Below, piece after piece: positions 1 to 64,000 of a stretch of 64,000 nt of DNA. The position numbers were made by a program, and so were the translations under genes. Every line of letters starts with the position of its first letter. Within the stretch, counting starts at the first letter, position 1. The notes below the pieces were generated by a model. The model was given only the letters and a program-made list of their open reading frames with translations, did no database searches and was not told where the DNA came from. Source of the stretch: Microbacterium oleivorans (GTDB lineage: Bacteria; Actinomycetota; Actinomycetes; Actinomycetales; Microbacteriaceae); contig NZ_CP058316.1 in assembly GCF_013389665.1 (NCBI RefSeq), positions 2,046,001 through 2,110,000 on the forward strand. Direction: 5' to 3'.

Positions 1-165
1 GATCGCGTTCACCACGCCGAAGATCAGGGCGATGAGCAGGAGCGTGAGCACGAGCTGCAGGTCGTCTCCCGGCGGGAAGGCCACCACGGTCACCTGCAGC
101 GCGGGCACGAGGGTCACGATCCAGATCGCGAACGCGTTGACGATCAGACGGATGACGAGGCTCAT
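1..165 (-). CDS. Phage holin family (holin 4 superfamily-like) membrane protein, N-terminal part
   Basis: The reverse strand from an ATG at 165 reads MSLVIRLIVNAFAIWIVTL and continues open to the window edge, so only the first 55 codons are present. Two hydrophobic stretches flank a short polar loop (PPGDD), and the LLLIALIFGVVNAI segment resembles the second helix of the small four-helix DUF/holin-4 family common in actinobacteria. Despite the family name these are usually chromosomal housekeeping membrane proteins of unknown role, and nothing here suggests a prophage. The C-terminal half is outside the window. The assignment rests on hydrophobic pattern and a short similarity. Confidence 0.6.
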   Translation of the reverse strand, partial: MSLVIRLIVNAFAIWIVTLVPALQVTVVAFPPGDDLQLVLTLLLIALIFGVVNAI

Positions 166-225
166 AGTGCCGTCAGTCTCGCACGGGCCCACGCATCCGT
201 CATCCGCGTGACACGTGGGCCTCCG

Positions 226-231
226 TAGACT
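226..231 (+). promoter_or_regulatory. -10 element of hisC-like gene (leaderless)
   Basis: TAGACT lies six bases before the GTG start at 238, with no Shine-Dalgarno sequence in between. The spacing places the transcription start at or next to the start codon, the arrangement repeated at many genes in this window. Confidence 0.55.
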
Positions 232-237
232 CGCAGG

Positions 238-1302
238 GTGACCGACCTGCCCGTGCGCATCCGCCCCGAGATCGCGGCGTTGCCCGCCTACCGTCAAGGC
301 CGCCAGGCCTCCGCCGACGCGTTCAAGCTGTCGAGCAACGAGAACCCCTTCGACCCGCTGCCCGGTGTCGTCGAGGCCGTACGCGCGGCGACGACCTTCA
401 ACCGGTACCCCGACGCCTCGGCGGGCCGGCTGCGCGCCCGCCTCGCCGACCGGTACGCCGTCGCCCCCGACGGCGTACACGTCGCGGCCGGCTCGGTCTC
501 GATCCTCTACCAGCTCGCTTCGGCCACCAGCGGGCCGGGCGACGAGATCATGTTCGCCTGGCGGTCGTTCGAGGCCTACCCGGGCCTGGCCGCCGTGGCC
601 GGTGCCACCGCCGTGCAGGTTCCGCTCACGGCCGAGGCGGGGCACGACCTCGATGCGATGGCGGATGCCGTCACCGACCGCACGCGGATGATCATCGTGT
701 GCAGCCCGAACAACCCGACCGGGCCGGTGGTGACCCAGGCGGCGTTCGACGCCTTCGTCGCTCGTGTGCCCCGAGACGTCCTGATCGTGCTCGACGAGGC
801 CTACGCCGAGTTCGTCACCGATCCGGATGCCGTCACCGGTGCCGCGGTCCTCGCGGCCGGGCACGCGAACGTCGTCATCCTCCGCACCTTCTCGAAGGCC
901 TACGGCCTGGCGGGGCTGCGTGTGGGCTACGCGATCGGCGACCACCGCATCCTCGACGCCGCCCGCAGCACCGGCATCCCGCTCTCGGTGACGGCGCAGG
1001 CCGAGGAGGCGGCGCTGGCCAGCCTCGACGCCGAGGACGAGCTGCTCGAGCGGGTGCGCCACATCGCGGCCCGCCGCGACGCGCTCGCCGATCGACTGCG
1101 CGGCGCCGGCTGGGACGTCCCGGTCGCGCAGGGCAACTTCGTCTGGCTGCCCGCGGGCGAGCGCACGCTCGAGATCGCGGAGGCCTTCGCCGCCGCCGGC
1201 CTCATCGTGCGCGCGTTCGCCGGTGACGGCGTGCGCATCTCCATCGGCGAAGAGGAATCGGTCGACCGGATCGTCGCCGCCGCGGCATCCGCCCTCGACT
1301 GA
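238..1302 (+). CDS. hisC: Histidinol-phosphate aminotransferase (or HisC-type aromatic aminotransferase)
   Basis: Class I/II PLP-dependent aminotransferase of 354 residues, the normal HisC length. It transfers an amino group between glutamate and imidazole-acetol phosphate (or an aromatic keto acid). Visible signatures are KLSSNENPF near residue 31, the SPNNPTG segment near residue 156, DEAYAEF near 183 and the PLP-lysine motif [18 protein letters not shown] with Lys near residue 221. GTG at 238 is chosen because TAGACT sits 6 bases upstream and no ribosome site is seen. It is not beside other his genes, so it may be the second HisC paralogue (Pat-type) that many actinobacteria use for phenylalanine or tyrosine synthesis; sequence alone does not separate these. 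Confidence 0.88.
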
Positions 1303-1335
1303 CCCGCGTCGCGCGTCGCGCGAGACCGCGCGCGA

Positions 1336-1406
1336 ACGTCGGAGGATCGCAGCGATCTCGGAGGATCGCGGTCGAATCGTCCGAGCGGGGCGCGATTCTC
1401 CGACGT
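1336..1406. repeat. Dispersed intergenic palindrome, copy 1
   Basis: The arms run from ACGTCGGA (1336-1343) to TCCGACGT (1399-1406), with inner arms CTCGGAGGATC and GAATCGTCCGAG. The 71-base imperfect palindrome sits between the convergent aminotransferase and GH144-like genes. Copies with the same architecture are at 10936-11005 and 18332-18402. It may act as a bidirectional terminator as well as being a repeat. Confidence 0.7.
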
Positions 1407-1430
1407 CCGTGAGCGTGAGTCGGCAGCGCG

Positions 1431-2720
1431 TCAGGCGGGGGTGAAGCCGAGCGCGTGCGCACCGCGGGCGATCCAGGGATGCTGCGAGAACGCGTCCCAC
1501 ACGAGGGTCGAGCCGAGGGCGGCGGCGCCGAGCAGGGCGGTCGCGCCCTTGTTGAGCCCGTAGCGCGGCTCGGCGTACCAGGGCTCGTCGCCCTCGAGGT
1601 TCACCCCGTCGGTCGCGCCCCAGCGGTTCCACGCGCCCGGATGGTCATCGCGCAGCGCCCGGAGCGCCGGGGCGACCTCGTCGGGGGCGAGCGGCAGTGC
1701 CCCGAAGAGCGAGACCGGCGGAACGGTGCCGTCGGCATGGGGCTCCCGGAGGGCCGGGCGGGCGCCGTTGACGACGTATCCGTCCGGACCGAGCCCGGCG
1801 GCCGGGCCCCACAGACCGGCCGCGAAGGTCTTCCAGCGGTCGGACTGGTCGGCGCACCACGCCTTCGAGGCGAGGGAGGCCGCGCGTGCGTTGGCCCACC
1901 AGTCGCGCCCGTCGAGGTCGCGGACACGCTGGAACGGGTAGAACGCCAGAGGGAAGTGGTAGGTGAACAGGGTCCCGGCCGGCTCGTGCACGCACTCGTG
2001 ACCCCCGTACGACCCGACGGGCTTGTCGAACCCCCGCCAGAGGTCGCGCGCGCGGTCGTTCGACACGGCCGGGTGCCCGGCCGCGAGCAGATACATCGGC
2101 AGCTGCTCGGCCGTCATCGACCACGCGCTGACGAACCCCGCGTCGTCGGCACCGTCGGCGTAGTCGTCATCGCGGCCGCCGACCCACGCCATGCGCACGA
2201 CCGTCTTCTCGCCGCTGTCGTTGATGATCCAGTCCCAGTCGATGCGCTCGAGCAGTCGATCGGCGCGCACGGCGATCTCGGGTGCGTCGCCCGCGAAGAA
2301 GGATGCCGCCACCACCGCGCCGCACAGTGCCAGGGTCGTGTCGATCGTGGAGTACTCCGAGCGTCCCTGGCGCTCGCCGGTGCCGGCGTCGACGAAGTGG
2401 GCGAGGAAGCCGCCGCGCTGCGGCACCGATTCCTCGAGCGTGCGCAGGGTCGCGGCGACCCGGTCGCGCACCGCCACCCGGTCGAGGATGCCGCGCTCGA
2501 CGCCCACGCACCACGCGGCCAAGGCGAACCCGGTGGCGGCGACGGTGGCGACACCGGGCAGATCGTCGCGGTCGAGGACGAGTCCGCAGCCCGGGCTGTC
2601 GAGGTCGGCGGTCGCGTGATGCCACAGCCAGCGGATCGAGGCGTCCACCTCCGTCTCGGTGAGCACGCGGATGTCGTCGGGCAGGTCGGCGACGCCGGGG
2701 GCGGAGTGGGACGGGGTCAC
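1431..2720 (-). CDS. GH144 / glucoamylase-like glycoside hydrolase
   Basis: A 429-residue all-helical glycoside hydrolase of the PF10091 Glycoamylase/GH144 type; characterised GH144 members are beta-1,2-glucanases. Typical segments are SEYSTIDTTLALCGAVVAA near residue 120, the DWDWII and VRMAWVGGRDDDYAD region, and a C-terminal WYAEPRYGLNKGATALLGAA. No signal peptide is visible, so it probably acts in the cytoplasm on imported oligosaccharide. It starts with GTG overlapping the stop of the ATPase gene (GTGA), so it is the last gene of the ABC operon and translationally coupled to it. The enzyme class is fairly safe; the substrate is inferred from family and context only. Confidence 0.75.
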   Translation of the reverse strand: MTPSHSAPGVADLPDDIRVLTETEVDASIRWLWHHATADLDSPGCGLVLDRDDLPGVATVAATGFALAAWCVGVERGILDRVAVRDRVAATLRTLEESVPQRGGFLAHFVDAGTGERQGRSEYSTIDTTLALCGAVVAASFFAGDAPEIAVRADRLLERIDWDWIINDSGEKTVVRMAWVGGRDDDYADGADDAGFVSAWSMTAEQLPMYLLAAGHPAVSNDRARDLWRGFDKPVGSYGGHECVHEPAGTLFTYHFPLAFYPFQRVRDLDGRDWWANARAASLASKAWCADQSDRWKTFAAGLWGPAAGLGPDGYVVNGARPALREPHADGTVPPVSLFGALPLAPDEVAPALRALRDDHPGAWNRWGATDGVNLEGDEPWYAEPRYGLNKGATALLGAAALGSTLVWDAFSQHPWIARGAHALGFTPA

Positions 2721-4405
2721 GCGGCGGTCCTCTTCTCGAAGGGGTTGGGGATGGCGTCCAGCAGCTCGCGGGTGTACTCCGCCTGCGGGTCGTCGATGAC
2801 TCGTTCGGCCGGGCCCGACTCGATCAGCTCGCCCCCGCGGAGCACGAGGGCGTGGTTGGCGAGGCTCTTGGCCGAGAGCAGGTCGTGGGTGATGTACAGC
2901 ATCCCCACGCCGTGATCGGCGACGAGGGATTGCAGCACCTCGAGGATCTCGGCGCGGATCGAGACGTCGAGGCTCGCGATCGGCTCGTCGGCGACGATGA
3001 GCCGGGGCTCCGCCGCCAGCGCACGCGCGATGACGACGCGTTGGCGTTGGCCGCCCGACAGCTCGTGCGGAAGTCGGCCCAGGTAGCGGCCCGCCGGGGT
3101 GAGCCCGACCTGCTCGAGCAGGCTCGCCGACCGCTCGACCGCCTCGCGTCGCCCCACATGCAGGAAGTTCGCGAGAGGACGCGAGAGGGAGTACCCGACG
3201 GTGAGGGTCGGGTTCAGCGCGGCGTACGGATCCTGGAACACGTACTGCACGTTGCGGCGGTACTCGCGGGCGAGCCGGCCGCGCAGCGAGGTCAGGTCGT
3301 GCGCCTCCCCGTCGTCCTGTCCGTAGTACCGCACCGACCCCGAGGTGGGGTCGTCGATGCGCGTCAGGATGCGGGCGATCGTCGACTTCCCCGAACCCGA
3401 CTGGCCCACCAGGGCGGTGACCTCGCCCTCGCGCAGCGTGAACGAGACGTCCTTCACCGCGTCGACGTGCTCGGTGCGCAGACCCTGCCGCTTCGAGAAG
3501 CGCCGGTGCAGGTGCTCTACCTCGATGACCGGAGCGTGTTCGACCGGGGCCTCCTCCGAGACCTCCTCGGGCGCCTCGAGCTCGGCCCCGGTGTAGCCGG
3601 CCACGTCCTCGCCCAGCAGCTCGGCGTACGAGCCGACGAGGTGGATGGAGTACGGATGCTTCGGCCCGGAGGTCACGGCATCCCGAGCGCTGATGTCCTC
3701 GACGATCTCGCCCTCGTACATGACCGCCACCCGGTCGGCGAAGTCGAGCAGCGTACCCATGTCGTGCGTGATGAGGATGGCGCCGAACCGCTCGCGCTCC
3801 TGCAGCTCGCGGATCTTGTCGAGGATCGACTTCTGAACGACGACGTCGAGGCCCGTCGTGGGCTCGTCGAAGAGCACCAGCTGCGGCTGCAGAGCGAGCG
3901 CGAGCGCGAGGTTGACCCGCTGCTTCATGCCGCCCGAGAGCTCGTGGGGGTACATGTCGAGGAACCGGGCGTCGACGCTCACGAGGTCGAAGAGCTCCTC
4001 GGCGCGGGTGCGCGCGGCAGCGGCGTTCGCTCCGGTGTGCTCGGCCATGATGTCCTCGAACATCTTCCGCACCCGCACGACGGGGTTGAGGGAGTTCATG
4101 CTCGACTGGAACACCGTCGACACGTACGACCAGCGCAGCGGGCGCAGCTCGTCGTCGCCGAGCGCGGTGACGTCGCGATCGCCCCAGCGGATCGAGCCGC
4201 CGGTGATGTGGCCCGGGCTGCGCAGCAGCCGCAGCACCGCCTGGGCGAACGTGGTCTTGCCCGATCCGGACTCGCCCGCGAGCCCCACGAACTCGCCCGG
4301 CGCGACCTGCAGCGACACGTGCTTGACGGCGTCGAGGGTGGGGCCGAGCTTGGGACGGTACTGCACCGACAGGTCGTCGACGCTCAGAACGGATGCCGCG
4401 TTCAT
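2717..4405 (-). CDS. Fused double ATP-binding protein of oligopeptide/oligosaccharide ABC importer (DppD-DppF type)
   Basis: A 562-residue protein with two complete ABC domains. Domain 1 (about residues 8-260) has Walker A GESGSGKTTFAQ, signature LSGGMKQR and Walker B LVLFDEPTTGLD. Domain 2 (about 300-550) has GQSGSGKSTIAR, LSGGQRQR and LIVADEPIASLD. Both carry the family-5 transporter C-terminal tails with an HPYSIHL or YTREL motif. The open frame runs much further upstream, but ATG at 4405 is the true start: it overlaps the permease stop by ATGA and begins directly with the beta-strand of domain 1. The fusion replaces the usual two separate ATPases and fixes their ratio at 1:1. Confidence 0.9.
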   Translation of the reverse strand: MNAASVLSVDDLSVQYRPKLGPTLDAVKHVSLQVAPGEFVGLAGESGSGKTTFAQAVLRLLRSPGHITGGSIRWGDRDVTALGDDELRPLRWSYVSTVFQSSMNSLNPVVRVRKMFEDIMAEHTGANAAAARTRAEELFDLVSVDARFLDMYPHELSGGMKQRVNLALALALQPQLVLFDEPTTGLDVVVQKSILDKIRELQERERFGAILITHDMGTLLDFADRVAVMYEGEIVEDISARDAVTSGPKHPYSIHLVGSYAELLGEDVAGYTGAELEAPEEVSEEAPVEHAPVIEVEHLHRRFSKRQGLRTEHVDAVKDVSFTLREGEVTALVGQSGSGKSTIARILTRIDDPTSGSVRYYGQDDGEAHDLTSLRGRLAREYRRNVQYVFQDPYAALNPTLTVGYSLSRPLANFLHVGRREAVERSASLLEQVGLTPAGRYLGRLPHELSGGQRQRVVIARALAAEPRLIVADEPIASLDVSIRAEILEVLQSLVADHGVGMLYITHDLLSAKSLANHALVLRGGELIESGPAERVIDDPQAEYTRELLDAIPNPFEKRTAA

Positions 4406-5385
4406 GACTTCTCCTCTTCGCGCAGGTGCGGGTTGCTCAGCATGTCGACGCCGAAGTTCACGAACGTCAGCGACGTCATGAGCAGGGCGAGCATCACGCC
4501 GGGGGCGACGAGCCAGACCCACAGGCCCTGCACGAGGGCGCCGTTGGCGTTGGCCTGCGCCAGCATCTGGCCCCAGCTGACGGTGTTGGGATCTCCGAAG
4601 CCCATGAACGACAGCCCTGCCTCGGCCGCGATCGCGGCGGTCGCGGCGCCGATGAACCCCGACACGATCAGCGAGGACATGTTCGGCATGATCTCGCGGA
4701 ACACGATGCGCAGCATCCCGTCGCCGCCGAACCGCGCGGCCGTGACGTAGTCGCGGTTGCGCATCGAGATGATCAACGACCGCATCTCGCGGGAGGCTCC
4801 CGCCCAGCTCGTGATCGCGATGACGAAGACGAGCAGCCCGAGGCCGCGGGTCTCGCTGTAGGCGACGATCACCATCATCAGCGGCAGGACCGGGATCACC
4901 AGCGCCAGATTCGTCAAGAACGACAGCACGTCGTCGAGCAGCCCGCCCTCGCGGTAGCCGGCGAGCAGACCCACCACGATCGCGATGACGATCGTGGCCA
5001 GACCGCCCAGCACCCCGATCGCGAACGAGAGGCGGGTGCCGTGGACGAGCTGCGTCCAGATGTCGTAGCCGAGGGTGTTGGTGCCCATCCAATGGGCCCA
5101 GCTCGGGTCCTGCGCGGGGGTGAAGGTCGCGTCGGTGGGCCGGTAGGGCGAGAGCAGGTCGGCGAAGATCGCGACCAGCAGGAAGAACGCGAGCATGACG
5201 ATGCCCACGCGTGCCTTCCTGCTCGACCAGATGACGGCGTACCAGCGCGCCGGTCGGACGATCGCGACGACCTCCTTGGTCGAGGCGTCGTCCTCGGTCA
5301 CGCGGCGGCGGAAGGTGCGGGTCGGCTGGGTGCGCGCGGGCTGCGGCATCGAGGCCGGCTGCGGCATCGGGGTGTCTTCGGACAT
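4402..5385 (-). CDS. ABC importer permease, DppC/OppC type
   Basis: 327-residue inner-membrane permease. A 60-residue proline-rich cytoplasmic N-terminus precedes the first helix (VGIVMLAFFLLVAIFADLL), followed by the OppC-N region ending GTNTLGYDIWTQLVHG and the BPD_transp_1 domain. The EAA-loop that docks on the ATPase is seen as REMRSLIISMRNRDYVTAARFGG...FREIMPN near residue 200-230. It pairs with the DppB-type permease just upstream on the same strand and overlaps the ATPase gene by four bases. Confidence 0.9.
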   Translation of the reverse strand: MSEDTPMPQPASMPQPARTQPTRTFRRRVTEDDASTKEVVAIVRPARWYAVIWSSRKARVGIVMLAFFLLVAIFADLLSPYRPTDATFTPAQDPSWAHWMGTNTLGYDIWTQLVHGTRLSFAIGVLGGLATIVIAIVVGLLAGYREGGLLDDVLSFLTNLALVIPVLPLMMVIVAYSETRGLGLLVFVIAITSWAGASREMRSLIISMRNRDYVTAARFGGDGMLRIVFREIMPNMSSLIVSGFIGAATAAIAAEAGLSFMGFGDPNTVSWGQMLAQANANGALVQGLWVWLVAPGVMLALLMTSLTFVNFGVDMLSNPHLREEEKS

Positions 5386-5402
5386 CTGTCGTCACCTGCC
5401 TT

Positions 5403-6389
5403 TCATGCCTTGGCGCGGCGGGCGCGCGGATCGATGAGGGGATAGAGCAGATCGACGATGAAGTTCGCCGTCAGCACGATGACGATCGTGGCCAGCAGGA
5501 TCGCCTGCATGAGGGGGAAGTCGCGGTTCGAGGTGGCCTCGCCCATGAGTCGTCCCATGCCCGGATAGTCGAAGACCGTCTCGATGAGGATCGAGCCGCC
5601 CATCAGCACGCCCAGCGACAGGGCGAACCCGGTGACCACCGGCAGCAGGGCGTTGCGTGCCGCGTAGCCCAGGGCGAGGGTGCGCTGTCTGAGCCCCGCC
5701 GCGGCCCCGAGGCGGATGTAGTCCTCGCCGAGCACCTGCACCATGGTGTTGCGCATCGACAGGATGAATCCGATGGGGGCCGTGACCATGAGCGTGAGCG
5801 CGGGGAGGAACCCGTGCGAGACGACGTCGGCGATGTGCAGCGGCGTCAGTCCCGGCGTCGTGTAGCCGTAGCCGCCCGAGGCCGGGAACCACCCGAGCGT
5901 GTAGGCGAAGACGAACAGGATGATCAGGCCGATCCACACGGACTGCAGGTTGCCGACGAACGTGGACCCCACCGAGATCGTGGCATCGAACCGGCTGTTG
6001 CGACGCCACGCCGCGAACGCGCCGAGCAGCGTGCCGAGCACGAACGACAGCAGCTGCGTGAGACCCACGAGCACGAGAGTCCAGGGCAGCGCCTGGCCGA
6101 TGACCTCGGCCACCGGGTAGGGGAAGTACGTGAACGACGTTCCGAGGTCGCCCGACGCGAGCTGCCTGAGGTAGTCGATGTACGCGACGAAGACGTTGTC
6201 GGTGGAGTATCCGAGCATCGTCTTGACGGCCGCGACCTGCGCGGGGTCGATCTCGCCCTGCCCGTTGAGCTGCCGCACCATGATCTCGGCGGGGTCGCCG
6301 GGCTGCAGCCGCGGGATGATGAAGTTCAGCGTGACGGCGGCCCACAGGGTGAGCAGGAAGTAGCCGGTCTTGCGGACGTAGTACGTCAT
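5403..6389 (-). CDS. ABC importer permease, DppB/OppB type
   Basis: 328-residue permease with the DppB N-terminal signature TYYVRKTGYFLLTLWAAVTL, a periplasmic loop rich in GDPAEIMV and six predicted helices. The EAA-type loop is RNTMVQVLGEDYIRLGAAAG...RNALLPVVTGFAL around residues 205-240. Only three bases separate its ATG from the stop of the binding-protein gene, so it belongs to the same transcript. The cargo is set by the binding protein; the neighbouring glycosidases point to an oligosaccharide rather than a peptide. Confidence 0.9.
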   Translation of the reverse strand: MTYYVRKTGYFLLTLWAAVTLNFIIPRLQPGDPAEIMVRQLNGQGEIDPAQVAAVKTMLGYSTDNVFVAYIDYLRQLASGDLGTSFTYFPYPVAEVIGQALPWTLVLVGLTQLLSFVLGTLLGAFAAWRRNSRFDATISVGSTFVGNLQSVWIGLIILFVFAYTLGWFPASGGYGYTTPGLTPLHIADVVSHGFLPALTLMVTAPIGFILSMRNTMVQVLGEDYIRLGAAAGLRQRTLALGYAARNALLPVVTGFALSLGVLMGGSILIETVFDYPGMGRLMGEATSNRDFPLMQAILLATIVIVLTANFIVDLLYPLIDPRARRAKA

Positions 6390-6392
6390 GGC

Positions 6393-8084
6393 TCAGTCCT
6401 CCCCGTCGGCGTCGGCCTCACCCGGCGGGCGCAGCTCGTGCGAGAGCCGGATCAGCTGGTCGACCGGGTAGGGGTTGTCATCGCTCGGCCAGCCGACTGC
6501 GTTGTTCGTGCGGTAGATCAACCGGCTCGGCGCGTACTGCAGCGCGATGTAGGGGAACTCGGTCATGAAGACGTCCATGATCCGCCCCTCGATCTCTGCC
6601 GTGCGGCTCTCGTCGGTGGTGTTGGTCCACTCGTCGATGAGCGCGTCGATCTCGGGGTTCACGTACCGTGCGCGGTTGAGCAGCAGTTCCTGGTCGCTCG
6701 AGATCTGCGAGCTCTGCAGCTTGGCGCCGAGGTCGCGCGCCCGCTGGCACCCGCCGCTGACGAAGTCGACGGTCATGTCGAAGTCGCCGGCCTTCTGCAT
6801 GCCCTCGATGGCGTTCGGATCGGTCGTGACCATGCGCACCTGCACGCCCACGTCGGCGGCGTTGCGGGAGATGACGTCGGCCATCGCGATGACGTCCATC
6901 CATCCGGCCTGGACGCTGAAGACGAACGAGAGCGGTCGACCGTCGGCGTCGACCCGCTGCCCGTCCGCGTTCCGGGCGTAGCCGGCGGCGTCGAGCATCT
7001 CGTTCGCGCGGTCGGGGTCGTAGGGGATGAACTCCTTGCCGCGCCACTGCTCGGGCACCGCCTGCTCCTGGAACGGCAGCAGCAGCATCGTCTGGCTCGC
7101 GGGCTCCATGATGCCGAAGCTCGCCCGCTGGCTGAGCGCGTCGCGGTCGAGCGCGTAGGCGAAGGCCTCGCGGAACGCCGGATCATCGAGCACGGGGCGC
7201 TCGGTGTTCAGCGCGAGCACGGTGGTCGCGTCCGGCGGATAGAAGAAGTGCGCATTCTCGGGATCGGGCGCCACGACCGACCGGTTCGGGTTCGGGATGT
7301 CGCCGCGGTAGAGGTCCAGCGCGCCGCTGCGGAGCTTCAGCGCCCCCGAGTTGGCGTCGAACTGGCCCTCGAGCGAGAGGCGCTGCACGCGCACCTCGTC
7401 GGCGTTCCAGTAGTTCTCGTTGCGCTCGAGGACCAGCCGCCGGCCGTTGTAGGACTCCGGTGTGAACGGGCCCGTGCCGACTCCGATCTCGTCGACGAAG
7501 AGTGTCGGGTCGCCCTGGTCGGCGTAGATGTGCTCGGGCAGGATCTTCGTCGTCTGCAGGATGGCGTCGGTCTTGGGGATCGCGGCTCCGGCGAACTCGA
7601 ACACGACGGTGTGCTCGTCCAGCGCGGTGACGCTCTCGGCGGGCGCGCCGAAGAAGTCGCCCCAGAGGCCGGCCTTGTCGGCGGCGGGATACTCCTTGCC
7701 GGCCAGGAAGGTGTAGACCACGTCGTCGGCCGTGAACGGCTCTCCGTCGCTCCACTCGACACCCTCGCGAAGGGTCAGCACGAAGCGGTCCGGACCCTCC
7801 CACGTGTACCCCGTGGCCAGCCACGGCACCGCCTCGCAGGTGAAGCGGTCGCGGATCATGAGCGGTTCGAACAGCCAGGTCTGGACCGTGGCGTTGGGGG
7901 ACAGCCAGTTGTAGTTGAGCAGTCCCTGAACGGATCCGCCCGCCTCGGACGGCATCCGGATCTCGTCGATGAATCCCTCGGGGGCCGCGGGAGCGGGCTC
8001 GAGGCCGACGTTCGCGCATGCGGACGTCGTGAGCATCGCCGTCACGGCGAGGACGCCCAGCGCCAGTCGTCTGCGTCTTCTCAT
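6393..8084 (-). CDS. Family-5 extracellular solute-binding lipoprotein (probable oligosaccharide importer)
   Basis: 563-residue binding protein. The first 24 residues form a lipoprotein signal with an Arg-rich start and lipobox-like TTSAC, so it is anchored outside the membrane by Cys24. The family-5 (SBP_bac_5) body includes LREGVEWSDGEPFTADDVVYTF and FREAFAYALDRDALSQ. The frame is open far upstream, but ATG at 8084 is preceded by a strong GAGGAGG ribosome site six bases away and starts the signal peptide. Family-5 proteins bind peptides, opines, nickel or sugars; the LacI regulator, GH13 and GH144 neighbours favour a gluco-oligosaccharide. Confidence 0.88.
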   Translation of the reverse strand: MRRRRRLALGVLAVTAMLTTSACANVGLEPAPAAPEGFIDEIRMPSEAGGSVQGLLNYNWLSPNATVQTWLFEPLMIRDRFTCEAVPWLATGYTWEGPDRFVLTLREGVEWSDGEPFTADDVVYTFLAGKEYPAADKAGLWGDFFGAPAESVTALDEHTVVFEFAGAAIPKTDAILQTTKILPEHIYADQGDPTLFVDEIGVGTGPFTPESYNGRRLVLERNENYWNADEVRVQRLSLEGQFDANSGALKLRSGALDLYRGDIPNPNRSVVAPDPENAHFFYPPDATTVLALNTERPVLDDPAFREAFAYALDRDALSQRASFGIMEPASQTMLLLPFQEQAVPEQWRGKEFIPYDPDRANEMLDAAGYARNADGQRVDADGRPLSFVFSVQAGWMDVIAMADVISRNAADVGVQVRMVTTDPNAIEGMQKAGDFDMTVDFVSGGCQRARDLGAKLQSSQISSDQELLLNRARYVNPEIDALIDEWTNTTDESRTAEIEGRIMDVFMTEFPYIALQYAPSRLIYRTNNAVGWPSDDNPYPVDQLIRLSHELRPPGEADADGED

Positions 8085-8106
8085 CGGAACCTCCTCGTTC
8101 CTGAAG

Positions 8107-8131
8107 CGACCGGTCGGCCATCGACCGGTCG
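8107..8131. other. Perfect hairpin between lacI-type gene and binding-protein gene
   Basis: Two copies of the palindrome CGACCGGTCG, separated by GCCAT, form a 10-bp perfect stem with a 5-base loop. It begins seven bases after the regulator stop and lies 23 bases before the lipoprotein start. There is no T-run, so it looks more like a partial terminator or mRNA-stabilising hairpin that separates low regulator expression from high binding-protein expression. Confidence 0.55.
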
Positions 8132-8137
8132 GGTGTG

Positions 8138-9172
8138 TCAGTTCGGTGTCGCCTCCTCGGCGCAGCCGCACGATTCGCGCACGACCAGGCGGGTCGGCAG
8201 CACCGTGTGCGGCTCGATCTCGTCGCCCAGGGCTCCCGCAGCGGCGCGGGCTCCCAGCTCGACGATCGGCTGATGCACGGTGGTCAGGCGCGGCGAGGCG
8301 ATCTCGGCCAGGGCCTGGTCGTCGAAGCCGGTGACGGCGACGTCGGCCGGGATGCGGTACCCGAGGCCCGGGAGGGTCGCGAGCATGCCGATCGCCAACT
8401 CGTCGTTCGCGCAGACGAGGGCTTCGGGAAGATCGCGGGCGTCGTGCAGCTCGCGGGCGGCGACGGCTCCGCTGCGCACATCGAGACCGAGGCGCATGGG
8501 TTCGCCGGCCTCGGTGAGGCCGCGTTCGGCGAGGGCGCGGCGGAATCCGTCGTACCGCCATGCGGTGTCGGGGGAGCCCGACGGCTCGCCGACGAAGCGC
8601 ATCCGCCGGTAGCCGTGCACGTCGGCGAGATGCCCGGTGAGCTCGGCCGCCGCGCGGCGGCCGTCCGTGACGACCGTCGCGGTGTCATCCGCCTCGCCGG
8701 CCACCACGATCACCCGTCCGGTGCGGGCGAGGGCGGCGACCTCGTCGGCGGGCAGGGTGCCGCCTGCGACGATCAGGCCGTCGGTGCGTTCGGCGAGCTG
8801 ACGCACCGCGTCGACGGCATCCGGGCGCAGATGCGTGCCGACGACGTTGATGACGACACCGCGCTGCACGGCGACCGACTCGGCGCCCTCGATGAGCTGC
8901 GCGAAGTACGGACCGCCGAGGCCCGGAAGGACGATGCCGAGCGTGTTGGTGCGCTGGTACGACAGGGCGCGGCCGAGAGCCGAGGGCCGATATCCCAGTC
9001 GGTCGATGGCGCTCTGGACGCGGCGCTTGGTGTCGGCCACGACGCGCGGATCGTCGTGGGTCACCCGCGAGACCGTTGCCACCGAGACCCCGGCCTCGCG
9101 GGCGATGTCGCGGATGGTCGGGCGCGCGGCGCGGGAGTCGGATGCCACCGTCGTCACCTCGCTTCGTCGCAC
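8138..9172 (-). CDS. LacI-family transcriptional repressor of the oligosaccharide locus
   Basis: 344-residue LacI/GalR regulator. The HTH and hinge (about residues 19-70) read RPTIRDIAREAGVSVATVSRV followed by VQSAIDRLGYRPSALGRALS, then a periplasmic-binding-protein-like sensor ending DVAVTGFDDQALAEIASPRLTTV. It is the first gene of the leftward ABC/GH144 operon and diverges from the GH13 gene; two palindromic sites matching LacI-type operators lie in the divergent region. The GTG at 9172 gives a non-homologous lead; in-frame GTGs at 9157 and 9148 are equally possible starts. The inducer is probably a sugar or oligosaccharide. Confidence 0.88.
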   Translation of the reverse strand: MRRSEVTTVASDSRAARPTIRDIAREAGVSVATVSRVTHDDPRVVADTKRRVQSAIDRLGYRPSALGRALSYQRTNTLGIVLPGLGGPYFAQLIEGAESVAVQRGVVINVVGTHLRPDAVDAVRQLAERTDGLIVAGGTLPADEVAALARTGRVIVVAGEADDTATVVTDGRRAAAELTGHLADVHGYRRMRFVGEPSGSPDTAWRYDGFRRALAERGLTEAGEPMRLGLDVRSGAVAARELHDARDLPEALVCANDELAIGMLATLPGLGYRIPADVAVTGFDDQALAEIASPRLTTVHQPIVELGARAAAGALGDEIEPHTVLPTRLVVRESCGCAEEATPN

Positions 9173-9213
9173 TTCATCGTGTCCGTTCCGTGTCGCCGGG
9201 TCGTCGTCAGGGC

Positions 9214-9231
9214 GATGTAACCGGATACATC
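9214..9231. promoter_or_regulatory. LacI-type operator 1
   Basis: GATGTAACCGGATACATC is an 18-base palindrome with one mismatched pair and a central CCGG, typical of LacI/GalR operators (central CG). It lies 43 bases upstream of the regulator gene, and its centre is 32 bp from operator 2. Confidence 0.75.
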
Positions 9232-9247
9232 GGGTACCGTAACCCCT

Positions 9248-9261
9248 TGTAACCGGTTACA
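9248..9261. promoter_or_regulatory. LacI-type operator 2
   Basis: TGTAACCGGTTACA is a perfect 14-base palindrome sharing the TGTAACCGG half-site with operator 1. It sits 40 bases before the GH13 start, where it could block that promoter. Confidence 0.78.
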
Positions 9262-9300
9262 TCAAGCCCTCACGCCATCGACGTCGCGAAGGAGACGCTC

Positions 9301-10923
9301 ATGACCGACGCTGCCCTGGCCGATCGCCTCGACCGCATCGTGCTGTACCAGGTTTATCCGCAGAGCTTCGCGGATGCCGACGGCGACGGCGTCGGCGATC
9401 TCGACGGTCTCGCTGCTCGGCTGGACTACCTCGCCTGGCTCGGCGTCGACGCCGTCTGGCTCACCCCCGTGTTCGTCTCGCCGTTCCGCGACGCCGGCTA
9501 CGACGTCGCGGACTTCGATCGCGTCGCCGCGCGCTACGGCGGCGACGCGGCGATGGACCGGCTGATCGCCGAGGCCGATCGGCGCGGCATCGGCATCGTG
9601 CTCGATCTCGTCGCCGGCCACACGTCCGACGAGCACGAGTGGTTCGCCGATGCGCTCGCGCGCGGTCCGGCCGGCGATCCCGACGGGGACCGCTACGTCT
9701 TCAGCCCCACCGCCGCCGACGGCTTCGCTCCGGTGCCGCGCGGGGATCGCGGGTTCTACAAGCCGAACTTCTTCGAGTTCCAGCCCGCGCTGAACTTCGG
9801 CTACGCCCGGCTGCACCCCGACGAGCCGTGGCGTCAGACAGTCGACGCGAAGGGCCCGCGCCGCAACCGCGACGCGCTCGTGGACATCATGCGCCGGTGG
9901 TACGACCGCGGCGTCGCCGGCTTCCGCGTCGACATGGCCGCATCGCTCGTCGAGGACGACCCCGGGCATCGCGAGACGGCGAGGCTGTGGCGCGACATCC
10001 GCCGTCGCCTCGACCGCACCCATCCCGGCCGCATCCTCGTCTCCGAGTGGGGAGACCCCGCCCGAGCGGTGCCGGCGGGTTTCGACGTCGACTTCTTCCT
10101 GCAGTTCGGCGGTGACAGTGACGGCCTGCCGCTGAAGTCGCTCTTCGAGAACGGCTCGGGCACCGTGCACGAGGCCTGGCCGCGCCGGGACGCCTGGGCG
10201 GATGCTGCGGGGAAGGGGGATGCCGCGGACTTCGTCGTCGCCTGGACCGAGGCGCGCGACGCGATCGCGGCAGCGGGAAGCCGGGGCGTGGTGGGACTCC
10301 CCACGGCCAACCACGACTTCACCCGGCTGGTCAGCGGCTCCCGGGATGCCCAGCAGGCACGCTCCGCGCTGCTGCTCGTGCTCACCTGGGCCGCGATGCC
10401 GTCGCTGTACTACGGCGACGAGATCGGGATGCGCTACCTGCCGGGCGTGGGCCCGCTCGAGGGGTCGTCCCTCGGGCCGACGTACGAGCGCGCCGGCTCG
10501 CGCACGCCGATGGCGTGGGGCGCGTCCACGGTGCTCGGGCAGCGGGCGCACGACGCGCGCTACCTGCCCGCCGACGACGCCCCCGACGCGCCGACGGTCG
10601 CCGGCCAGCTCGACGACCCGGCATCCCTGCTCCGGTTCGTCCGCGCCGCCGTCGCGCTGCGCCGGAGCGACCCGAGGCTCGGAGCGCGCGCGAGCCTCGA
10701 GGTGGAGTCGACGGGCTACCCGTTCGTGTACCGCCGGGGCGGAACGCTGCTGGTGGCCCTGAACCCCGCCGATCGTCCGTGCGAGGTCGCGCTCGGCGGG
10801 GTCGGCGACCCGGTCATCGCGACGGGCGCGCGTGTGATGGGGGAGCGCCTCCTGCTCGACGCCTTCGGTGCCGCGGTCGTCGACCTCGCACCGCGCGCCG
10901 CGGCGGCATCCATCCCCGCCTGA
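9301..10923 (+). CDS. GH13 alpha-glucosidase/oligo-1,6-glucosidase-like enzyme
   Basis: 540-residue family GH13 enzyme hydrolysing alpha-glucosidic bonds of short oligosaccharides; no signal peptide, so cytoplasmic. The TIM-barrel motifs are present in order: VYPQSFADADGDGVGDL near residue 20, WLTPVF, the nucleophile in GFRVDMA (Asp211), the acid/base in LVSEWGDP (Glu249) and the transition-state stabiliser in TANHDFTRL (Asp339). The GDGVGDL loop is characteristic of alpha-glucosidases and trehalose-type enzymes. A GAAGGAGAC ribosome site precedes the ATG. It is divergent from the LacI gene and the paired operators, so it is probably co-induced with the importer. Confidence 0.9.
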   Translation: MTDAALADRLDRIVLYQVYPQSFADADGDGVGDLDGLAARLDYLAWLGVDAVWLTPVFVSPFRDAGYDVADFDRVAARYGGDAAMDRLIAEADRRGIGIVLDLVAGHTSDEHEWFADALARGPAGDPDGDRYVFSPTAADGFAPVPRGDRGFYKPNFFEFQPALNFGYARLHPDEPWRQTVDAKGPRRNRDALVDIMRRWYDRGVAGFRVDMAASLVEDDPGHRETARLWRDIRRRLDRTHPGRILVSEWGDPARAVPAGFDVDFFLQFGGDSDGLPLKSLFENGSGTVHEAWPRRDAWADAAGKGDAADFVVAWTEARDAIAAAGSRGVVGLPTANHDFTRLVSGSRDAQQARSALLLVLTWAAMPSLYYGDEIGMRYLPGVGPLEGSSLGPTYERAGSRTPMAWGASTVLGQRAHDARYLPADDAPDAPTVAGQLDDPASLLRFVRAAVALRRSDPRLGARASLEVESTGYPFVYRRGGTLLVALNPADRPCEVALGGVGDPVIATGARVMGERLLLDAFGAAVVDLAPRAAAASIPA

Positions 10924-10935
10924 CCGCGCACACGA

Positions 10936-11005
10936 GCCTCGGGGGATCTCACCGAGCTCGGACGATTCCGCCGGAATCCTCCGAGCTTCGCGCGATGTTC
11001 CGACG
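10936..11005. repeat. Dispersed intergenic palindrome, copy 2
   Basis: Inner arms GCTCGGACGATTCCG (10955-10969 region) and CGGAATCCTCCGAGC form a strong hairpin. The outer arms are more degenerate, ending TTCGCGCGAT and TTCCGACG. Architecture and word content match the copies at 1336 and 18332. It follows directly on the GH13 stop and may also terminate that transcript. Confidence 0.7.
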
Positions 11006-11033
11006 CAGGTGCAGGTGCAGGTGCAGGTCAGGT
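11005..11033. repeat. Short GCAGGT tandem repeat
   Basis: Four consecutive GCAGGT units (a 6-base microsatellite) lie between the dispersed palindrome and the end of the SRPBCC pseudogene. Confidence 0.8.
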
Positions 11034-11281
11034 CAGGGATGTCACGAGGTGCCGTGCCCGCTGAGTGAGCAACCGGCGCAGGTAGGGCACGAGCACGATG
11101 CGCTCGACCGGGCGACCGAAGATCGGTGAGGCCAGGGTCACCCGGTCGGTCATGATCGTGCGATCGCCCGCTCACCGGTCCCGCGCATCGAGGCGACGTG
11201 GGCTCCGATGTCGAGGGCGGCGTCGAAGAGCGCGTCCGCCGCGACCGGCGCGCGTGTCTCGATCTCGAACGAGCTCGTCAC
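11028..11281 (-). pseudogene. SRPBCC (cyclase/dehydrase-like) family pseudogene with internal deletion and frameshift
   Basis: Reading leftward from GTG at 11281 (GGGAGG ribosome site upstream), the frame gives VTSSFEIETRAPVAADALF and DIGAHVASMRGTGERAIA, then a stop at 11150-11152: this is the N-terminus of the SRPBCC ligand-binding family. In another frame, overlapping by a few bases, 11153-11028 reads MTDRVTLASPIFGRPVERIV and PYLRRLLTQRARHL, matching the family C-terminus (usually GTRMTDRV...RYLRRLL). About 60-70 central residues are missing and the join is out of frame. An intact member is typically 140-160 residues. The gene is almost certainly dead. Confidence 0.75.
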
Positions 11282-11329
11282 CCGTCGATCCTCCCACCGG
11301 TCCGCGAGGCGGCGCGGGCCGGCGCCGGG

Positions 11330-12130
11330 TCAGTCGTCGGTCTCGGTGCGCAGCACCGAGCCGTCGACGTCGAGCGTGATCTCGACGATGCCCCGGTCGG
11401 CCGTGAGCACCGCGACGTCGAAGGGCGACCGGTCGTCGTCGTCGGCATCGATCTCGATGACCCGGCCGTCGGCCTCGGCGAGAGCCGCCTCGACCATCGA
11501 CCCCAGCGTCGCGGCATCCAGCACGTTCCCGGCCGCGACGTCGCCCGCCTCGGCCGCCTCGGTCTCGCGCACGGTCGCCGTGCCGTCGGCCGACACCCGC
11601 ACCTCTGACTCCGAGCCGTCGGCCGCGACGAGCTGCACGTCCCAGGTGCCGTCGCGGTCGGCATCGATCGACACGACGGATCCGTCGGCCGCGCCCCGGG
11701 CCGCGTCGGCGACGCGCTCGAGCTCGTCGACGGATGCCGCGCCATACGGCTCGGTCGAAGTGCCACCGGCGTTCGTGCGCTCGCCCGGAGCGCCGCCGCG
11801 GTCGCCGTCCGTGCCGACGGCGTTCGAGCGGGTGTCGTCCGAGACGAGGCTCGCCTCACGGCCGTCCTCGTCGTCGTCATCCGCGACGGCCGCTCCGATC
11901 GCTGCGCCACCGCCGACGAGCAGGGCCGCCGCGACGACGGCGCCGCCGGCGAGCAGAGCCGTCCGTCGGGCGCGGCGCGGCGGTGTCGCAGCGGTCGGTC
12001 CCGCGGGGACCTCGGCGTTCGAGGGGCTCGCGGCCGGCGCGGCGGCCGTCGGGGAGGCGGGGGGAACGGAGGCGGTGGGGTCGGCGGCGGGGGTGGGCTG
12101 GTCGTCGAGGTTGCGGTCGTGATCGCTCAT
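11330..12130 (-). CDS. PepSY-like membrane-anchored protein, putative target of the adjacent two-component system
   Basis: 266 residues: a long Pro/Ala-rich cytoplasmic N-terminus, one membrane helix (about residues 55-85, ALLAGGAVVAAALLVGGGAA) preceded by Arg residues, then a very acidic external domain. That domain holds repeated beta-hairpin units such as VVSIDADRDGTWDVQLV and VIEIDADDDDRSPFDVAVL, the pattern of PepSY proteins that sit beside OmpR-type systems. Function is unknown; a sensor-modulating or metal-buffering role is only a guess. Three phased CTGAAGC repeats lie upstream and recur before the response-regulator gene, which argues for control by that regulator. Confidence 0.7.
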   Translation of the reverse strand: MSDHDRNLDDQPTPAADPTASVPPASPTAAAPAASPSNAEVPAGPTAATPPRRARRTALLAGGAVVAAALLVGGGAAIGAAVADDDDEDGREASLVSDDTRSNAVGTDGDRGGAPGERTNAGGTSTEPYGAASVDELERVADAARGAADGSVVSIDADRDGTWDVQLVAADGSESEVRVSADGTATVRETEAAEAGDVAAGNVLDAATLGSMVEAALAEADGRVIEIDADDDDRSPFDVAVLTADRGIVEITLDVDGSVLRTETDD

Positions 12131-12153
12131 GCCTCGATGGTGCCGAGTGGTCG

Positions 12154-12181
12154 CTGAAGCAGCGCTGAAGCCTCCTGAAGC
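12154..12181. promoter_or_regulatory. Three phased CTGAAGC repeats (putative response-regulator site)
   Basis: CTGAAGC occurs at 12154-12160, 12165-12171 and 12175-12181, spaced 11 and 10 bases apart, i.e. on one face of the helix. The repeats lie 24-51 bases upstream of the PepSY-like gene. The same heptamer pair with 11-base spacing is found upstream of the response regulator at 14303-14320. Confidence 0.65.
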
Positions 12182-12212
12182 CGTCTTCAGCCGGCCGCCG
12201 CCGGGCGCGCGG

Positions 12213-13610
12213 TCAGGTGCCGGCGGGAAGGGTCACGGTGAAGCGCGCGCCGCCGAGCGGCGACGCCGAGAGGGCGACGGATCCGCCGGTCGCCTCGGCG
12301 ATGCCCCGCACGATCGCGAGGCCGAGCCCGCTCCCGCCGGCATCCCGTGCTCGCGCCTCGTCGAGCCGCACGAACCTCTGGAACACGCGGTCGTGCTCCC
12401 CGGGCGGGATGCCGGAGCCGTCGTCCTCGACCTCGAGCACGGCGCGACGGCCGTCCGGAGTCAGGGCGGTGCTGATGCGCACGCGTGAACGCGCATGGCG
12501 TGCGGCGTTGTCGGCGAGGTTGCGCACGAGCCGCGCGAGCATGCGCGGGTCGCCGGCCACACGTGCCGCGGTGATGCCCGATGCGTCCACCTCGACGGTG
12601 TTCCCGCCCGCACCCGCCTCCGGGCCGGCATCCCGTCCCCGCAGCCGCGACGCCTCGGCCAGCGCGAGGTCATCGAGATCGACGCTCTGCCGCCGCTGGG
12701 GCGCACGCTCGTCGAGGCGCGCGAGCAGCAGCAGCCCGTCGACGAGGTCCTGCATGCGCACTCCCTCGTCGACGACCACCTCGGCGAGGTCGCCGAGCGA
12801 GGTCGCCTCGGGGTGCGCGCGCGCGAGCTCCGCGTGCTGCCGGATCGTCGCGAGAGGGGATCGCAGTTCGTGCGAGGCGTCGGAGACGAAGCGTCGCTGC
12901 GCCGCCGCCGCGTCGTCGAGGCGCCCGAGCATACTGTTCATGGTCGCCGCCAGCGCCGCGATCTCGTCACGTGAGCGCGGTTCCGCGATGCGTCGATCGA
13001 GGCGGTCGGCGGTGATCGCCTCGACCTCCGCGCGGATCCGCGACACCGGCCGGAGCGCGCGTCCGACGACCCACCACGTCACGACCGCGACGAGGGCGAC
13101 CACGAGCACCGTCGACACCGCGAGCAGCGCGACGACCGTGCCGAGCGTCTCGTCGGCGTCATCGAGCGGCACCGCGAGCACCAGATACCGATCGTCGTCG
13201 ATCTCTTCGCGCACCAGCAGCATCCGCTCGCCGTCCACCGAGACGGTGGCGCCCGAAGCGGTGCGGGGGAGCGCGCCGTCGTCGGCGTCGTCCGAGGCGG
13301 CGATCACCGCGCCCGCGGCATCCTGCACCTGGGCGATCTCGTCGTCGAGAGCCGTGACCGCCGAGACGCCCTGCGCCTCGACCCGTGCCGCGAGCTCCTC
13401 GATGCGGGTCTCCGCGCCGCGTTCGGCCGCGGCCTGGATGCTGGCGCTCAGCACCGCCGCGAACGCGATCGAGCCCAGCACCATGACGAGCGCGACCGCC
13501 GCGGTCGCGATCGCCGTGATCCGGGCGCGCAGCGACGCCGACCGGATGCCGCGGCGTGGCGGCAGCCCCGCCGCGCCGGTCCGCTCGTGCGACGATCGCT
13601 CAGCCACCAT
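12213..13610 (-). CDS. Sensor histidine kinase (OmpR-system partner)
   Basis: 465-residue membrane kinase. Helices near residues 31-55 and 158-184 bracket an external sensor domain of about 100 residues; a HAMP linker follows (GRALRPVSRIRAEVEAITADRLDRR). The phospho-acceptor motif is SDASHELRSPLATI with His247, then the N box NLADNAARHAR and the G boxes EDDGSGIPPG and GGSGLGLAI. It autophosphorylates and passes phosphate to the response regulator encoded just upstream. Its start overlaps the end of the regulator gene by 11 bases. The stimulus is unknown; the sensor region is acidic and variable. Confidence 0.92.
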   Translation of the reverse strand: MVAERSSHERTGAAGLPPRRGIRSASLRARITAIATAAVALVMVLGSIAFAAVLSASIQAAAERGAETRIEELAARVEAQGVSAVTALDDEIAQVQDAAGAVIAASDDADDGALPRTASGATVSVDGERMLLVREEIDDDRYLVLAVPLDDADETLGTVVALLAVSTVLVVALVAVVTWWVVGRALRPVSRIRAEVEAITADRLDRRIAEPRSRDEIAALAATMNSMLGRLDDAAAAQRRFVSDASHELRSPLATIRQHAELARAHPEATSLGDLAEVVVDEGVRMQDLVDGLLLLARLDERAPQRRQSVDLDDLALAEASRLRGRDAGPEAGAGGNTVEVDASGITAARVAGDPRMLARLVRNLADNAARHARSRVRISTALTPDGRRAVLEVEDDGSGIPPGEHDRVFQRFVRLDEARARDAGGSGLGLAIVRGIAEATGGSVALSASPLGGARFTVTLPAGT

Positions 13611-14277
13611 CGGCCGCCAAGCGATAGCCCGCCCCGCGCACGGTCTCGATCGCTTCGCGGGCGAAGGGACGGTCGAGCTTGCGGCGGAGGTGTCCGACGT
13701 ACACCTCGACGATGTTGGGGTCGCCCTCGAAGTCCTCGTCCCAGACGCCGTCGATCAGCTCGCGCTTGGAGATCACCTGACCGCGGTGGCGCATGAGGTG
13801 CTGCAGCACGGCGAACTCGCGTGCGGTCAGCTCGATCTCGACGTCGCCGCGCCACACCCGACGCGCACCGGTGTCGAGCCGCAGATCGCCGGCCTCGAGC
13901 ACGACGGGGCGCTCGACACCTCCGCGCCGGATGAGGGCGCGCAACCGCGCGACGAGCACGGGGTACGAGAAGGGCTTCGTTACGTAGTCGTCGGCCCCGG
14001 TCTCGAGCGCCTCCACCTGATCCCACTCGCCGTCCTTGGCGGTGAGCATCAGCACGGGGGTCCAGTTCTCCTCGGCCCGCAGCGCCTCGCAGACCTTCCA
14101 CCCGCTCATGCCGGGCATCATGAGGTCGAGCACGATCGCGTCGTAGCGGGTCTCGCGGGCGCGCCAGAGCCCGTCGACGCCGTTGTGCGCCACATCGACG
14201 GCGAAGCCCTCCGCCTCGAGCCCGCGCCGCACGCCGTCGGCCAGGCGCACCTCGTCATCGACCACCAGTACTCGCAT
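13600..14277 (-). CDS. OmpR/PhoB-family response regulator
   Basis: 225-residue two-domain regulator. The receiver has the acidic pair VVDDE (Asp7, Asp8), phospho-acceptor Asp51 in IVLDLMMPGMSG and the conserved Lys in DDYVTKPFSYPVL near 101. The C-terminal winged helix shows ELTAREFAVLQHLMRHRGQV and the recognition region NIVEVYVGHLRRKL. The frame is open further upstream, but MRVLVVDDE at 14277 is the canonical start. Cotranscribed with the kinase gene. Two phased CTGAAGC heptamers in its own leader suggest autoregulation. Confidence 0.93.
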   Translation of the reverse strand: MRVLVVDDEVRLADGVRRGLEAEGFAVDVAHNGVDGLWRARETRYDAIVLDLMMPGMSGWKVCEALRAEENWTPVLMLTAKDGEWDQVEALETGADDYVTKPFSYPVLVARLRALIRRGGVERPVVLEAGDLRLDTGARRVWRGDVEIELTAREFAVLQHLMRHRGQVISKRELIDGVWDEDFEGDPNIVEVYVGHLRRKLDRPFAREAIETVRGAGYRLAADGG

Positions 14278-14302
14278 CGCCCCCCAGTGTGGCCCGTCGA
14301 TG

Positions 14303-14320
14303 CTGAAGCGGGCCTGAAGC
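14303..14320. promoter_or_regulatory. Two phased CTGAAGC repeats upstream of the response regulator
   Basis: CTGAAGC at 14303-14309 and 14314-14320, 11 bases apart, 26 bases before the regulator start; same word, orientation and phase as at 12154-12181. Confidence 0.65.
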
Positions 14321-14430
14321 GCACCGGGGCCTGTGCGGATCGGGGCCGTGCCCCCGGCGTTGTGTCGCCTGCACGGCGAATCTCCGCATCCGTTGTCGAC
14401 CGCATGCAGAACGGGCCATACCCGGAGCGT

Positions 14431-14436
14431 TAGCGT
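14431..14436 (+). promoter_or_regulatory. -10 element of the 2-oxo acid dehydrogenase operon (leaderless)
   Basis: TAGCGT lies exactly six bases before the GTG start at 14443, with no ribosome-binding sequence between. Confidence 0.45.
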
Positions 14437-14442
14437 TAGGGG

Positions 14443-15579
14443 GTGACCGACGAAGCAGACCACGATCCCGCTCTCGTCCGCGTCCTCGCGGCTGATGGGA
14501 CGTTCGACCCCTCACCCGAGGCGGAGCGCTACCTGCCGATGATCGAGGCGATCACCGACGCCGAGCTCGAGACGTTCTACCGCGACATGGTCACGGTGCG
14601 GGCGTTCGACCGCCAGGCGACGAACCTGCAGCGGCAGGGTCAGCTCGCGCTGTGGCCGCCGTCCTTCGGCCAGGAAGCGGCCCAGGTCGGCTCGGCCCGG
14701 GCGGCCCGACCGCAGGACCACCTCTTCCCGTCGTACCGGGAGCACGTCGTGTGCACGATCCGCGGCGTCGACCCGATCGACATCATCCGGCTCATGCGCG
14801 GTCTCACCCACGGCGGGTGGGATCCGACCGACCCGAAGAACGGCAACGCGCACATCTACACGCTCGTCCTCGGGTCGCAGACCCTCCACGCGACCGGCTA
14901 TGGAATGGGCATGGTCCTGGACGGCCGCACCGGCACCGGCGACCCCGAGCGCGACGAGGCCGTCATCGTCTACTACGGCGACGGCGCCTCCAGCCAGGGC
15001 GACGTGCACGAGGCCATGGTCTTCGCCAACAGCTACAACACCCCGCAGGTGTTCTTCCTGCAGAACAACCACTGGGCGATCTCGGTTCCCGTCTCGACGC
15101 AGTCCCGCGTGCCGCTGGTGCGCCGCGCGGCCGGTTACGGCATGCCCTCGGTCCGGGTCGACGGCAACGACGTGCTCGCCAGCTACGCGGTCTCCCGGCT
15201 CGCCCTCGACGAAGCCCGTTCGGGCCAGGGCCCCCGAGCGATCGAGGCGCTGACCTACCGCATGGGCGCGCACACGACGAGCGACGACCCGACGAAGTAC
15301 CGCACGAGCGACGAAGAGGCCTTCTGGGCGCAGCGCGATCCGATCGCGCGCATGCGCCGCTATCTCGAGGGTCGCGGAGCCGCGGGCGCCTTCTTCGACG
15401 ACGTGGATGCCGCCGCCGCGGCCTACGCCGACGACGTGCGGGTGCGCACCAACGAGCTCGGCGGGCTCGACCCCGCCGGCATGTTCGCGCACGTCTACAC
15501 AGACCCGCATCCGCTCGTCGAGCAGCAACGGCAGTGGCTCGCCGACTACGAGGCATCCTTCGAGGAGGGGCGCGCATGA
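14443..15579 (+). CDS. pdhA: 2-oxo acid dehydrogenase E1 component, alpha subunit
   Basis: 378-residue thiamine-diphosphate enzyme subunit that decarboxylates pyruvate or branched-chain 2-oxo acids. The ThDP motif is clear: GDGASSQGDVHEAM near residue 177, ending in LQNNHWAIS about 30 residues later. The substrate and phosphorylation-loop region is RMGAHTTSDDPTKYR near residue 275. It starts the three-gene E1alpha-E1beta-E2 operon; no E3 gene is in the window, so lipoamide dehydrogenase must come from elsewhere. Actinobacterial copies of this operon are annotated both as pyruvate and as branched-chain (bkd) dehydrogenases; the sequence does not decide. Confidence 0.88.
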   Translation: MTDEADHDPALVRVLAADGTFDPSPEAERYLPMIEAITDAELETFYRDMVTVRAFDRQATNLQRQGQLALWPPSFGQEAAQVGSARAARPQDHLFPSYREHVVCTIRGVDPIDIIRLMRGLTHGGWDPTDPKNGNAHIYTLVLGSQTLHATGYGMGMVLDGRTGTGDPERDEAVIVYYGDGASSQGDVHEAMVFANSYNTPQVFFLQNNHWAISVPVSTQSRVPLVRRAAGYGMPSVRVDGNDVLASYAVSRLALDEARSGQGPRAIEALTYRMGAHTTSDDPTKYRTSDEEAFWAQRDPIARMRRYLEGRGAAGAFFDDVDAAAAAYADDVRVRTNELGGLDPAGMFAHVYTDPHPLVEQQRQWLADYEASFEEGRA

Positions 15580-16556
15580 GCGTCGACACGATGCCCTTCA
15601 GCAGGGCGCTCAACGCCGGCATGCGCCGCGCGATGCAGAGCGACGACCACGTCCTGATGATGGGTGAGGACATCGGCCGCCTCGGTGGCGTGTTCCGTGT
15701 CACCGAGGGACTGCAGGCCGAGTTCGGCGACCGTCGCGTGCTCGACACCCCGCTGGCCGAGTCGGGGATCGTCGGCACGGCGATCGGCCTCGCGATGGCC
15801 GGTTTCCGCCCGGTGTGCGAGATCCAGTTCGACGGCTTCGTCTTCCCCGCCTTCGACCAGATCACGACGCAGCTGGCGAAGCTCACCAACCGGCACGAGG
15901 GACGGATGCCGTTCCCGGTCGTCATCCGCATCCCTTATGGCGGCCACATCGGCGCCGTCGAGCACCACCAGGAGAGCCCCGAGGCGTACTTCACGCACAC
16001 CGCGGGGCTCCGGGTCGTGTCGCCCTCGACGCCGAACGATGCGTACTGGATGATCCAGGACGCCATCGCCTCACCCGACCCGATCGTCTTCCTCGAGCCG
16101 AAGTCGCGGTACTGGGCCAAGGGCGAGGTCGACCTCGCCGCGCGCGCGCTGCCGCTGCACGCCTCGCGCGTCGTCCGCCGCGGCACCGACGTCACCCTCG
16201 TCGGTCACGGCGCGATGGTGACGGTGCTGCTGCAGGCCGCCGCCCTCGCCGAGAGCGAGGGCATCTCGTGCGAGGTCGTCGACGTCCGCTCGCTCTCGCC
16301 GGTCGACTACGGCCCCATCGTCGACTCGGTGCGGCGCACGGGCCGGATGGTCTACGGCCAGGAGGCTCCGGGCTTCACCTCGCTCGGCTCCGAGATCGCC
16401 GCGACCGTCACCGAGCAGGCCTTCTTCTCGCTCGAGGCACCCGTCCTCCGCGTGTCGGGGTTCGACGTGCCCTTCCCCGCCGCGAAGCTCGAGGGCGCCT
16501 ACCTGCCCGACGCCGACCGCATCCTCGAGGCCGTCGACCGCGCCCTCGCCTACTGA
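15576..16556 (+). CDS. pdhB: 2-oxo acid dehydrogenase E1 component, beta subunit
   Basis: 326 residues, forming the alpha2beta2 E1 with the preceding gene. Recognisable segments are [18 protein letters not shown] near residue 28, [19 protein letters not shown] near 65, [14 protein letters not shown] and the [20 protein letters not shown] region with the conserved active-site His. Its ATG overlaps the E1alpha stop (ATGA), so the two subunits are translationally coupled; a GAGGAGG site is inside the E1alpha 3' end. Confidence 0.9.
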
Positions 16557-16581
16557 TCCCGCCGACCCGATCGGAGCACCG

Positions 16582-17925
16582 ATGAGCACTCAGACCTTCC
16601 ACCTGCCGGACGTCGGCGAAGGCCTCACCGAGGCCGAGATCGTGCAGTGGCACGTCGCAGCCGGCGACGAGGTCGCGGTCGACGACGTCCTCGTCGAGAT
16701 CGAGACCGCCAAGTCGCTCGTCGAGCTGCCCTCGCCCTTCTCGGGCACCGTCGGCGAGCTGCTCGTCGGCGAGGGCGCCACCGTCGAGGTGGGGGCCGCG
16801 ATCATCACGATCGCCGGCGCCGCGGGAGAGGCGGATGCCGCCAGCGGCAACTCCGCGCACGGCGAAAAGCCCGACGAGAAGCCCGCGGCCGCCGACGCCG
16901 GCGACGGCAACGGTTCGGTGCTCGTCGGCTACGGCGGAGCCGGGCAGGTGCAGTCGCGCCGCCGCAAGCCCGCCGAGCCGCCCGTGCGCGCCGCCGTCGG
17001 CGTCGTCGCCAAGCCCCCGATCCGCAAGCTCGCCCGCGACCTCGGTGTCGACCTGGCCTCGGTGACGCCGACCGGATCGTCCGGCGAGGTCACCCGCGAG
17101 GATGTCGTGCAGCACGCGTCGCAGGCGTCCGTGTTCCGCAACCTGCAGACGCCCGCCCGTCCCGAGGTGCGCGAACAGACGATCCCGGTGCCCGCCGCGG
17201 TCACCGCGGCCCGGCCGGCGGATGACCGTGAAGAGACCATCCCCGTCAAGGGCGTGCGCAAGGTCACGGCCAAGCACATGGTCGACTCCGCGTACAGCGC
17301 CCCGCACGTGTCGGTGTGGACCGACGTCGATGCGACCCGCACGATGGAGCTCGTCAAGCGGATGAAGGCCTCGCCCGACTTCGCCGACATCAAGGTCTCG
17401 CCGCTGCTCATCGTCGCGCGGGCGGTCGTCTGGGCCGTGCGTCGCACGCCGATGGTCAACGCGGCCTGGGTCGAGACCGAGGGAGGCGCCGAGATCCGTG
17501 TGCGCCACTACATCAACCTCGGCATCGCGGCCGCGACGCCGCGCGGCCTGCTCGTACCGAACATCAAGGACGCCCAGGACCTCAACATGCGGGGTCTGGC
17601 CCGGGCGCTCGAGAAGCTGACGCTGACCGCTCGCGAGGGCAAGACCACGCCCGCCGATCAGCAGGGCGGGACGATCACGATCACGAACATCGGCGTGTTC
17701 GGGATGGATGCCGGCACGCCGATCATCAACCCGGGGGAGTCGGGGATCGTGGCCATGGGCACGATCCGCCAGAAGCCGTGGGTCGTCGACGGCGAGGTGC
17801 GCCCTCGCTACGTCACGACGGTGTCGGGCTCGTTCGACCACCGCGTGGTCGACGGCGACGGCATGAGCCGGTTCATCGCCGACGTGGCATCGGTGCTGGA
17901 GGAGCCCGCGCTGCTGCTCGACTGA
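16582..17925 (+). CDS. 2-oxo acid dehydrogenase E2, dihydrolipoamide acyltransferase
   Basis: 447-residue E2 core protein. Domains in order: one lipoyl domain (about 1-80) with the lipoylated lysine in [14 protein letters not shown] (Lys44); a long Ala/Gly/Asp-rich linker; a peripheral-subunit binding domain near 142-178 ([14 protein letters not shown]...GEVTREDV); and the C-terminal acyltransferase with the catalytic [15 protein letters not shown]. It transfers the acyl group from lipoamide to CoA. A single lipoyl domain and the HRVVDG motif fit a branched-chain or pyruvate E2. It follows E1beta by 25 bases. Confidence 0.92.
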
Positions 17926-18034
17926 TCGTCGGGGCGGCGGCTCGCACGAGAGCGCACCTGTGCGGCGAGGACGCACCCTGGATGGTGGGCGCTCGCCGTG
18001 GCGGTGCGTTCTCGCGCGGGAGTAGCCTCGGCGC

Positions 18035-18286
18035 ATGAGTGCACCGCGCGTTCCCGCACCGGACATCGATCCCGCGAACAAGCCGAAGGGGCCGGCGTCG
18101 TACTTCCCGAGCATCGAGAAGACGTACGGGCAGCCCGTGCAGCACTGGCTCGACCTCGCCGCCGATCAGCTCGCCGCCGGGACGCCGCACATGCAGGTCG
18201 TCGATACCCTCAAGAACGAGCAGGGACTGGGGCACGGTCACGCGAACGCCGTCGTCGCGTATGTGAAGGCGAAGCTCGCCGGTTGA
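18035..18286 (+). CDS. DUF4287-family small protein
   Basis: 83-residue cytosolic protein typical of DUF4287: PKGPASYFPSIEKTYGQPVQHWLDL followed by a helix and a C-terminal GLGHGHANAVVAYVKAKL. The family is widespread in actinobacteria and without known function. TAGCCT at 18023-18028, six bases before the ATG, suggests a leaderless transcript separate from the dehydrogenase operon. Confidence 0.85.
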   Translation: MSAPRVPAPDIDPANKPKGPASYFPSIEKTYGQPVQHWLDLAADQLAAGTPHMQVVDTLKNEQGLGHGHANAVVAYVKAKLAG

Positions 18287-18331
18287 CCCCGCGGCATCCG
18301 GTGCGCGGCGTCCGCCCTGCGCGGCATCCGC

Positions 18332-18402
18332 ACGTCGGATCCTGTCGCGAAACTCGGACCGTCCGCGCAGACGGGTCCGAGATTCGTGCGATTCTCCGAC
18401 GT
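18332..18402. repeat. Dispersed intergenic palindrome, copy 3
   Basis: Outer arms ACGTCGGA (18332-18339) and TCCGACGT (18395-18402) enclose inner arms ACTCGGACCGTC and GACGGGTCCGAG around GCGCA. It lies between the convergent DUF4287 and mntP genes, like copy 1 between convergent genes. Confidence 0.72.
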
Positions 18403-18446
18403 TCGCGCGAGCGCCGCACGCTCGCGAACAGTGCGCGGCGCGGGCC

Positions 18447-19013
18447 TCAGCCGGCGACGAGGTGCTCGATGAGGATCTGGGTTCCGATCGCGATGAGCAC
18501 GATGCCGCCGATGATCTCGGCGGGCTTGCGCCACCGTGTGCCGATGCGGTGGCCGATGAGCACGGCGATGAACGACAGCACGAAGGTGACGAGCCCGATC
18601 GACACGACGGCGATCCACAGCGGCACGTCGAGGAACGCGAACGAGAGCCCCACGGCGAGGGCGTCGATGCTCGTCGCGAGGGCGAGCAGCACGATCTCGC
18701 GGGCGGAGATCCCGGATGCCGCGTCCGCATCGTCGGCGGCGGGACGGAAGGCCTCCCACAGCATCTTCGCGCCGATCGCGCCGAGCAGGGCGAAGGCGAT
18801 CCAGTGATCGAACGGTGCGATGGCCTCGGCGAACGTGCTGCCCAGCAGCCAGCCGATGAGCGGCATGACCGCCTGGGCGACGCCGAAGGCGCCCGCGATC
18901 AGCAGGGCGCCGCGGACGACGTGGCTGCGCAGCTGCAGCCCCTTGCCGAGGGCCACGGCGAACGCGTCGGCGGAGACACCGACGGCGAGGACGAACAGCG
19001 CCCAGGGCGACAT
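18447..19013 (-). CDS. mntP: Manganese efflux pump MntP
   Basis: 188-residue, six-helix membrane protein of the MntP (DUF204) family, which exports excess Mn(II). The two internal repeats show the conserved acidic motifs GVSADAFAVALGKG near residue 12 and ATSIDALAVGLSFAF near residue 106. The frame is open 168 bases further upstream, but ATG at 19013 has a GAGGAGG ribosome site and the family's MSPWALFVLAVG start. It diverges from the zinc importer. No yybP-ykoY riboswitch was recognised in its 5' region, though that RNA often controls mntP. Confidence 0.9.
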   Translation of the reverse strand: MSPWALFVLAVGVSADAFAVALGKGLQLRSHVVRGALLIAGAFGVAQAVMPLIGWLLGSTFAEAIAPFDHWIAFALLGAIGAKMLWEAFRPAADDADAASGISAREIVLLALATSIDALAVGLSFAFLDVPLWIAVVSIGLVTFVLSFIAVLIGHRIGTRWRKPAEIIGGIVLIAIGTQILIEHLVAG

Positions 19014-19193
19014 GGCTCCTCCTCGAAGCTGGTGACGGGATGACGGCGATCCGGCACCGTCGAACGGAGATCGGCCGTGACCGAGCTTGCCAGTGCACGC
19101 CGCCGCCCGCCGTCGAAAACCCCTGATTGACAGCATTTCGGGCGAGCGAATCGTTCGGTCCGCCGAAATCGCGGTCATCATGGGCCCGTGTCA

Positions 19194-19213
19194 CGAGAAC
19201 GATTATCAGTAAC
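19194..19213. promoter_or_regulatory. Zur-like operator
   Basis: The AT-rich stretch GAGAACGATTATCAGTAAC differs from a typical actinobacterial Zur box (TGAAAACGATTTTCA type) at about 3 of 15 positions. It is immediately upstream of the -10 TAGAAT (19215-19220) of the zinc-binding-protein gene, so bound Zur would block the promoter. Confidence 0.6.
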
Positions 19214-19214
19214 G

Positions 19215-19220
19215 TAGAAT
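19215..19220 (+). promoter_or_regulatory. -10 element of the zinc importer operon
   Basis: TAGAAT lies seven bases before the ATG at 19228, with no ribosome site between; probably leaderless. Confidence 0.55.
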
Positions 19221-19227
19221 CGTCGTC

Positions 19228-20259
19228 ATGACCCGTCGACTCCTTCCCGCCGCCGTGCTCGTGGCCGCGGCATCCCTGACCCTCGCCGGCTGCGCCGGCA
19301 CCTCGTCGCCCGCCGCGAGCGGAACGGATGACGGCACGCTCAGCGTCGTCGCCTCGACGAACGTCTACGGCTCCCTCGCCGCGGAGGTCGGTGGCGACGC
19401 CGTGGAGGTGACCTCGATCATCACCTCGCTCGCGCAGGACCCGCACTCCTACGAGGCGTCGGCACGCGACCAGCTGACGGTCTCGCAGGCCGATCTCGTG
19501 ATCGAGAATGGCGGCGGATACGACTCGTTCCTCGACGGTCTCATCGAGGCCAGCGGCAGCGAGGCGCCCGTGCTGACCGCTGTGGAGTTCTCGCACGACT
19601 TCCCCGGAGCCGAGGGCCACGACCACGCCGACGAGGACCACGTCGAAGAGGACCACGCCGACGAGACGCCCGCGGCGGAGTCCGGCGAGGCCGCGGCCGA
19701 CGACCACGACCACGAGGGGCACGACCACATCGAGGGCTTCAACGAGCACGTCTGGTACGACCCGCACACGATCGCGCACCTGGTCGAGGACATCGCCCAC
19801 GAGCTCGGCGAGCTCGACCCGGCTCAGGCCGACACGTTCGAGTCGAACGCCGCGGCGCTGATCGAGCGCATCGACGCTCTCGAGTCCTCGCTCGAGGCGA
19901 TCTCCGCCGACCACGCGGGCCAGAAGATCTTCGTGACCGAGCCGGTGCCGGTGTACCTCGCCGCAGCCGCCGGACTCGAGGACGCGACCCCCGCAGCCTT
20001 CAGCGAGGCCGTCGAAGAGGGCCAGGACGTGCCCCCCGCCACGCTCCTCGAGGCGCAGGAGATCCTGCGTTCGGGCGAGGTGCGCATCGTCATCGTCAAC
20101 GCCCAGACCGGCGGTGCCGAGACGACCGAGATCACCAACCTCGCGGACGAGCTCGAGATCCCGGTGCTCGAGTTCTCCGAGCTCATGCCCGACGGCGTCG
20201 ACTACGTCGAGTGGATGCAGCAGAACATCGACGAGATGTCGGGAGCGCTCGCCGGCTGA
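19228..20259 (+). CDS. znuA: Zinc ABC transporter substrate-binding lipoprotein (ZnuA-like)
   Basis: 343-residue cluster-A-I metal-binding protein. Signal peptide with lipobox LAGC (Cys22). The metal-binding His of the family is in DPHSYEAS near residue 72, and EHVWYDPHTIAHL near 172 carries the second. Between them a highly acidic His-rich loop (about residues 131-170, repeated HDH and EDH units) is typical of zinc-specific members. Followed by ATPase and permease genes on the same strand. The Zur-like box at the promoter supports zinc rather than manganese. Confidence 0.9.
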   Translation: MTRRLLPAAVLVAAASLTLAGCAGTSSPAASGTDDGTLSVVASTNVYGSLAAEVGGDAVEVTSIITSLAQDPHSYEASARDQLTVSQADLVIENGGGYDSFLDGLIEASGSEAPVLTAVEFSHDFPGAEGHDHADEDHVEEDHADETPAAESGEAAADDHDHEGHDHIEGFNEHVWYDPHTIAHLVEDIAHELGELDPAQADTFESNAAALIERIDALESSLEAISADHAGQKIFVTEPVPVYLAAAAGLEDATPAAFSEAVEEGQDVPPATLLEAQEILRSGEVRIVIVNAQTGGAETTEITNLADELEIPVLEFSELMPDGVDYVEWMQQNIDEMSGALAG

Positions 20260-20302
20260 TGGTCGCGGCGAGCGAGAGGGCGATGACGGGTACGCTGACC
20301 CG

Positions 20303-21106
20303 GTGAGTCTGCTCGAGATCCGTGGCGCCGCCCTGCGCCGATCCGGACGGGAGCTGTGGAGCGGGCTCGACCTCACCGTCGAGCCCGGCGAGCTCATCGC
20401 GGTGCTCGGGCCGAGCGGGTCGGGCAAGACCACGCTGCTGCGGGCGATCCTCGGACTCGAGCCCCTCAGCGAGGGCTCGATCCGCGCGCTCGGCCGGCCG
20501 GTGCATCACCGCGGCAACCGGTCGATCGGCTACCTGCCGCAGGCCCGTCCGCTGCCGCGCGACACAGCGCTGCGTGCCCGCGACCTCGTCGCGCTCGGCG
20601 TCGACGGGCACCGTTTCGGACTCCCGCTGCCGCGCCGACGCGATCGCGAGCGGGTCGACGCCCTCCTCCAGAGCGTCGGCGCGCAGGATTTCGCCGATCG
20701 TCCCGTCGGCGTGCTCTCGGGCGGTGAGCAGCAGCGGCTGCGGGTGGGACAGGCGCTCGCCGACGACCCGAAGCTGCTGCTGTGCGATGAGCCGCTGACG
20801 AGCCTGGACCTGGCCAACCAGCAGGCCGTCGTGAAGCTCATCGACGGGCACCGTCGCACCGGGGCGGCCGTGCTGCTCGTCACCCACGACATCAACCCGG
20901 TCCTCGGCAAGGTCGACCGCATCCTCTACATCGCGGGCGGCCGCTTCACCCTGGGCACCCCGAAGGAGGTGCTGACCTCACCCGTGCTCAGCGACCTCTA
21001 CGGAGCGCCGGTGTTCGTGCTGCGCGCAGGCGATCGGCTCGTGGTCGTCGGCGCACCGGACGCCGATGCATCCCACCATCACCACGATCACGGAGACCAC
21101 GCATGA
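20303..21106 (+). CDS. znuC: Zinc ABC transporter ATP-binding protein (ZnuC-like)
   Basis: 267 residues, one ABC domain: Walker A GPSGSGKTTLLRA, signature LSGGEQQRLR, Walker B LLLCDEPLTSLD and the H-loop LVTHDINPVL. The C-terminus ends in a His cluster (SHHHHDHGDHA) that may bind zinc. The open frame extends upstream, but GTG at 20303 begins the conserved N-terminal strand; TACGCT six bases upstream could allow an internal leaderless start as well as readthrough from the binding-protein gene. Confidence 0.9.
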   Translation: MSLLEIRGAALRRSGRELWSGLDLTVEPGELIAVLGPSGSGKTTLLRAILGLEPLSEGSIRALGRPVHHRGNRSIGYLPQARPLPRDTALRARDLVALGVDGHRFGLPLPRRRDRERVDALLQSVGAQDFADRPVGVLSGGEQQRLRVGQALADDPKLLLCDEPLTSLDLANQQAVVKLIDGHRRTGAAVLLVTHDINPVLGKVDRILYIAGGRFTLGTPKEVLTSPVLSDLYGAPVFVLRAGDRLVVVGAPDADASHHHHDHGDHA

Positions 21107-21984
21107 ACTGGGGTGATGTCGGAGACGCGATGTTCGGCGGACTGCCGGTGTACGGCGACATCCTCGCGCTCGTGCAGAACTCGGTGTGGGCGGGGGCGGT
21201 GCTGGGGTTGGTCGGCGGTCTCATCGGCGTCTTCGTGCTCCAGCGCGACATGGCCTTCGCCGTGCACGGCATCAGCGAGCTCTCCTTCGCCGGCGCCGCG
21301 GCGGCGCTGCTCATCGGGGTGGACGTCGTGACCGGCTCGATCGTCGGGTCGATGATCGCGGCGGCCCTCATCGGCTGGCTCGGCTCGCGCGCCCGCGACC
21401 GCAACTCGATCATCGGCGTGCTCATGCCCTTCGGGCTGGGGCTCGGCATCCTCTTCCTCTCGCTCTACGACGGCCGCAGCGCCAACCGGTTCAGCCTGCT
21501 CACCGGTCAGATCGTGTCGGTGCAGTCGGGTCAGCTCGGCTGGCTGATCGGCATCGGGGCGTTCGTGCTGGTTGCCCTGCTGCTCATCTGGCGTCCGCTG
21601 CGCTTCGACTCCCTCGACCCGCAGTCGGCCGCCGCACGCGGGGTGCCCACCGTGGCCGTCTCGCTCGGGTTCATGCTGCTGCTCGGCCTCGTCGTCGCCG
21701 TCGCGGTGCACATCATCGGCGCACTGCTGGTGATGGCCCTGCTCGTCACACCGGCCGCTGCGGCCGTCAAGGTCGCGACCGGACCGGTCACGGTGCCGCT
21801 TCTGGCGGCGCTGTTCGGCGTGGTCTCGGCGGTCGGCGGCATCCTGCTCGCGGTGGCGGGCACGCTGCCGGTGAGCCCCTACATCACGACCATCTCGTTC
21901 ACGATCTACATCGTCTGCCGGGTGGTCGGTGCCCGACGCGGGCGGGTGCTGCGCACCCAGCCCATGCCGAGGACCGCCGAGTAG
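21103..21984 (+). CDS. znuB: Zinc ABC transporter permease (ZnuB-like)
   Basis: 293-residue ABC-3 family membrane protein with about eight helices. Family landmarks are VFVLQRDMAFAVHGISELSFAGAA near residue 45 and ALLVMALLVTPAAAAV near 205. ATG overlaps the ATPase stop by ATGA. It forms the channel for zinc import with the two preceding products. Confidence 0.9.
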   Translation: MNWGDVGDAMFGGLPVYGDILALVQNSVWAGAVLGLVGGLIGVFVLQRDMAFAVHGISELSFAGAAAALLIGVDVVTGSIVGSMIAAALIGWLGSRARDRNSIIGVLMPFGLGLGILFLSLYDGRSANRFSLLTGQIVSVQSGQLGWLIGIGAFVLVALLLIWRPLRFDSLDPQSAAARGVPTVAVSLGFMLLLGLVVAVAVHIIGALLVMALLVTPAAAAVKVATGPVTVPLLAALFGVVSAVGGILLAVAGTLPVSPYITTISFTIYIVCRVVGARRGRVLRTQPMPRTAE

Positions 21985-21987
21985 ACT
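21982..21987 (+). promoter_or_regulatory. -10 element of the Zur gene
   Basis: TAGACT seven bases before the ATG at 21995, overlapping the permease stop codon; no ribosome site. Confidence 0.5.
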
Positions 21988-21994
21988 CGCGGCC

Positions 21995-22411
21995 ATGGCC
22001 CAGCGGAACACCTGGCAGCGCGAGCGCGTGCGCACGGCGCTCTCCGACGCGCGCGGATTCGTCTCGGCCCAGGACCTCCACGCGTCGCTGCGCGACGACA
22101 ACACCGGCATCGGCCTGGCCACGGTCTACCGTGCCCTCGCCACCCTCGCCGCGTCGGGGGAGGCCGATCAGCTGCAGAGCCCCGAGGGCGAGGCGATCTA
22201 TCGCGCCTGCTCGAGCACGGGCCACCACCATCACCTGATCTGCCGTTCGTGCGGGCTGACCGTCGAGATCCAGGCGTCCGACGTCGAGGAATGGGCTCAC
22301 CGCACCGCCGCGGCCAACGGGTTCACCGAGGCGGAGCACGTCGTCGACATCTTCGGGCTGTGCGCCGCGTGCTCCGCGGCCGCGCGCGAGCATGAGCGTG
22401 ACGGGGCCTAG
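21995..22411 (+). CDS. zur: Fur-family regulator, probable Zur
   Basis: 138-residue Fur-family repressor. The winged helix (about 1-80) reads NTWQRERVRTAL...GIGLATVYRALATLAASGEADQ. The dimerisation and metal domain has the HHHHLICRSCGLTVEI cluster and a second CxxC (FGLCAACSAA), forming the structural Cys4 zinc site. Its position right after zinc transporter genes, before the YcgR/YcgQ-like pair, identifies zinc as the likely signal. The frame is open 66 bases upstream; ATG at 21995 fits the family start and the TAGACT -10. Confidence 0.88.
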   Translation: MAQRNTWQRERVRTALSDARGFVSAQDLHASLRDDNTGIGLATVYRALATLAASGEADQLQSPEGEAIYRACSSTGHHHHLICRSCGLTVEIQASDVEEWAHRTAAANGFTEAEHVVDIFGLCAACSAAAREHERDGA

Positions 22412-23408
22412 GACCGCACGGCTCGCGCCCTCCGCCGCGACACGCACCGCCGTCGCGCTGGGGATCGGCGCGGCCGCCGTCGTCGCCCTCGTCGGGCTGG
22501 CGGCGCTGACCCCGGGGCCCTCCCTGCCGACCCGGGCCCAAGACGGTGTGACGCTCGGGCTGAGCGTGCTCATCGAGTCGCTGCCGTTCGTGCTGCTGGG
22601 CGTGGCGCTCTCGATCATCGTGCAGGTGTGGGTGCCGCCGGGGGTCATCGAGCGGTGGATGCCGCGACGCGCGTGGGCGCGCCGGGCGGTGCTCTCGCTG
22701 CTCGGGATGCTTATCCCGGTGTGCGAGTGCGGCAACCTGCCCTTCGCTCGCGGGCTCATGATCCGCGGGTTCTCGGTGCCCGAGACGATGACGTTCCTCA
22801 TCGCCGCGCCGATCGTGAATCCCATCGTGATCATCACGACCCATCAGGCCTTCGGCTTCGACGACGGCATCCTCATCGCCCGACTCGTCGGCGGCTACCT
22901 CGTGGCCAACCTCATCGGGTGGCTGTACTCGCGGCATCCCGATCCCGACGGCCTGCTCACCGAGCGCTTCCTCGCCGCGTGCGAGCTCGCCGCCGAGGAC
23001 CCCGGCGGGAAGGGGCGGCGGAGCCTCGCGCAGTTCGTCGTGGAGCTGCGGGCCGTGATGCCCGCCCTCATCCTCGGCTCGGCGATCGCCGGGGCCGTGC
23101 AGGTGCTGGTGCCGCGCGACACGCTGCTGGCGATCGGCTCGAACCCGGCGCTGTCGATTCTCGCGATGATCCTGCTGGCGATGATCGTGTCGATCTGCTC
23201 GAACGTCGACTCGTTCTTCGCGCTGTCGTTCGCCTCGACCTTCACCCCGGGATCGATCGTGGCGTTCCTGCTGGTGGGTCCGCTCGTCGACGTGAAGATG
23301 CTGGCCCTCATGCGGACGACCTTCCGCACGCGCGTGCTGGTGGCGCTCGTGGTGATCGTGGTGCTCTCGGCGATCGCGCTCGGAGGGGTGGTGAACCTCC
23401 TTGCCTGA
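22392..23408 (+). CDS. Permease of the UPF0718/DUF318 family (YcgR-like)
   Basis: 338-residue polytopic membrane protein. The hallmark VCECGNLPFARGLMIRG near residue 113 and a second conserved face SICSNVDSFFALSFAS near 273 carry paired cysteines thought to bind metal or thiol. In Bacillus subtilis the homologue YcgR is zinc-responsive and encoded with YcgQ, as here. The start overlaps the zur gene by 20 bases and its end overlaps the next gene. It probably takes part in zinc handling; transport direction is not shown by the sequence. Confidence 0.82.
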   Translation: MSVTGPRTARLAPSAATRTAVALGIGAAAVVALVGLAALTPGPSLPTRAQDGVTLGLSVLIESLPFVLLGVALSIIVQVWVPPGVIERWMPRRAWARRAVLSLLGMLIPVCECGNLPFARGLMIRGFSVPETMTFLIAAPIVNPIVIITTHQAFGFDDGILIARLVGGYLVANLIGWLYSRHPDPDGLLTERFLAACELAAEDPGGKGRRSLAQFVVELRAVMPALILGSAIAGAVQVLVPRDTLLAIGSNPALSILAMILLAMIVSICSNVDSFFALSFASTFTPGSIVAFLLVGPLVDVKMLALMRTTFRTRVLVALVVIVVLSAIALGGVVNLLA

Positions 23409-24408
23409 ACGATCGGCCGTCGTCACCCGTCTCTTCGGCGTCGGGCTCGCCGCCGCGCTCGCCGCGATCACCGTGACCCTCGCGGTCACCGGCCGGATCG
23501 GGCTGTACATCAACCCGGAGTCGGCCTGGTTCGCGGTCGGGATGTCGGTGCTGGGGCTGATCGGCGCCGTCGCGAGCTTCGCGCTGCCCCTCGGCGCCGA
23601 GGCCGACCACGGCCACGACCACGGCGACGCCCCCGTCGGTGCCGATGCAGCTGCCGCTGCCGGTGCCGGTGCCGGTGCCGCTGCCGCTGCCGCTGCCGCT
23701 GCCGCGCCAGGGTTTGGGGCGCCGGCTTCACGGCGGGGCGCGAAGTTCACGCCCCACAGTGGCGCAGCCACCCCAAACCCGATGCCCGCACCCACGCACG
23801 CACCCGTAGCCGCGCACACGCCCGAGCACACGCACGAGCACACACCGATGCACGCGCACGGGCACGCACCCGCGCACGGGCCTCGGCCGGCGGCACCGCG
23901 CGTGCGGCTCGCCGTGGGGGCGGTCGCCGCGAGCGCGGGGGGCGTAATCGCGACCGGCCTCGTCGCCGTGGCGCTCGTGACCCCGCCGGCGACGCTGTCG
24001 GCCGAGCTGGCGATGTCGCGCGACACCGGAACGCCCCCGCTCTTCCAGGGCGCCGACACCGTCGCGCTCGCGACCACCGGCGACACGGCCTCGTTCGGGG
24101 TCGGCGAGTGGGCGAGCGTCTTCGCGACGGCGACGAACCCGGAGGCGTTCGAGGGCGACGAGATCAGCCTGACCGGGTTCGTCACCCCCTCGAGCGCGGG
24201 TGGTTTCGGCCTGACGCGGCTGATCATCACGCACTGCGTCATCGACGCGCAGCCGGCGAGTGTGCCGGTGGGCGAGATCTCGGACGTGCCCGCGACCGGC
24301 GAGTGGGTCACCGTCACCGGAGTCATCCGCGATCGCGACGGCTCTCTGGTCGTGGAGGCGACCGGCGTGGAGACCGTGGCGGAGCCCGAGGACCCGTATG
24401 AGTACTGA
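23401..24408 (+). CDS. TIGR03943/DUF1980 family protein (YcgQ-like) with a low-complexity His-rich insert
   Basis: 335 residues starting at TTG, overlapping the permease gene by eight bases. Two N-terminal helices (about 10-60) are followed by a His-rich linker, a third helix (about 175-200) and a C-terminal DUF1980 domain with LTGFVTPSSAGGFGLTRLII and HCVIDAQPASVPVG. The linker (about 72-170) is unusual: an Ala/Gly tract encoded by a 6-base tandem repeat, then a segment encoded by a 71-base palindrome, then a HxH-rich stretch (EHTHEHTPMHAHGHA). The His-rich part could bind zinc. It forms a pair with the preceding permease. Confidence 0.8.
   Translation: MPERSAVVTRLFGVGLAAALAAITVTLAVTGRIGLYINPESAWFAVGMSVLGLIGAVASFALPLGAEADHGHDHGDAPVGADAAAAAGAGAGAAAAAAAAAAPGFGAPASRRGAKFTPHSGAATPNPMPAPTHAPVAAHTPEHTHEHTPMHAHGHAPAHGPRPAAPRVRLAVGAVAASAGGVIATGLVAVALVTPPATLSAELAMSRDTGTPPLFQGADTVALATTGDTASFGVGEWASVFATATNPEAFEGDEISLTGFVTPSSAGGFGLTRLIITHCVIDAQPASVPVGEISDVPATGEWVTVTGVIRDRDGSLVVEATGVETVAEPEDPYEY
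23651..23704. repeat. In-gene hexamer tandem repeat
   Basis: About nine units of (C/G)TGCCG, in frame, encode alternating Ala/Gly in the TIGR03943 protein linker. The copy number is likely to vary between strains by slippage, always in frame. Confidence 0.85.
23710..23780. repeat. Palindromic element inside a coding sequence
   Basis: GGGTTTGGGG (23710-23719) and CCCCAAACCC (23771-23780) are perfect 10-base inverted repeats. Between them GGGGCG and CGCCCC (about 23735-23754) form a nested hairpin around CGAAGTTCA. The whole unit is translated in frame within a linker, as expected for a tolerated insertion of a mobile palindromic repeat. Confidence 0.7.
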
Positions 24409-25828
24409 CGGCGCGACGCGGGGCACCCGCCGCGAACGCACGCAGCACCGCAGGTCTCGACGGTTCGTCGTGGCCATGGCGGCGGTCATCGGCGCGTTGG
24501 CGCTGGTCGGCGGCGCCGGCGGCGTACTCACCTCCGTGCAGGGACCGCGCGCGACGTCCGTCAGCGTCGATCCCGAAGCCGCAGTCGAGTCGGCCGGATC
24601 GCGCATGATCGTCACGACGACGCAGTCGCTCGTCGAGGTCGATCCCGCCCAGGTCCACATCGAGCCGGCCGCGGACGTCACCGTCGACACGTCGGGCCGA
24701 CAGATCGGCATCCGCTTCACCCTGCCGCTGCGCGATGCCACCGACTACACCGTCCGTATCGACGGACTGCAGGGCCTCGGCGGCGGACCGGCGGGGTCGA
24801 TCGAGGAGACCTTCTCGACGCCGGCGCTCGAGACCTATCTGCTGCAGCGCGGCGGCGACGAGGACACCATCTTCCGCACCGGGATCGACGGTGAGGATGC
24901 CGTGCCGGTGTTCACCCATCCGCACATCGAGGACTTCCGTGCGACGTCCACCCATCTCGCGATCGTGTCGGCCGACGACGAGGGTGTCTCGACGATCATC
25001 GTGACCGATCGAGCCGGTGAGAACCCCCGCGAGCTGCCGCTCCCGGGGCGCGGCGTCGTGACGAACCTGCAGACCGCCGATCGGGGCGACCTCATCGGCT
25101 ACACCTTCACCGACGCCGACATCGGCGCGGGAGGCGGGCTCGAGAGCGCTCTGTTCACGGCGTCGCTGGCCGATGCCCGCGCCGACGACGAACCCGCCCA
25201 GCTGCAGATCGCGGGCGGCGACTCCCGGATCGACGACTGGCGGTTCGTGCCCGGCACCGACGCGGTGCTGCTGCTGACCTTCGACAGCGCGCTGACGCTC
25301 GTCTCGGCGTCGGGTGGGAGTCCGGTCGCTCTGGGCAACGCCATCACGATCGACGGCATCGCGCGCGGTTCGAGCGAGGCCATCGTGCAGCGGGCATCGG
25401 GGCTCGTCGCGATCGACCTCGCCTCGGCCGAGGAGCGCGCACTGACCCCGACGGATCCGGCGGCCGGCGAGACGCAGGCGGTCACCGCTCTGCCGGGCGA
25501 CGCGGATCAGACGCTGCGGGTGCTGTCGCGGTTGGACGGGTTCACGGTGCTCTCGACGACCGTGGCGGTGGTGGATGCGGACGGGACGACGCGGGATGTC
25601 TTCTCGGTGGCCTCGGACGAGCTGCTGATCCACACCTGCGTGTCGCCCAGCAGCCGGTACGCGGCCTTCCTCGTCGCGCCCGACGCCGTCGCCAATCCGT
25701 ACGACGCGTACCTGCTGCCGCTTCCGGAGCGCCTGCAGACGCACATCGTCGACCTCGGCACCGGAGAGGAGGTGTCGGTGCTCAGCGGGTTCGACATCTC
25801 GTGGTGTCAGAGCGCGCCGCGCCCATGA
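24398..25828 (+). CDS. Membrane-anchored extracytoplasmic protein with beta-propeller-like region, unknown function
   Basis: 476 residues. An Arg-rich N-terminus and one helix (about 27-48, MAAVIGALALVGGAGGVLTS) leave the rest outside. An Ig-like domain (about 60-140) is followed by repeats with DFRATSTHLAIVS, TNLQTADRGDLIGYTF and DDWRFVPGTDAVLLLTFD spacing, as in WD40/TolB-like propellers. The C-terminus LLIHTCVSPSSRYAAFL...SWCQS has two cysteines. The ATG overlaps the preceding gene by 11 bases and its end overlaps the next, so it belongs to the zinc-gene run, but no family is recognised. Confidence 0.7.
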   Translation: MSTDGATRGTRRERTQHRRSRRFVVAMAAVIGALALVGGAGGVLTSVQGPRATSVSVDPEAAVESAGSRMIVTTTQSLVEVDPAQVHIEPAADVTVDTSGRQIGIRFTLPLRDATDYTVRIDGLQGLGGGPAGSIEETFSTPALETYLLQRGGDEDTIFRTGIDGEDAVPVFTHPHIEDFRATSTHLAIVSADDEGVSTIIVTDRAGENPRELPLPGRGVVTNLQTADRGDLIGYTFTDADIGAGGGLESALFTASLADARADDEPAQLQIAGGDSRIDDWRFVPGTDAVLLLTFDSALTLVSASGGSPVALGNAITIDGIARGSSEAIVQRASGLVAIDLASAEERALTPTDPAAGETQAVTALPGDADQTLRVLSRLDGFTVLSTTVAVVDADGTTRDVFSVASDELLIHTCVSPSSRYAAFLVAPDAVANPYDAYLLPLPERLQTHIVDLGTGEEVSVLSGFDISWCQSAPRP

Positions 25829-26541
25829 CCACCGTGCCCTCGGGGTGGCACGCCGCGACCCGGGACGAGCTCGCCGATCTGCCGGTGGCGGTCGCGCCCC
25901 GGCTGCTCGGCGGGCTGCTGGCGGTCGAGGTCGGCGGGGTGTCGGTGACCGTCCGACTCACCGAGGTCGAGGCCTACCACGGGCGCGACACGGGCGATCG
26001 GCCCGATCCGGGCTCTCACGCGCGCATGGGGCCGACCGCGCGCAACGCGACGATGTGGGGGGAGCCCGGGCATCTGTACGTCTACCTCAGCCACGGCATC
26101 CATTCGTGCGTGAACGTCGTGTGCGGCCCGGTCGGCGTGGCCGGCGGTGTACTGCTGCGCGCGGCCGAGATCGTCTCCGGGGCGGATGCCGCCGAGGTGC
26201 GGCGCCCCGCGGCCCGCACGGCGCGGGAGCTCGCTCGAGGCCCGGGAAGGCTCGGCGAGGCCGTGGGCCTGCGGCACCCGGTGCACGACGGCCTCGACGC
26301 CGTGACGGGAGCCGAGCGCGCGGGTGCGGTGGCGCGGCTGCTGCTGCGGGATGAGCCGGAGCGCGACGTGGCGATCGGCCCGCGGGTCGGTGTGGCCGGA
26401 GTGGCGGGGACGGCGGCCTTCCCGTGGCGGTTCTGGATCGCCGGCGACCCGACCGTCTCGTCCTTCCGCTGGGGTCGCGGCGCCGCCGAAGCCGCTGCGG
26501 GTGCGGAGGCCGCGCCGGCTGGGCCGAGCGCTCCGTGCTAG
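25825..26541 (+). CDS. DNA-3-methyladenine glycosylase (AAG/MPG family)
   Basis: 238-residue base-excision repair enzyme that removes alkylated purines such as 3-methyladenine. Family segments are LLGGLLAVEV near residue 28, the catalytic region VRLTEVEAYHGRDTGDRPDPGSHARMG (Glu/His in EVEAYHG), MWGEPGHLYVYLSHGIHSCVNVV and ARGPGRLGEAVGL. ATG at 25825 overlaps the preceding stop (ATGA); an upstream in-frame GTG at 25801 is possible. A C-terminal Ala-rich tail is dispensable-looking. Confidence 0.9.
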   Translation: MTTVPSGWHAATRDELADLPVAVAPRLLGGLLAVEVGGVSVTVRLTEVEAYHGRDTGDRPDPGSHARMGPTARNATMWGEPGHLYVYLSHGIHSCVNVVCGPVGVAGGVLLRAAEIVSGADAAEVRRPAARTARELARGPGRLGEAVGLRHPVHDGLDAVTGAERAGAVARLLLRDEPERDVAIGPRVGVAGVAGTAAFPWRFWIAGDPTVSSFRWGRGAAEAAAGAEAAPAGPSAPC

Positions 26542-26544
26542 GAT
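26539..26544 (+). promoter_or_regulatory. Candidate -10 of the rpmB-rpmG-rpsN operon
   Basis: TAGGAT overlaps the stop of the glycosylase gene. It would start transcription near 26551, giving a leader of about 135 bases. No clear -35 is seen. Confidence 0.4.
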
Positions 26545-26550
26545 GACTGT

Positions 26551-26684
26551 TTGTCTGCGCGCACTCCAGCACGCAGTACGTACCCACTCCCCATCACAGG
26601 TCGGAAACGGCCGGATGAGGCGCGGGTGCAGACAAGGGATCTTGGGTGGCACCGTCCGGTGTCACGGTACTAAGGAGAATCACT
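26551..26684 (+). ncRNA. Structured 5' leader of the ribosomal protein operon (candidate cis-regulatory RNA)
   Basis: TTGTCTGCGC (26551-26560) can pair with the GTGCAGACAA region (26626-26635), closing a domain of about 85 bases. That domain holds an inner CCCCATC/GATGAGG stem around GGTCGGAAACGGCC. A second hairpin, ACCGT..ACGGT (26651-26669), stands just before the AAGGAG ribosome site. Such leaders in ribosomal-protein operons often mediate autoregulation by one of the products. No Zur box is visible. Folding was judged by eye. Confidence 0.45.
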
Positions 26685-26921
26685 ATGGCAGCAGTGTGCC
26701 AGGTGACCGGAGCTGTTCCCGGCTTCGGTCACAACATCTCGCACTCGCACCGCCGGACGAAGCGCCGCTTCGACCCGAACGTGCAGAAGAAGACCTACTA
26801 CGTTCCCACGCTTGGTCGCAAGATCACGCTGAACGTCTCGGCTAAGGGCATCAAGGTCATCGACGCCCGCGGCATCGAGTCGGTCGTCAAGGACCTCCTC
26901 GCGAAGGGTGTGAAGCTCTAA
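26685..26921 (+). CDS. rpmB: 50S ribosomal protein L28, zinc-free (C-minus) form
   Basis: 78 residues: [28 protein letters not shown] and [21 protein letters not shown]. Only the first of the four zinc-ribbon cysteines is left (CQVT), so this is the C-minus type that works without zinc. AAGGAG lies nine bases before the ATG. In several actinobacteria this form is encoded with C-minus L33 and S14 and made under zinc starvation; here the same trio is near the zinc importer, but it may also be the only L28 of the cell. Confidence 0.95.
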
Positions 26922-27091
26922 TGGCGAAGAAGGCTCAGGACGTCCGTCCGATCATCAAGCTCCGTTCGACCGCCGGTACGGGGTACACCTACGTGACGCG
27001 CAAGAACCGTCGCAACAACCCCGACCGCATCGTGCTGAAGAAGTACGACCCGGTGATCCGCAAGCACGTCGAATTCCGAGAGGAGCGCTGA
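26921..27091 (+). CDS. rpmG: 50S ribosomal protein L33, zinc-free (C-minus) form
   Basis: 56 residues: [20 protein letters not shown] and [23 protein letters not shown]. The zinc-ribbon CxxC pairs of the C-plus form are absent. The ATG shares a base with the L28 stop (TAATG), so translation is coupled. Confidence 0.95.
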
Positions 27092-27095
27092 TCGC

Positions 27096-27401
27096 ATGGC
27101 CAAGAAGAGCAAGATCGCGCGCAACAACCAGCGCGAGGTCGTCGTCGCCCGGTACGCCGAGAAGCGTGCCGAGCTGAAGAAGACCCTCGTCGACCCCGAA
27201 GCGACCGACGAGGCCCGCGAGGCCGCCCGCGTCGGCCTGCAGAAGCTCCCCCGCAACGCTTCGCCGGTGCGCGTCCGCAAGCGCGACGCCATCGACGGTC
27301 GCCCCCGTGGCCACCTCTCGAAGTTCGGCATCTCGCGCGTTCGCTTCCGCGACATGGCGCACAAGGGCGAGCTGCCCGGTGTGACCAAGTCCAGCTGGTA
27401 A
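27096..27401 (+). CDS. rpsN: 30S ribosomal protein S14, long zinc-free form
   Basis: 101 residues, the long S14 type without the CxxC zinc module of the short form: [20 protein letters not shown], then [21 protein letters not shown] and the C-terminal [24 protein letters not shown]. It starts four bases after the L33 stop, and a strong terminator follows. Confidence 0.95.
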
Positions 27402-27412
27402 GCGGCCTGCAC

Positions 27413-27465
27413 CACAGCACCGAAGCCCCCGTTCCGAGTCCGCTCGGGGCGGGGGCTTCGCTGTG
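27413..27465 (+). terminator. Rho-independent-type terminator after rpsN
   Basis: A long hairpin pairs CACAGC..CGAAGCCCCCG..CCGAG with CTCGG..CGGGGGCTTCG..CTGTG. The stem is over 20 bp with small bulges; there is no T-run, as is common in this GC range. Confidence 0.8.
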
Positions 27466-27510
27466 CCCGATCGCGAGACGGTGGGCCGCAGTTGCGTCTA
27501 CGGTCGAGGC

Positions 27511-27645
27511 ATGGATATCTCGTCGATGATCATGGGCGCCAGCATCGCCTCGGTGATGTGGATCGCCTTCGTCCCGTGGTCGAAACTGCGCCGGTTGCGT
27601 GAACTCGACGCTGCCCGCGGCGCGGCCGACGCCGACGCCGACTGA
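27511..27645 (+). CDS. Small single-pass membrane protein, unknown
   Basis: 44 residues starting MDISSMIMGASIASVMWIAF, a hydrophobic helix, then a basic WSKLRRLREL segment and an acidic Ala/Asp tail. TACGGT (27499-27504) lies six bases before the ATG, matching the leaderless pattern of this genome and favouring this start over an upstream in-frame ATG. It ends two bases before the esterase gene, so the two may be cotranscribed. No family recognised. Confidence 0.55.
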   Translation: MDISSMIMGASIASVMWIAFVPWSKLRRLRELDAARGAADADAD

Positions 27646-27647
27646 TC

Positions 27648-28721
27648 GTGCCGCTGGATCCGTTCTTCGCCGAGCGCCTGCGCACCCATCGCGTCTACCT
27701 GCTGCGTCAGGCGTGGCGGTCGCTCCGGTCGGGTGTGACGGCACGGCTGCCCCGGCCCGGTCGCGACGGGCGGGGCGGGGCCTCGTCCGAGGTCGCCGCC
27801 GAGCCCGCCGCCGAGCCGAGGCGCGCCCTCTCGCCGCGTGAGCGTCACCGCCGGGCCGCGCTGAAGTGGGACCGACAGGAGCTCCGCACCGCGGGCACCC
27901 CCGGCCCGCCGATCGCGACGACCGAGTACCGGGTCGCCGTCGACGGCCACCCCGCCGTCCGGGTGCGCGTGTACCGCCCGAGCACCGCGACCGACGATGT
28001 CGCATCACCGGCGTGCGTGGTGCTCGGCGGGGGCGCGTTCCGGATCGGCGGCATCGACTATCCCACCGCGGATGCCGCGTGCCGACGCCGCGCCGAGGCA
28101 TCCGGTGTCGTCCTCGTGGCCGTCGACTACGCGCTGGCCCCCGAGCACCGCTACCCCACGCAGATCGAGCAGGCGTACGCGGTGTGGGACTGGATGCACG
28201 AGGAGGCGACGACCCTGGGCATCGACCCCGCACGCGTCGGCATCTCGGGGGCGTCGGCGGGGGGCAACCTCGCGGCCGTCCTCACCCTCATGAACCGGGA
28301 TCGTGCGCGGCATCCCGTCGCGGTGCAGATCCTCGAGGTGCCGGTGACCGACCTGACCGGGCGCTGGATCGACCTCCGGGCGACCTACGCCCTCGGCATC
28401 CCGGCCTTCGTCGCGCTCCGAGAGCTGGCGTCGGTCGCCCGGACGTATCTCGGCGACCGCTCGCGGGCACGCGAGTCGTACGCGTCGCCGATGCGCGCCG
28501 ACTCGCACGCCGACCTCCCACCGGCGGTCGTGCTGACCGCGGAGTACGACCCCCTGCGCAGCGACGGGGCCGCCTATGCCGCCGCGCTGCGCCGCGCGGG
28601 CGTCGAGGCGAGCGCGACCCGCTACCTCGGCGTCACGCACGACACCCCGCTCTACGTCGGGGTGCTGCCCGCCGCCCGCCGCTGGGAGGCCGAGGTCGTC
28701 GCCGCCCTCCGCCGCATCTGA
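27648..28721 (+). CDS. Alpha/beta hydrolase fold-3 (hormone-sensitive-lipase-type) esterase
   Basis: 357 residues. The oxyanion-hole motif is VVLGGGAFRIGG near residue 124 (normally HGGG; here LGGG, so one oxyanion residue differs). The nucleophile is in GISGASAGGN (near 203), the acid in TAEYDPLRSDG and the His in GVTHDTPLY. A VDYALAPEHRYPTQIE segment is typical of the family. No signal peptide; an Arg-rich N-terminus may be an interaction region. It hydrolyses short acyl esters; natural substrate unknown. GTG start two bases after the small membrane protein gene. Confidence 0.85.
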   Translation: MPLDPFFAERLRTHRVYLLRQAWRSLRSGVTARLPRPGRDGRGGASSEVAAEPAAEPRRALSPRERHRRAALKWDRQELRTAGTPGPPIATTEYRVAVDGHPAVRVRVYRPSTATDDVASPACVVLGGGAFRIGGIDYPTADAACRRRAEASGVVLVAVDYALAPEHRYPTQIEQAYAVWDWMHEEATTLGIDPARVGISGASAGGNLAAVLTLMNRDRARHPVAVQILEVPVTDLTGRWIDLRATYALGIPAFVALRELASVARTYLGDRSRARESYASPMRADSHADLPPAVVLTAEYDPLRSDGAAYAAALRRAGVEASATRYLGVTHDTPLYVGVLPAARRWEAEVVAALRRI

Positions 28722-28873
28722 TCCTCGCGTGCCCTCGCACCGCCGCGAGCGCAGCCGGCGAGCGCCAGCGGACGGTCGCACAGGCGCCCGAAATCGACTT
28801 TTTCGGCCGTTTCGACCCCGATTCGGGGCGACACGCGGGGTCAAAGAGGTCCCTCGAGCCCGGAAATCCGCGA

Positions 28874-28897
28874 GATTCCGCGGAATCCGCGTATATT
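28874..28897 (+). promoter_or_regulatory. hup promoter with a palindrome in the spacer
   Basis: TATATT (28892-28897) is a good -10. Directly upstream GATTCCGCGGAATC (28874-28887) is a perfect 14-base palindrome covering the -35/spacer region. The leader to the HU start is about 95 bases. The rest of 28722-28997 shows only short GC-rich inverted repeats (around 28795-28845). Confidence 0.55.
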
Positions 28898-28997
28898 CGG
28901 GACCGGTCGAACGACCAACCGGCGGGACGCGAGTCCCCCGGGAACCACCCAAGCTGTCGGCGGCGCGTCCGTCGTCCGCCGTCTGGAGGACAACCCT

Positions 28998-29285
28998 ATG
29001 GCTGACAAGTCCATCACCAAGACCGAGCTCGTCGCGAGCATCGCCAGCGCCACCGGTCAGAGCCAGGCCGCCGTCTCGGGCGTGCTCGACTCCCTCTTCA
29101 CGACCGTCTCCGAGGCCGTCGCCAAGGGCAACAAGGTCTCGATCCCGGGCTGGATCGCCTTCGAGCAGGTCGACACCGCCGCCCGCACCGGCCGCAACCC
29201 GCAGACCGGCGAAGAGATCAAGATCGCCGCGGGCAAGCGCGTCAAGGTGACCGCCGGCTCGAAGCTGAAGGCCGCCGTCAAGTAA
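28998..29285 (+). CDS. hupB: DNA-binding protein HU
   Basis: 95-residue HU-type nucleoid protein: helical N-terminus KSITKTELVASIASATGQSQ, the conserved turn KGNKVSIPGWIAFEQVDTAARTGRNPQTGEEI with the DNA-intercalating RNPQTGE arm, and a Lys-rich C-terminus. It lacks the long C-terminal Lys/Ala tail of mycobacterial HupB. A TCTGGAGGA ribosome site precedes the ATG and a perfect terminator hairpin follows. Confidence 0.95.
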   Translation: MADKSITKTELVASIASATGQSQAAVSGVLDSLFTTVSEAVAKGNKVSIPGWIAFEQVDTAARTGRNPQTGEEIKIAAGKRVKVTAGSKLKAAVK

Positions 29286-29300
29286 TCGACGACGATTCAC

Positions 29301-29332
29301 CGGAGGGGGATGCCGCGCGGCATCCCCCTCCG
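29301..29332 (+). terminator. hup terminator
   Basis: A perfect 32-base palindrome: CGGAGGGGGATGCCGC paired with its exact complement, 15 bases after the HU stop. Confidence 0.85.
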
Positions 29333-29398
29333 TCGTTCCCCCGGCCCAGCTGCGCCGCGGAACCCCCCGGACGGGACCTCGCGGTCAGCGGGCCGCCG

Positions 29399-29404
29399 TA
29401 GGCT
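29399..29404 (+). promoter_or_regulatory. -10 element of the CopD-CtaG gene
   Basis: TAGGCT exactly six bases before the GTG at 29411, no ribosome site; leaderless arrangement. Confidence 0.5.
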
Positions 29405-29410
29405 TGTCGG

Positions 29411-31384
29411 GTGGACTCCCGAGCGCAGCGCATCGCCGGTCCGGCGATCCTCGCCGTGTCGGCGGTCGTCGTCGCGCTCATCGGTCTCGCCGCGGGCGGC
29501 GGCGCCGCACCGCTGCAGCTGCTCGACCCCGGCCCCATCGTGAGGTGGGGGCTCCCGGTCATCAAGCTCGTCGTCAACCTGGCGGCGGCGGGAATGGTCG
29601 GCTCGCTCGTGGTGGCGCTGTTCGCGCTTCGCTCGGGCGAGCGTCCGTTCGATGCCGCCCTCGACACCGCGTCGATCTCGGCGGCGATCTTCACCGTCGC
29701 GAGCGCGGCGACCGCCTTCTTCACCTTCCTGAACCTGTTCGGCGCGGCCCCGAGCGCGGGCGCGGAGTTCGGCCAGCAGCTCGGGCGATTCCTGGTCGAG
29801 ACCGAGACCGGGCGCGCCTGGCTGCTGACCACGATCGCCGGCGCGGTGCTCACGGTGCTGACCTTCGCGGTGCGGGGCTGGACGACCACCCTCATCGTGG
29901 CGGTGCTCGCCGCGGCATCCCTCGTCCCCATGGCCACGCAGGGCCACTCCGGCGAAGAGGCCAACCACAACACCGCGGTGGTGGCGCTCGCGCTGCACAT
30001 CGTGGCAGCGGCGGTCTGGCTGGGCGGCCTGCTCCTGCTGGTCGTCATCAGGCCGGTCGTCGAGCGGGCCGACATGGTCGCCGTCGTGTCGCGGTACTCG
30101 AGCATCGCGCTGGCGGCCTTCGTCGTCGTGGCGGTCTCGGGCAGCGTCCGGGCGGCGGTCGGCATCGTCTCGCCCGAGAACCTCCTCTCGCCCTACGGTG
30201 CACTGCTGCTGGTGAAGGTCGTCGCGCTCATCGCGATGGGGCTGCTCGGCGCGATGTACCGCCGCCGCCTGATCGCCCGGCTCGCCTCGGCGGGTGCCGC
30301 ACGCATCTTCTGGCTGCTCGTGACCGTCGAGATCGCCTTCATGGGCATCGCGAGCGGCGCGGCCGCCGCCCTCGCACGCACGCCCCCTCCCGTGGACACG
30401 TCCCTGCCCGAGGAGCAGACGCCCGCCCAGATCCTCACCGGCGCCGTCCTGCCGCCCGAGCTCACCATCGATCGCTGGTTCACGATGTGGGACATCGACC
30501 TGCTCTGGGTCTTCGTCGCGGGGTTCGGGCTGTTCTTCTACCTCGTGGGTGTGTGGCGGCTGCACCGTCGCGGCGACCGCTGGCCGATCTACCGCACGGC
30601 GCTGTGGGTGTTCGGCCTGCTGCTGCTCCTGTGGGTGACGTGCGGTCCGATCAACGCCTACCAGGACTACCTGTTCAGCCTGCACATGGTCGGTCACATG
30701 CTGCTGTCGATGGCGATCCCGCTGTGTCTCGTGGCGGGTGCGCCGGTGACCCTGGCGGCGCGCGCCATCCGCAAGCGCGACGACGGCACCCGAGGCGGAC
30801 GCGAGTGGATCCTCTGGGCCGTCCACACGCCCTTCTCGCGGATCGTCACCCACCCGGCGTTCGCGTCGATCATGTTCATCGGGTCGCTCTGGGTGTTCTA
30901 CTACACCGACCTGTTCCGGTGGTCGCTGTACGACCACGTCGGGCACGAGTGGATGGTCGCCCACTTCCTGATCTCCGGCTACCTGTTCGTCCTCTCGCTC
31001 ATCGGCATCGACCCGGTGCCCTACCGGCTGCCCTACCCGTTCCGGCTGCTGACGCTCATCGCGGTGATGGCGATGCACGCGTTCTTCGGCATCGCCATCA
31101 TGATGTCGACGGGACTGTTCGCGGCGGAGTGGTTCGGGTCGATGGGGCGCACCTGGGGCGCGTCGCCCCTCGAGGACCAGTACATCGGCGGCGGCGTCGC
31201 ATGGTCGGTGGGGGAGATCCCCACCCTCATCCTCGCCATCACCGTGGCGATCCAGTGGAGCCGGTCGGATGATCGGATGCAGCGTCGGCGCGACCGCCAG
31301 GTCGACCGCGCCGGGGACGTCGAGCTCGACGAGTACAACGAACGCCTCGCCGAGATGGCGCGTCGAGACTCCGCCCGCCGCTGA
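29411..31384 (+). CDS. CopD-CtaG fusion: copper uptake / cytochrome c oxidase assembly membrane protein
   Basis: 657 residues with many helices. The N-terminal half resembles CopD (GHSGEEANHNTAVVALALHI and AAVWLGGLLLLVV near residues 178-212). The C-terminal half is caa3_CtaG type, with FSLHMVGHMLLSMAIPLCLVAG and YTDLFRWSLYDHVGHEWMVAHFL supplying His ligands. This fusion is common in actinobacteria and is thought to bring copper to the heme-copper oxidase. An acidic/basic cytoplasmic tail follows. It is the only oxidase-related gene in the window. Confidence 0.88.
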   Translation: MDSRAQRIAGPAILAVSAVVVALIGLAAGGGAAPLQLLDPGPIVRWGLPVIKLVVNLAAAGMVGSLVVALFALRSGERPFDAALDTASISAAIFTVASAATAFFTFLNLFGAAPSAGAEFGQQLGRFLVETETGRAWLLTTIAGAVLTVLTFAVRGWTTTLIVAVLAAASLVPMATQGHSGEEANHNTAVVALALHIVAAAVWLGGLLLLVVIRPVVERADMVAVVSRYSSIALAAFVVVAVSGSVRAAVGIVSPENLLSPYGALLLVKVVALIAMGLLGAMYRRRLIARLASAGAARIFWLLVTVEIAFMGIASGAAAALARTPPPVDTSLPEEQTPAQILTGAVLPPELTIDRWFTMWDIDLLWVFVAGFGLFFYLVGVWRLHRRGDRWPIYRTALWVFGLLLLLWVTCGPINAYQDYLFSLHMVGHMLLSMAIPLCLVAGAPVTLAARAIRKRDDGTRGGREWILWAVHTPFSRIVTHPAFASIMFIGSLWVFYYTDLFRWSLYDHVGHEWMVAHFLISGYLFVLSLIGIDPVPYRLPYPFRLLTLIAVMAMHAFFGIAIMMSTGLFAAEWFGSMGRTWGASPLEDQYIGGGVAWSVGEIPTLILAITVAIQWSRSDDRMQRRRDRQVDRAGDVELDEYNERLAEMARRDSARR

Positions 31385-31414
31385 GCCGTCCCGGTCGCAG
31401 ACCGCGCCGCCCGG

Positions 31415-32545
31415 CTACTCCTGGGCGGCGGAGACCTGGATGGATGCCGTCCCGTCGGGGAGGATCGTGATCTTCCCGGTGAGGAAGAACTCGACGTCCT
31501 CCGACACCTCGTTGAGTCGACCGTCGAACAGCGATCGGATCTGGACGTCGATGCGGGCGACTGCCCGCGTGCTCGGGATCGCCCACTGGGCTCCGTCGGG
31601 AACGACGCTGATCTCGGGGTTCTCCGTGATGGCCCACTGCGGCGCGCCCTCGACGCGGTTGCGCACGAAGAAGCCGAACGGGCATCCGGTGGGCTGCAGC
31701 ACCTGCTGCGTCGCGCACGAGTCGAGGAACTCGTCGACCCGCTCCTGCACCACGTCGACGAACTCGGGGGTGGGCTCGGTCTGCAGGTCGACGGGCACCG
31801 ACTTCTGCGGCGCATCGGAGAGCACCGCGACTCCGGCCGTGGTCGCCGTCGCGGTGTCGACGGCGATCGAGTACGCGCCGGGCGAGAACACGAGCATCGA
31901 GACGGGGACCAGCGGGTCGGCATCCACGCCCTCGGGGGCGACCTGTCGCGTGTCGAGCTCGAAGCCGTTGACCGTGAACCGCGTCGCCCCGCGCACGGTC
32001 AGGTCGATCGCCGAGAGGGGGCTGCGCGAGAAGCGCCAGGCCGGCGCGACACCGATCCACCCGTCCTGCCGCACGGCGAACTGCGTGCGACCGCGGTGTC
32101 CGTTCGCCAGGTAGGTCACCGTCACCTCGGTGACATCGCCGCGCGCCCGCTCGCCGATCACCGACACCTCCGACAGCGGCGCGAGCGCGGCGCGGCGCAG
32201 CAGCACCTCGGAGGCGCCCGCGGGCAGCTCGGCCTCGGCCAGGTCGGCCGAGTCCATCGCGACCCCGGGGATCTGCAGGGCGTCGGCGGCGCTACCCGTG
32301 CTCAGCAGCGACAGGTAGCGCTCGACGAAGGCGGCGGGGCTGTACAGCGCACGATAGACGGCGAAGCCGCCCACGCCGAGCCCTGCGATCACGAGGGCGC
32401 CGAGCAGTCCGAGCGCGGTCAGATCGACGGCGAGGCTGCGTCGACCGCGGCCGCGCGCGCGCCGTCGACCGCGGCCCGACGTGGCCGGCTCGGTCGCCGG
32501 CGCGTCGTCGGCCACGGCATCCGCCGTCGTCTGCGCTTCGTGCAC
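31415..32545 (-). CDS. Conserved single-pass membrane protein with extracytoplasmic domain, unknown function
   Basis: 376 residues: an acidic then Arg-rich cytoplasmic N-terminus (RGRRRARGRGRRS), one helix (about 44-68) and a large external domain. The external part contains VERYLSLLSTGSAADALQIPG (an NTF2/DUF-like motif), TVNGFELDTRQVAPEGVD and a Cys pair (DSCATQQVLQPTGCPFGFFV). It resembles actinobacterial envelope proteins of no known role. TAGACT lies six bases upstream of the GTG on this strand (plus positions 32552-32557). It converges on the CopD-CtaG gene. Confidence 0.75.
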   Translation of the reverse strand: MHEAQTTADAVADDAPATEPATSGRGRRRARGRGRRSLAVDLTALGLLGALVIAGLGVGGFAVYRALYSPAAFVERYLSLLSTGSAADALQIPGVAMDSADLAEAELPAGASEVLLRRAALAPLSEVSVIGERARGDVTEVTVTYLANGHRGRTQFAVRQDGWIGVAPAWRFSRSPLSAIDLTVRGATRFTVNGFELDTRQVAPEGVDADPLVPVSMLVFSPGAYSIAVDTATATTAGVAVLSDAPQKSVPVDLQTEPTPEFVDVVQERVDEFLDSCATQQVLQPTGCPFGFFVRNRVEGAPQWAITENPEISVVPDGAQWAIPSTRAVARIDVQIRSLFDGRLNEVSEDVEFFLTGKITILPDGTASIQVSAAQE

Positions 32546-32575
32546 AGGTCAAGTCTAGGAAGCCGCGCCTGTGGC

Positions 32576-32581
32576 TACCAT
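32576..32581 (+). promoter_or_regulatory. -10 element of the PIF1-like gene
   Basis: TACCAT six bases before the GTG at 32588. It is back to back with the -10 of the divergent membrane-protein gene (32552-32557); only 18 bases separate the two hexamers. Confidence 0.45.
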
Positions 32582-32587
32582 GAATCG

Positions 32588-33967
32588 GTGACCCTGCCGC
32601 CTCTCTCCGCCGAGCAAGAGGCCCTGTTCCGGCGGATCGAGAGCACCCGCGACCACGTCTTCGTCACCGGTCGTGCCGGAACCGGCAAGTCGACGCTGCT
32701 GCAGCACCTCGCCTGGAACACCGACAAGCAGATCGCGATCTGCGCGCCGACCGGGGTGGCGGCCCTCAACGTCGAGGGGCAGACGATCCACTCGCTGTTC
32801 CGGCTGCCGATCGGTCTCGTCGCCGACAGCGAGCTCGAGCAGTCCGAGCCGACGCGCCGGATCCTCAACGCGATCGACACGCTCATCATCGACGAGATCT
32901 CGATGGTCAACGCCGACGTCATGGACGCCATCGACCGATCGCTGCGTCAGGCGCGCCGCCGCCGGTCCGAGGCCTTCGGCGGCGTGCAGGTCGTCATGTT
33001 CGGCGACCCCTACCAGCTGTCGCCGGTGCCGCCGCGGGGCGACGAGCTGCGGTACATCCGCGACCACTACCGCTCGTTCTGGTTCTTCGACGCCCAGGTG
33101 TGGGCCGGGCCGAAGGCGGATGCCGGCGCCATCCGCTCGGACGGGCTGCTCGACCTCGGCCGGGTCGGGGCGCCGTTGCACATCGCCGAGCTCGGCGAGA
33201 TCCACCGGCAGTCCGACGCGGGCTTCAAAGAGATGTTGAACGCCGTGCGCTACGGGGTCGTCACCGCCGACGTCGCCGCCGCCCTCAATGCCGCCGGCGC
33301 GCGCACGCCGCCCGCCCCCACCGGCGATGAGCCCCCGGTCATCACCCTCGCCACGCGAAACGACGCGGTGAGCCGGATCAACCAGCGCCACCTCGACGCG
33401 CTGTCGGGCCCCGTGCAGACGGCGAAGGCGGATGTGAGCGGCGACTTCGGACGCGGGGACGCGTCGTATCCGGCCGACCCCGAGCTCCAGCTCAAGGTGG
33501 GGGCGCAGGTCATGTTCCTGCGCAACGATGTCGGCGGCTTCGGCGGCGACGGCCCGCGCTGGGTGAACGGGTCGATCGGAACCGTGACGCGGATCGCCGG
33601 ATCGTCGGTGCGGGTGGAGCTCGACGGCGAGGAGCACGACGTCGAGCCGACCGTCTGGGAGAGGTTCCGCTACGCCTACGACCCGGGTTCCCGAAAGCTC
33701 ACGCGCGAGATCGTGGCCGAGTTCACCCAGTTCCCGCTGCGGCTGGCGTGGGCAGTGACGATCCACAAGTCCCAGGGCAAGACCTACGACCGCGCGATCG
33801 TCGACCTGGGCAGCGGCGCGTTCGCCCCCGGCCAGACGTACGTCGCGCTCTCGCGCCTGACGTCTCTCGAGGGGCTGTACCTGTCGCGGCCGCTGCGTCC
33901 CAGCGACATCCTGGTCGACCATGACGTCCGCCGCTTCATGGCGGCCGTGCGTGCCGCCGGCATGTGA
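32588..33967 (+). CDS. PIF1/RecD2-like superfamily 1 helicase (AAA ATPase)
   Basis: 459 residues. Walker A FVTGRAGTGKSTLLQHL near residue 24, motif Ia CAPTGVAALNVEGQTIHS, Walker B LIIDEISMVNADV near 100 and motif III MFGDPYQLSPVPP. The C-terminal half has the SH3-like insertion (KVGAQVMFLRNDVGGFG) and motifs V/VI TIHKSQGKTYDRAIV and QTYVALSRLTSLEGLYL. This is the compact PIF1-like core without accessory domains. Likely a 5'-3' DNA helicase in replication or repair. GTG at 32588 is preferred because a nearer ATG runs into a stop. Confidence 0.88.
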   Translation: MTLPPLSAEQEALFRRIESTRDHVFVTGRAGTGKSTLLQHLAWNTDKQIAICAPTGVAALNVEGQTIHSLFRLPIGLVADSELEQSEPTRRILNAIDTLIIDEISMVNADVMDAIDRSLRQARRRRSEAFGGVQVVMFGDPYQLSPVPPRGDELRYIRDHYRSFWFFDAQVWAGPKADAGAIRSDGLLDLGRVGAPLHIAELGEIHRQSDAGFKEMLNAVRYGVVTADVAAALNAAGARTPPAPTGDEPPVITLATRNDAVSRINQRHLDALSGPVQTAKADVSGDFGRGDASYPADPELQLKVGAQVMFLRNDVGGFGGDGPRWVNGSIGTVTRIAGSSVRVELDGEEHDVEPTVWERFRYAYDPGSRKLTREIVAEFTQFPLRLAWAVTIHKSQGKTYDRAIVDLGSGAFAPGQTYVALSRLTSLEGLYLSRPLRPSDILVDHDVRRFMAAVRAAGM

Positions 33968-33994
33968 CCGCGGCCGCGGGTACGCCCGCGGTCA
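33965..33994. terminator. Bidirectional terminator containing both stop codons
   Basis: TGACCGCGG (33965-33973) pairs with CCGCGGTCA (33986-33994). The forward TGA stop is in the left arm and the reverse gene's stop in the right arm. An alternative inner stem, CCGCGGG-TACG-CCCGCGG, is also possible. Confidence 0.7.
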
Positions 33995-34648
33995 GGCGAC
34001 GGCGGAGGCCGCCTTGGCGCGGGCGAGGTCGGTGAAGAGGTCGGTGTTGAACCGGTAGGCCGCGAGCACCTCGTCGATGACCCGCTGCTGCTCGTCGGCG
34101 TCCCAGGGGGCGGCATCGAGCTGGGCGCGATAGCGGTCCTTGAACTCGGCGGGATCGGCGATGTCGCCGAAGATGTAGAACCCGATGCCGTTCGTCTCGA
34201 AGCCGAACCGGCGGGCCATGAGCTTGCCGATGAACAGCCCGCCCGAGAGGTCGCCGAGGTATCGGGTGTAGTGGTGTGCGACGAAGCCGCCGGGCCACGT
34301 GGCGCCCACCTCGCGGATGCGGGCGACGTACCGCTCGGTCGTCGGCAGCGGGCTGATCTGCTCGCGCCAGTCCGCGCCGAGGAGGAACTCGAGGTCCGCC
34401 TCGAGCGCCGGGAGTCGCGTGAGCTTGTCGCTGATGAACGTCGCCGCGACCGGGTCGGCCGCCATCCGGGATGCCGTGTCCTCCAGCGCCTCGTAGATGA
34501 ACCAGTGCTGCGCGACGAGGGCGATGTAGTCGTCGCGGGTGCCCTCACCTCGCATGAGGTCGGTCATGAATCCGGCGCCCTCGCTGCCGGAATGGGCGGA
34601 GCTGGAGCGTTCGCGCAACGCGGTCGAGAACGGGATGGCTTCGAGCAT
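33992..34648 (-). CDS. Biliverdin-producing heme oxygenase
   Basis: 218 residues. The proximal heme ligand is His19 (SSSAHSGSEGAGF) and the distal helix is YLGDLSGGLFIGKLMARRFG. It opens heme to biliverdin, CO and iron, releasing iron from host or environmental heme. The frame is open upstream, but ATG at 34648 matches the family. TACTCT sits six bases upstream on this strand, with a DtxR/IdeR-like iron box right behind it, so expression should rise in iron limitation. A DUF2470 gene lies immediately upstream on the same strand. Confidence 0.92.
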   Translation of the reverse strand: MLEAIPFSTALRERSSSAHSGSEGAGFMTDLMRGEGTRDDYIALVAQHWFIYEALEDTASRMAADPVAATFISDKLTRLPALEADLEFLLGADWREQISPLPTTERYVARIREVGATWPGGFVAHHYTRYLGDLSGGLFIGKLMARRFGFETNGIGFYIFGDIADPAEFKDRYRAQLDAAPWDADEQQRVIDEVLAAYRFNTDLFTDLARAKAASAVA

Positions 34649-34664
34649 GGCCCGAGAGTAGCAC

Positions 34665-34683
34665 TTAGGTACAGCTAACCTGA
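34665..34683. promoter_or_regulatory. DtxR/IdeR-type iron box
   Basis: TTAGGTACAGCTAACCTGA matches 15 of 19 positions of the classical TTAGGTTAGGCTAACCTAA site. It overlaps the promoter of the heme oxygenase gene. Confidence 0.8.
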
Positions 34684-34712
34684 AGCTTTTTCCGACGGCT
34701 GGATCGCCGATC

Positions 34713-35021
34713 TCAATCGTGGGGCCGCGGCTCCAGGCCCAGCCGCTCGCACGCCGCGTCGTAGAGCGCCACGATCTCGCGCCGCACCTCGCGGCGCTCG
34801 GTGATCGAGCCGCCCGGCCACGCCACGCGCAGCTCGCGGACGTCACCGCCGGGCAGCGTCGCCTGCCAGTCGCCGCCGTCGCCGTCGAAGAAGGTCATGG
34901 TCGACGAGACCGCCTCGGGCTCGCCGAAGGCTCGCGCGATGAGCAGGTTGTCGTCGCGGTGGTCGTCGTTCATGTGGCCGAGCACGCCGGAGATGGCGGC
35001 CTCGTCGAAGGTGTGCGTCAT
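34713..35021 (-). CDS. DUF2470 protein (heme-related)
   Basis: 102 residues: ISGVLGHMNDDHRDDNLLIARAF with the HMNDDHRDDNL motif of DUF2470, then DVRELRVAWPGGSITERREVRREIV. DUF2470 is found as the C-terminal domain of HugZ-type heme-utilisation proteins; here it stands alone next to heme oxygenase. A role as a heme-binding helper is plausible. TAGGGT six bases before the ATG on this strand indicates its own leaderless start; only half of a DtxR box (CTAGGTAAGC) is visible near it. Confidence 0.82.
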   Translation of the reverse strand: MTHTFDEAAISGVLGHMNDDHRDDNLLIARAFGEPEAVSSTMTFFDGDGGDWQATLPGGDVRELRVAWPGGSITERREVRREIVALYDAACERLGLEPRPHD

Positions 35022-35096
35022 GCGACCACCCTAGGTAAGCGGGAACGCTGTGACGGTGTGATTCACTGGAGGAACACATCAGGGGGTGGCTGAGGA

Positions 35097-36344
35097 ATGC
35101 GTGCGAGCCGACGGCGTCGAAGCGCGGGTGTCGCGGCGGCGATCGCGTTGGCACTGAGCCTGACGGCCTGCGCCCCAGCCGCTGTGGACACCGTCGCATC
35201 ACCGCCCCAGGTCGAGGGCGCGCTGCCCGACGACACGCAGGCGCAGCTGGTCGGCGCGGTCGAGCGCGCGATGGCGTCGACCGGATCGGCCGGTGCGATC
35301 GCCGGCGTCCGGGTTCCCTGGGCGGGAGAGTGGACGCAGGCGTTCGGGACCAACCCCGACGGCGGCGCCGTCGCCGTCGACGACAGCTTCAAGGCCGGGC
35401 CCGTGACCCGAGCGATGACCTGCGACGTGCTGTACGGCCTCGCTGCCGACGGCGTCGTCGAGCTCGACGACCCGGTGACCACCTGGATCGTGGGCTTCCC
35501 CGCGACGCCGGTCGTCACGCTCGAACAGCTCTGCGACAGCACCTCGGGACTCGGGTCGTACCAGCCCCGACTCCAGGCGCGGTGGGAGGCGAACCCGTCG
35601 CGTCCGTGGGCGCCGCACGAGCTCCTCGCCTACGGCCTGGCGGCCAGCGCACCCACCGGGGCCGGATCGTACGTCGGGTCGGATGCTGGCTACGTGCTGC
35701 TCGGCATGGCGCTCGAGCGCGCCTCCGGCCGTACGGCCGCCGACCTCTTCGGGCGCTACGTCTTCGAGCCGCTCGAGATGGCGGGATCGTCGCTGCCCGG
35801 CCGTACGGCGGACCTCGGTCTCCACGGCACGCAGTCGGTGCTGACCCCCGAGGGCGCGGTGGACTGCGCAACCGCGGTGGATCTGACGTCGCTCTCGCCC
35901 ACGGCGGGCTTCACGGCCTCCGGCGCCGTGACCACCGTGAGCGACCTCGGCCGCTACGCGCGCGCTCTGGCCACGGGGCTTCGCCCGTACGACGGCGAGG
36001 AGCGCTTCGCTTCGCCCCTGCCGGTCGATCCGGGGGCACCCACCTGGTACACCGTCGACGGCGGCGCGTATCAAGCCGGCACCCTCGTCGGTCAGTACGG
36101 TTCGGTGCCGGGCTACCAGACGGTGGCCTTCGCCGACCGCGACACCGGACTCACGGTCGTCGCGGTGCTGAACAACTCGCGTGCGTCGGCGGAGGCTGTG
36201 CGGGTGCTCGGCTGGCAGCTCGCCGCGATCGCCTCGAAGGCGGCCGCGGCCGCCGGCGAGACGGCACCGCCGTCCGGTCTCCCGTGGACGCCCGAGCAGA
36301 TGGACGGCGACCTGGCCTCGGTCGCCACCTGCCCCCTGCCCTGA
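35097..36344 (+). CDS. Serine-hydrolase (beta-lactamase/DD-peptidase fold) lipoprotein lacking catalytic residues
   Basis: 415 residues with a lipoprotein signal (lipobox LTAC, Cys25). The class-C beta-lactamase/esterase fold is clear: ADGVVELDDPVTTWI, VTLEQLCDSTSGLGSY, GYVLLGMALERASGRTAADLF and VFEPLEMAGSSLPGR. But the active-site SxxK, expected at FKAGPVTRAMT, reads Pro102-V-T-Arg105, and the YSN tyrosine is Gly194 (GSDAGYVLLG). The third-motif His is also replaced (YGSVPGYQT). It therefore should not hydrolyse by the usual mechanism and may be a binding or scaffolding pseudoenzyme. The frame is intact, so it is not a simple pseudogene. Confidence 0.8.
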   Translation: MRASRRRRSAGVAAAIALALSLTACAPAAVDTVASPPQVEGALPDDTQAQLVGAVERAMASTGSAGAIAGVRVPWAGEWTQAFGTNPDGGAVAVDDSFKAGPVTRAMTCDVLYGLAADGVVELDDPVTTWIVGFPATPVVTLEQLCDSTSGLGSYQPRLQARWEANPSRPWAPHELLAYGLAASAPTGAGSYVGSDAGYVLLGMALERASGRTAADLFGRYVFEPLEMAGSSLPGRTADLGLHGTQSVLTPEGAVDCATAVDLTSLSPTAGFTASGAVTTVSDLGRYARALATGLRPYDGEERFASPLPVDPGAPTWYTVDGGAYQAGTLVGQYGSVPGYQTVAFADRDTGLTVVAVLNNSRASAEAVRVLGWQLAAIASKAAAAAGETAPPSGLPWTPEQMDGDLASVATCPLP

Positions 36345-36472
36345 CGCCGAACCCCGACCGCCGCGGCCGTGTCGTGTTTCGCGGATGTGAACAATCGGGC
36401 TCGTTCCGTGACGATCGCGTCACAGCGGTGGTGGCGGCGCTGCGCGTTGCGTAGAACTGTCTCAGCGTGATC

Positions 36473-36484
36473 GTGCAATTGCAC
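36473..36484. promoter_or_regulatory. Palindromic operator of the hydroxyproline operon, site A
   Basis: GTGCAATTGCAC is a perfect 12-base palindrome, followed by an extra TTGCAC half-site at 36486-36491. It lies 69 bases before the peptide-binding-protein start. A near-identical site is at 47436-47447. The GntR regulator encoded in the operon is the obvious candidate to bind it. The remainder of 36345-36552 holds a GTGACG-ATCG-CGTCAC hairpin (36408-36423) that may end the previous gene. Confidence 0.7.
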
Positions 36485-36552
36485 ATTGCACCGTGATGTT
36501 GTTTCATGGACAGCACTCGACGCAATGGAGCAGAGAAAGGGAAGGTCCACCG

Positions 36553-38250
36553 ATGACCACCACCAGGAGACTCGCCGGCATCCTCGCCGCGGGAACCGCC
36601 ATGGCACTCGCCCTCACGGCGTGCGGTGCCGGCACCACCGGATCGCCGCAGCAGAGCGGCGCCGCAGGCGAGCCCCAGACCGGCGGCACCGTCCACATGC
36701 TCCAGAACGCCGACTTCTCCTACCTCGATCCGGCGCGCGGGTGGGACGGCGGCGTCAATGCCTTCTACCGCCTGCTGTACCGGGGTCTGACGATGCAGGC
36801 CGCCGGCGACTCCGACGACCCGAACGCGATCGTCCCCGACCTCGCGACCGGACTCGGCGACGTCTCGGACGACGGCCTCACCTGGACCTACACGCTCAAG
36901 GACGACCTGTTCTTCGACAACGGCGACCCGATCACCTCCGCCGAGATGGAGTTCGGCATCTCCCGCGCCTGGGATCCGCAGATCGGCATCGGATCGCCCT
37001 ACCTGAAGACCGTCATCGACGCTCCCGAGGACTACCAGGGCCCGTACGTCTCGGGCGACCTGTCCACGATCGAGACTCCCGACGACAAGACGATCGTCTT
37101 CCACCTGAAGGCGCCGTTCCCGGAGTTCGACAACGTCCTGGCCCAGCCCAACGCCGTGCCCTTCCCGGTCGGCACCGGAGGGGGCGACGAGTTCGTCAAC
37201 GACGTCATCGCCTCGGGCCCGTACACGCTCGAGGCGTACACTCCCGGCAGCACCATCACCCTCGTGCGCAACGAGCACTGGGACGCCGAGACCGACGATG
37301 TGCGCCAGGCCTACCCCGACCAGTGGCAGTTCGACATCGGCATCGACGGCGCGACCATCGACGAGCGCATGATCGCGGGTCAGGGCGCCGATCAGAACGC
37401 CATCGCCGGCAAGATCGCGGGCGCAACCCTGCCCCGCATCCAGACGCCCCAGCTGCAGGAGCGCGCGATCACCGCGCCCGCGTACTGCACGACGTACATG
37501 TCGCTGAACACGACGAAGCCGCCGTTCGACGATGTGCGCGTGCGCCAGGCGGTCAACTGGGCGCTCGACCGCACCAGCATCCAGAACGCCTCCGGCGGCA
37601 ATCAGCTGGCCGACGTCGCGACGACGATCATCCCGCCCGCCGTGAACGGCCACAGCGACTTCGACCTGTACCCCTCCGACGGCGGCACCGGCGACGTCGA
37701 CGAGGCCATGGCGCTGCTCGAGGAGGCGGGACTGGGCGACGGATTCGAGTTCACGCTCGACATCCGCAGCCAGCCGACCGCTCAGGCGCAGGCCGAAGCC
37801 GTGCAGCAGGGCCTGGAGCGCATCGGGGCGGACGTGAAGCTCAACGTCATCGACACCTCGATCTACTACGAGACGATCGCGACCCCGGCGCAGCAGAACA
37901 ACGCCGCGATCACCGGCTGGTGCCCCGACTGGGCCTCCAGCGCCAGCACGTTCATCCCACCGCTGTTCGACGGCGCCGCGATCACCGACAAGGGCAACCA
38001 GAACCTCGCCCAGCTGAACGACCCCGCCGTCAACGAGCGCATCGCCGAGATCCGCGCCATAACCGACGTCGACGCCGCCAACGAGGCGTGGGGCGAGCTC
38101 GACGAGCAGATCATGGAGCTGGCTCCGATCGCGCCGATGGTGTTCGAGAACGGCATCTTCCTGCCGGGCTCGAACATCGCCGGCTACATCCCCAACACCA
38201 ACATGACCGACCTCACCATCGTCGGTCTGAAGGACCCGACGAAGGGCTGA
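36553..38250 (+). CDS. Family-5 peptide-binding lipoprotein of the hydroxyproline-peptide importer
   Basis: 565-residue SBP_bac_5 protein with lipobox LTAC in MTTTRRLAGILAAGTAMALALTAC. Family features: GGTVHMLQNADFSYLDPARGWDGG, WTYTLKDDLFFDNGDPITSAEMEF, VRQAVNWALDRTSIQNASGGNQ and C-terminal QIMELAPIAPMVFENGIFL. The frame extends 60 bases further up, but ATG at 36553 starts the signal peptide and follows AAAGGGAAGG. First gene of the 16-gene run ending at 55629. Given the two prolyl peptidases downstream, the ligand is probably a hydroxyproline-containing peptide or glycopeptide. Confidence 0.9.
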   Translation: MTTTRRLAGILAAGTAMALALTACGAGTTGSPQQSGAAGEPQTGGTVHMLQNADFSYLDPARGWDGGVNAFYRLLYRGLTMQAAGDSDDPNAIVPDLATGLGDVSDDGLTWTYTLKDDLFFDNGDPITSAEMEFGISRAWDPQIGIGSPYLKTVIDAPEDYQGPYVSGDLSTIETPDDKTIVFHLKAPFPEFDNVLAQPNAVPFPVGTGGGDEFVNDVIASGPYTLEAYTPGSTITLVRNEHWDAETDDVRQAYPDQWQFDIGIDGATIDERMIAGQGADQNAIAGKIAGATLPRIQTPQLQERAITAPAYCTTYMSLNTTKPPFDDVRVRQAVNWALDRTSIQNASGGNQLADVATTIIPPAVNGHSDFDLYPSDGGTGDVDEAMALLEEAGLGDGFEFTLDIRSQPTAQAQAEAVQQGLERIGADVKLNVIDTSIYYETIATPAQQNNAAITGWCPDWASSASTFIPPLFDGAAITDKGNQNLAQLNDPAVNERIAEIRAITDVDAANEAWGELDEQIMELAPIAPMVFENGIFLPGSNIAGYIPNTNMTDLTIVGLKDPTKG

Positions 38251-38251
38251 C

Positions 38252-39226
38252 ATGACCTTCAGCTCGGCCCCCCTCGAGGTCGAGGCCACGCCGGGCGGTG
38301 ATTCCCCCGTCGACGAGACGGCGGAATCCCGTCCGGCATCCGGCCGGAGACTCCTCCGAGGCTTCCTCACCGATGTGCCCGCGATGCTCTCGCTCGGCTA
38401 CATCGTGCTCATCCTGCTCATGGCGGTCTTCGCGCCGCTCATCGTGCAGATCAGCGGCTGGTCGCCCTACCAGTTCGATCAGAGCGCGATCGATCCGAAC
38501 ATGGGCGCCATCCCGATCGGGCCGCTCGGCGGCATCAGCGCCGAGCACTGGTTCGGCGTCGAGCCCGGCAACGGTCGCGACATCTTCGCGCGCATCGTCT
38601 ACGGCGCACAGGTGTCGATGACGGTCGCGCTGTCGGCGACGCTCCTGACCACGGTGCTCGGCGTCGTGCTCGGCATGCTCGCGGGCTACCTCGGCGGCTG
38701 GGTCGACACGGTCATCTCGCGGGTCATGGAGTTCCTCATGGCGTTCCCGGCCCTCATCTTCATGATCGCGATCCTGTCGGCACTGCCGGCGGACAACCGC
38801 GTGCTGCTCCTCGTCGTCGTCATCTCGCTCTTCGGCTGGCCCTACCTCGCACGCATCGTGCGCTCGCAGACGCTCTCGCTCAAGGAGCGCGAGTTCGTCG
38901 AGTCCGCCCGCGCGTCGGGCGCCTCCAGCGCGCAGATCATCTTCCGCGAGATCCTCCCGAACCTCTCCTCGACGATCATCGTGATGGCGACCCTCGCCGT
39001 GCCCGGCTACGTCGGCACCGAGGCGGGACTGTCGTTCCTCGGCGTCGGCGTCGTCCCTCCCACGCCGAGCTGGGGCCAGATGATCGCCTCGGCCGCCCCC
39101 TGGTACGCGGTCGATCCGATGTACTTCCTCATCCCGGGCGCGTTCCTCTTCCTCCTCGTGCTCTCGTTCACGACCCTCGGCGACCGCATCCGCGCGATCG
39201 TCGGCAGTGCGGAGGTGCGCGCGTGA
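38252..39226 (+). CDS. Peptide ABC permease, DppC/OppC type
   Basis: 324 residues. A 45-residue acidic cytoplasmic lead, helix 1 (LSLGYIVLILLMAVFAPLI), the OppC loop with HWFGVEPGNGRDIFARIVYGAQ and the transport domain. The EAA loop is REFVESARASGASSAQIIFREILPNL near residues 215-238. The start is one base after the binding-protein stop. Forms the membrane channel with the next product. Confidence 0.92.
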   Translation: MTFSSAPLEVEATPGGDSPVDETAESRPASGRRLLRGFLTDVPAMLSLGYIVLILLMAVFAPLIVQISGWSPYQFDQSAIDPNMGAIPIGPLGGISAEHWFGVEPGNGRDIFARIVYGAQVSMTVALSATLLTTVLGVVLGMLAGYLGGWVDTVISRVMEFLMAFPALIFMIAILSALPADNRVLLLVVVISLFGWPYLARIVRSQTLSLKEREFVESARASGASSAQIIFREILPNLSSTIIVMATLAVPGYVGTEAGLSFLGVGVVPPTPSWGQMIASAAPWYAVDPMYFLIPGAFLFLLVLSFTTLGDRIRAIVGSAEVRA

Positions 39227-40221
39227 GCCGCTTCGTCCTCTCCCGTGCCGCGGGCATGGTCGTCGTGCTGTTCCTGGTGACGCTGTTCACCTTCGTGATC
39301 TTCTTCGTCCTCTCACCGGATCCGGCGGTTCAGATCTGCGGCAAGAACTGCACGCCCGAGCGCATCGACCAGATCCGCGCCAACCTCGGACTGGATCAGC
39401 CGTTCGTCGTGCAGTTCTCGACCTACCTGTCGGGCCTGTTCGTCGGACGCGAGTACGAGATCGCCGGTGCGACCGTCGCGTGCGGCGCGCCCTGCCTCGG
39501 GTACTCGTTCCAGACCGGTCAGCTCGTCGGCGACATGATCGTGCAGCGGCTGCCCATCTCGGCGACGATCGCCATCGGGGCAGCGGTGCTGTGGCTCGTC
39601 GGCGGCGTGGTCGGCGGTGTGTTGAGCGCCGTGCGCGAAGGGCGCTTCGCCGACCGCTTCATCGCGGGGCTCACCCTCGGCTCGATGTCGATCCCGAACT
39701 ACGTCCTCGCGCTTGCGCTCCAGTTCGTGCTCGTCGTCTCGCTCGGCTGGCTGCCGTTCCCCCAGGCGGTGCCGTTCGCCGACGACCCGGTGCAGTGGTT
39801 CCTGAACTTCCTCATGCCGTGGATCGTGCTCGCGGTCGGCTACGCCGCGGTGTACACGCGTCTCACGCGGGCCAACGTCATCGACACGCTGCAGGAGAAC
39901 TTCGTCCGCACCGCGCACGCGAAGGGGCTGCGGCCGAGCCTCGTGTGGCGTCGCCACGCGCTCCGTCCGGCCCTGACGCCCATCGTGACGATCTTCGGGA
40001 TGGACGTGGCGGGTCTGCTCGGCGGCGCCGTGATCACCGAGACGGTCTTCGGGCTCAACGGCGTCGGCAAGCTCACCGCCGACTCGATCTCGTCGAACGA
40101 CCAACCGGTGATCATGGCCGTGACCCTGCTGTCGGCGTTCTTCGTGATCGTCGGCAACCTCGTCGTCGATCTGCTGTACGCCGCGATCGACCCCCGTGTA
40201 CGGACGGCGGCGCGCGCATGA
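39223..40221 (+). CDS. Peptide ABC permease, DppB/OppB type
   Basis: 332 residues: N-terminal helix with LFLVTLFTFVIFFVLSPDPA, a periplasmic loop with two Cys pairs (QICGKNCTPE and ACGAPCLGYS, possibly disulfides), then the six-helix core and EAA loop VIDTLQENFVRTAHAKGLRP near 228. GTG start overlaps the previous stop by four bases. Confidence 0.92.
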   Translation: MSRFVLSRAAGMVVVLFLVTLFTFVIFFVLSPDPAVQICGKNCTPERIDQIRANLGLDQPFVVQFSTYLSGLFVGREYEIAGATVACGAPCLGYSFQTGQLVGDMIVQRLPISATIAIGAAVLWLVGGVVGGVLSAVREGRFADRFIAGLTLGSMSIPNYVLALALQFVLVVSLGWLPFPQAVPFADDPVQWFLNFLMPWIVLAVGYAAVYTRLTRANVIDTLQENFVRTAHAKGLRPSLVWRRHALRPALTPIVTIFGMDVAGLLGGAVITETVFGLNGVGKLTADSISSNDQPVIMAVTLLSAFFVIVGNLVVDLLYAAIDPRVRTAARA

Positions 40222-41120
40222 CCGGCGAAGGGGCGACGATGGCGACCACGGCTGCGACATCCGACGATCTCCTGCGCGTCGATGACCTGACGGTGCAGTT
40301 CCGCACCGCCGGAGGCATCGCGCGCGTCGTGGACGGCCTGAGCTTCTCGGTCCCGCGCGGCGGCGCCCTCGGCATCGTCGGCGAGTCGGGCTCGGGCAAG
40401 TCCATGACGAGCCTGGCGATCATGGGACTGCTGCCCCGGGGCGGCATCGCCTCGGGGTCGGTCGGCTTCGACGGACGCGATCTGCTCACCCTCCCCGGTC
40501 GGGAGATGCGTCAGGTCCGCGGCGACCGGATCGCGATGATCTTCCAGGACCCGCTGTCGTCGTTGAACCCGTACTACACCGTGGGCACGCAGATCGCCGA
40601 GGCGTACCGGTCGCACCGGTCGGGCGTCTCACGGCGCGCGGCCCGGCGGGTGGCGATCGAGGCGATGGAGCGCGTCCACATCCGGGATGCCGCGAAGCGC
40701 GTCGACCATTACCCGCACCAGTTCTCGGGCGGCATGCGCCAGCGCATCATGATCGCGATGGCGCTCAGCATGGAGCCCGAGCTGATCATCGCGGACGAGC
40801 CGACCACCGCCCTCGATGTGACCGTGCAGGCGCAGATCCTGGAGCTGCTCGCCGAGATCCGGCGCGACACCGGCGCCGGTCTCATCCTCATCACCCACGA
40901 CCTGGCCGTGGTGAGCGAGGTGACCGAGCGGATCGTCGTCATGCGAGCCGGCCGGATGGTCGAACGCGGCAGCGTCGAAGAGGTCTTCAGCGACCCGCAG
41001 GAGGAGTACACCCGACGCCTGCTCGACGCGGTGCCGCGCATCGACGACACGATCGGAGAGCTGCGCACGACCGACATCGCGATCGTCCCGGAGCGGGAGA
41101 TCGAGGAGGAGACGGCATGA
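40218..41120 (+). CDS. Peptide ABC ATPase, DppD/OppD type
   Basis: 300 residues: Walker A GESGSGKSMTSLAI, Q-loop FQDPLSSLNPYYTVG, signature FSGGMRQRIMIAMAL, Walker B LIIADEPTTALD, H-loop LITHDLAVV. The family tail DPQEEYTRRLLDAVPRID is present. ATG at 40218 overlaps the permease stop (ATGA); the longer frame upstream is the permease gene in another frame. Confidence 0.93.
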   Translation: MTGEGATMATTAATSDDLLRVDDLTVQFRTAGGIARVVDGLSFSVPRGGALGIVGESGSGKSMTSLAIMGLLPRGGIASGSVGFDGRDLLTLPGREMRQVRGDRIAMIFQDPLSSLNPYYTVGTQIAEAYRSHRSGVSRRAARRVAIEAMERVHIRDAAKRVDHYPHQFSGGMRQRIMIAMALSMEPELIIADEPTTALDVTVQAQILELLAEIRRDTGAGLILITHDLAVVSEVTERIVVMRAGRMVERGSVEEVFSDPQEEYTRRLLDAVPRIDDTIGELRTTDIAIVPEREIEEETA

Positions 41121-42007
41121 CCGATCAGACAGCGCCGCTGTGCCGGGCAACGGGCCTCGTGAAGGAGTTCTCGAGCTCGGGAGCCACGATGTTCTCGCGC
41201 AGCAGCACGTTCCGCGCCGTCGACGGGGTGGATCTCGACATCCGTCGCGGCGAGACCCTCGCCCTCGTGGGGGAGTCGGGATCGGGCAAGTCCACCGTCG
41301 CGCGGCTCATCGCCCGCCTCATGGACACGACGGCGGGGAGGATCGAGTTCGAGGGTCGCGACGTCACGCACCTGCGGGGGAGCGATCTGCATGCGTTCCG
41401 CAGCGACGTGCAGGTGATCTTCCAGGACCCGTACTCGTCGCTGAACCCGAAGCACACGGTCGAGCGGCTCGTGACGGCTCCGCTGCGCTACCAGAACCGT
41501 GCGGTGCCGGGAGGCGCCCGGGCCTTCACCCGGTCGCTCATGGAGCGCGTGGGGTTGAACCCCGCCCACTCCGATCGCTACCCGGCGCAGTTCTCGGGAG
41601 GCCAGGCCCAGCGCATCGGCATCGCGCGCGCCCTCGCGGTCGGTCCGAAGATGGTCATCTGCGACGAGGCCGTGTCGGCGCTCGACGTGTCGGTGCAGGC
41701 CCAGGTGATCAACCTGCTCACCTCGCTGCAGCGCGACGAGGGCTTCGCCTACCTCTTCATCGCGCACGACCTCGCCGTCGTCCGCCAGATCGCGACGCGC
41801 ATCGCCGTGATGAGCCGCGGGTCGATCGTCGAGGCGGGGGAGCGCGATCGCGTCTTCGAGAACCCGCAGCACGAGTACACCCGTACGCTGCTCGCGGCGG
41901 TGCCTCGCATCAACCCCGAGTGGGACCGCCGCCGGCGCGCCGCCGAGAAGGCGCGGCGAGCCCGAACGGCAGCGGCCGCATCCCAGACCCAGACGGAGGC
42001 ATCATGA
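41117..42007 (+). CDS. Peptide ABC ATPase, DppF/OppF type
   Basis: 296 residues: Walker A GESGSGKSTVARLIA, FQDPYSSLNPKHTVER, signature FSGGQAQRIGIARAL, Walker B MVICDEAVSALDVS, H-loop FIAHDLAVV, tail NPQHEYTRTLLAAVPRI. It pairs with the preceding ATPase; unlike the first importer of the window the two ATPases are separate genes. Starts by ATGA overlap. Confidence 0.93.
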   Translation: MTDQTAPLCRATGLVKEFSSSGATMFSRSSTFRAVDGVDLDIRRGETLALVGESGSGKSTVARLIARLMDTTAGRIEFEGRDVTHLRGSDLHAFRSDVQVIFQDPYSSLNPKHTVERLVTAPLRYQNRAVPGGARAFTRSLMERVGLNPAHSDRYPAQFSGGQAQRIGIARALAVGPKMVICDEAVSALDVSVQAQVINLLTSLQRDEGFAYLFIAHDLAVVRQIATRIAVMSRGSIVEAGERDRVFENPQHEYTRTLLAAVPRINPEWDRRRRAAEKARRARTAAAASQTQTEAS

Positions 42008-43293
42008 CGACCGAGTACCACCTGCCCGGCATCCGGGTGGCGGAGCGTCGCATCGACGTCCCCCTGGACTGGAGCGCGGGAACGGCGGCTGCGGGCACCA
42101 TCGAGCTTCTCGTGCGCGAGCTCGTGGACCCCGACCGGTCCCGTGACGACCTCCCCCTCCTGGCGTTCCTGCAGGGCGGTCCCGGCGGGGCCAACCCGCG
42201 GCCGCTGCGCCGCGACGGCTGGATCGACGAGGCGCTGCGCGACTACCGCATCGTGCTGGTCGATCAGCGCGGCACCGGCGGGAGCACGCCGCTCGAGGCA
42301 GCCGATCTGGCACGGCTCGACGGGGCCGCCGGCGCAGACCTGCTGGCGCTGCACCGGGCCGACTCGATCGTGCGCGACCTGGAGCACGTCCGCGAAACCC
42401 TGTACGGCGGGCGGCGCTGGGCGACGCTCGGGCAGAGCTACGGCGGATTCCTCACGCTCACCTATCTCTCGCTCGCACCCGAGGCCCTGACCGCCTGCTA
42501 CGTGTGCGGCGGCATCCCCGGCCTCCCGGCGCGGGCCGCGGAGGTGTACGCGCGCACCTTCGACCGTGTCGCGGCGAAGACGGCCGAGCTGTACCGCCGG
42601 TACCCGGACGACGCCGAGCGGGTCGCTCGGATCGCCGATCGTCTCGCCGAGGGCGACGTGACGCTGCCCGACGGCGACGTGCTCACCGTGCGGCGCTTCC
42701 AGTCCCTCGGCATCGACCTCGGGATGAAGCCCGGCCACGAGCGCCTGCACTGGCTGGTCGAGAAGGCGTTCGCCCGGCCGGGACGACTCTCCGAGGCGTT
42801 CCTCGCCGACGTGCAGGCATCGAGCTCCAGCGCGGGCAATCCCCTGTTCTGGACGCTCCAGGAGTCGATCTACGGCGACCCGTCCAGTGGCGCCACCGCA
42901 TGGGCGGCTCAGGCCGAGCGCGACCGGCGCCCCGCGTTCGACGAGGACCGTCGGCCCCTGCTGTTCACCGGCGAGATGGCCTTCCCGTGGATGTTCGACG
43001 ACGTTCGGCTGCTGCGCGGATTCCGGGATGCCGTCCATGCGCTCGCCGAGCGCGCGGAGTGGAACCCGCTGTACGACGCCGCGCGGCTCGCGGTGAACGA
43101 TGTGCCGCTGGCCGCGGCGGTGTACTTCGACGACATGTACGTCGATGCCGGGCTGCAGCTCGAGACGCTCGCGCGCGTCGGCAACGCGCAGTCGTGGGTC
43201 ACCAACGAGTTCGAGCACGACGGCATCGGGTCGGGCCGCACCTTCACGCGGCTCCGCGAGCTCGTACGCGACCGCGGAGGAGAGAAGCGATGA
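42004..43293 (+). CDS. Proline iminopeptidase-like alpha/beta hydrolase (S33)
   Basis: 429 residues, cytosolic. S33 features: oxyanion region LAFLQGGPGGANPRPLR near residue 53, LVDQRGTGGSTPLEAADL near 84, nucleophile in TLGQSYGGFLTLTYLS near residue 143, acid in FDDMYVDAG and His in NEFEHDGIGSGR. Prolyl aminopeptidases of this type remove an N-terminal Pro, and some accept hydroxyproline. ATG at 42004 overlaps the ATPase stop. Placed after a peptide importer and before a hydroxyproline pathway, it probably frees Hyp from the N-terminus of imported peptides. Confidence 0.85.
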   Translation: MTTEYHLPGIRVAERRIDVPLDWSAGTAAAGTIELLVRELVDPDRSRDDLPLLAFLQGGPGGANPRPLRRDGWIDEALRDYRIVLVDQRGTGGSTPLEAADLARLDGAAGADLLALHRADSIVRDLEHVRETLYGGRRWATLGQSYGGFLTLTYLSLAPEALTACYVCGGIPGLPARAAEVYARTFDRVAAKTAELYRRYPDDAERVARIADRLAEGDVTLPDGDVLTVRRFQSLGIDLGMKPGHERLHWLVEKAFARPGRLSEAFLADVQASSSSAGNPLFWTLQESIYGDPSSGATAWAAQAERDRRPAFDEDRRPLLFTGEMAFPWMFDDVRLLRGFRDAVHALAERAEWNPLYDAARLAVNDVPLAAAVYFDDMYVDAGLQLETLARVGNAQSWVTNEFEHDGIGSGRTFTRLRELVRDRGGEKR

Positions 43294-44732
43294 CCGCTGC
43301 CGACACCACCCGTCCGCCCTACGCCGGCACGCGATACCCGCGCCTGGCGCAGGTGCCGGCGTTCACCGAGTTCGTCTCGCGCGACTGGGCCGACGTGCGC
43401 ACCCGGCCGCAGCTGCCCGTGGGCGCCGCGGCGGCGGCATCCGCGCACCGCGACCGCCTGAGCGCCGCCCTGCCCGGGCGCGTGATCGTCGCGGCTGCCG
43501 GACGGGCACCCGTCCGCAATGACGACGCCCACTACGGGTTCCGCGCCGACAGCGGGTTCGTCTGGTTGACGTCGTGCCAGGTCGAGCACGCCGTGCTCGT
43601 GATGTGGCCGACGGCAGGCGGGCACGACGCCGTGGTCTACCTCCCCCCGCCGTTCCGCCCCGGCGACGCGGGGTTCTTCGCCGATGCGAACCACGGCGAG
43701 CTGTGGGTCGGCCCCTCGGCGGGTCTCGCGGAGTGGGCCGAGGCCCTCGGTGTCACCGTCGAGCCCCTCGCGGCGCTGGACGCCCGGCACGGCGAACTGC
43801 GGGGCGCCGCTCTCGCCCGTTCGGCGGCGGTGCTGGCCGGCGAGGTCGGCGCAGAGGTCTCCGACGAGCTCGAGCGCACGCTGTCGCGCCTGCGCATGAT
43901 CAAGGACGCGTGGGAGGTCGATCAGCTGCGCGCGGCGGTCGATGCAACCGTGGCCGGCTTCGGCGCCGTCGTGGCGGAGGTTCCGCGAGCCGTCGCGGAG
44001 GGTCTCGGCGAGCGGTGGCTGCAGGGCACCTTCGACCGGCACGCCCGAACTTTCGGCAACGGTCCCGGGTACTCCACGATCGTCGGTTCCGGCGCCCACG
44101 CTCCGATCCTGCACTGGGTGCGGTGCGACGGCGAGATCGTGCCCGATGGCGCGTTGCTGCTCGACATGGGCGTCGAGGCGGGCTCGCTGTACACCGCCGA
44201 CGTCACCCGAACGGTGCCGGCGAGCGGGACGTTCTCCGCGGCGCAGCGCGCCGTCCACGACCTCGTCGAGAAGGCCCACCGAGCGGGTCTGGAGCGCATC
44301 CGACCCGGCGTCGAGTACCTCGATTTCCACTTCGCCGCCATGGAGGTCGTCGCCCGGGGTCTGCACGACTGGGGCCTGCTGCCGGTCTCGGTCGACGAGG
44401 CGCTCTCGCCCGGCGGGCAGCAGCACCGCCGCTACCTGGCGTGCGGCATCGGGCACCACCTCGGCCTCGACGTGCACGATTGCAGCGCCGCCGCCTACGA
44501 GGACTACATGGGAGCGGCGCTCGAACCGGGCGTGGTCATGACCGTCGAGCCGGGCCTGTACTTCCACGCGCACGACCTGACTCTTCCCCCTGAGCTGCGC
44601 GGCATCGGGGTGCGCCTGGAGGATGACGTGCTCGTCACCGACACGGGGTCGGAGGTCCTCTCCGATGCCCTGCCGATCGCGGCGACGGAGGTGGAGCGAT
44701 GGACCCGCGCGCACCTGGCGGCCGCACGGTGA
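43290..44732 (+). CDS. Xaa-Pro aminopeptidase P-type metallopeptidase (M24B)
   Basis: 480 residues. The N-terminal aminopeptidase-P domain (RDRLSAALPGRVIVAAAG...FRADSGFVWLTSCQ) is followed by the pita-bread catalytic domain. The five dinuclear metal ligands are visible: Asp in LLDMGVEAGSLYTADVTRT (two), His in CGIGHHLGLDVHD, Glu in MTVEPGLYF and Glu in GVRLEDDVLV. It cleaves the bond before a penultimate Pro/Hyp, complementing the S33 enzyme. ATGA overlap with the previous gene and a GGAGGAGA site upstream. Confidence 0.92.
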   Translation: MTAADTTRPPYAGTRYPRLAQVPAFTEFVSRDWADVRTRPQLPVGAAAAASAHRDRLSAALPGRVIVAAAGRAPVRNDDAHYGFRADSGFVWLTSCQVEHAVLVMWPTAGGHDAVVYLPPPFRPGDAGFFADANHGELWVGPSAGLAEWAEALGVTVEPLAALDARHGELRGAALARSAAVLAGEVGAEVSDELERTLSRLRMIKDAWEVDQLRAAVDATVAGFGAVVAEVPRAVAEGLGERWLQGTFDRHARTFGNGPGYSTIVGSGAHAPILHWVRCDGEIVPDGALLLDMGVEAGSLYTADVTRTVPASGTFSAAQRAVHDLVEKAHRAGLERIRPGVEYLDFHFAAMEVVARGLHDWGLLPVSVDEALSPGGQQHRRYLACGIGHHLGLDVHDCSAAAYEDYMGAALEPGVVMTVEPGLYFHAHDLTLPPELRGIGVRLEDDVLVTDTGSEVLSDALPIAATEVERWTRAHLAAAR

Positions 44733-47491
44733 TGACGGATGCCGCGCCGCGAGCCCTGCCGTTCGCGCCCGGTTCGGTCAGCCTCGGCCCCGCGAGCCCC
44801 TTCGCACGCGCTCGCGACCAGATGCTGCACCTGGCCCGGGTGTACCCCGTCGACCGGCTGCTGGCGGTGTTCCGGGCGAACGCCGGCCTCGACACCTTCG
44901 GGGCCGAGCCGCCGGGTGCGTGGGAGGGCTTCGGCCACCCCGCCGAGGAGGCCTGGGGCGAGGACGACTATCCCGGACGCGAGGCCGCGCAGACCGCGAA
45001 CCTCCTCCGCGGGCACTATGCCGGCCACTTCCTCTCGATGCTCTCCCTGGCCGCCGCGAACGAGCGCGATCCGATTCTGCGCGCCAAGGTGGACGACTTG
45101 GTGGCCGGGCTCGCGGAGGTGCAGGCGGCGCTGGCGGAGACCGGGCGATACTCGCATCCCGGCTTCCTCGCCGCCTACGGCGAGTGGCAGTTCGCCCGCC
45201 TCGAGCACTTCGCGCCCTACGGCGAGATCTGGGCCCCGTACTACACGTGCCACAAGATCATGGCCGGGCTGCTCGACGCTCACGAGCTCGCCGGCAGCCG
45301 GCGCGCGCTCGAGGTCGTCACGGCCATGGGGCACTGGGTCTCGGGCCGGCTGGAGCGCCTCGACGACGAGCGTCGCCAGCGCATGTGGTCGCTCTACATC
45401 GCCGGTGAGTTCGGCGGGATGAACGAGACTCTCGCCCGGCTCAGCGTCGTCGCCGACGAGCCGCGCTTCCTCGCGGCGGCGCGGTGCTTCGACCAGGCCG
45501 AGATCCTCGACGCCGGCGCGGCGGGGCGCGACATCCTCGACGGCATGCACGCCAACCAGCACCTGCCACAGCTCGTCGGCTACGTCGACGAGTACGAGCG
45601 GACCGGTCGGCGCAGCTACCTCGACGCCGCGATCGGCATCTTCGACCAGGTTGTGCCCGGGCGGATGTACGCCCACGGCGGGACGGGCGAGAGCGAGCTG
45701 TGGGGTCCCGCCGGCGCGGTCGCCGGCGACATCGGGCGGCGCAACGCCGAGACCTGCGCGACCTACAACCTCCTGAAACTCGCGCGCCGGCTCTTCGGCC
45801 ACACCCTCGACGCCCGCTACCTCGACTATGCCGAGCGCGCGCAGCTGAACCATGTGCTGGGCTCACGCCGCGACGTGCTCTCGTCCGAGAGCCCCGAGGT
45901 CGCCTACATGTTCCCCGTTCACGCGGGAGCCGTGCCGGAGTTCGACAACACCGGCACGTGCTGCGGCGGCACCGGCCTCGAGAACCACGTCGGACACCAC
46001 GACGGCCTGTTCTTCCGCGGCGCGGGCGAGCGGGCCGAGCTGTGGGTCGCCCGCTACACCGCCGCCGAGCTGCGCTGGCCCGAGCGGCGGCTGCGCATCG
46101 AGATCGAGCAGGCGCATCCGTTCGCCGACCGCACGGTGCTCCGCGTTCGCATCGAGGGCGCCGAACCGGTTCCGCTCACGCTGCATCTGCGCATCCCTTC
46201 CTGGGTCTCGGGACCGGTCGGGCTCGAGCTCGACGGCGAGCCGGTCGCCGCGACCACGGAGGCCGGCGGCTTCGCGACCCTGGAGAGGTTCTGGGTCGGG
46301 GGCGAGACGATCGTGCTCACCCTCCCCGCCTCGCTCCGGGCGGAGCCGACGATCGACGATCCCTCCCTGCGCAGTCTCGCGTACGGCCCGCACGTCCTCG
46401 TGGCCAGGGAACGGGGCACGACGACGATCGATCGGCCCTGGGACGGGCGGCGCCTGCCGGGCGACGCGCTCCGCGCGGACGTCGACGACGTCGCCGACGC
46501 GCTCGCCGTGCACGGGTGCGTGCCGGTGGCGGGCCTGCGATTCGAGCCGATCTGGAACGGCTCGGACCAGCGGTATCACCTGTACTCCCGGGCCGTCGAC
46601 ACCACCATCGGCTTCGCCGGGGTCGACAGCGGCGTTCCGACGCGCCGCCGGGCCGACGGCACGACCTTGCTCGACGACCTGTGGGCGGCTCCGTCGCCGC
46701 GGGACGCCGCGGAGCTGATCGACCGCGTCGTCACGGCGTGCCGGGCGGGCGTCGCCGAACGCCTCATCAGCGGGTCCGAGGCGCGCGCGGTCGTGGGTGA
46801 CGCGCTGCGAGCCTTCGACACCGCCGCCCCACGGGCCGGAGCGGGGGATGCGGTCAGTGCGCCGCGCGAGCGGGCACGGGCCTTCGTCGCCGAGACCGCC
46901 GCTCTCCCCGACGCCGTCATGCCGCCCGATGTCCGCATCGATGTCTCCCCGGCGCCCGCGTCCTCGGGCTGGTTCACCGCGTCGCCGACCGTCACCGTAC
47001 GCTCGACACGGGGCTCGGACGACGCGACGCGGCTGCAGCTGCGCGTCGACGGCGGAGCCTGGACGGATGCTGCGCGGCTCGTGATCGAGCGCGAGGGGGT
47101 GGTGACGGTCGAGGCCCGCGCCGTCGACCCGGACGGGCGCGCGAGCACGGTGCGGCGGGAGCTGTCGATCGACACCCTCGCACCGCGCAGCGACGCGAGG
47201 GTGAAGGATCTCGGCGCCGCGGTCGAGATCACGCTCGTGGCGACCGATGACGTGTCGGGTGTCGACAGCATCCGCTGGGAGGGCGAGGGCACATTCTGGG
47301 CGACGTTCCAGGAGGCGTTCGTGCGGGCCCTGACGGATCACGAACAGGTCATCGAGTTCGCGGCCACCGACCGCGCCGGCAACGAGGAACCGCGTCGCCG
47401 CATCACTCTTCCGCCCGCCCCGAAACCAGATACCATTGCAATTGCACCAGCCCCGGCGCGTGAGACCGCCAGATCGGAGACCGACTCATGA
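44699..47491 (+). CDS. GH127-family beta-L-arabinofuranosidase with C-terminal beta-rich extension
   Basis: 930 residues, no signal peptide, so cytosolic. Residues about 20-640 match the GH127 (DUF1680) catalytic and beta domains: DPERLL-like YPVDRLLAVFRANAGL, GHYAGHFLSMLSLAAA, then the zinc-thiolate site with Glu351 and Cys353 in AETCATYN and Cys421-Cys422 in GTCCGGTGLENHV. One of these cysteines is the nucleophile in the family. Glu331 or Glu333 (GGTGESELWGP) is the likely acid. About 200 extra residues (730-920) form Ig-like repeats. GH127 enzymes remove beta-L-arabinofuranose from hydroxyproline-linked arabinosides. ATG at 44699 has a GGAGGTGG ribosome site; ATG at 44732 is an alternative. 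Confidence 0.85.
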   Translation: MDPRAPGGRTVMTDAAPRALPFAPGSVSLGPASPFARARDQMLHLARVYPVDRLLAVFRANAGLDTFGAEPPGAWEGFGHPAEEAWGEDDYPGREAAQTANLLRGHYAGHFLSMLSLAAANERDPILRAKVDDLVAGLAEVQAALAETGRYSHPGFLAAYGEWQFARLEHFAPYGEIWAPYYTCHKIMAGLLDAHELAGSRRALEVVTAMGHWVSGRLERLDDERRQRMWSLYIAGEFGGMNETLARLSVVADEPRFLAAARCFDQAEILDAGAAGRDILDGMHANQHLPQLVGYVDEYERTGRRSYLDAAIGIFDQVVPGRMYAHGGTGESELWGPAGAVAGDIGRRNAETCATYNLLKLARRLFGHTLDARYLDYAERAQLNHVLGSRRDVLSSESPEVAYMFPVHAGAVPEFDNTGTCCGGTGLENHVGHHDGLFFRGAGERAELWVARYTAAELRWPERRLRIEIEQAHPFADRTVLRVRIEGAEPVPLTLHLRIPSWVSGPVGLELDGEPVAATTEAGGFATLERFWVGGETIVLTLPASLRAEPTIDDPSLRSLAYGPHVLVARERGTTTIDRPWDGRRLPGDALRADVDDVADALAVHGCVPVAGLRFEPIWNGSDQRYHLYSRAVDTTIGFAGVDSGVPTRRRADGTTLLDDLWAAPSPRDAAELIDRVVTACRAGVAERLISGSEARAVVGDALRAFDTAAPRAGAGDAVSAPRERARAFVAETAALPDAVMPPDVRIDVSPAPASSGWFTASPTVTVRSTRGSDDATRLQLRVDGGAWTDAARLVIEREGVVTVEARAVDPDGRASTVRRELSIDTLAPRSDARVKDLGAAVEITLVATDDVSGVDSIRWEGEGTFWATFQEAFVRALTDHEQVIEFAATDRAGNEEPRRRITLPPAPKPDTIAIAPAPARETARSETDS
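47435..47448. promoter_or_regulatory. Palindromic operator of the hydroxyproline operon, site B (inside GH127 coding region)
   Basis: ATTGCAATTGCACC contains TTGCAATTGCAC, 11 of 12 bases identical to site A at 36473. It lies in the last codons of the GH127 gene, 40 bases before the DapA-like gene, and overlaps a possible -10 (TACCAT, 47431-47436). It probably controls an internal promoter for the catabolic half. Confidence 0.65.
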
Positions 47492-48390
47492 CCGACCGCA
47501 AGCCGTGGCACGGCGTCAACCTCGCGACGACGCTGCCCTTCCACGACGACCTCTCCGTCGACTACGACGCCTACGCCGAGCTCGTGCGTTTCGCGATCGC
47601 TGGCGGGGTGACCGGCATCATCCCCAACGGTTCGCTCGGCGAGTACCAGACCCTCACCGAGGACGAGCGCAAGCGCGTCTTCCTCACGGCCGTCGAGGCT
47701 GCGCCCGACGCGGCGGTGATCCCCGGCGTCGGCGCCTACGGCGCGCTCGAGAGCGTGCGGTTCGCCGAGCACGCGGCCGAGAACGGTGCGCCGGCCGTCA
47801 TGCTGCTGCCCCCCAACGCCTACCGTGCGAGCGACGACGAGGTCGTCGACCACTACCGGCGCGTCGCCGCCGTCGGCCTCCCGATCCTGGCGTACAACAA
47901 CCCCATCGACACCAAGGTCGACCTGCGACCCGACCTGCTCGCGCGCCTCTTCGACGAGGGGCTGATCGTCTCGGTCAAGGAGTTCTCGGGCGACGTGCGC
48001 CACGCATACGAGATCCGCGAGCTCGCCCCCGGCCTCGACATCTCCATCGGCTCGGACGACGTCGTCTTCGAGCTCGGCCTCAACGGCGCCGTCGGCTGGG
48101 TGGCGGGTTACCCGAACGCCATCCCCGCCGCCACGGTCGAGCTCTACACGCTCTCGACCTCCGACGACCCGCGGGACTGGGTGCGGGCGCGCCAGATCTA
48201 CCGCGATCTGCACCCTCTGCTGCGGTGGGACTCGAAGACGTGGTTCGTGCAGGCGATCAAGCTGTCGCAGCAGGTCGCCGGGGTCCTCGCGAACACGACC
48301 ACGCGGCCGCCCCGCCTGGCGCTGCCCGACGAGGTCGCCGCGCGTATCATCGCCGACACCGAGGCCGTGCTGAGCAAGGGCTACCGCTGA
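47488..48390 (+). CDS. DapA-superfamily aldolase, probable 1-pyrroline-4-hydroxy-2-carboxylate deaminase
   Basis: 300-residue class I aldolase of the dihydrodipicolinate synthase superfamily. Schiff-base Lys164 in IVSVKEFSGD, catalytic Tyr136 in LAYNNPIDT, and the binding motif GIIPNGSLGEYQTLTEDER (the usual GTTGE here is GSLGE). In hydroxyproline catabolism this superfamily deaminates and opens delta-1-pyrroline-4-hydroxy-2-carboxylate to 2-oxoglutarate semialdehyde. The neighbouring epimerase, dehydrogenase and aldehyde dehydrogenase leave exactly this step open. ATGA overlap with GH127, plus its own operator just upstream. Confidence 0.85.
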   Translation: MTDRKPWHGVNLATTLPFHDDLSVDYDAYAELVRFAIAGGVTGIIPNGSLGEYQTLTEDERKRVFLTAVEAAPDAAVIPGVGAYGALESVRFAEHAAENGAPAVMLLPPNAYRASDDEVVDHYRRVAAVGLPILAYNNPIDTKVDLRPDLLARLFDEGLIVSVKEFSGDVRHAYEIRELAPGLDISIGSDDVVFELGLNGAVGWVAGYPNAIPAATVELYTLSTSDDPRDWVRARQIYRDLHPLLRWDSKTWFVQAIKLSQQVAGVLANTTTRPPRLALPDEVAARIIADTEAVLSKGYR

Positions 48391-48444
48391 GCCGCGACCC
48401 GCGCCGCCCCTGACCCCCGCCGCCGACGACCGAAAGGCTCCCGC

Positions 48445-49446
48445 ATGCGCACGAAGCGCGCCTTCCACGCCGTGGACTCGCACACCGAGGGGATGCCGAC
48501 GCGCGTGATCGTCGGCGGCGTCGGCACCCTCCCCGGCGCCACGATGGAGGAGCGGCGGCAGCGGTTCATGGCCGAGAACGACGGCCTGCGACGGCTGCTG
48601 ATGAACGAGCCGCGCGGGCACAGCGCGATGAGCGGAGCCATCCTGCAGCCGCCCACCCGACCGGATGCCGACTTCGGCGTGCTCTACATCGAGGTCTCGG
48701 GCTGCCTGCCGATGTGCGGGCACGGCACGATCGGGGTGGCGACCGTCCTCGTGGAGACGGGCATGGTCCCGGTCGTCGAGCCCGTCACGACGATCCGTCT
48801 CGACACGCCCGCGGGTCTCGTGGTCGCCGACGTCGCCGTCTCGGACGGGCACGCCGACCGGGTCACGATCCGCAACGTGCCCTCGTTCGCCGTCGGGCTC
48901 GGGCGCACGGTCGAGGTTCCCGGGTTCGGCGCGGTTCCCTACGACCTCGCGTTCGGGGGCAACTTCTACGCGATCGTCCGTCTCGACGACATCGGGCTGC
49001 CGTTCGACCGCGCCCGCAAGGACGAGCTGCTGCACGCCGGGCTCGCCATCATGGCCGCCGTCGACGAGGCCGACGCGCCGGTGCATCCGGTGGACACGAC
49101 GATCCGCGGGTGCCACCACGTGTACCTCGAGGCCCCCGGCTCCACCGCTCGGCACTCGCGGCACGCGATGGCCATCCACCCGGGCTGGTTCGACCGCTCG
49201 CCCTGCGGCACGGGCACCAGCGCGCGGATGGCTCAGCTGCACGCGCGCGGCGAGCTGCCGCTCCACGCCGACGTCGTCAACGAGTCGTTCATCGGCACCG
49301 CCTTCACCGGTCGACTCGTCGAGGAGACCGAGGTGGCCGGCATCCCCGCCGTGATCCCGACGATCACGGGCCGTGCCTGGGTCACCGGGACGGCGCAGTA
49401 CATGCTCGACCCCTCCGACCCGTTCCCCGAGGGATTCGTGCTGTGA
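48445..49446 (+). CDS. 4-hydroxyproline 2-epimerase (proline racemase family)
   Basis: 333 residues. Both catalytic cysteines are present: Cys91 in LPMCGHGTIG and Cys254 in RSPCGTGTSARMA. Two cysteines mean racemase/epimerase chemistry; the trans-3-hydroxyproline dehydratases of the family have Thr at the second position. It converts trans-4-hydroxy-L-proline to cis-4-hydroxy-D-proline, the substrate of the FAD dehydrogenase encoded downstream. A GAAAGG site precedes the ATG. The 54-base gap before it is by far the largest spacing inside the operon after its first gene. Confidence 0.9.
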   Translation: MRTKRAFHAVDSHTEGMPTRVIVGGVGTLPGATMEERRQRFMAENDGLRRLLMNEPRGHSAMSGAILQPPTRPDADFGVLYIEVSGCLPMCGHGTIGVATVLVETGMVPVVEPVTTIRLDTPAGLVVADVAVSDGHADRVTIRNVPSFAVGLGRTVEVPGFGAVPYDLAFGGNFYAIVRLDDIGLPFDRARKDELLHAGLAIMAAVDEADAPVHPVDTTIRGCHHVYLEAPGSTARHSRHAMAIHPGWFDRSPCGTGTSARMAQLHARGELPLHADVVNESFIGTAFTGRLVEETEVAGIPAVIPTITGRAWVTGTAQYMLDPSDPFPEGFVL

Positions 49447-50417
49447 CGGCGGTGCCGCTCGTCTCGGCCGAGACCATCGAACGCGTCATGAGCCCCGCGG
49501 CCGCCGTCGCGGCGATCACGACCGCGCTGGCCTCCGGGCTCGATGTCGAGGCCGACCACGAGCGCGTCTTCGCGCCCCTGTCGGCGGGTGAGTTCCTGCT
49601 GATGCCGTCGGAGTCCCCGGATGCCGCGGGCATCAAGGTCGCCACCGTCGCGCCGGGGAACACCCGGCTCGGACTGCCGAAGATCAGCGCCTGGTATCTG
49701 CTGTTCGACCGGAACACCCTGCAGCCCGCGGCGATCGTCGATGGGACGCGCTTGACGACGCTGCGCACTCCGGCGGTCACGGCCGTCGCCGTGCGCGGAC
49801 TGCTCGCCGCCGACCCGCGGGGACCCCGGGAGGGGATCGACCGACTGGTGGTGCTCGGCTCGGGACCTCAGGCTGTCGAGCATGTCGCGACGCTGGCGGC
49901 GATCCTCCCGGTCCGAACCGTCACCATCGTGGGGCGCACGCCCGGCCGTGTCGACGCGGCGGTCGCCACGCTCCGCCGGCGCGGGCTCGACGCCGGCGCC
50001 GGCGACATCGGCGACACCCGCGGCGCCGATGTCGTGGTCACGGCGACGTCGTCGAGCACGCCCGTGCTCGCCCTCGCCGACGTCGCGCCGGGCGCCGTCG
50101 TGGCCGCGGTCGGCGCCCACGGCCTCGACCACCGCGAACTGGAGGCCGACCTCGTGATCGCGGCCGACATCGTCGTCGAGGCCCGGTCCTCGGCCGTACG
50201 CGAGAACGGCAATCTCGCGGGCGCGGCCGCGGCGTCGCCCGGGCGGTCGCTCGCGGCGCCGGCGAACCTCGTCGAGCTCGTGCGCGGCGAGGTCGTCCGG
50301 CGTCCGGACGCTCCGGCGGTGTACACCGGGGTCGGCATGGCCTGGGAGGACCTGGCCGTGGCGCAGGGGATCATGGAGATCGAGCGGCGGGAGACCGCAC
50401 CGGAGGAGACGACATGA
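49443..50417 (+). CDS. Ornithine cyclodeaminase / mu-crystallin family, probable delta-1-pyrroline-2-carboxylate reductase
   Basis: 324 residues: KVATVAPGNTRLGLPKISAWYLLFD near residue 65, the substrate loop VDGTRLTTLRTPAVTAVAV, the Rossmann motif LVVLGSGPQAVEHV near 138 and C-terminal PAVYTGVGMAWEDLAVAQGI. In proline-racemase clusters such enzymes reduce delta-1-pyrroline-2-carboxylate to L-proline with NAD(P)H. Here it could salvage an imine produced from D-proline by the neighbouring dehydrogenase. GTG start overlaps the epimerase stop. Confidence 0.82.
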   Translation: MTAVPLVSAETIERVMSPAAAVAAITTALASGLDVEADHERVFAPLSAGEFLLMPSESPDAAGIKVATVAPGNTRLGLPKISAWYLLFDRNTLQPAAIVDGTRLTTLRTPAVTAVAVRGLLAADPRGPREGIDRLVVLGSGPQAVEHVATLAAILPVRTVTIVGRTPGRVDAAVATLRRRGLDAGAGDIGDTRGADVVVTATSSSTPVLALADVAPGAVVAAVGAHGLDHRELEADLVIAADIVVEARSSAVRENGNLAGAAAASPGRSLAAPANLVELVRGEVVRRPDAPAVYTGVGMAWEDLAVAQGIMEIERRETAPEETT

Positions 50418-51118
50418 GCACGCCCGAGTTCCGCAACGTGGTGCGGTTGAGCAAGCAGCCCAGCATCCGCGCCACGGTGACCCGCGCCCTGCGCGCCGCC
50501 GTGATCAGCGGTGAGCTCCAGCCGGGCCGCGTCTACTCGGCACCGAGCCTCGGCGAGCAGTTCGGCGTCTCGGCGACGCCCATCCGCGAGGCGATGCTCG
50601 ACCTCGCGCGCGAAGGGCTCGTCGTGACGATCCCGAACCGCGGGTTCCAGATCACCGAGGTCTCCGAGCGCGACCTGCGCGAGGTCACCGAGTTGCGCCT
50701 CATGCTCGAACCGCCCGCCGTCGAGCGGGCGACCCCGCTCATCCCGGCCACGGCGCTGCCGGACCTGCGCCGCAAGGCCGCCGACATCGTCGCGGGGGCC
50801 GCGTCGGGCGACCTCGTCGAGTACCTCGCCGCCGACAGCGACTTCCACCTGGCCCTGCTGCACTATGCGGGCAACGCCCGCCTCGTCGAGCTCGTGGCGG
50901 GCCTGCGATCGCAGACCCGCCTGTTCGGACTCGCGTCGCTGCACGAGCAGGGGCGCCTGGTGGCCTCCGCGCACGAGCACGACCTGATGCTCGACGCGAT
51001 CGAGGCCGGCGACGCCGCGACGGCGCGCGACCTCGTCCACCGCCACATCGAGCACGTGCTCACCGACTGGTCGGCAGACGCGCCGCCCGCGACCGCCGAC
51101 GCGAGCGTGGGGACGTGA
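50414..51118 (+). CDS. GntR-family (FadR/FCD type) regulator of the hydroxyproline operon
   Basis: 234 residues. N-terminal winged helix: RATVTRALRAAVISGELQPG and the recognition helix SLGEQFGVSATPIREAMLDLAREGLV. The C-terminal FCD domain keeps likely metal/ligand residues DSDFHLALLHYA, HEHDLMLDAI and VHRHIEHVL. Encoded inside the operon with ATGA overlaps, so it is autoregulated if it binds site A or B. Ligand presumably a hydroxyproline pathway intermediate. Confidence 0.9.
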   Translation: MSTPEFRNVVRLSKQPSIRATVTRALRAAVISGELQPGRVYSAPSLGEQFGVSATPIREAMLDLAREGLVVTIPNRGFQITEVSERDLREVTELRLMLEPPAVERATPLIPATALPDLRRKAADIVAGAASGDLVEYLAADSDFHLALLHYAGNARLVELVAGLRSQTRLFGLASLHEQGRLVASAHEHDLMLDAIEAGDAATARDLVHRHIEHVLTDWSADAPPATADASVGT

Positions 51119-52281
51119 GCGCCGCATCCCGACACCCCGACGTGCTCGTCATCGGGGCGGGAATCGTGGGTGCGGCGGTCGCGCACTTCGCCGCCGCGGC
51201 CGGGTTCTCGGTGACCGTCGTCGAACGCGGGACGATCGCGGCCGGCACCACCAGCCGCTGCGAGGGCAATCTGCTTGTGAGCGACAAGGAGGTCGGTCCC
51301 GAGCTCGAGCTCGCGCTGCACTCGCAGCGCATCTGGCGCGGCGAGCTCGCTGAGCACGCCGCGCGGTGGGAGTTCGATTCGAAGGGCGGGCTGGTCGTCG
51401 CGGCGAGCGGCGCCGGCAAGAGCGCCCTCGACGTGCTCGCCGATCACCAGCGCAGCCTCGGGATCCGGGCGGAGGACGTCCCCGACGTCGCCGCCCTGCA
51501 CACGATCGAGCCGTACCTGAACCCGGCCATGACGGGTGGGGTCTACTACCCCGACGACGCACAGGTGCAGCCGGTGCTCGCCGCGCACCACCTGCTGCGC
51601 CTGGCACGCGACCGCGGCGCGCGCCTCATGACGGGCGTGGAGGTCACCGGCATCCGCACGCACGCCGGTCGCGCCGTCGGCGTCGACACCGCCGCCGGCT
51701 CCATCGGCGCCGGCACTGTGATCAACTGCGCCGGGCCGTGGGCCGGCGAGATCGCCGCCCTCGCCGGCCTCGACCTGCCGGTACTGCCGCGACGCGGCTT
51801 CGTGCTGGTGACCGAGCCGGTTCCGGTGACCGTGCATCACAAGGTGTACGCCGCCGAGTACGTGCAGAACGTCGCCTCCTCGGATGCGGGGCTCCAGGTG
51901 TCCTCGGTTGTCGAGGGCACACCGAGCGGCACGATCCTCATGGGAGCCAGCCGCGAGCGCGTCGGCTTCGACACGGCGTTCTCGGCGGCGGCCGTGGGGC
52001 GCGTCGCCCGCGCGGGCGCGGAGTTGTTCCCGGTGCTCGCCGACGTGCAGATCCTCCGCACCTACTCGGGGTTCCGGCCGTACTGTCCCGACCACCTGCC
52101 CGTCATCGGGCCCGACGCACGGCTGCCGGGCCTCTGGCACGCCGCCGGGCACGAGGGCGCCGGCATCGGGCTCTCGGTCGGCACCGCGGCCCTCATCGTG
52201 CAGGCTCTGCGCGGCGAGCCGACCGATCTGCCGCTCGAGGCCTTCCGGCCCGAGCGCTTCTCCGAGCGGGTGGCGGCATGA
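51115..52281 (+). CDS. D-hydroxyproline dehydrogenase, FAD (DadA/HcnC-like) beta subunit
   Basis: 388-residue DAO-family flavoprotein. The FAD Rossmann motif VLVIGAGIVGAAVAHFAAAAG is at the N-terminus; GTTSRCEGNLL, YYPDDAQVQPVLAAHHLLRLA and the C-terminal GFRPYCPDHLPVIGPDA with GHEGAGIGLSVGTA complete the fold. It oxidises the C-N bond of a cyclic D-imino acid. With the next two genes it forms a HcnABC-like three-subunit membrane-associated dehydrogenase as in known D-hydroxyproline dehydrogenases. GTG start overlaps the GntR stop. Confidence 0.88.
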   Translation: MSAASRHPDVLVIGAGIVGAAVAHFAAAAGFSVTVVERGTIAAGTTSRCEGNLLVSDKEVGPELELALHSQRIWRGELAEHAARWEFDSKGGLVVAASGAGKSALDVLADHQRSLGIRAEDVPDVAALHTIEPYLNPAMTGGVYYPDDAQVQPVLAAHHLLRLARDRGARLMTGVEVTGIRTHAGRAVGVDTAAGSIGAGTVINCAGPWAGEIAALAGLDLPVLPRRGFVLVTEPVPVTVHHKVYAAEYVQNVASSDAGLQVSSVVEGTPSGTILMGASRERVGFDTAFSAAAVGRVARAGAELFPVLADVQILRTYSGFRPYCPDHLPVIGPDARLPGLWHAAGHEGAGIGLSVGTAALIVQALRGEPTDLPLEAFRPERFSERVAA

Positions 52282-52595
52282 CCGTGGATGCCGCCGACGG
52301 CTACACCTTCGCGTTCGACGGCGCGCCCGTCCCCTTCCGCCCCGGACAGAGCGTGGGCGCCGCACTCGCGGCATCCGGCATCACCTCCTGGCGCACGACC
52401 CGGGGCGCGGGCGAGCCGCGGGGACTCTTCTGCGGGATCGGCGTCTGCTACGACTGTCTGCTGAGCGTGGACGGCCTGCGGTCGCAGCGCGCGTGCGTGA
52501 CCGTGGCGCGGGCCGGACAGGACGTGCGCAGCGACGACCCCGGTGCCGCTCTGGCGCGACCGGCGGATGCATCGAGCGACGGGACCCGAGCGTGA
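52278..52595 (+). CDS. D-hydroxyproline dehydrogenase, [2Fe-2S] (HcnA-like) gamma subunit
   Basis: 105 residues, a ferredoxin-like domain: FAFDGAPVPFRPGQSVGAAL, then the cluster cysteines in GLFCGIGVCYDCLLSVDG and a fourth in SQRACVTVA. It relays electrons between the two flavin subunits. ATGA overlap on both sides. Confidence 0.9.
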   Translation: MTVDAADGYTFAFDGAPVPFRPGQSVGAALAASGITSWRTTRGAGEPRGLFCGIGVCYDCLLSVDGLRSQRACVTVARAGQDVRSDDPGAALARPADASSDGTRA

Positions 52596-54157
52596 GTGCG
52601 ATCCCCTTCGACCTCGCCGTCGTCGGCGCCGGGCCCGCGGGTCTGTCGGCCGCGGTCGTGGCCGCCGAGGCGGGCCTGCGGGTCGTGCTGATCGACGCCG
52701 GCGTGCAGACCGGCGGGCAGTACTGGCGGCATCCCGACGAGCGGCACCTCGACGCCTTCGCGGCGCCGGAGCACACGGGCCATCATCACTGGGATCACTA
52801 CCGCGCCCTCCGCGACCGGCTGCGGCGACGCATCTCGGACGGTCGGGTGGACCACCGGGCCGGTCGCCAGGTGTGGCGCATCGACCCCGCGGGCGACGGC
52901 ACGGTGTTCGCGCTGCGCACCACCGCCGTCGCGGGGCTCGACGACGCGGCGCCGGCCGATCGTGCGATCCACGCCCGGCGCGTCGTGCTCGCGCCGGGCG
53001 CGTACGACCGCCAGCTGCCCCTCCCCGGATGGACGCTGCCGGGGGTGATGGCCGCGGGTGGCGTGCAGGCGATGCTGAAGGCTAACCAGGTCACGGCCGG
53101 CCGCCGCGCCGTCGTCGCGGGAACGGGACCCTTCCTCCTCTCGGTGGCCGCGGGGCTCGCCCGCGCGGGGGTCGAGGTCGTCGCCGTGTGCGAGGCCAAC
53201 GCCCTGTCGCGCTGGGCGGCGACGCCGCTCCGCGCCGTGCAGGAACCCGCCAAGCTGCTCGAGGGGGTCGGCTACGCCGCGACCTTCCTGCGCCATCGCA
53301 TTCCGCTGCATACGCGCACGATCGTCGCTCGGGTCGCGGGCGACGAGCGCGCGAGGGGGGTCACGATCGCCGCCGTGGACGGCGACGGCCGCGTCCGTCC
53401 GGGCACGGAGCGCGACCTCGACGTCGATCTGGTCGCCCTCGGGTGGGGGTTCACGCCGCAGCTCGAGCTCGTCGTCGGCGCCGGCGCCCGGACCCGGGTC
53501 GACGTCGACGGCTCACTCGTCGCCGTCGTCGACCGGGATCAGCGCACGAGCGTCGCCGGGCTCTACGCGGCGGGGGAGGCCACCGGTGTCGGCGGTGCCG
53601 TGCAATCGTGTGCGGAGGGTGAGCTCGCGGCCCTCGCCGCGGCCGTCGACAGCGGCTACGGCATCCCTTCGGCTCGGGCGCGACGGCTCCGACGCCGCAT
53701 CGCGCGCGGCCGGCGCTTCGCCGTCGGGATGCACCGCGCGAGCCCCGTGCCGGAGCACTGGGCGTCCTGGCTGCACGACGACACGCTCGTCTGCCGGTGC
53801 GAAGAGGTCACGGTGGCCGCGGTGCGCGAGACCGTCGTCGACCTCGCCGCAGACGATGCGCGCGACGTGCGCGTCACCGCTCGTCCGGGCATGGGCATGT
53901 GCCAGGGCCGCGTCTGCGGCTTCGCGCTGTCGTGCCTCGTGGCGGACCGGACCGGTCGACCGACTCGGGCGGCCGATCTCGAGCCCCTCGTCCGCCGTCC
54001 CGTCGGAACACCCATCCGTGTCGCCGACCTCGCCGCCCTCGCCGACCTCTCGGGCGTCGCGGATGCCGAGGCGCCCGGCCCCACCGACCCGGTCGCCCCC
54101 TCCGGCCTCACCCCGTCAGACCTCGCAGACCTCGCTCCTCGGAAGGAACGCCCATGA
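52592..54157 (+). CDS. D-hydroxyproline dehydrogenase, second flavoprotein (HcnB-like) alpha subunit
   Basis: 521 residues. Pyridine-nucleotide-disulfide-oxidoreductase fold: AVVGAGPAGLSAAVVAAEAG at the N-terminus, a second nucleotide motif VVAGTGPFLLSVAAGLARAG near residue 170 and GLYAAGEATGVGGAV near 322. The C-terminal BFD-like domain has a [2Fe-2S] site, CRCEEVTV and GMGMCQGRVCG. This is the standard partner in HcnABC-type amino-acid dehydrogenases. A long Pro/Ala tail follows. GTG start overlaps the preceding stop. Confidence 0.88.
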   Translation: MSAIPFDLAVVGAGPAGLSAAVVAAEAGLRVVLIDAGVQTGGQYWRHPDERHLDAFAAPEHTGHHHWDHYRALRDRLRRRISDGRVDHRAGRQVWRIDPAGDGTVFALRTTAVAGLDDAAPADRAIHARRVVLAPGAYDRQLPLPGWTLPGVMAAGGVQAMLKANQVTAGRRAVVAGTGPFLLSVAAGLARAGVEVVAVCEANALSRWAATPLRAVQEPAKLLEGVGYAATFLRHRIPLHTRTIVARVAGDERARGVTIAAVDGDGRVRPGTERDLDVDLVALGWGFTPQLELVVGAGARTRVDVDGSLVAVVDRDQRTSVAGLYAAGEATGVGGAVQSCAEGELAALAAAVDSGYGIPSARARRLRRRIARGRRFAVGMHRASPVPEHWASWLHDDTLVCRCEEVTVAAVRETVVDLAADDARDVRVTARPGMGMCQGRVCGFALSCLVADRTGRPTRAADLEPLVRRPVGTPIRVADLAALADLSGVADAEAPGPTDPVAPSGLTPSDLADLAPRKERP

Positions 54158-55629
54158 CCGCCGCCGCATCCCCCGTCGCCGACACGCCCATCGCCGAGGT
54201 CGACGCGTTCATCCGCGTCGCCGACGCGGCATCCGCCGCGTGGCGAGCGGCGACCATCGCCGAGCGCGGCGAGGCTCTCCGTGCGGTCGCCGAGGGCCTC
54301 GACGCCCGCGCCGACGACCTCGTCACGCTGGCCGGGAGCGAGACTCACCTGGCCGAGGGGCGGTTGCGGGGCGAGCTGAAGCGCACGACGTTCCAGCTGC
54401 GGCTGTTCGCCGACGTGCTCGCGGAGGGCTCCTGGCTCGACGCGCGTATCGACCACCCCGATGCCGACTACCCGATGGGGGCGCCGCGGCCCGACCTCCG
54501 TCGGCAGCTCGAGGGCATCGGCACCTCGCTCGTGTTCGCCGCGAGCAACTTCCCCTTCGCCTTCTCGGTCGCCGGCGGTGACACCGCCAGCGCGCTGGCA
54601 GCGGGCAACGCCGTCGTGCTCAAGGCGCACCCCGGGCACCCGCAGCTGTCGGCGCTGACCGGTGAGATCGTCGCGGCCGCGCTGTCGGCAGCCGGAGCGC
54701 CGACGGGGATCTTCACCGTGATCCACGGCACGGATGCCGGAGTGCACGCGCTGCGGCACCCGTCGATCCGGGCGGCCGCCTTCACCGGATCGATCGCCGG
54801 TGGTCGCGCCCTGTTCGACATCGCGATGTCACGCCCCGAGCCGATCCCGTTCTACGGCGAGCTCGGCAGCGTCAATCCCGCGTTCGTCACCCGCCGAGCC
54901 GCCGCGGACCGTGCCGCCGAGATCGCCGAACAGTTCGTGGCCTCGGTGACGGGCAGCGCCGGACAGCTCTGCACGAAGCCCGGCGTGCTGTTCGCGCCGA
55001 CCGGTTCCGGTGTGCTCGAGGCGCTCGCCGCGACCGTCCTTCCCGCTCCGGCTCCGCTGCTGAACGACGGCATCGCGTCGGGCTTCCGCCGCTCCCTCGA
55101 GCGCACGGCCCAGCACGACGGCGTCGAGGTGCTCGCCGGGTCCCCGGCCGCCGAGGGCGCCGACCCGGCGCCGGCGCTGCTGCGCACGACCGTCGCGTCG
55201 GTGATCGCCGATCCCGAAGCGCTCGTCTCCGAGATGTTCGGTCCGGCGGCCCTCGTGGTCGAGTACGACGACGAGGGGGACCTGGTGGCGGTCGCGAGGC
55301 TGCTCGAGGGCCAGCTGACCGCGACACTCATCGCCGAGGAGGGCGACGCGCTCGCCGCCGAGCTGCTGCCCGTGCTGGCGACGAAGGCCGGCCGGGTGCT
55401 GTGGAACCAGTGGCCCACGGGCGTCTCGGTGACCGACGCGCAGCAGCACGGCGGACCGTATCCGGCGACGACCGCGGTCGGCACGACCTCGGTCGGCACC
55501 GCCGCGATCACGCGCTTCCTCCGGCCGGTGGCGTATCAGAACGTGCCCGACGCGCTGCTGCCCGCGGCGCTCCAGGAGGCCAACCCGCTCGGCATCCCGC
55601 GGCGCGTCGACGGCGTGCTCGAGGCCTGA
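54154..55629 (+). CDS. Aldehyde dehydrogenase, probable 2-oxoglutarate semialdehyde dehydrogenase
   Basis: 491 residues of the NAD(P)+ ALDH superfamily. SNFPFAFSVAGGDTASALAAGNAVVLKAHP (cofactor binding, near 130-160), AFTGSIAGGRALFD, general base Glu in FYGELGSVNP near 237 and nucleophile Cys in SAGQLCTKPG near 273. The FAGGD/KAHPGHP sequence is typical of the 2,5-dioxovalerate (2-oxoglutarate semialdehyde) dehydrogenase clade, the last step of hydroxyproline catabolism feeding the TCA cycle. ATGA overlap; last gene of the run. Confidence 0.9.
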   Translation: MTAAASPVADTPIAEVDAFIRVADAASAAWRAATIAERGEALRAVAEGLDARADDLVTLAGSETHLAEGRLRGELKRTTFQLRLFADVLAEGSWLDARIDHPDADYPMGAPRPDLRRQLEGIGTSLVFAASNFPFAFSVAGGDTASALAAGNAVVLKAHPGHPQLSALTGEIVAAALSAAGAPTGIFTVIHGTDAGVHALRHPSIRAAAFTGSIAGGRALFDIAMSRPEPIPFYGELGSVNPAFVTRRAAADRAAEIAEQFVASVTGSAGQLCTKPGVLFAPTGSGVLEALAATVLPAPAPLLNDGIASGFRRSLERTAQHDGVEVLAGSPAAEGADPAPALLRTTVASVIADPEALVSEMFGPAALVVEYDDEGDLVAVARLLEGQLTATLIAEEGDALAAELLPVLATKAGRVLWNQWPTGVSVTDAQQHGGPYPATTAVGTTSVGTAAITRFLRPVAYQNVPDALLPAALQEANPLGIPRRVDGVLEA

Positions 55630-55677
55630 GCCGAGGGCAGCGGAGGGCGCGATCATCGGCGCGGAACCGGGCGCCGG

Positions 55678-56000
55678 CGCGGGCGGGATGGGGCGCGGGG
55701 TTCGTCGCGATGCCGCCTCGGGCACTCGATCGCCTGCGTCCCCTCCTCGGCGGCTGGACCGGGGTCGAGGATGCCGGCCGGTACGACGGCCGCCCGCACC
55801 GCCCGCTCCCGGGAACACGGCATTTCTCGGTGACGAACGCCTGCCCGTTCGGCTCGGGCGCCCTCGCCGCTGCTCTGGAGCTGATCGAATCCGTCGGGGT
55901 TCCGGTCATCAAGACCTCCGACGGCGCTGCCTCGGACGCGGGAGGTCTCCTGGCGGACACCGGCTTGACGGCCACGGGGGCGCGGAACGCGTGTCGATGA
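55678..56000 (+). pseudogene. Remnant of a class V aminotransferase (C-terminal fragment)
   Basis: An open stretch encodes GAGFVAMPPRALDRLRPLLG, GWTGVEDAG, GTRHFSVTNACPFGSGALAA and ALELIESVGVPVI, which follow the C-terminal third of cysteine-desulfurase-like class V aminotransferases (normally G.GFLYVR...LRPL..GW.GV). The N-terminal two thirds, including the PLP-binding lysine, are absent and no start signal is seen. It marks a deletion scar at the border of the hydroxyproline operon. Confidence 0.6.
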
Positions 56001-56005
56001 TCGCT

Positions 56006-56021
56006 ATTGTCCGTTTGTCCG
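56006..56021. repeat. Tandem 8-mer (ATTGTCCG TTTGTCCG) upstream of the sugar-binding protein gene
   Basis: Two adjacent copies of (A/T)TTGTCCG, 130 bases before the start at 56152. A related GGACAATT is in the divergent region at 60465. Possible operator; nothing else notable in 56022-56150. Confidence 0.35.
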
Positions 56022-56151
56022 CGGCGCCTCCGCCCCGCTCGTACCGTTACCGAGATCGCTGAACCGCTGCGGGGCGAAGGCGCCCCGCAACCCGGCGCCC
56101 GCGTGCCGGGTTGTCCGATGCGTCGCGATCGAGACATGGAGGAACACGGCA

Positions 56152-57435
56152 ATGAAGCACACAGCACGTCTTCTCGGCATCGTCGGCGCGGGCGCGCTCG
56201 CCGTCGCAACCCTGGCCGGGTGTTCGGGCACCGCGGACCAGGGGTCCGGGGGCGAACGGGTCACCCTGGATCTCGCGTGGTGGGGCAACGAGTCGAGGGC
56301 CGCGATGTACCAGGAGGCGATCGCCCTCTTCGAGGCGGAGTACCCCGACATCACGGTCAACGGCACGTTCGCGGACTTCTCGTCGTACTGGGACCTGCGC
56401 GCGACGCAGGCCGCGGCGCGCGGTCTGCCCGATGTGATGCAGATGGATCAGGCGAATCTCGTCCAGTACGGACTCAACGGGGCGCTGCTGGACGTGTCGC
56501 CCTATCTCGGCGAGCAGCTCGACACCTCGGCGATGGAGGACGTCGTCATCGAAGCAGCGACGGTGGACGGCGTCCAGTACGGCGTGCCGGTGGCGACGGG
56601 GACGCTGGGACTCTTCGTCAATCCCGGCGCGGTGGCCGCGTCGGGGGTCGCGCCGTTGGACCCCGACTACACGTGGGAGGACCTGAACGACTGGATCTCG
56701 GACGTCACATCGTCGGGTGCGACGACTCCGAGCGGCTCCGCGGTCTTCGGCGGCTTCGATCAGGGTGTGACGATGTGGTTCTTCATCCAGTGGCTTCTGC
56801 AGCAGGGGGAGCAGCCGTTCGCCGAGGACGGATCGATAGCATTCTCCCGCGAGGATGTCGTGGCCTTCATGGACCTGACGACGGACCTCCGCGCGTCCGG
56901 CGCGTTCTTCCCGCAGTCGCGGATCAGCGAGCTGGGACCCGTGGACGGCTTCGCGGTCGGCGAGGCAGCGAGCACGCTGACCTGGGACAGTTTCTTCGCC
57001 CGGTACACCGACGTCGAGGACCTCGAGACGCTCCCCGTGCCGACGGGCCCGGACGGCGAGAAGGCCGTCTTCTACACCGTGCTGCACATGGCGGGCGCGG
57101 CCAACACCGAGCATCCCGAAGAGACGGCGCTGCTGCTGGACTTCCTGGCCACGGACCCCGGCGTGGCCGAGGTGTTCGGAACGTCCCGCGGAGTCCCCGC
57201 GGACCCCGGCCAGCTGGATGCGCTCGAGTTCGCCGAGGGCTCCGTCGAGGCGAAGTCGCTCGACTATCGCGCGTCGCTCGAGGGATACGAGACGGTCAGC
57301 ACGCCGACCCTCCCGTCCACGTTCGCCTCGCTCGAAGCGACATGGGTCCGCCTCAATGAGGAGCTCATGTTCGGCAACATCACGGTGGAGGAGTTCGCCG
57401 ACCGCTGGTGGTCCGAGGCCGAGTCCCTGGAGTGA
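56152..57435 (+). CDS. Orphan family-1 sugar-binding lipoprotein
   Basis: 427 residues with lipobox LAGC (Cys24). SBP_bac_1 features: LDLAWWGNESRAAMYQEAIALFEAEYPDI, LPDVMQMDQANLVQYGLNGALLDVSPYL, YGVPVATGTLGLFVN and a long C-terminal helix region. It should bind a sugar or oligosaccharide for an ABC importer, but no family-1 permeases follow, so it either uses permeases elsewhere or replaced lost ones. A GACATGGAGGAA ribosome site precedes the ATG. It converges on the 2-hydroxyacid dehydrogenase gene. Confidence 0.88.
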   Translation: MKHTARLLGIVGAGALAVATLAGCSGTADQGSGGERVTLDLAWWGNESRAAMYQEAIALFEAEYPDITVNGTFADFSSYWDLRATQAAARGLPDVMQMDQANLVQYGLNGALLDVSPYLGEQLDTSAMEDVVIEAATVDGVQYGVPVATGTLGLFVNPGAVAASGVAPLDPDYTWEDLNDWISDVTSSGATTPSGSAVFGGFDQGVTMWFFIQWLLQQGEQPFAEDGSIAFSREDVVAFMDLTTDLRASGAFFPQSRISELGPVDGFAVGEAASTLTWDSFFARYTDVEDLETLPVPTGPDGEKAVFYTVLHMAGAANTEHPEETALLLDFLATDPGVAEVFGTSRGVPADPGQLDALEFAEGSVEAKSLDYRASLEGYETVSTPTLPSTFASLEATWVRLNEELMFGNITVEEFADRWWSEAESLE

Positions 57436-57448
57436 GGAAGGCGTCCTC

Positions 57449-58450
57449 TCAGGCGATGGTCGCGAGGTCGCGTCGGTGGATCTCGAATGCGAGCGAGCCC
57501 CGCGAGACATAACGTGCGATCTCGTCGACCGTCTGATGGCCCACCCGACTCAGCTCGTTCCCGAGCGAACCGGCGATGTGCGGGGTGAGGGTGACCCCCG
57601 GTGCGGTGAAGAGCGGGTGTCCCGGGGGCAGCGGCTCCGGATCGGTGACATCGAGCACGGCCGCCAGCCTGCCGTGTGCGAGCTCGGCCAGCAGCGCGTC
57701 CGTGTCGACGAGGTCGCCTCGAGCGGTGTTGATGAGCGTCGCGCCATCGCGCATCGCGGCCAGCTGGGGTGCGCCGATCATGCGCCGGGTCTCCGGCAGC
57801 GACGGCGCATGGAGGCTGACGATATCCGACACCCGGAGCAGGCCGTCCAGCGACATGAGCGGCGCACCGAGATCGGCGGCCTCGGTCGCGGACAGCGACG
57901 GATCGTAGAGGACCGGCGTGATGTCGAAGGGGCGGAGGAGCTCGATCACCCGCCGTCCGATGCGGGAGGCGCCGACGATCCCGACCGTGATGCCGTAGGC
58001 GCCGAAACGTCCCCGCGGCTGGGCCGCGGCCATGTCCTGGCCACGCCGGAACGCGTCGGCCGTGTGCAGGGCGCGCTTGGCACTGAGCAGGATCATCGAG
58101 AGGGTGTACTCGGCGACGGGCAGCGCATTGGCGGCCGCGCTGCTGGACACGCGGATGCCGCGTTCCCACAGTGCGGGAGAGACGACGCGCTTCACCGAGC
58201 CGGCGGCATGGAAGACGGCGCGCAGCTCGGGCCAGTGGTCCAGCGCAGGGCCGTCGAGGTGCGGTGCCCCCCACCCGGTGATGAGGATCTCGATGCGGGC
58301 CGCGGCGCGGGGGACCCGGGGATCGGCCCGCGTCACGACGTGGGGGTCCAGGCGCACGAGATCGCGGAGCCGACCGAGGTCCGACGCGCCGAAGAGCTCG
58401 CCGATCAGGGCGGCATCCTCGAGGGCGAACATCGCCCGGGGCGCGTTCAC
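57449..58450 (-). CDS. D-isomer-specific 2-hydroxyacid dehydrogenase
   Basis: 333 residues. NAD-binding Rossmann motif VGIVGASRIGRRVIELL near residue 153 (GxSxxG variant), and the catalytic Arg/Glu/His set in LINTARGDLVDTDALL, DVTDPEPLPPGHPL and LTPHIAGSLGNEL. It interconverts a 2-oxo acid and a D-2-hydroxy acid; similar proteins beside glycoside hydrolases often act on sugar acids. GTG at 58450 overlaps the stop of the DUF2264 gene (GTGA), so the two are coupled; the longer frame upstream is not needed. Confidence 0.85.
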   Translation of the reverse strand: MNAPRAMFALEDAALIGELFGASDLGRLRDLVRLDPHVVTRADPRVPRAAARIEILITGWGAPHLDGPALDHWPELRAVFHAAGSVKRVVSPALWERGIRVSSSAAANALPVAEYTLSMILLSAKRALHTADAFRRGQDMAAAQPRGRFGAYGITVGIVGASRIGRRVIELLRPFDITPVLYDPSLSATEAADLGAPLMSLDGLLRVSDIVSLHAPSLPETRRMIGAPQLAAMRDGATLINTARGDLVDTDALLAELAHGRLAAVLDVTDPEPLPPGHPLFTAPGVTLTPHIAGSLGNELSRVGHQTVDEIARYVSRGSLAFEIHRRDLATIA

Positions 58451-60420
58451 GCCTGCACCTGCGCGTGAGTCGGCACCTGATCGACCGTGCCGTCGCGCCA
58501 GCGGACGCGCACCGTCTGGTTCCCGGTGTCGACGTCGATGCCCGCGAGGGCGGATGGCTCCTCGTCCGACGCCGTCCCCGACAGCGTGACGAGCGCGGCG
58601 ACGATCTCGCCGGCCCGGGCGGTCGCGGACTGCGCGGCCCACGGTGTCGCCGAATGATCGGCGAACGGGTTCGATCCCGACCGGATCGTCGTCCCAGCCT
58701 CATCGAGTCCGCGGACGGGGAGCACGGCGCTTCGAACACCATCCGCACGGGTGGCGGCGGCGGCGGTGATCCTCGGCTCGGGCCCGGAGAAGGGCAGGGG
58801 CCACCCGCCGATCCGGAATCGCCACGGACCCGGATCGTCCGGCCAGACCTCGTCGGCGGCGAGGGCGGCGGAGGGGTGCTCGAGGTCTGCGGGCGGTGTC
58901 CACCAGGCCAGACGCAGCTCGGCCGGCCCGTGGACCACCGACGCGGTGGTCACGACGGGGCCGCGACGCAGCGATGCCCAGGTCGCGGCATCCGCGTTCG
59001 CGGTGTCGAGCCAGTGAACGCGCGACCGCGAGACCGCGACGGTGTCGGTGAGGTGAACTCGTTCGATCGCGTCCCGGTGGGACGGCGCGTCGCCGGCATC
59101 GAGGAGCGCCACGTGCGAGTCGAGCGGACGGGCGATCGCGTCAGGGGAGAGCTCGGGCGAGGTCAGGTTCGAGTACGCGACTCGCTGATAGAACGGGTTG
59201 TCGGTGCGGACGGCGCCGGCAGGACCCCGGAAGCCGTCCGCACCGTGGTTGAGGACGCGCACGATGCCGTCGTCGGGGGTCCCGACGACGATCCACCCGG
59301 GTGCGGCCAGCGCCCGTGTCGCGCGGCTGCCGCCCTCAGGGCGGTCGGCCGGTGTCGTCCACTCGGCGTCATCGGCCGGCAGCAGCAGGCCCAGGAACCC
59401 CTTGCTCGCCCAGTACGGCGAGGAGCCGCTCGTGTACACCTGGCGAAGCGGCAGGAACTCGCGGTGCCACCCGATGGGCAGCACGTCGCGATCGTCGACG
59501 GCTCCGGCATCCAGGAAATGCGAGACCACGTCGGCGGCCAGCGCGCGCGTCGTTCCGGCCGGAAGCGGGCTGACTCCCGCGATCGCGGCCGCCCAGAACG
59601 GGGCGAGCATTCCGAAGCGGTACGTCAGCGAACGCCCCTGCAGGAGCGGTGCGCCGCGGGATCCGATGAGCTCGGCAGCCTGCTCGATGAACATCGCGAG
59701 GCGGTCTCGGTGCACACCGGCCAGCGGTACGCCGGCGATGCGGGCGTGCAGGAGCGGGTAGACGTGCCACGCCCAGCCGGCGTAGTAGTCGAAGCTCTGG
59801 CGTACCCCGGCCGGCCCCGCCCCGTCGGAGTACCAGCCGTCGCCGATGTACATGCTCTCCTGCAGCTCGGCGTTGCGGTCGAGGTCGGCCTGACGCCACG
59901 GACCGCCGACTTTCGCGAGGAACGCCTCGATCACGTTCTGGAACCACACCCAGTTGTTCGTGTAACCCGTCGTGCCCACGACTCCCGAGAGCCAGTCCAC
60001 GACATGCTGCTGATGTCGGGGCTCGAGCCCGTCCCACAGCCACGGCCGCGTCTCCGACAGGGCGATCGCGACGGATGCCGCCTCGACGACCGCCTGTCGA
60101 CGTTCCGCGATCCGCGGCCACCGCTCACGGCCCCGAGGATCCACGCCGGCGATCAGCCCCGTGCGGAATCGCTCGAGCACCCCGTTCGGATCCCCGCCGC
60201 GCGCGCCGCCGACGCGGAACGCGGCGAGCAGGAATGTGCGTGCGAAGCCCTCCATGCCGTCGCTCCATGCGCCCGATGCGCTCGATGGCCCGGGCATGTT
60301 CACCAGGGCCCCTGTCGGCGATGCATGGTGCAGCGCGCCCGCGAGGAGACGGTCGGCGAGCTGCTGCCAGGAGCGGTGACCGCCGTCGAACGGAGGATGG
60401 GGGCCGTCGTGCAGTGACAT
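58447..60420 (-). CDS. DUF2264 protein, GH154-like (possible beta-glucuronidase)
   Basis: 657 residues. The N-terminal DUF2264 alpha/alpha-barrel shows DGMEGFARTFLLAAFRVGG near residue 50, NNWVWFQNVIEAFL, YIGDGWYSDG and QSFDYYAGWAWHVYPLL, and SPYWASKGFLGLLLP near 330. A beta-sandwich C-terminal region follows. DUF2264 corresponds to GH154, in which beta-glucuronidase activity is known, including on plant arabinogalactan protein glycans. No signal peptide. ATG at 60420 is taken; an in-frame GTG is adjacent. Function beyond the family level is inferred. Confidence 0.75.
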   Translation of the reverse strand: MSLHDGPHPPFDGGHRSWQQLADRLLAGALHHASPTGALVNMPGPSSASGAWSDGMEGFARTFLLAAFRVGGARGGDPNGVLERFRTGLIAGVDPRGRERWPRIAERRQAVVEAASVAIALSETRPWLWDGLEPRHQQHVVDWLSGVVGTTGYTNNWVWFQNVIEAFLAKVGGPWRQADLDRNAELQESMYIGDGWYSDGAGPAGVRQSFDYYAGWAWHVYPLLHARIAGVPLAGVHRDRLAMFIEQAAELIGSRGAPLLQGRSLTYRFGMLAPFWAAAIAGVSPLPAGTTRALAADVVSHFLDAGAVDDRDVLPIGWHREFLPLRQVYTSGSSPYWASKGFLGLLLPADDAEWTTPADRPEGGSRATRALAAPGWIVVGTPDDGIVRVLNHGADGFRGPAGAVRTDNPFYQRVAYSNLTSPELSPDAIARPLDSHVALLDAGDAPSHRDAIERVHLTDTVAVSRSRVHWLDTANADAATWASLRRGPVVTTASVVHGPAELRLAWWTPPADLEHPSAALAADEVWPDDPGPWRFRIGGWPLPFSGPEPRITAAAATRADGVRSAVLPVRGLDEAGTTIRSGSNPFADHSATPWAAQSATARAGEIVAALVTLSGTASDEEPSALAGIDVDTGNQTVRVRWRDGTVDQVPTHAQVQA

Positions 60421-60530
60421 CACCGTACGATCGTGGACGACTCTCCGGTCGTCGCGGCCCACTCGGACAATTTCGAGCAATCCGCGACATCCCCGATCGG
60501 GTCGAGCCGACCGACGCGAAGGAGCAGGCC

Positions 60531-61655
60531 ATGGCGACACGAAACCTGCTGCCGAGGGGACGGCAGGAGCATCTCCTCCGCCAGATCGAGGTGTACGGCA
60601 GCGTCAGTGCCGCCCAGGTCGCCGAGGACCTCGGGGTGGCGCAGGTGACGATCCGCCGCGACATCCGTGAGCTCGAGCGGTCCGGTCGGCTCGTCCGCGT
60701 GCACGGCGGCGCGATCTCCATCGCCTCGTCGCCCGCGCCGCAGTCGGCCCGCACCCGGATCGGCGTCGTCGTGCCGTCGTCGGTCGGTCATTTCCCCGCG
60801 ATCGTGCAGGGCATGGATGCCGCCTCCCGAGGACTACGCACCCGCCTCATCCTCGCCACGTCGCAGTACCGCCACGATCTCGAGCGACGCCAGGTCGAGC
60901 GCCTCGTCGAACTCGGTGTCGACGGGATCGTCCTCGCCCCGACGGTTCGCGATCGGAGCGAGGCGGACCTCGCCGAGTGGGCACGCAGCATCCCGGTGCC
61001 GGTGATCTTCCTCGAGCGACGTTTGGATTCGACGGCGGTGGCGTCCTTCGACAGTGCCCGCACCGACCACTCCGGCGGCGCGGTCCTCGCCGTCGAGCAC
61101 CTCGCTGCGCTCGGCCACGAGCGCGTTGGCCTCGCGATCTTCGACCGCACCCCGACCGCTCCTCTCATCCGCGAAGGTCGCGCGCGGGCGGTCGAGCGGC
61201 TGGGGCTCGCCGCCGCGCCCGAGATCGTCCTGCCGAAGGACGACGAGGACGGCCTCGACCAAGCGCTGGGCAGGCTCATCGACGAGTGCCGTGCCACCGG
61301 CACCCGAGCGGTTCTGGTCCACACGGATGTACACGCGGCTCGGTTGGTCGAGATGGCCGTCGACCGCGGGATCCGGGTGCCGGAGGACCTCGCGATCGTC
61401 GCGTACGACGACGACACCGCCTCACTCGCGCTCGTTCCGCTCACCGCTGTCACGGCGCCACGACGCGACCTCGGACACGAGGCGCTGCGGGTGCTGACCG
61501 AACGCATCGTCGAAGAAGGTCGGCCGCGATCCGCGCCGCGCCACGTCACCCTGCTGCCGGCATTGACGGTGCGGGGCTCGTGCGGGGCCGGAACCCGGCT
61601 CAGCGCGCGCGAGGGTCGAGGTGCTGGGCGCCGACGGCCTCGCGGGTGGCGCTGA
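60531..61655 (+). CDS. Hybrid transcriptional regulator: DeoR-type HTH with LacI-type sugar-sensing domain
   Basis: 374 residues. The N-terminal 60 residues are DeoR-like (LPRGRQEHLLRQIEVYGSVS, AAQVAEDLGVAQVTIRRDI, RELERSGRLVRVHGGA). From about 70 on the protein is a periplasmic-binding-protein-like LacI/GalR effector domain: RIGVVVPSSVGHFPAIVQGM, DHSGGAVLAVEHLAALGHERVGL and LAIVAYDDDTASLALVPLTAV. ATG at 60531 follows GAAGGAGCAGG. It diverges from the DUF2264 gene and probably controls it. The 3' end overlaps the convergent murR-like gene by 56 bases. Confidence 0.85.
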   Translation: MATRNLLPRGRQEHLLRQIEVYGSVSAAQVAEDLGVAQVTIRRDIRELERSGRLVRVHGGAISIASSPAPQSARTRIGVVVPSSVGHFPAIVQGMDAASRGLRTRLILATSQYRHDLERRQVERLVELGVDGIVLAPTVRDRSEADLAEWARSIPVPVIFLERRLDSTAVASFDSARTDHSGGAVLAVEHLAALGHERVGLAIFDRTPTAPLIREGRARAVERLGLAAAPEIVLPKDDEDGLDQALGRLIDECRATGTRAVLVHTDVHAARLVEMAVDRGIRVPEDLAIVAYDDDTASLALVPLTAVTAPRRDLGHEALRVLTERIVEEGRPRSAPRHVTLLPALTVRGSCGAGTRLSAREGRGAGRRRPRGWR

Positions 61656-62478
61656 GAGCGGCGTCCAGGTCGGTGTAGCGCAGCTGCGCGACGCGGATGA
61701 AGACGAAATCCGCGACGGCGAGCTGCGCCATCCGGCTCGCCAGGGCGGCCGCGCGCAGCGTCGCCTCCCGGGCCGGGGTGCGCAGCGTCGCGCCTGCCGC
61801 CGCGGCGAGCGGCGAGTCGGTGTCGTTCGTGATGGCCACGGTGAAGGCCCCGGCGCGGTCGGCGACCTCGAGGGCCCGCAGCACGTCGATCGTGCCGCCG
61901 CTGAACGAGAACGCGATGGCGGTGGTGCGGGCGTCCGCGAGGGCGGCGTGCACGAGCTGGACGTGCGTGTCGTGCGAGCTCAGGCACATGATCCCGATGC
62001 GCTGCAGCTTCTGCGCGAGGTCGGCCGCGGCCAGGCCCGATGCCCCGACGCCGAACGTCACGACCCGCTCGCTCTCGGCGATGGCCGTCGCGATGCGCTC
62101 GAGGGCGTCGAGATCGAGCATGCGTCCGGTCTGCTCGATGGTGCGGGCCTCGTGGAACGCCACCTTCGCGACCATCTCGGCGGGCGAGTCCGAGGGGTTG
62201 AGCTCACCCTCGGCGATGTTCGAGCGTTCCAGCTCGAGGGCACGGCGCGACACCTCCTGGGCCAACTCGACGCGGAACGACGGGTAGCCGGCGAACCCGA
62301 GGCTCTTGGCGAACCGCACGACCGAGGCCTGCGAGACCTCGGCGCGTTCGGCCAGGGTCGCCACCGTGGCCGTGACCGCGAACGGGGGATCGTCGAGGAC
62401 CGCCCGTCCCACCTGCACCTCGGCGGGTCGCAGCCGGGGGGTGATCGCGCGAATCGCTTCGAGGACGTCGCCGTCCAT
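61600..62478 (-). CDS. murR: MurR/RpiR-family regulator
   Basis: 292 residues. The N-terminal HTH_6 domain has VTATVATLAERAEVSQASVVRFAKSLGFAGYPSFRVEL; the C-terminal SIS domain has VVTFGVGASGLAAADLAQKLQRIG and AIAFSFSGGTIDVLRALEVA, which binds a phosphosugar. Divergent from murQ, so the likely ligand is N-acetylmuramate-6-phosphate. ATG at 62478 has a GAGGAGG ribosome site; the frame extends upstream without one. Confidence 0.88.
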   Translation of the reverse strand: MDGDVLEAIRAITPRLRPAEVQVGRAVLDDPPFAVTATVATLAERAEVSQASVVRFAKSLGFAGYPSFRVELAQEVSRRALELERSNIAEGELNPSDSPAEMVAKVAFHEARTIEQTGRMLDLDALERIATAIAESERVVTFGVGASGLAAADLAQKLQRIGIMCLSSHDTHVQLVHAALADARTTAIAFSFSGGTIDVLRALEVADRAGAFTVAITNDTDSPLAAAAGATLRTPAREATLRAAALASRMAQLAVADFVFIRVAQLRYTDLDAALSATREAVGAQHLDPRAR

Positions 62479-62523
62479 GTGCCTCCTCGGGAAGTCGCTC
62501 CAGTCTTCCACAGATCTTGACAA

Positions 62524-62562
62524 AACATGCCGCACCTACGACAGTTTGTGAAACAACATGCC
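62524..62562. promoter_or_regulatory. Putative MurR operator region between murR and murQ
   Basis: Direct repeats AACATGCC at 62524-62531 and 62555-62562 are 31 bases apart (three helical turns) and flank the partly palindromic GTTTGTGAAACAAC (62544-62557). A TTGACA at 62517-62522 may be the murQ -35. Confidence 0.5.
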
Positions 62563-62585
62563 AGGTGATCCGACAGGAGAGCACT

Positions 62586-63491
62586 GTGACACCCGCACAT
62601 CCGACGCCAGCGACCGAGACGGCCAATCCGCTGACCGGCGCACTCGACGCGATGACGATCCCCGAGATCCTCCACGTGATGAACGACGAGGATGCCGGTG
62701 TCGCCGCGGCGGTCGAGGCCGAGGTCGCGCACATCGCCCAGGCGGTCGAGCTGATCGTCGCAGCCCTCGCGGCGGGAGGTCGCCTGGTGTACCTGGGAGC
62801 CGGCACCAGCGGACGCCTCGGCGTGCTCGACGCCGCCGAGTGCCCGCCGACGTTCGGCACCGATCCCGAACAGGTTCTCGGGCTGCTCGCCGGCGGCCCC
62901 GAGGCGATGTTCCGCGCGGTCGAAGGAGCCGAGGACTCCCGACAGCTCGGGGTGGCGGATCTCGTCCGCATCGGCCTCACCGACCGCGACGTCCTCGTCG
63001 GCATCGCGGCATCCGGTCGAACGCCCTACGTGCTCGGGGCTCTGGATCACGCCCGCAGCGTCGGCGCCGCCACCGTCGCGCTCTCCTGCAGCCCGCACGC
63101 CGAGATCAGCGACCACGCCGACGTGGCGATCGAGGTCGACAACGGCCCCGAGGTGCTGACCGGTTCCACCCGGCTCAAGGCGGGCACGAGTCAGAAGCTC
63201 GTGCTCAACATGATCTCCACCGCCACGATGGTCCGCCTCGGCAAGGTCTACGGCAACCTCATGGTCGATGTCCGACCGAGCAACGAGAAGCTCGTCGCAC
63301 GCGCCGTGCGCATCGTGCAGGCCGCCACCGACTGCGACGTCGAGACCGCGACGCGTGCGCTGGACAGCGCCGACGGCCACGCGAAGACAGCCATCGTCGC
63401 GATCCTCTGCGGCGTCGACACCGGTACCGCCCGTGAGCGACTGAGCGCCGGCGCGGGCTTCGTCCGCGAAGCGGTGCGGCCGCGCGTCTGA
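62586..63491 (+). CDS. murQ: N-acetylmuramic acid 6-phosphate etherase
   Basis: 301 residues. SIS-domain enzyme that removes the lactyl ether of MurNAc-6-phosphate to give GlcNAc-6-phosphate. Family motifs: GRLVYLGAGTSGRLGVLDAAECPPTFG near residue 63, the catalytic Glu/His region EGAEDSRQLG, GIAASGRTPYVLGAL and EVLTGSTRLKAGTSQKLVLNM. GTG at 62586 follows ACAGGAGAG; the upstream extension is not homologous. Precedes the PTS permease. Confidence 0.93.
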   Translation: MTPAHPTPATETANPLTGALDAMTIPEILHVMNDEDAGVAAAVEAEVAHIAQAVELIVAALAAGGRLVYLGAGTSGRLGVLDAAECPPTFGTDPEQVLGLLAGGPEAMFRAVEGAEDSRQLGVADLVRIGLTDRDVLVGIAASGRTPYVLGALDHARSVGAATVALSCSPHAEISDHADVAIEVDNGPEVLTGSTRLKAGTSQKLVLNMISTATMVRLGKVYGNLMVDVRPSNEKLVARAVRIVQAATDCDVETATRALDSADGHAKTAIVAILCGVDTGTARERLSAGAGFVREAVRPRV

Positions 63492-63524
63492 ACCCCGAAC
63501 CCCGCCCGCCGGAAGGAAGCCACC

Positions 63525-64000
63525 GTGGATTACTCCAAGCTCAGCGAGGAGATCCTGCCGCTCGTCGGCGGGTCTGAGAACATCGCGTCGTACACCAACT
63601 GCATGACGCGGTTGCGAGTGAACCTCAACGACCCGTCGAAGGCGGATGTCGCCGCCCTCAAGCGGCTACCCGGGGTGATGGGCGTCGTCGACGGGCCGCA
63701 GCTGCAGGTCGTCGTGGGGCCCGGCCACGCGCAGCGCCTCCGCGATGCGTTCTCCGAGATCGCCGACGCGCCCGCCGAGGCAGCGGTCGACGATCCCGCC
63801 GACGAGGTCGCCGACATCGCCGCGGCCGCCGGTGGCCGCACCGCCGCAGCCCGAGGCGGCGAGCCCGTCGACGCGTCGGCCGACCTGCGCACGCTGCAGC
63901 AGCAGAACACCCAGAAGGTCAAGTCGAAGCACACCTCGCGCGTGCACGGGCTGTTCCGGCACATCGCGAACATCTTCGTGCCGATCATCCCCGGCTTCAT
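63525..64000 (+). CDS. murP: PTS EIIBC permease for N-acetylmuramate (MurP-like), N-terminal part
   Basis: The first 158 codons are present, cut by the window end. The EIIB domain (1-85) has the phosphorylation site Cys in YTNCMTRLRVNLNDPSK near residue 27 and GVMGVVDGPQLQVVVGPG. A long Ala/Asp-rich linker leads to HGLFRHIANIFVPIIPGF, the start of EIIC. GTG follows GGAAGGAAG. Position after murQ and the RpiR gene points to MurNAc rather than another sugar; MurNAc, sucrose and trehalose EIIBC are related, so specificity is by context. Confidence 0.85.
   Translation, partial: MDYSKLSEEILPLVGGSENIASYTNCMTRLRVNLNDPSKADVAALKRLPGVMGVVDGPQLQVVVGPGHAQRLRDAFSEIADAPAEAAVDDPADEVADIAAAAGGRTAAARGGEPVDASADLRTLQQQNTQKVKSKHTSRVHGLFRHIANIFVPIIPGF

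Follow-up and report, generated by a model that had tools for sequence, protein, structure and literature searches.

A conserved actinobacterial operon predicted to take up and degrade arabinosylated hydroxyproline peptides

Exploring a 64,000-nucleotide stretch of Microbacterium oleivorans DNA (the window, i.e. the whole stretch analyzed), we found 16 genes that run in one direction on the + strand from 36553 to 55629 and, with the starts chosen, overlap by 4 bases at 13 of their 15 junctions. The ORF coordinates thereby confirm the co-directional, mostly 4-base-overlapping run described in an earlier note on this DNA. The two other junctions are a 1-base gap between the genes of the substrate-binding protein (SBP) and the adjoining permease and a 54-base gap between the DapA-family and proline-racemase-family genes. 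The SBP gene possibly begins further upstream, at 36493 instead of 36553, and the start of the glycosidase gene is ambiguous (44699, 44729 or 44732; 44729 was used). The note had placed the beginning of the unit at 36473, which is upstream of the SBP start chosen; a palindrome-bearing candidate operator, GTGCAATTGCACATTGCAC, is located there (36473..36491). Pfam and NCBIfam matches agree with the gene families that the note had named: a five-gene peptide ABC importer, S33 and M24B peptidases and hydroxyproline (Hyp) catabolic families. All 16 genes recur in identical order, with 71-97% identity, in Microbacterium sp. AG238 (locus L038), an agreement far beyond chance. Neither alpha-galactosidase nor ara genes are present in the operon of the window; araA is found outside the operon in the M. 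oleivorans genome.

The first five genes encode an importer of the Opp/Dpp type, made up of an SBP_bac_5 lipoprotein, two permeases and two ATPases, and predicted from this composition to transport peptides. The lipoprotein (36553..38250; SBP family 5, PF00496, E 2e-71) carries a lipobox-like LTAC at residues 21-24, and its best solved relative is the oligopeptide-binding-like protein 2wok (E 7.8e-85). It is followed by permeases of the OppC/DppC (38252..39226; PF00528, PF12911) and OppB/DppB type (39223..40221; PF19300, PF00528) and by ATPases of the OppD/DppD (40218..41120; PF00005, with oligo_HPY at 24.3 bits against a cut-off of 27.1) and OppF/DppF type (41117..42007; PF00005, oligo_HPY and a GsiA/DppF-like NCBIfam match below cut-off). 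Two peptidase genes follow. The first encodes a prolyl-aminopeptidase-like S33 alpha/beta-hydrolase (42004..43293; PF00561, with PF12146 below cut-off), whose closest structures are 8jgm and 8jgn of Arabidopsis At3g61540 (E 3e-93), proline iminopeptidases being weaker matches. The second encodes an M24B aminopeptidase P/Xaa-Pro aminopeptidase (43290..44732; PF00557, PF05195) that matches PepP-type structures (E 1.5e-46).

The glycosidase encoded next (44729..47491) had been assigned to GH127 in the note. It does carry the Pfam GH127 catalytic domain (PF07944, E 2.7e-76), together with C-terminal beta domains, but by fold as well as by sequence profile it is nearest to GH146 (5opj, E 2.9e-86, vs E 2.2e-13 for the GH127 enzyme HypBA1), and it carries CCGGTGLENH and no CCPPN, so that it is a GH146-like beta-L-arabinofuranosidase and not a HypBA1-type enzyme. 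Its catalytic and zinc residues are kept: E227, E323, E341, C343, C411 and C412 are invariant in 53 of 53 alignment rows, and the last five align with E694, E723, C725, C804 and C805 of Bll3HypBA1, i.e. the catalytic Glu/Cys and the Glu-Cys3 zinc site. The active-site loops of the structure model are low in confidence. No signal peptide is visible at the N-terminus and, as far as the N-terminus tells, the enzyme is probably cytoplasmic. XeHypBA1, which acts on Ara-Hyp (PMC6085000), is assigned to GH146, and the characterized GH146 enzymes also include the beta-1,3-Araf specific Bll3HypBA1 (arabinogalactan protein, arabinan) (PMC10850190). We infer an intracellular GH146 enzyme with a predicted specificity for Hyp-linked arabinose.

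The families of the trans-4-hydroxy-L-proline pathway, i.e. epimerase, D-Hyp dehydrogenase, deaminase and KGSA dehydrogenase, are all encoded together in the rest of the run. The proline-racemase-family protein (48445..49446; PF05544, E 2.4e-126) has the two catalytic cysteines noted before, C91 and C254, and not the Cys/Thr pair of t3Hyp dehydratase. Both the proline racemase and the epimerase models of NCBIfam match it below cut-off, the best being 4-hydroxyproline epimerase (349 bits vs 376 required), and we propose that it acts as a 4-hydroxyproline 2-epimerase. The DapA-family protein (47488..48390; PF00701; best PDB match 3na8) has a candidate Schiff-base lysine, Lys164, in a VKE motif and is proposed, by analogy to SCO6292, to be a pyrroline-4-hydroxy-2-carboxylate deaminase. 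Three genes encode the putative D-Hyp dehydrogenase: a beta-type DAO subunit (51115..52281; PF01266, E 3e-70), a gamma-type 2Fe-2S subunit with four cysteines (52278..52595; PF13510, E 2.9e-18) and an alpha-type subunit of the FAD/pyridine nucleotide-disulphide type (52592..54157; PF07992, and soxA-like in NCBIfam, below cut-off). The last gene encodes an aldehyde dehydrogenase (ALDH; 54154..55629; PF00171, E 3.2e-41), a proposed 2-oxoglutarate semialdehyde dehydrogenase whose best NCBIfam model is 2,5-dioxovalerate dehydrogenase, below cut-off. An OCD/mu-crystallin family reductase (49443..50417; PF02423, E 1.7e-38), matched best by pyrroline-2-carboxylate reductase models below their cut-off, was rejected as a core part and is considered accessory, since its gene occurs in only 10 of 53 loci (25 of these 53 show the epimerase). 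Given that the epimerase, deaminase, OCD protein and ALDH all score below the curated cut-off of every NCBIfam model, their substrate assignments rest on context.

The remaining gene encodes a GntR/FCD (FadR-type) regulator (50414..51118; PF00392, PF07729), a proposed HypR-like repressor with relatives in 42 of the 53 loci. Upstream of the SBP gene, 13 of 14 Microbacterium-type loci, the window included, have an ATTGCA/TTGCA-type element (L056 is without it), and few such elements were found in other genera. The resemblance of GTGCAATTGCACATTGCAC to the HypR site is weak. The HypR motif CTNTGC(A/C)ATGTCAC is not a feature of the operon heads, its core occurring in 1 of 162 heads and 1 of 64 other regions, and TTGCACNGTCA, which is related to this core, occurs in 6 of 162 heads, all of them Microbacterium SBP heads, and in 2 of 64 other regions (shuffle means of the HypR-type search, 0.15 and 0). 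We gave up the idea of a single operator conserved throughout the system; the TTGCA-type element is common to Microbacterium-type loci only.

The note had read import, sugar removal, peptide cleavage and Hyp catabolism as one unit and had proposed a survey of other actinobacteria for the same gene order; a beta-L-arabinofuranosidase is therefore expected in the unit of other genomes too. We fetched 80 loci with relatives of the glycosidase and split them, mainly by match length, into 52 short and 28 long; three cut-off matches were placed by neighbors or identity (L085 and L088 as short, L101 as long). The short relatives adjoin the same importer and peptidases, with M24 in 51 of 52 loci (directly preceding the glycosidase in 49) and the full set in 43, and this cassette of short glycosidase, importer, S33 and M24 spans ten families on the tree. 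In the flanks of the 28 longer-match relatives, which serve only as the set without these neighbors, S33, M24 and epimerase were not matched. Reading the long relatives as 1240-aa proteins was rejected: the open frame ends ~680 aa after the match start, and the match therefore spans more than one frame. By a rough rule, a signal-like N-terminus occurs in 25 of 28 long vs 2 of 52 short relatives; a hydropathy threshold of 2.2 failed to separate the sets (above it, 0/52 short and 4/28 long).

All 48 searched genomes with the short-glycosidase cassette have the epimerase, against a background of 68 of 299 genomes in the family of the window (Microbacteriaceae). It lies within ~15 kb of the short glycosidase in 38 of the 48, the contig-checked figure used here (coordinates only had given 42), and in the other 10, L055 and L040 among them, the assembled contig does not show it close to the glycosidase. 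Using S33 as bait, blind to the glycosidase, we took the 27 S33 genes within 15 kb of an epimerase in the family sample and found a PF07944 gene within 15 kb for 22, largely as the one-unit reading predicts. The five loci without one include L141 and L145, which have a different importer; S33 genes lacking these neighbors (L138, L139, L142, L143) were taken as paralogues. Within the family, 25 of the 68 epimerase genomes carry a PF07944 gene no more than 25 kb from the epimerase, with ~1.2 expected; the PF07944 tally excludes five weak places (18.6 to 24.1 bits each), giving 42 family genomes, not 44. A class-wide sample, 79 of its 80 genomes from outside the family, has a PF07944 gene near the epimerase in at least 10 of 80 epimerase genomes, all of one genus. 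Related genomes contribute to many of the counts, which are thus not independent.

Other genera carry the same operon with a non-orthologous, HypBA1-like GH127 enzyme instead of the GH146-like one. Such a non-orthologous beta-L-arabinofuranosidase was present in all 14 importer loci read in which the GH146-like type is missing, with the CCPPN motif in 14 of 14 checked, and the one searched against HypBA1, from L133, matched at E 2e-83. On the S33 tree the two glycosidase types fall into one group each (support 100/100 and 83/89). A single swap could account for this, and many independent recruitments of the two types were rejected. The cassette and Hyp-gene trees are discordant, the cassette-linked Hyp modules being of different ancestry, and cassette and Hyp genes therefore seem to have been joined more than once; the independence of the linkages rests on Hyp modules and gene orders, and long branches are flagged in the Hyp-module tree. 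At one Leucobacter locus the run continues with an alpha-galactosidase (GH36), araDBA and galMTK, genes fitting the Ser-Hyp4 of extensin, although this stretch is without Hyp genes; in M. arabinogalactanolyticum, too, the run is followed by araDBA-like genes. In no run did sugar genes and Hyp genes appear together, both araDBA loci (L055, L040) being without an epimerase near the glycosidase.

Together, the data make it probable that the operon serves the utilization of short peptides or glyco-amino acids bearing beta-L-arabinofuranosylated 4-hydroxyproline. These would most likely derive from plant glycoproteins of the extensin type, with other arabinosylated Hyp peptides fitting equally as the natural source. 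We infer the substrates, the order of sugar and peptide removal and the regulation as follows. The lipoprotein and ABC importer would take up the still-glycosylated peptide, the GH146-like enzyme would remove arabinose inside the cell, and the S33 and M24 peptidases would cleave at (hydroxy)proline. Epimerase, three-subunit D-Hyp dehydrogenase, DapA-like deaminase and ALDH would convert free L-Hyp to 2-oxoglutarate, L-arabinose would enter an ara pathway whose genes lie outside the operon, and the GntR-FCD protein would repress the unit.

An alternative in which Gly-Pro-Hyp peptides of the collagen or gelatin type are the food source and the glycosidase gene is a passenger is improbable given the PF07944 gene at 22 of 27 blind S33 loci, the replacement of the GH146-like type by a non-orthologous beta-L-arabinofuranosidase in 14 of 14 importer loci, the invariant catalytic residues and the GH36 and ara/gal genes that join in Leucobacter. 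It draws on the Hyp core of Streptomyces coelicolor, which is built alike and shares a regulon with a collagenase (PMC6608401), on importer-S33-Hyp loci without glycosidase (L141, L145) and on the class sample, where most epimerase genomes are without a linked PF07944 gene (70 of 80 among the matches listed). The importer might also take free Hyp-O-arabinosides or beta-arabino-oligosaccharides and no peptides, with the peptidases serving otherwise. SBP family 5 is broad, and in L148 and L150 a GH127 gene is paired with sugar-type-permease-like genes beside the Hyp operon (the L148 binding protein was confirmed by Pfam); B. longum, moreover, is described as importing the sugar alone (PMC7263609). 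We give this reading little chance, since the importer is of the Opp/Dpp type and in 49 of 52 loci the gene immediately preceding that of the glycosidase is M24. It is very unlikely that the epimerase is a proline racemase in a unit that degrades proline peptides, OCD recycling pyrroline-2-carboxylate: racemase and epimerase models both match below cut-off and the OCD gene is present, but most loci have no OCD gene, the steps assigned to the DapA-like protein and ALDH are part of the 4-Hyp pathway (PMC4113996), and deletion of the S. coelicolor epimerase abolished growth on L-Hyp while growth on proline was kept (PMC6608401).

The proposed glycopeptide unit shares parts with known systems. The Hyp-induced HypR regulon of S. 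coelicolor (SCO6289-SCO6294) likewise has a three-subunit D-Hyp dehydrogenase, deaminase, GntR-FCD regulator and an epimerase required for growth on L-Hyp, but as described in the text available it is without peptide importer, peptidase and glycosidase, has no KGSA dehydrogenase nearby and is tied to a collagenase (PMC6608401). The Bifidobacterium longum cluster HypAA-HypBA2-HypBA1 has a beta-L-arabinofuranosidase acting inside the cell and an ABC importer serving the use of Hyp-linked extensin arabinosides; unlike the present operon it relies on a beta-Ara2 sugar importer, extracellular trimming and a GH127 enzyme, and the available account describes neither Hyp genes nor peptide use (PMC7263609). 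In Xanthomonas euvesicatoria, xehypBA1/BA2/AA includes the GH146 enzyme active on Ara-Hyp and adjoins a (broken) predicted prolyl oligopeptidase gene, whereas its enzymes have signal peptides and the available text describes no Hyp catabolism or importer (PMC6085000). Neighborhoods of the proline racemase superfamily (4HypE/t3HypD) join the epimerase to DAO, DHDPS, ALDH and transport systems, and a t3HypD cluster of Bacilli is named with OCD, ABC/TRAP transporters and peptidases, but a glycosidase does not appear in the text available (PMC4113996). For 'Latescibacteria', use of hydroxyproline-rich glycoproteins has been predicted, with a GH127 proposed to act on extensin and with peptidases and oligopeptide importers in one organism; these are single-cell-genome genes, and the available text describes no such locus or Hyp catabolic pathway (PMC4454575). 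The note knew of no described locus joining glycopeptide import, sugar removal, peptide cleavage and Hyp catabolism, and none was found in the literature searched either.

Plant walls contain a pool of nitrogen and carbon in their hydroxyproline-rich glycoproteins. The descriptions found of bacterial steps cover the sugar, in Bifidobacterium and Xanthomonas, or else the free amino acid, in Hyp operons. One conserved unit joining both would provide a testable route for actinobacterial use of protein plus sugar, and for a peptide importer and two peptidases it points to likely substrates. More tentatively, and with considerable doubt, the operon may represent a mobile arabinosyl-hydroxyproline glycopeptide cassette of at least ten actinobacterial families that imports intact glycopeptides, deglycosylates them inside the cell and, besides extensin debris, may also take secreted plant peptide signals. 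Small secreted plant peptides with arabinosylated Hyp include the CLE, PSY and HypSys types; if this is true, plant hormones could serve root bacteria as food.

The operon comprises 16 co-directional genes (36553-55629, + strand) with 4-base overlaps at 13 of the 15 junctions, in a genome of 3.35 Mb on one contig. Pfam, NCBIfam and PDB searches agree with the gene families that an earlier note had named; the NCBIfam models for the epimerase (proline-racemase family), deaminase, OCD and ALDH all scored below their cut-offs. The nearest named locus, that of Microbacterium sp. AG238, is 71-97% identical across all 16 genes. The glycosidase had been labeled GH127, as Pfam also assigns it, but profile and predicted-structure searches place it nearest GH146: profile E-values were 2.9e-86 for 5opj (BT0349, GH146), 9.7e-70 for Bll3HypBA1 and 2.2e-13 for HypBA1, and GH146 structures were the first matches in a fold search with the structure model (pLDDT 77.5, pTM 0.81), whose confidence is low near the active site. 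In the alignment with Bll3HypBA1, residues E323, E341, C343, C411 and C412 fall on its catalytic and zinc residues and E227 falls on E578, which is essential there, as given in excerpts of PMC10850190; all six window residues are identical in 53/53 aligned glycosidase rows. No signal peptide is visible at the N-terminus of the window glycosidase. A preference for Ara-Hyp is described for XeHypBA1, a GH146 enzyme (PMC6085000, in part).

To follow the cassette, i.e. importer, S33, M24 and glycosidase, we scanned one genome per species (84,980 species) for the glycosidase; of 178 loci that were confirmed, the best 80 were retained, of which 52 count as short and 28 as long matches. Within these best 80 of 178, a signal-like N-terminus was found by a rough rule in 2/52 short versus 25/28 long loci, M24 lay upstream of the glycosidase in 51 of the 52 short loci, and 43 of the 52 carried the full importer with S33 and M24. 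Nine short loci lacked the full set: five start near a contig edge (L049, L055, L059, L067, L075), L081 has the importer on the opposite strand, and in L057, L064 and L088 parts of the set were not found. The 28 long loci, some of them short contigs (L101, L110), gave no S33, M24 or epimerase match. The rows of the S33 tree were drawn from ten families.

An epimerase relative, its best match at least 69% identical, was present in 48/48 short-locus genomes searched and lay on the glycosidase's contig, within about 15 kb, in 38 of them; the same E-value limit gave an epimerase match in 68 of 299 genomes sampled from the window's family. S33, a bait independent of the glycosidase, retrieved 54 genes in 50 of the 299 family genomes. 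Of these genes, 27 had the epimerase no more than 15 kb away; for 22 of the 27 a PF07944 gene (GH127 catalytic domain) lay at most 15 kb from S33, and for 5 none did. A PF07944 gene occurred within 25 kb of the epimerase in 25 of the 68 family epimerase genomes (about 1.2 expected from random placement) and in at least 10/80 of a wider class sample, all one genus (about 0.9 expected); these co-location counts come from related genomes and are not independent trials. Comparative genomics supports the proposal that import, deglycosylation, peptide cleavage and 4-hydroxyproline (Hyp) catabolism form one unit. This unit quite likely lets the cell use arabinosylated Hyp peptides or glyco-amino acids; we infer its substrate specificity, glycosylated-peptide import and regulation.

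Among 20 S33 loci from other family genomes, 14 had the cassette's importer (L135 part of it), and in 14/14 a different PF07944 enzyme lay directly upstream of the SBP gene. This alternative enzyme has 617-685 called residues, some copies being cut at the stretch edge, and a CCPPN motif in 14/14; Pfam found all GH127 domains in the three tested (L126, L133, L144), and the match of the L133 enzyme to HypBA1 (E 2e-83) spans most of its length. Hyp genes follow in 12 of the 14, the usual order being GH127-SBP-permeases-ATPases-S33-M24-GntR-DAO-2Fe2S-FAD-DapA-ProR-ALDH. Four of the other six loci had S33 alone, and L141 and L145 had Hyp genes and a different importer without a PF07944 gene. In the S33 tree, loci with one glycosidase kind group apart from those with the other, and therefore the glycosidase swap could be a single event.

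The Hyp module lies downstream of the cassette on the same strand in Microbacterium and Glycomyces, which differ in its internal order, and downstream on the opposite strand in Brachybacterium; it lies upstream on the opposite strand in Promicromonospora and upstream on the same strand in Streptomyces, Kineosporia, Actinosynnema, Symbioplanes and others. The DapA tree, whose long branches call for caution, split the Microbacterium-type module from those of Glycomyces, Promicromonospora and Ruaniaceae (support 100/100), whereas the S33 genes of all four formed one group (100/100). The cassette therefore seems to have joined with Hyp modules of different ancestry.

Leucobacter sp. wl10 (L055:151-16228) carries on one strand S33-M24-GH36-GH146-LacI-araD-araB-araA-galM-galT-galK, where GH36 is an alpha-galactosidase, the glycosidase is GH146-like, and the aldolase-family and FGGY-family genes are putative araD and araB from their position beside araA; this run amounts to a complete sugar side of the cassette system. 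GH36 or a clustered relative occurs in six loci in all, including Pseudoclavibacter (between M24 and glycosidase, by Pfam) and four Glycomyces loci (at the locus edge, by sequence clustering only). M. arabinogalactanolyticum (L040) has araDBA-like genes, by similarity to L055, after the glycosidase. In L055 and L040 the epimerase is far off (about 190 kb) or on a different contig, and therefore no run was seen that joins catabolic genes for the sugars to those for Hyp; araA of the window's own genome is about 480 kb away. Extensin Ser-Hyp4 bears alpha-galactose on Ser and arabinofuranoses on Hyp (excerpts of PMC5371791). Because these sugars fit the cassette-linked sugar genes, extensin-type glycopeptides are the best single guess for the substrate; we give extensin roughly even chances of being the main natural source.

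The window's Hyp core resembles the S. coelicolor Hyp operon, which is Hyp-induced and HypR-repressed and whose epimerase is needed for growth on L-Hyp (PMC6608401, in part). The sugar part is already known, from excerpts of the respective papers, in B. longum (PMC7263609) and Xanthomonas (PMC6085000). Excerpts of a proline-racemase superfamily survey mention transporter and peptidase neighbours and no glycosidase (PMC4113996), and those of a Latescibacteria genome paper propose extensin use via GH127 and peptidases, without a locus like the window's (PMC4454575). Among the open-access papers listed by our literature searches, no title or opening of an abstract described the joined locus.

Other arrangements were also seen. 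In one genus outside the family (L146:6611-19901, L147:7005-19900), the Hyp operon adjoins a larger PF07944 enzyme, bearing LamG in L147, and the nearby importer is of a different, dipeptide type. A HypBA1-like GH127 and apparent sugar-type permeases adjoin the Hyp operon in L148:8401-18670 and L150:6329-15921, which is another way to link arabinoside and Hyp use. The second PF07944 gene of the window's genome, GH127-type (L167:9607-11595, at about 1.35 Mb), has divergent genes resembling, by eye, a sugar importer, and is not near the Hyp operon. In M. arabinogalactanolyticum (L154:1-19901) the Hyp operon is separate from the glycosidase cassette and adjoins a second OCD and a proline-racemase-family gene that is distant (37%), possibly a branch for 3-hydroxyproline. 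Five Promicromonospora loci encode a predicted protein directly after the glycosidase (L060:12800-14221) that may be an extracellular protease belonging to the system; that of L060, the one tested, has a weak M6-peptidase match below the cut-off. A class-V aminotransferase family gene (L042:560-1684, the one tested) recurs near the operon in seven Microbacterium and Streptomyces loci. Upstream of the operon, the window encodes a PIF1-like helicase (32096-33967), a heme oxygenase (33992-34846, - strand) and a serine beta-lactamase-fold protein (35097-36344). Beyond it, a DUF2264 protein and a D-isomer 2-hydroxyacid dehydrogenase (58447-60462 and 57449-58450, - strand), flanked by a lone SBP_bac_1 gene (56152-57435, + strand) and a DeoR-type HTH/LacI-like sensor gene (60531-61655), probably form a separate sugar-acid locus.
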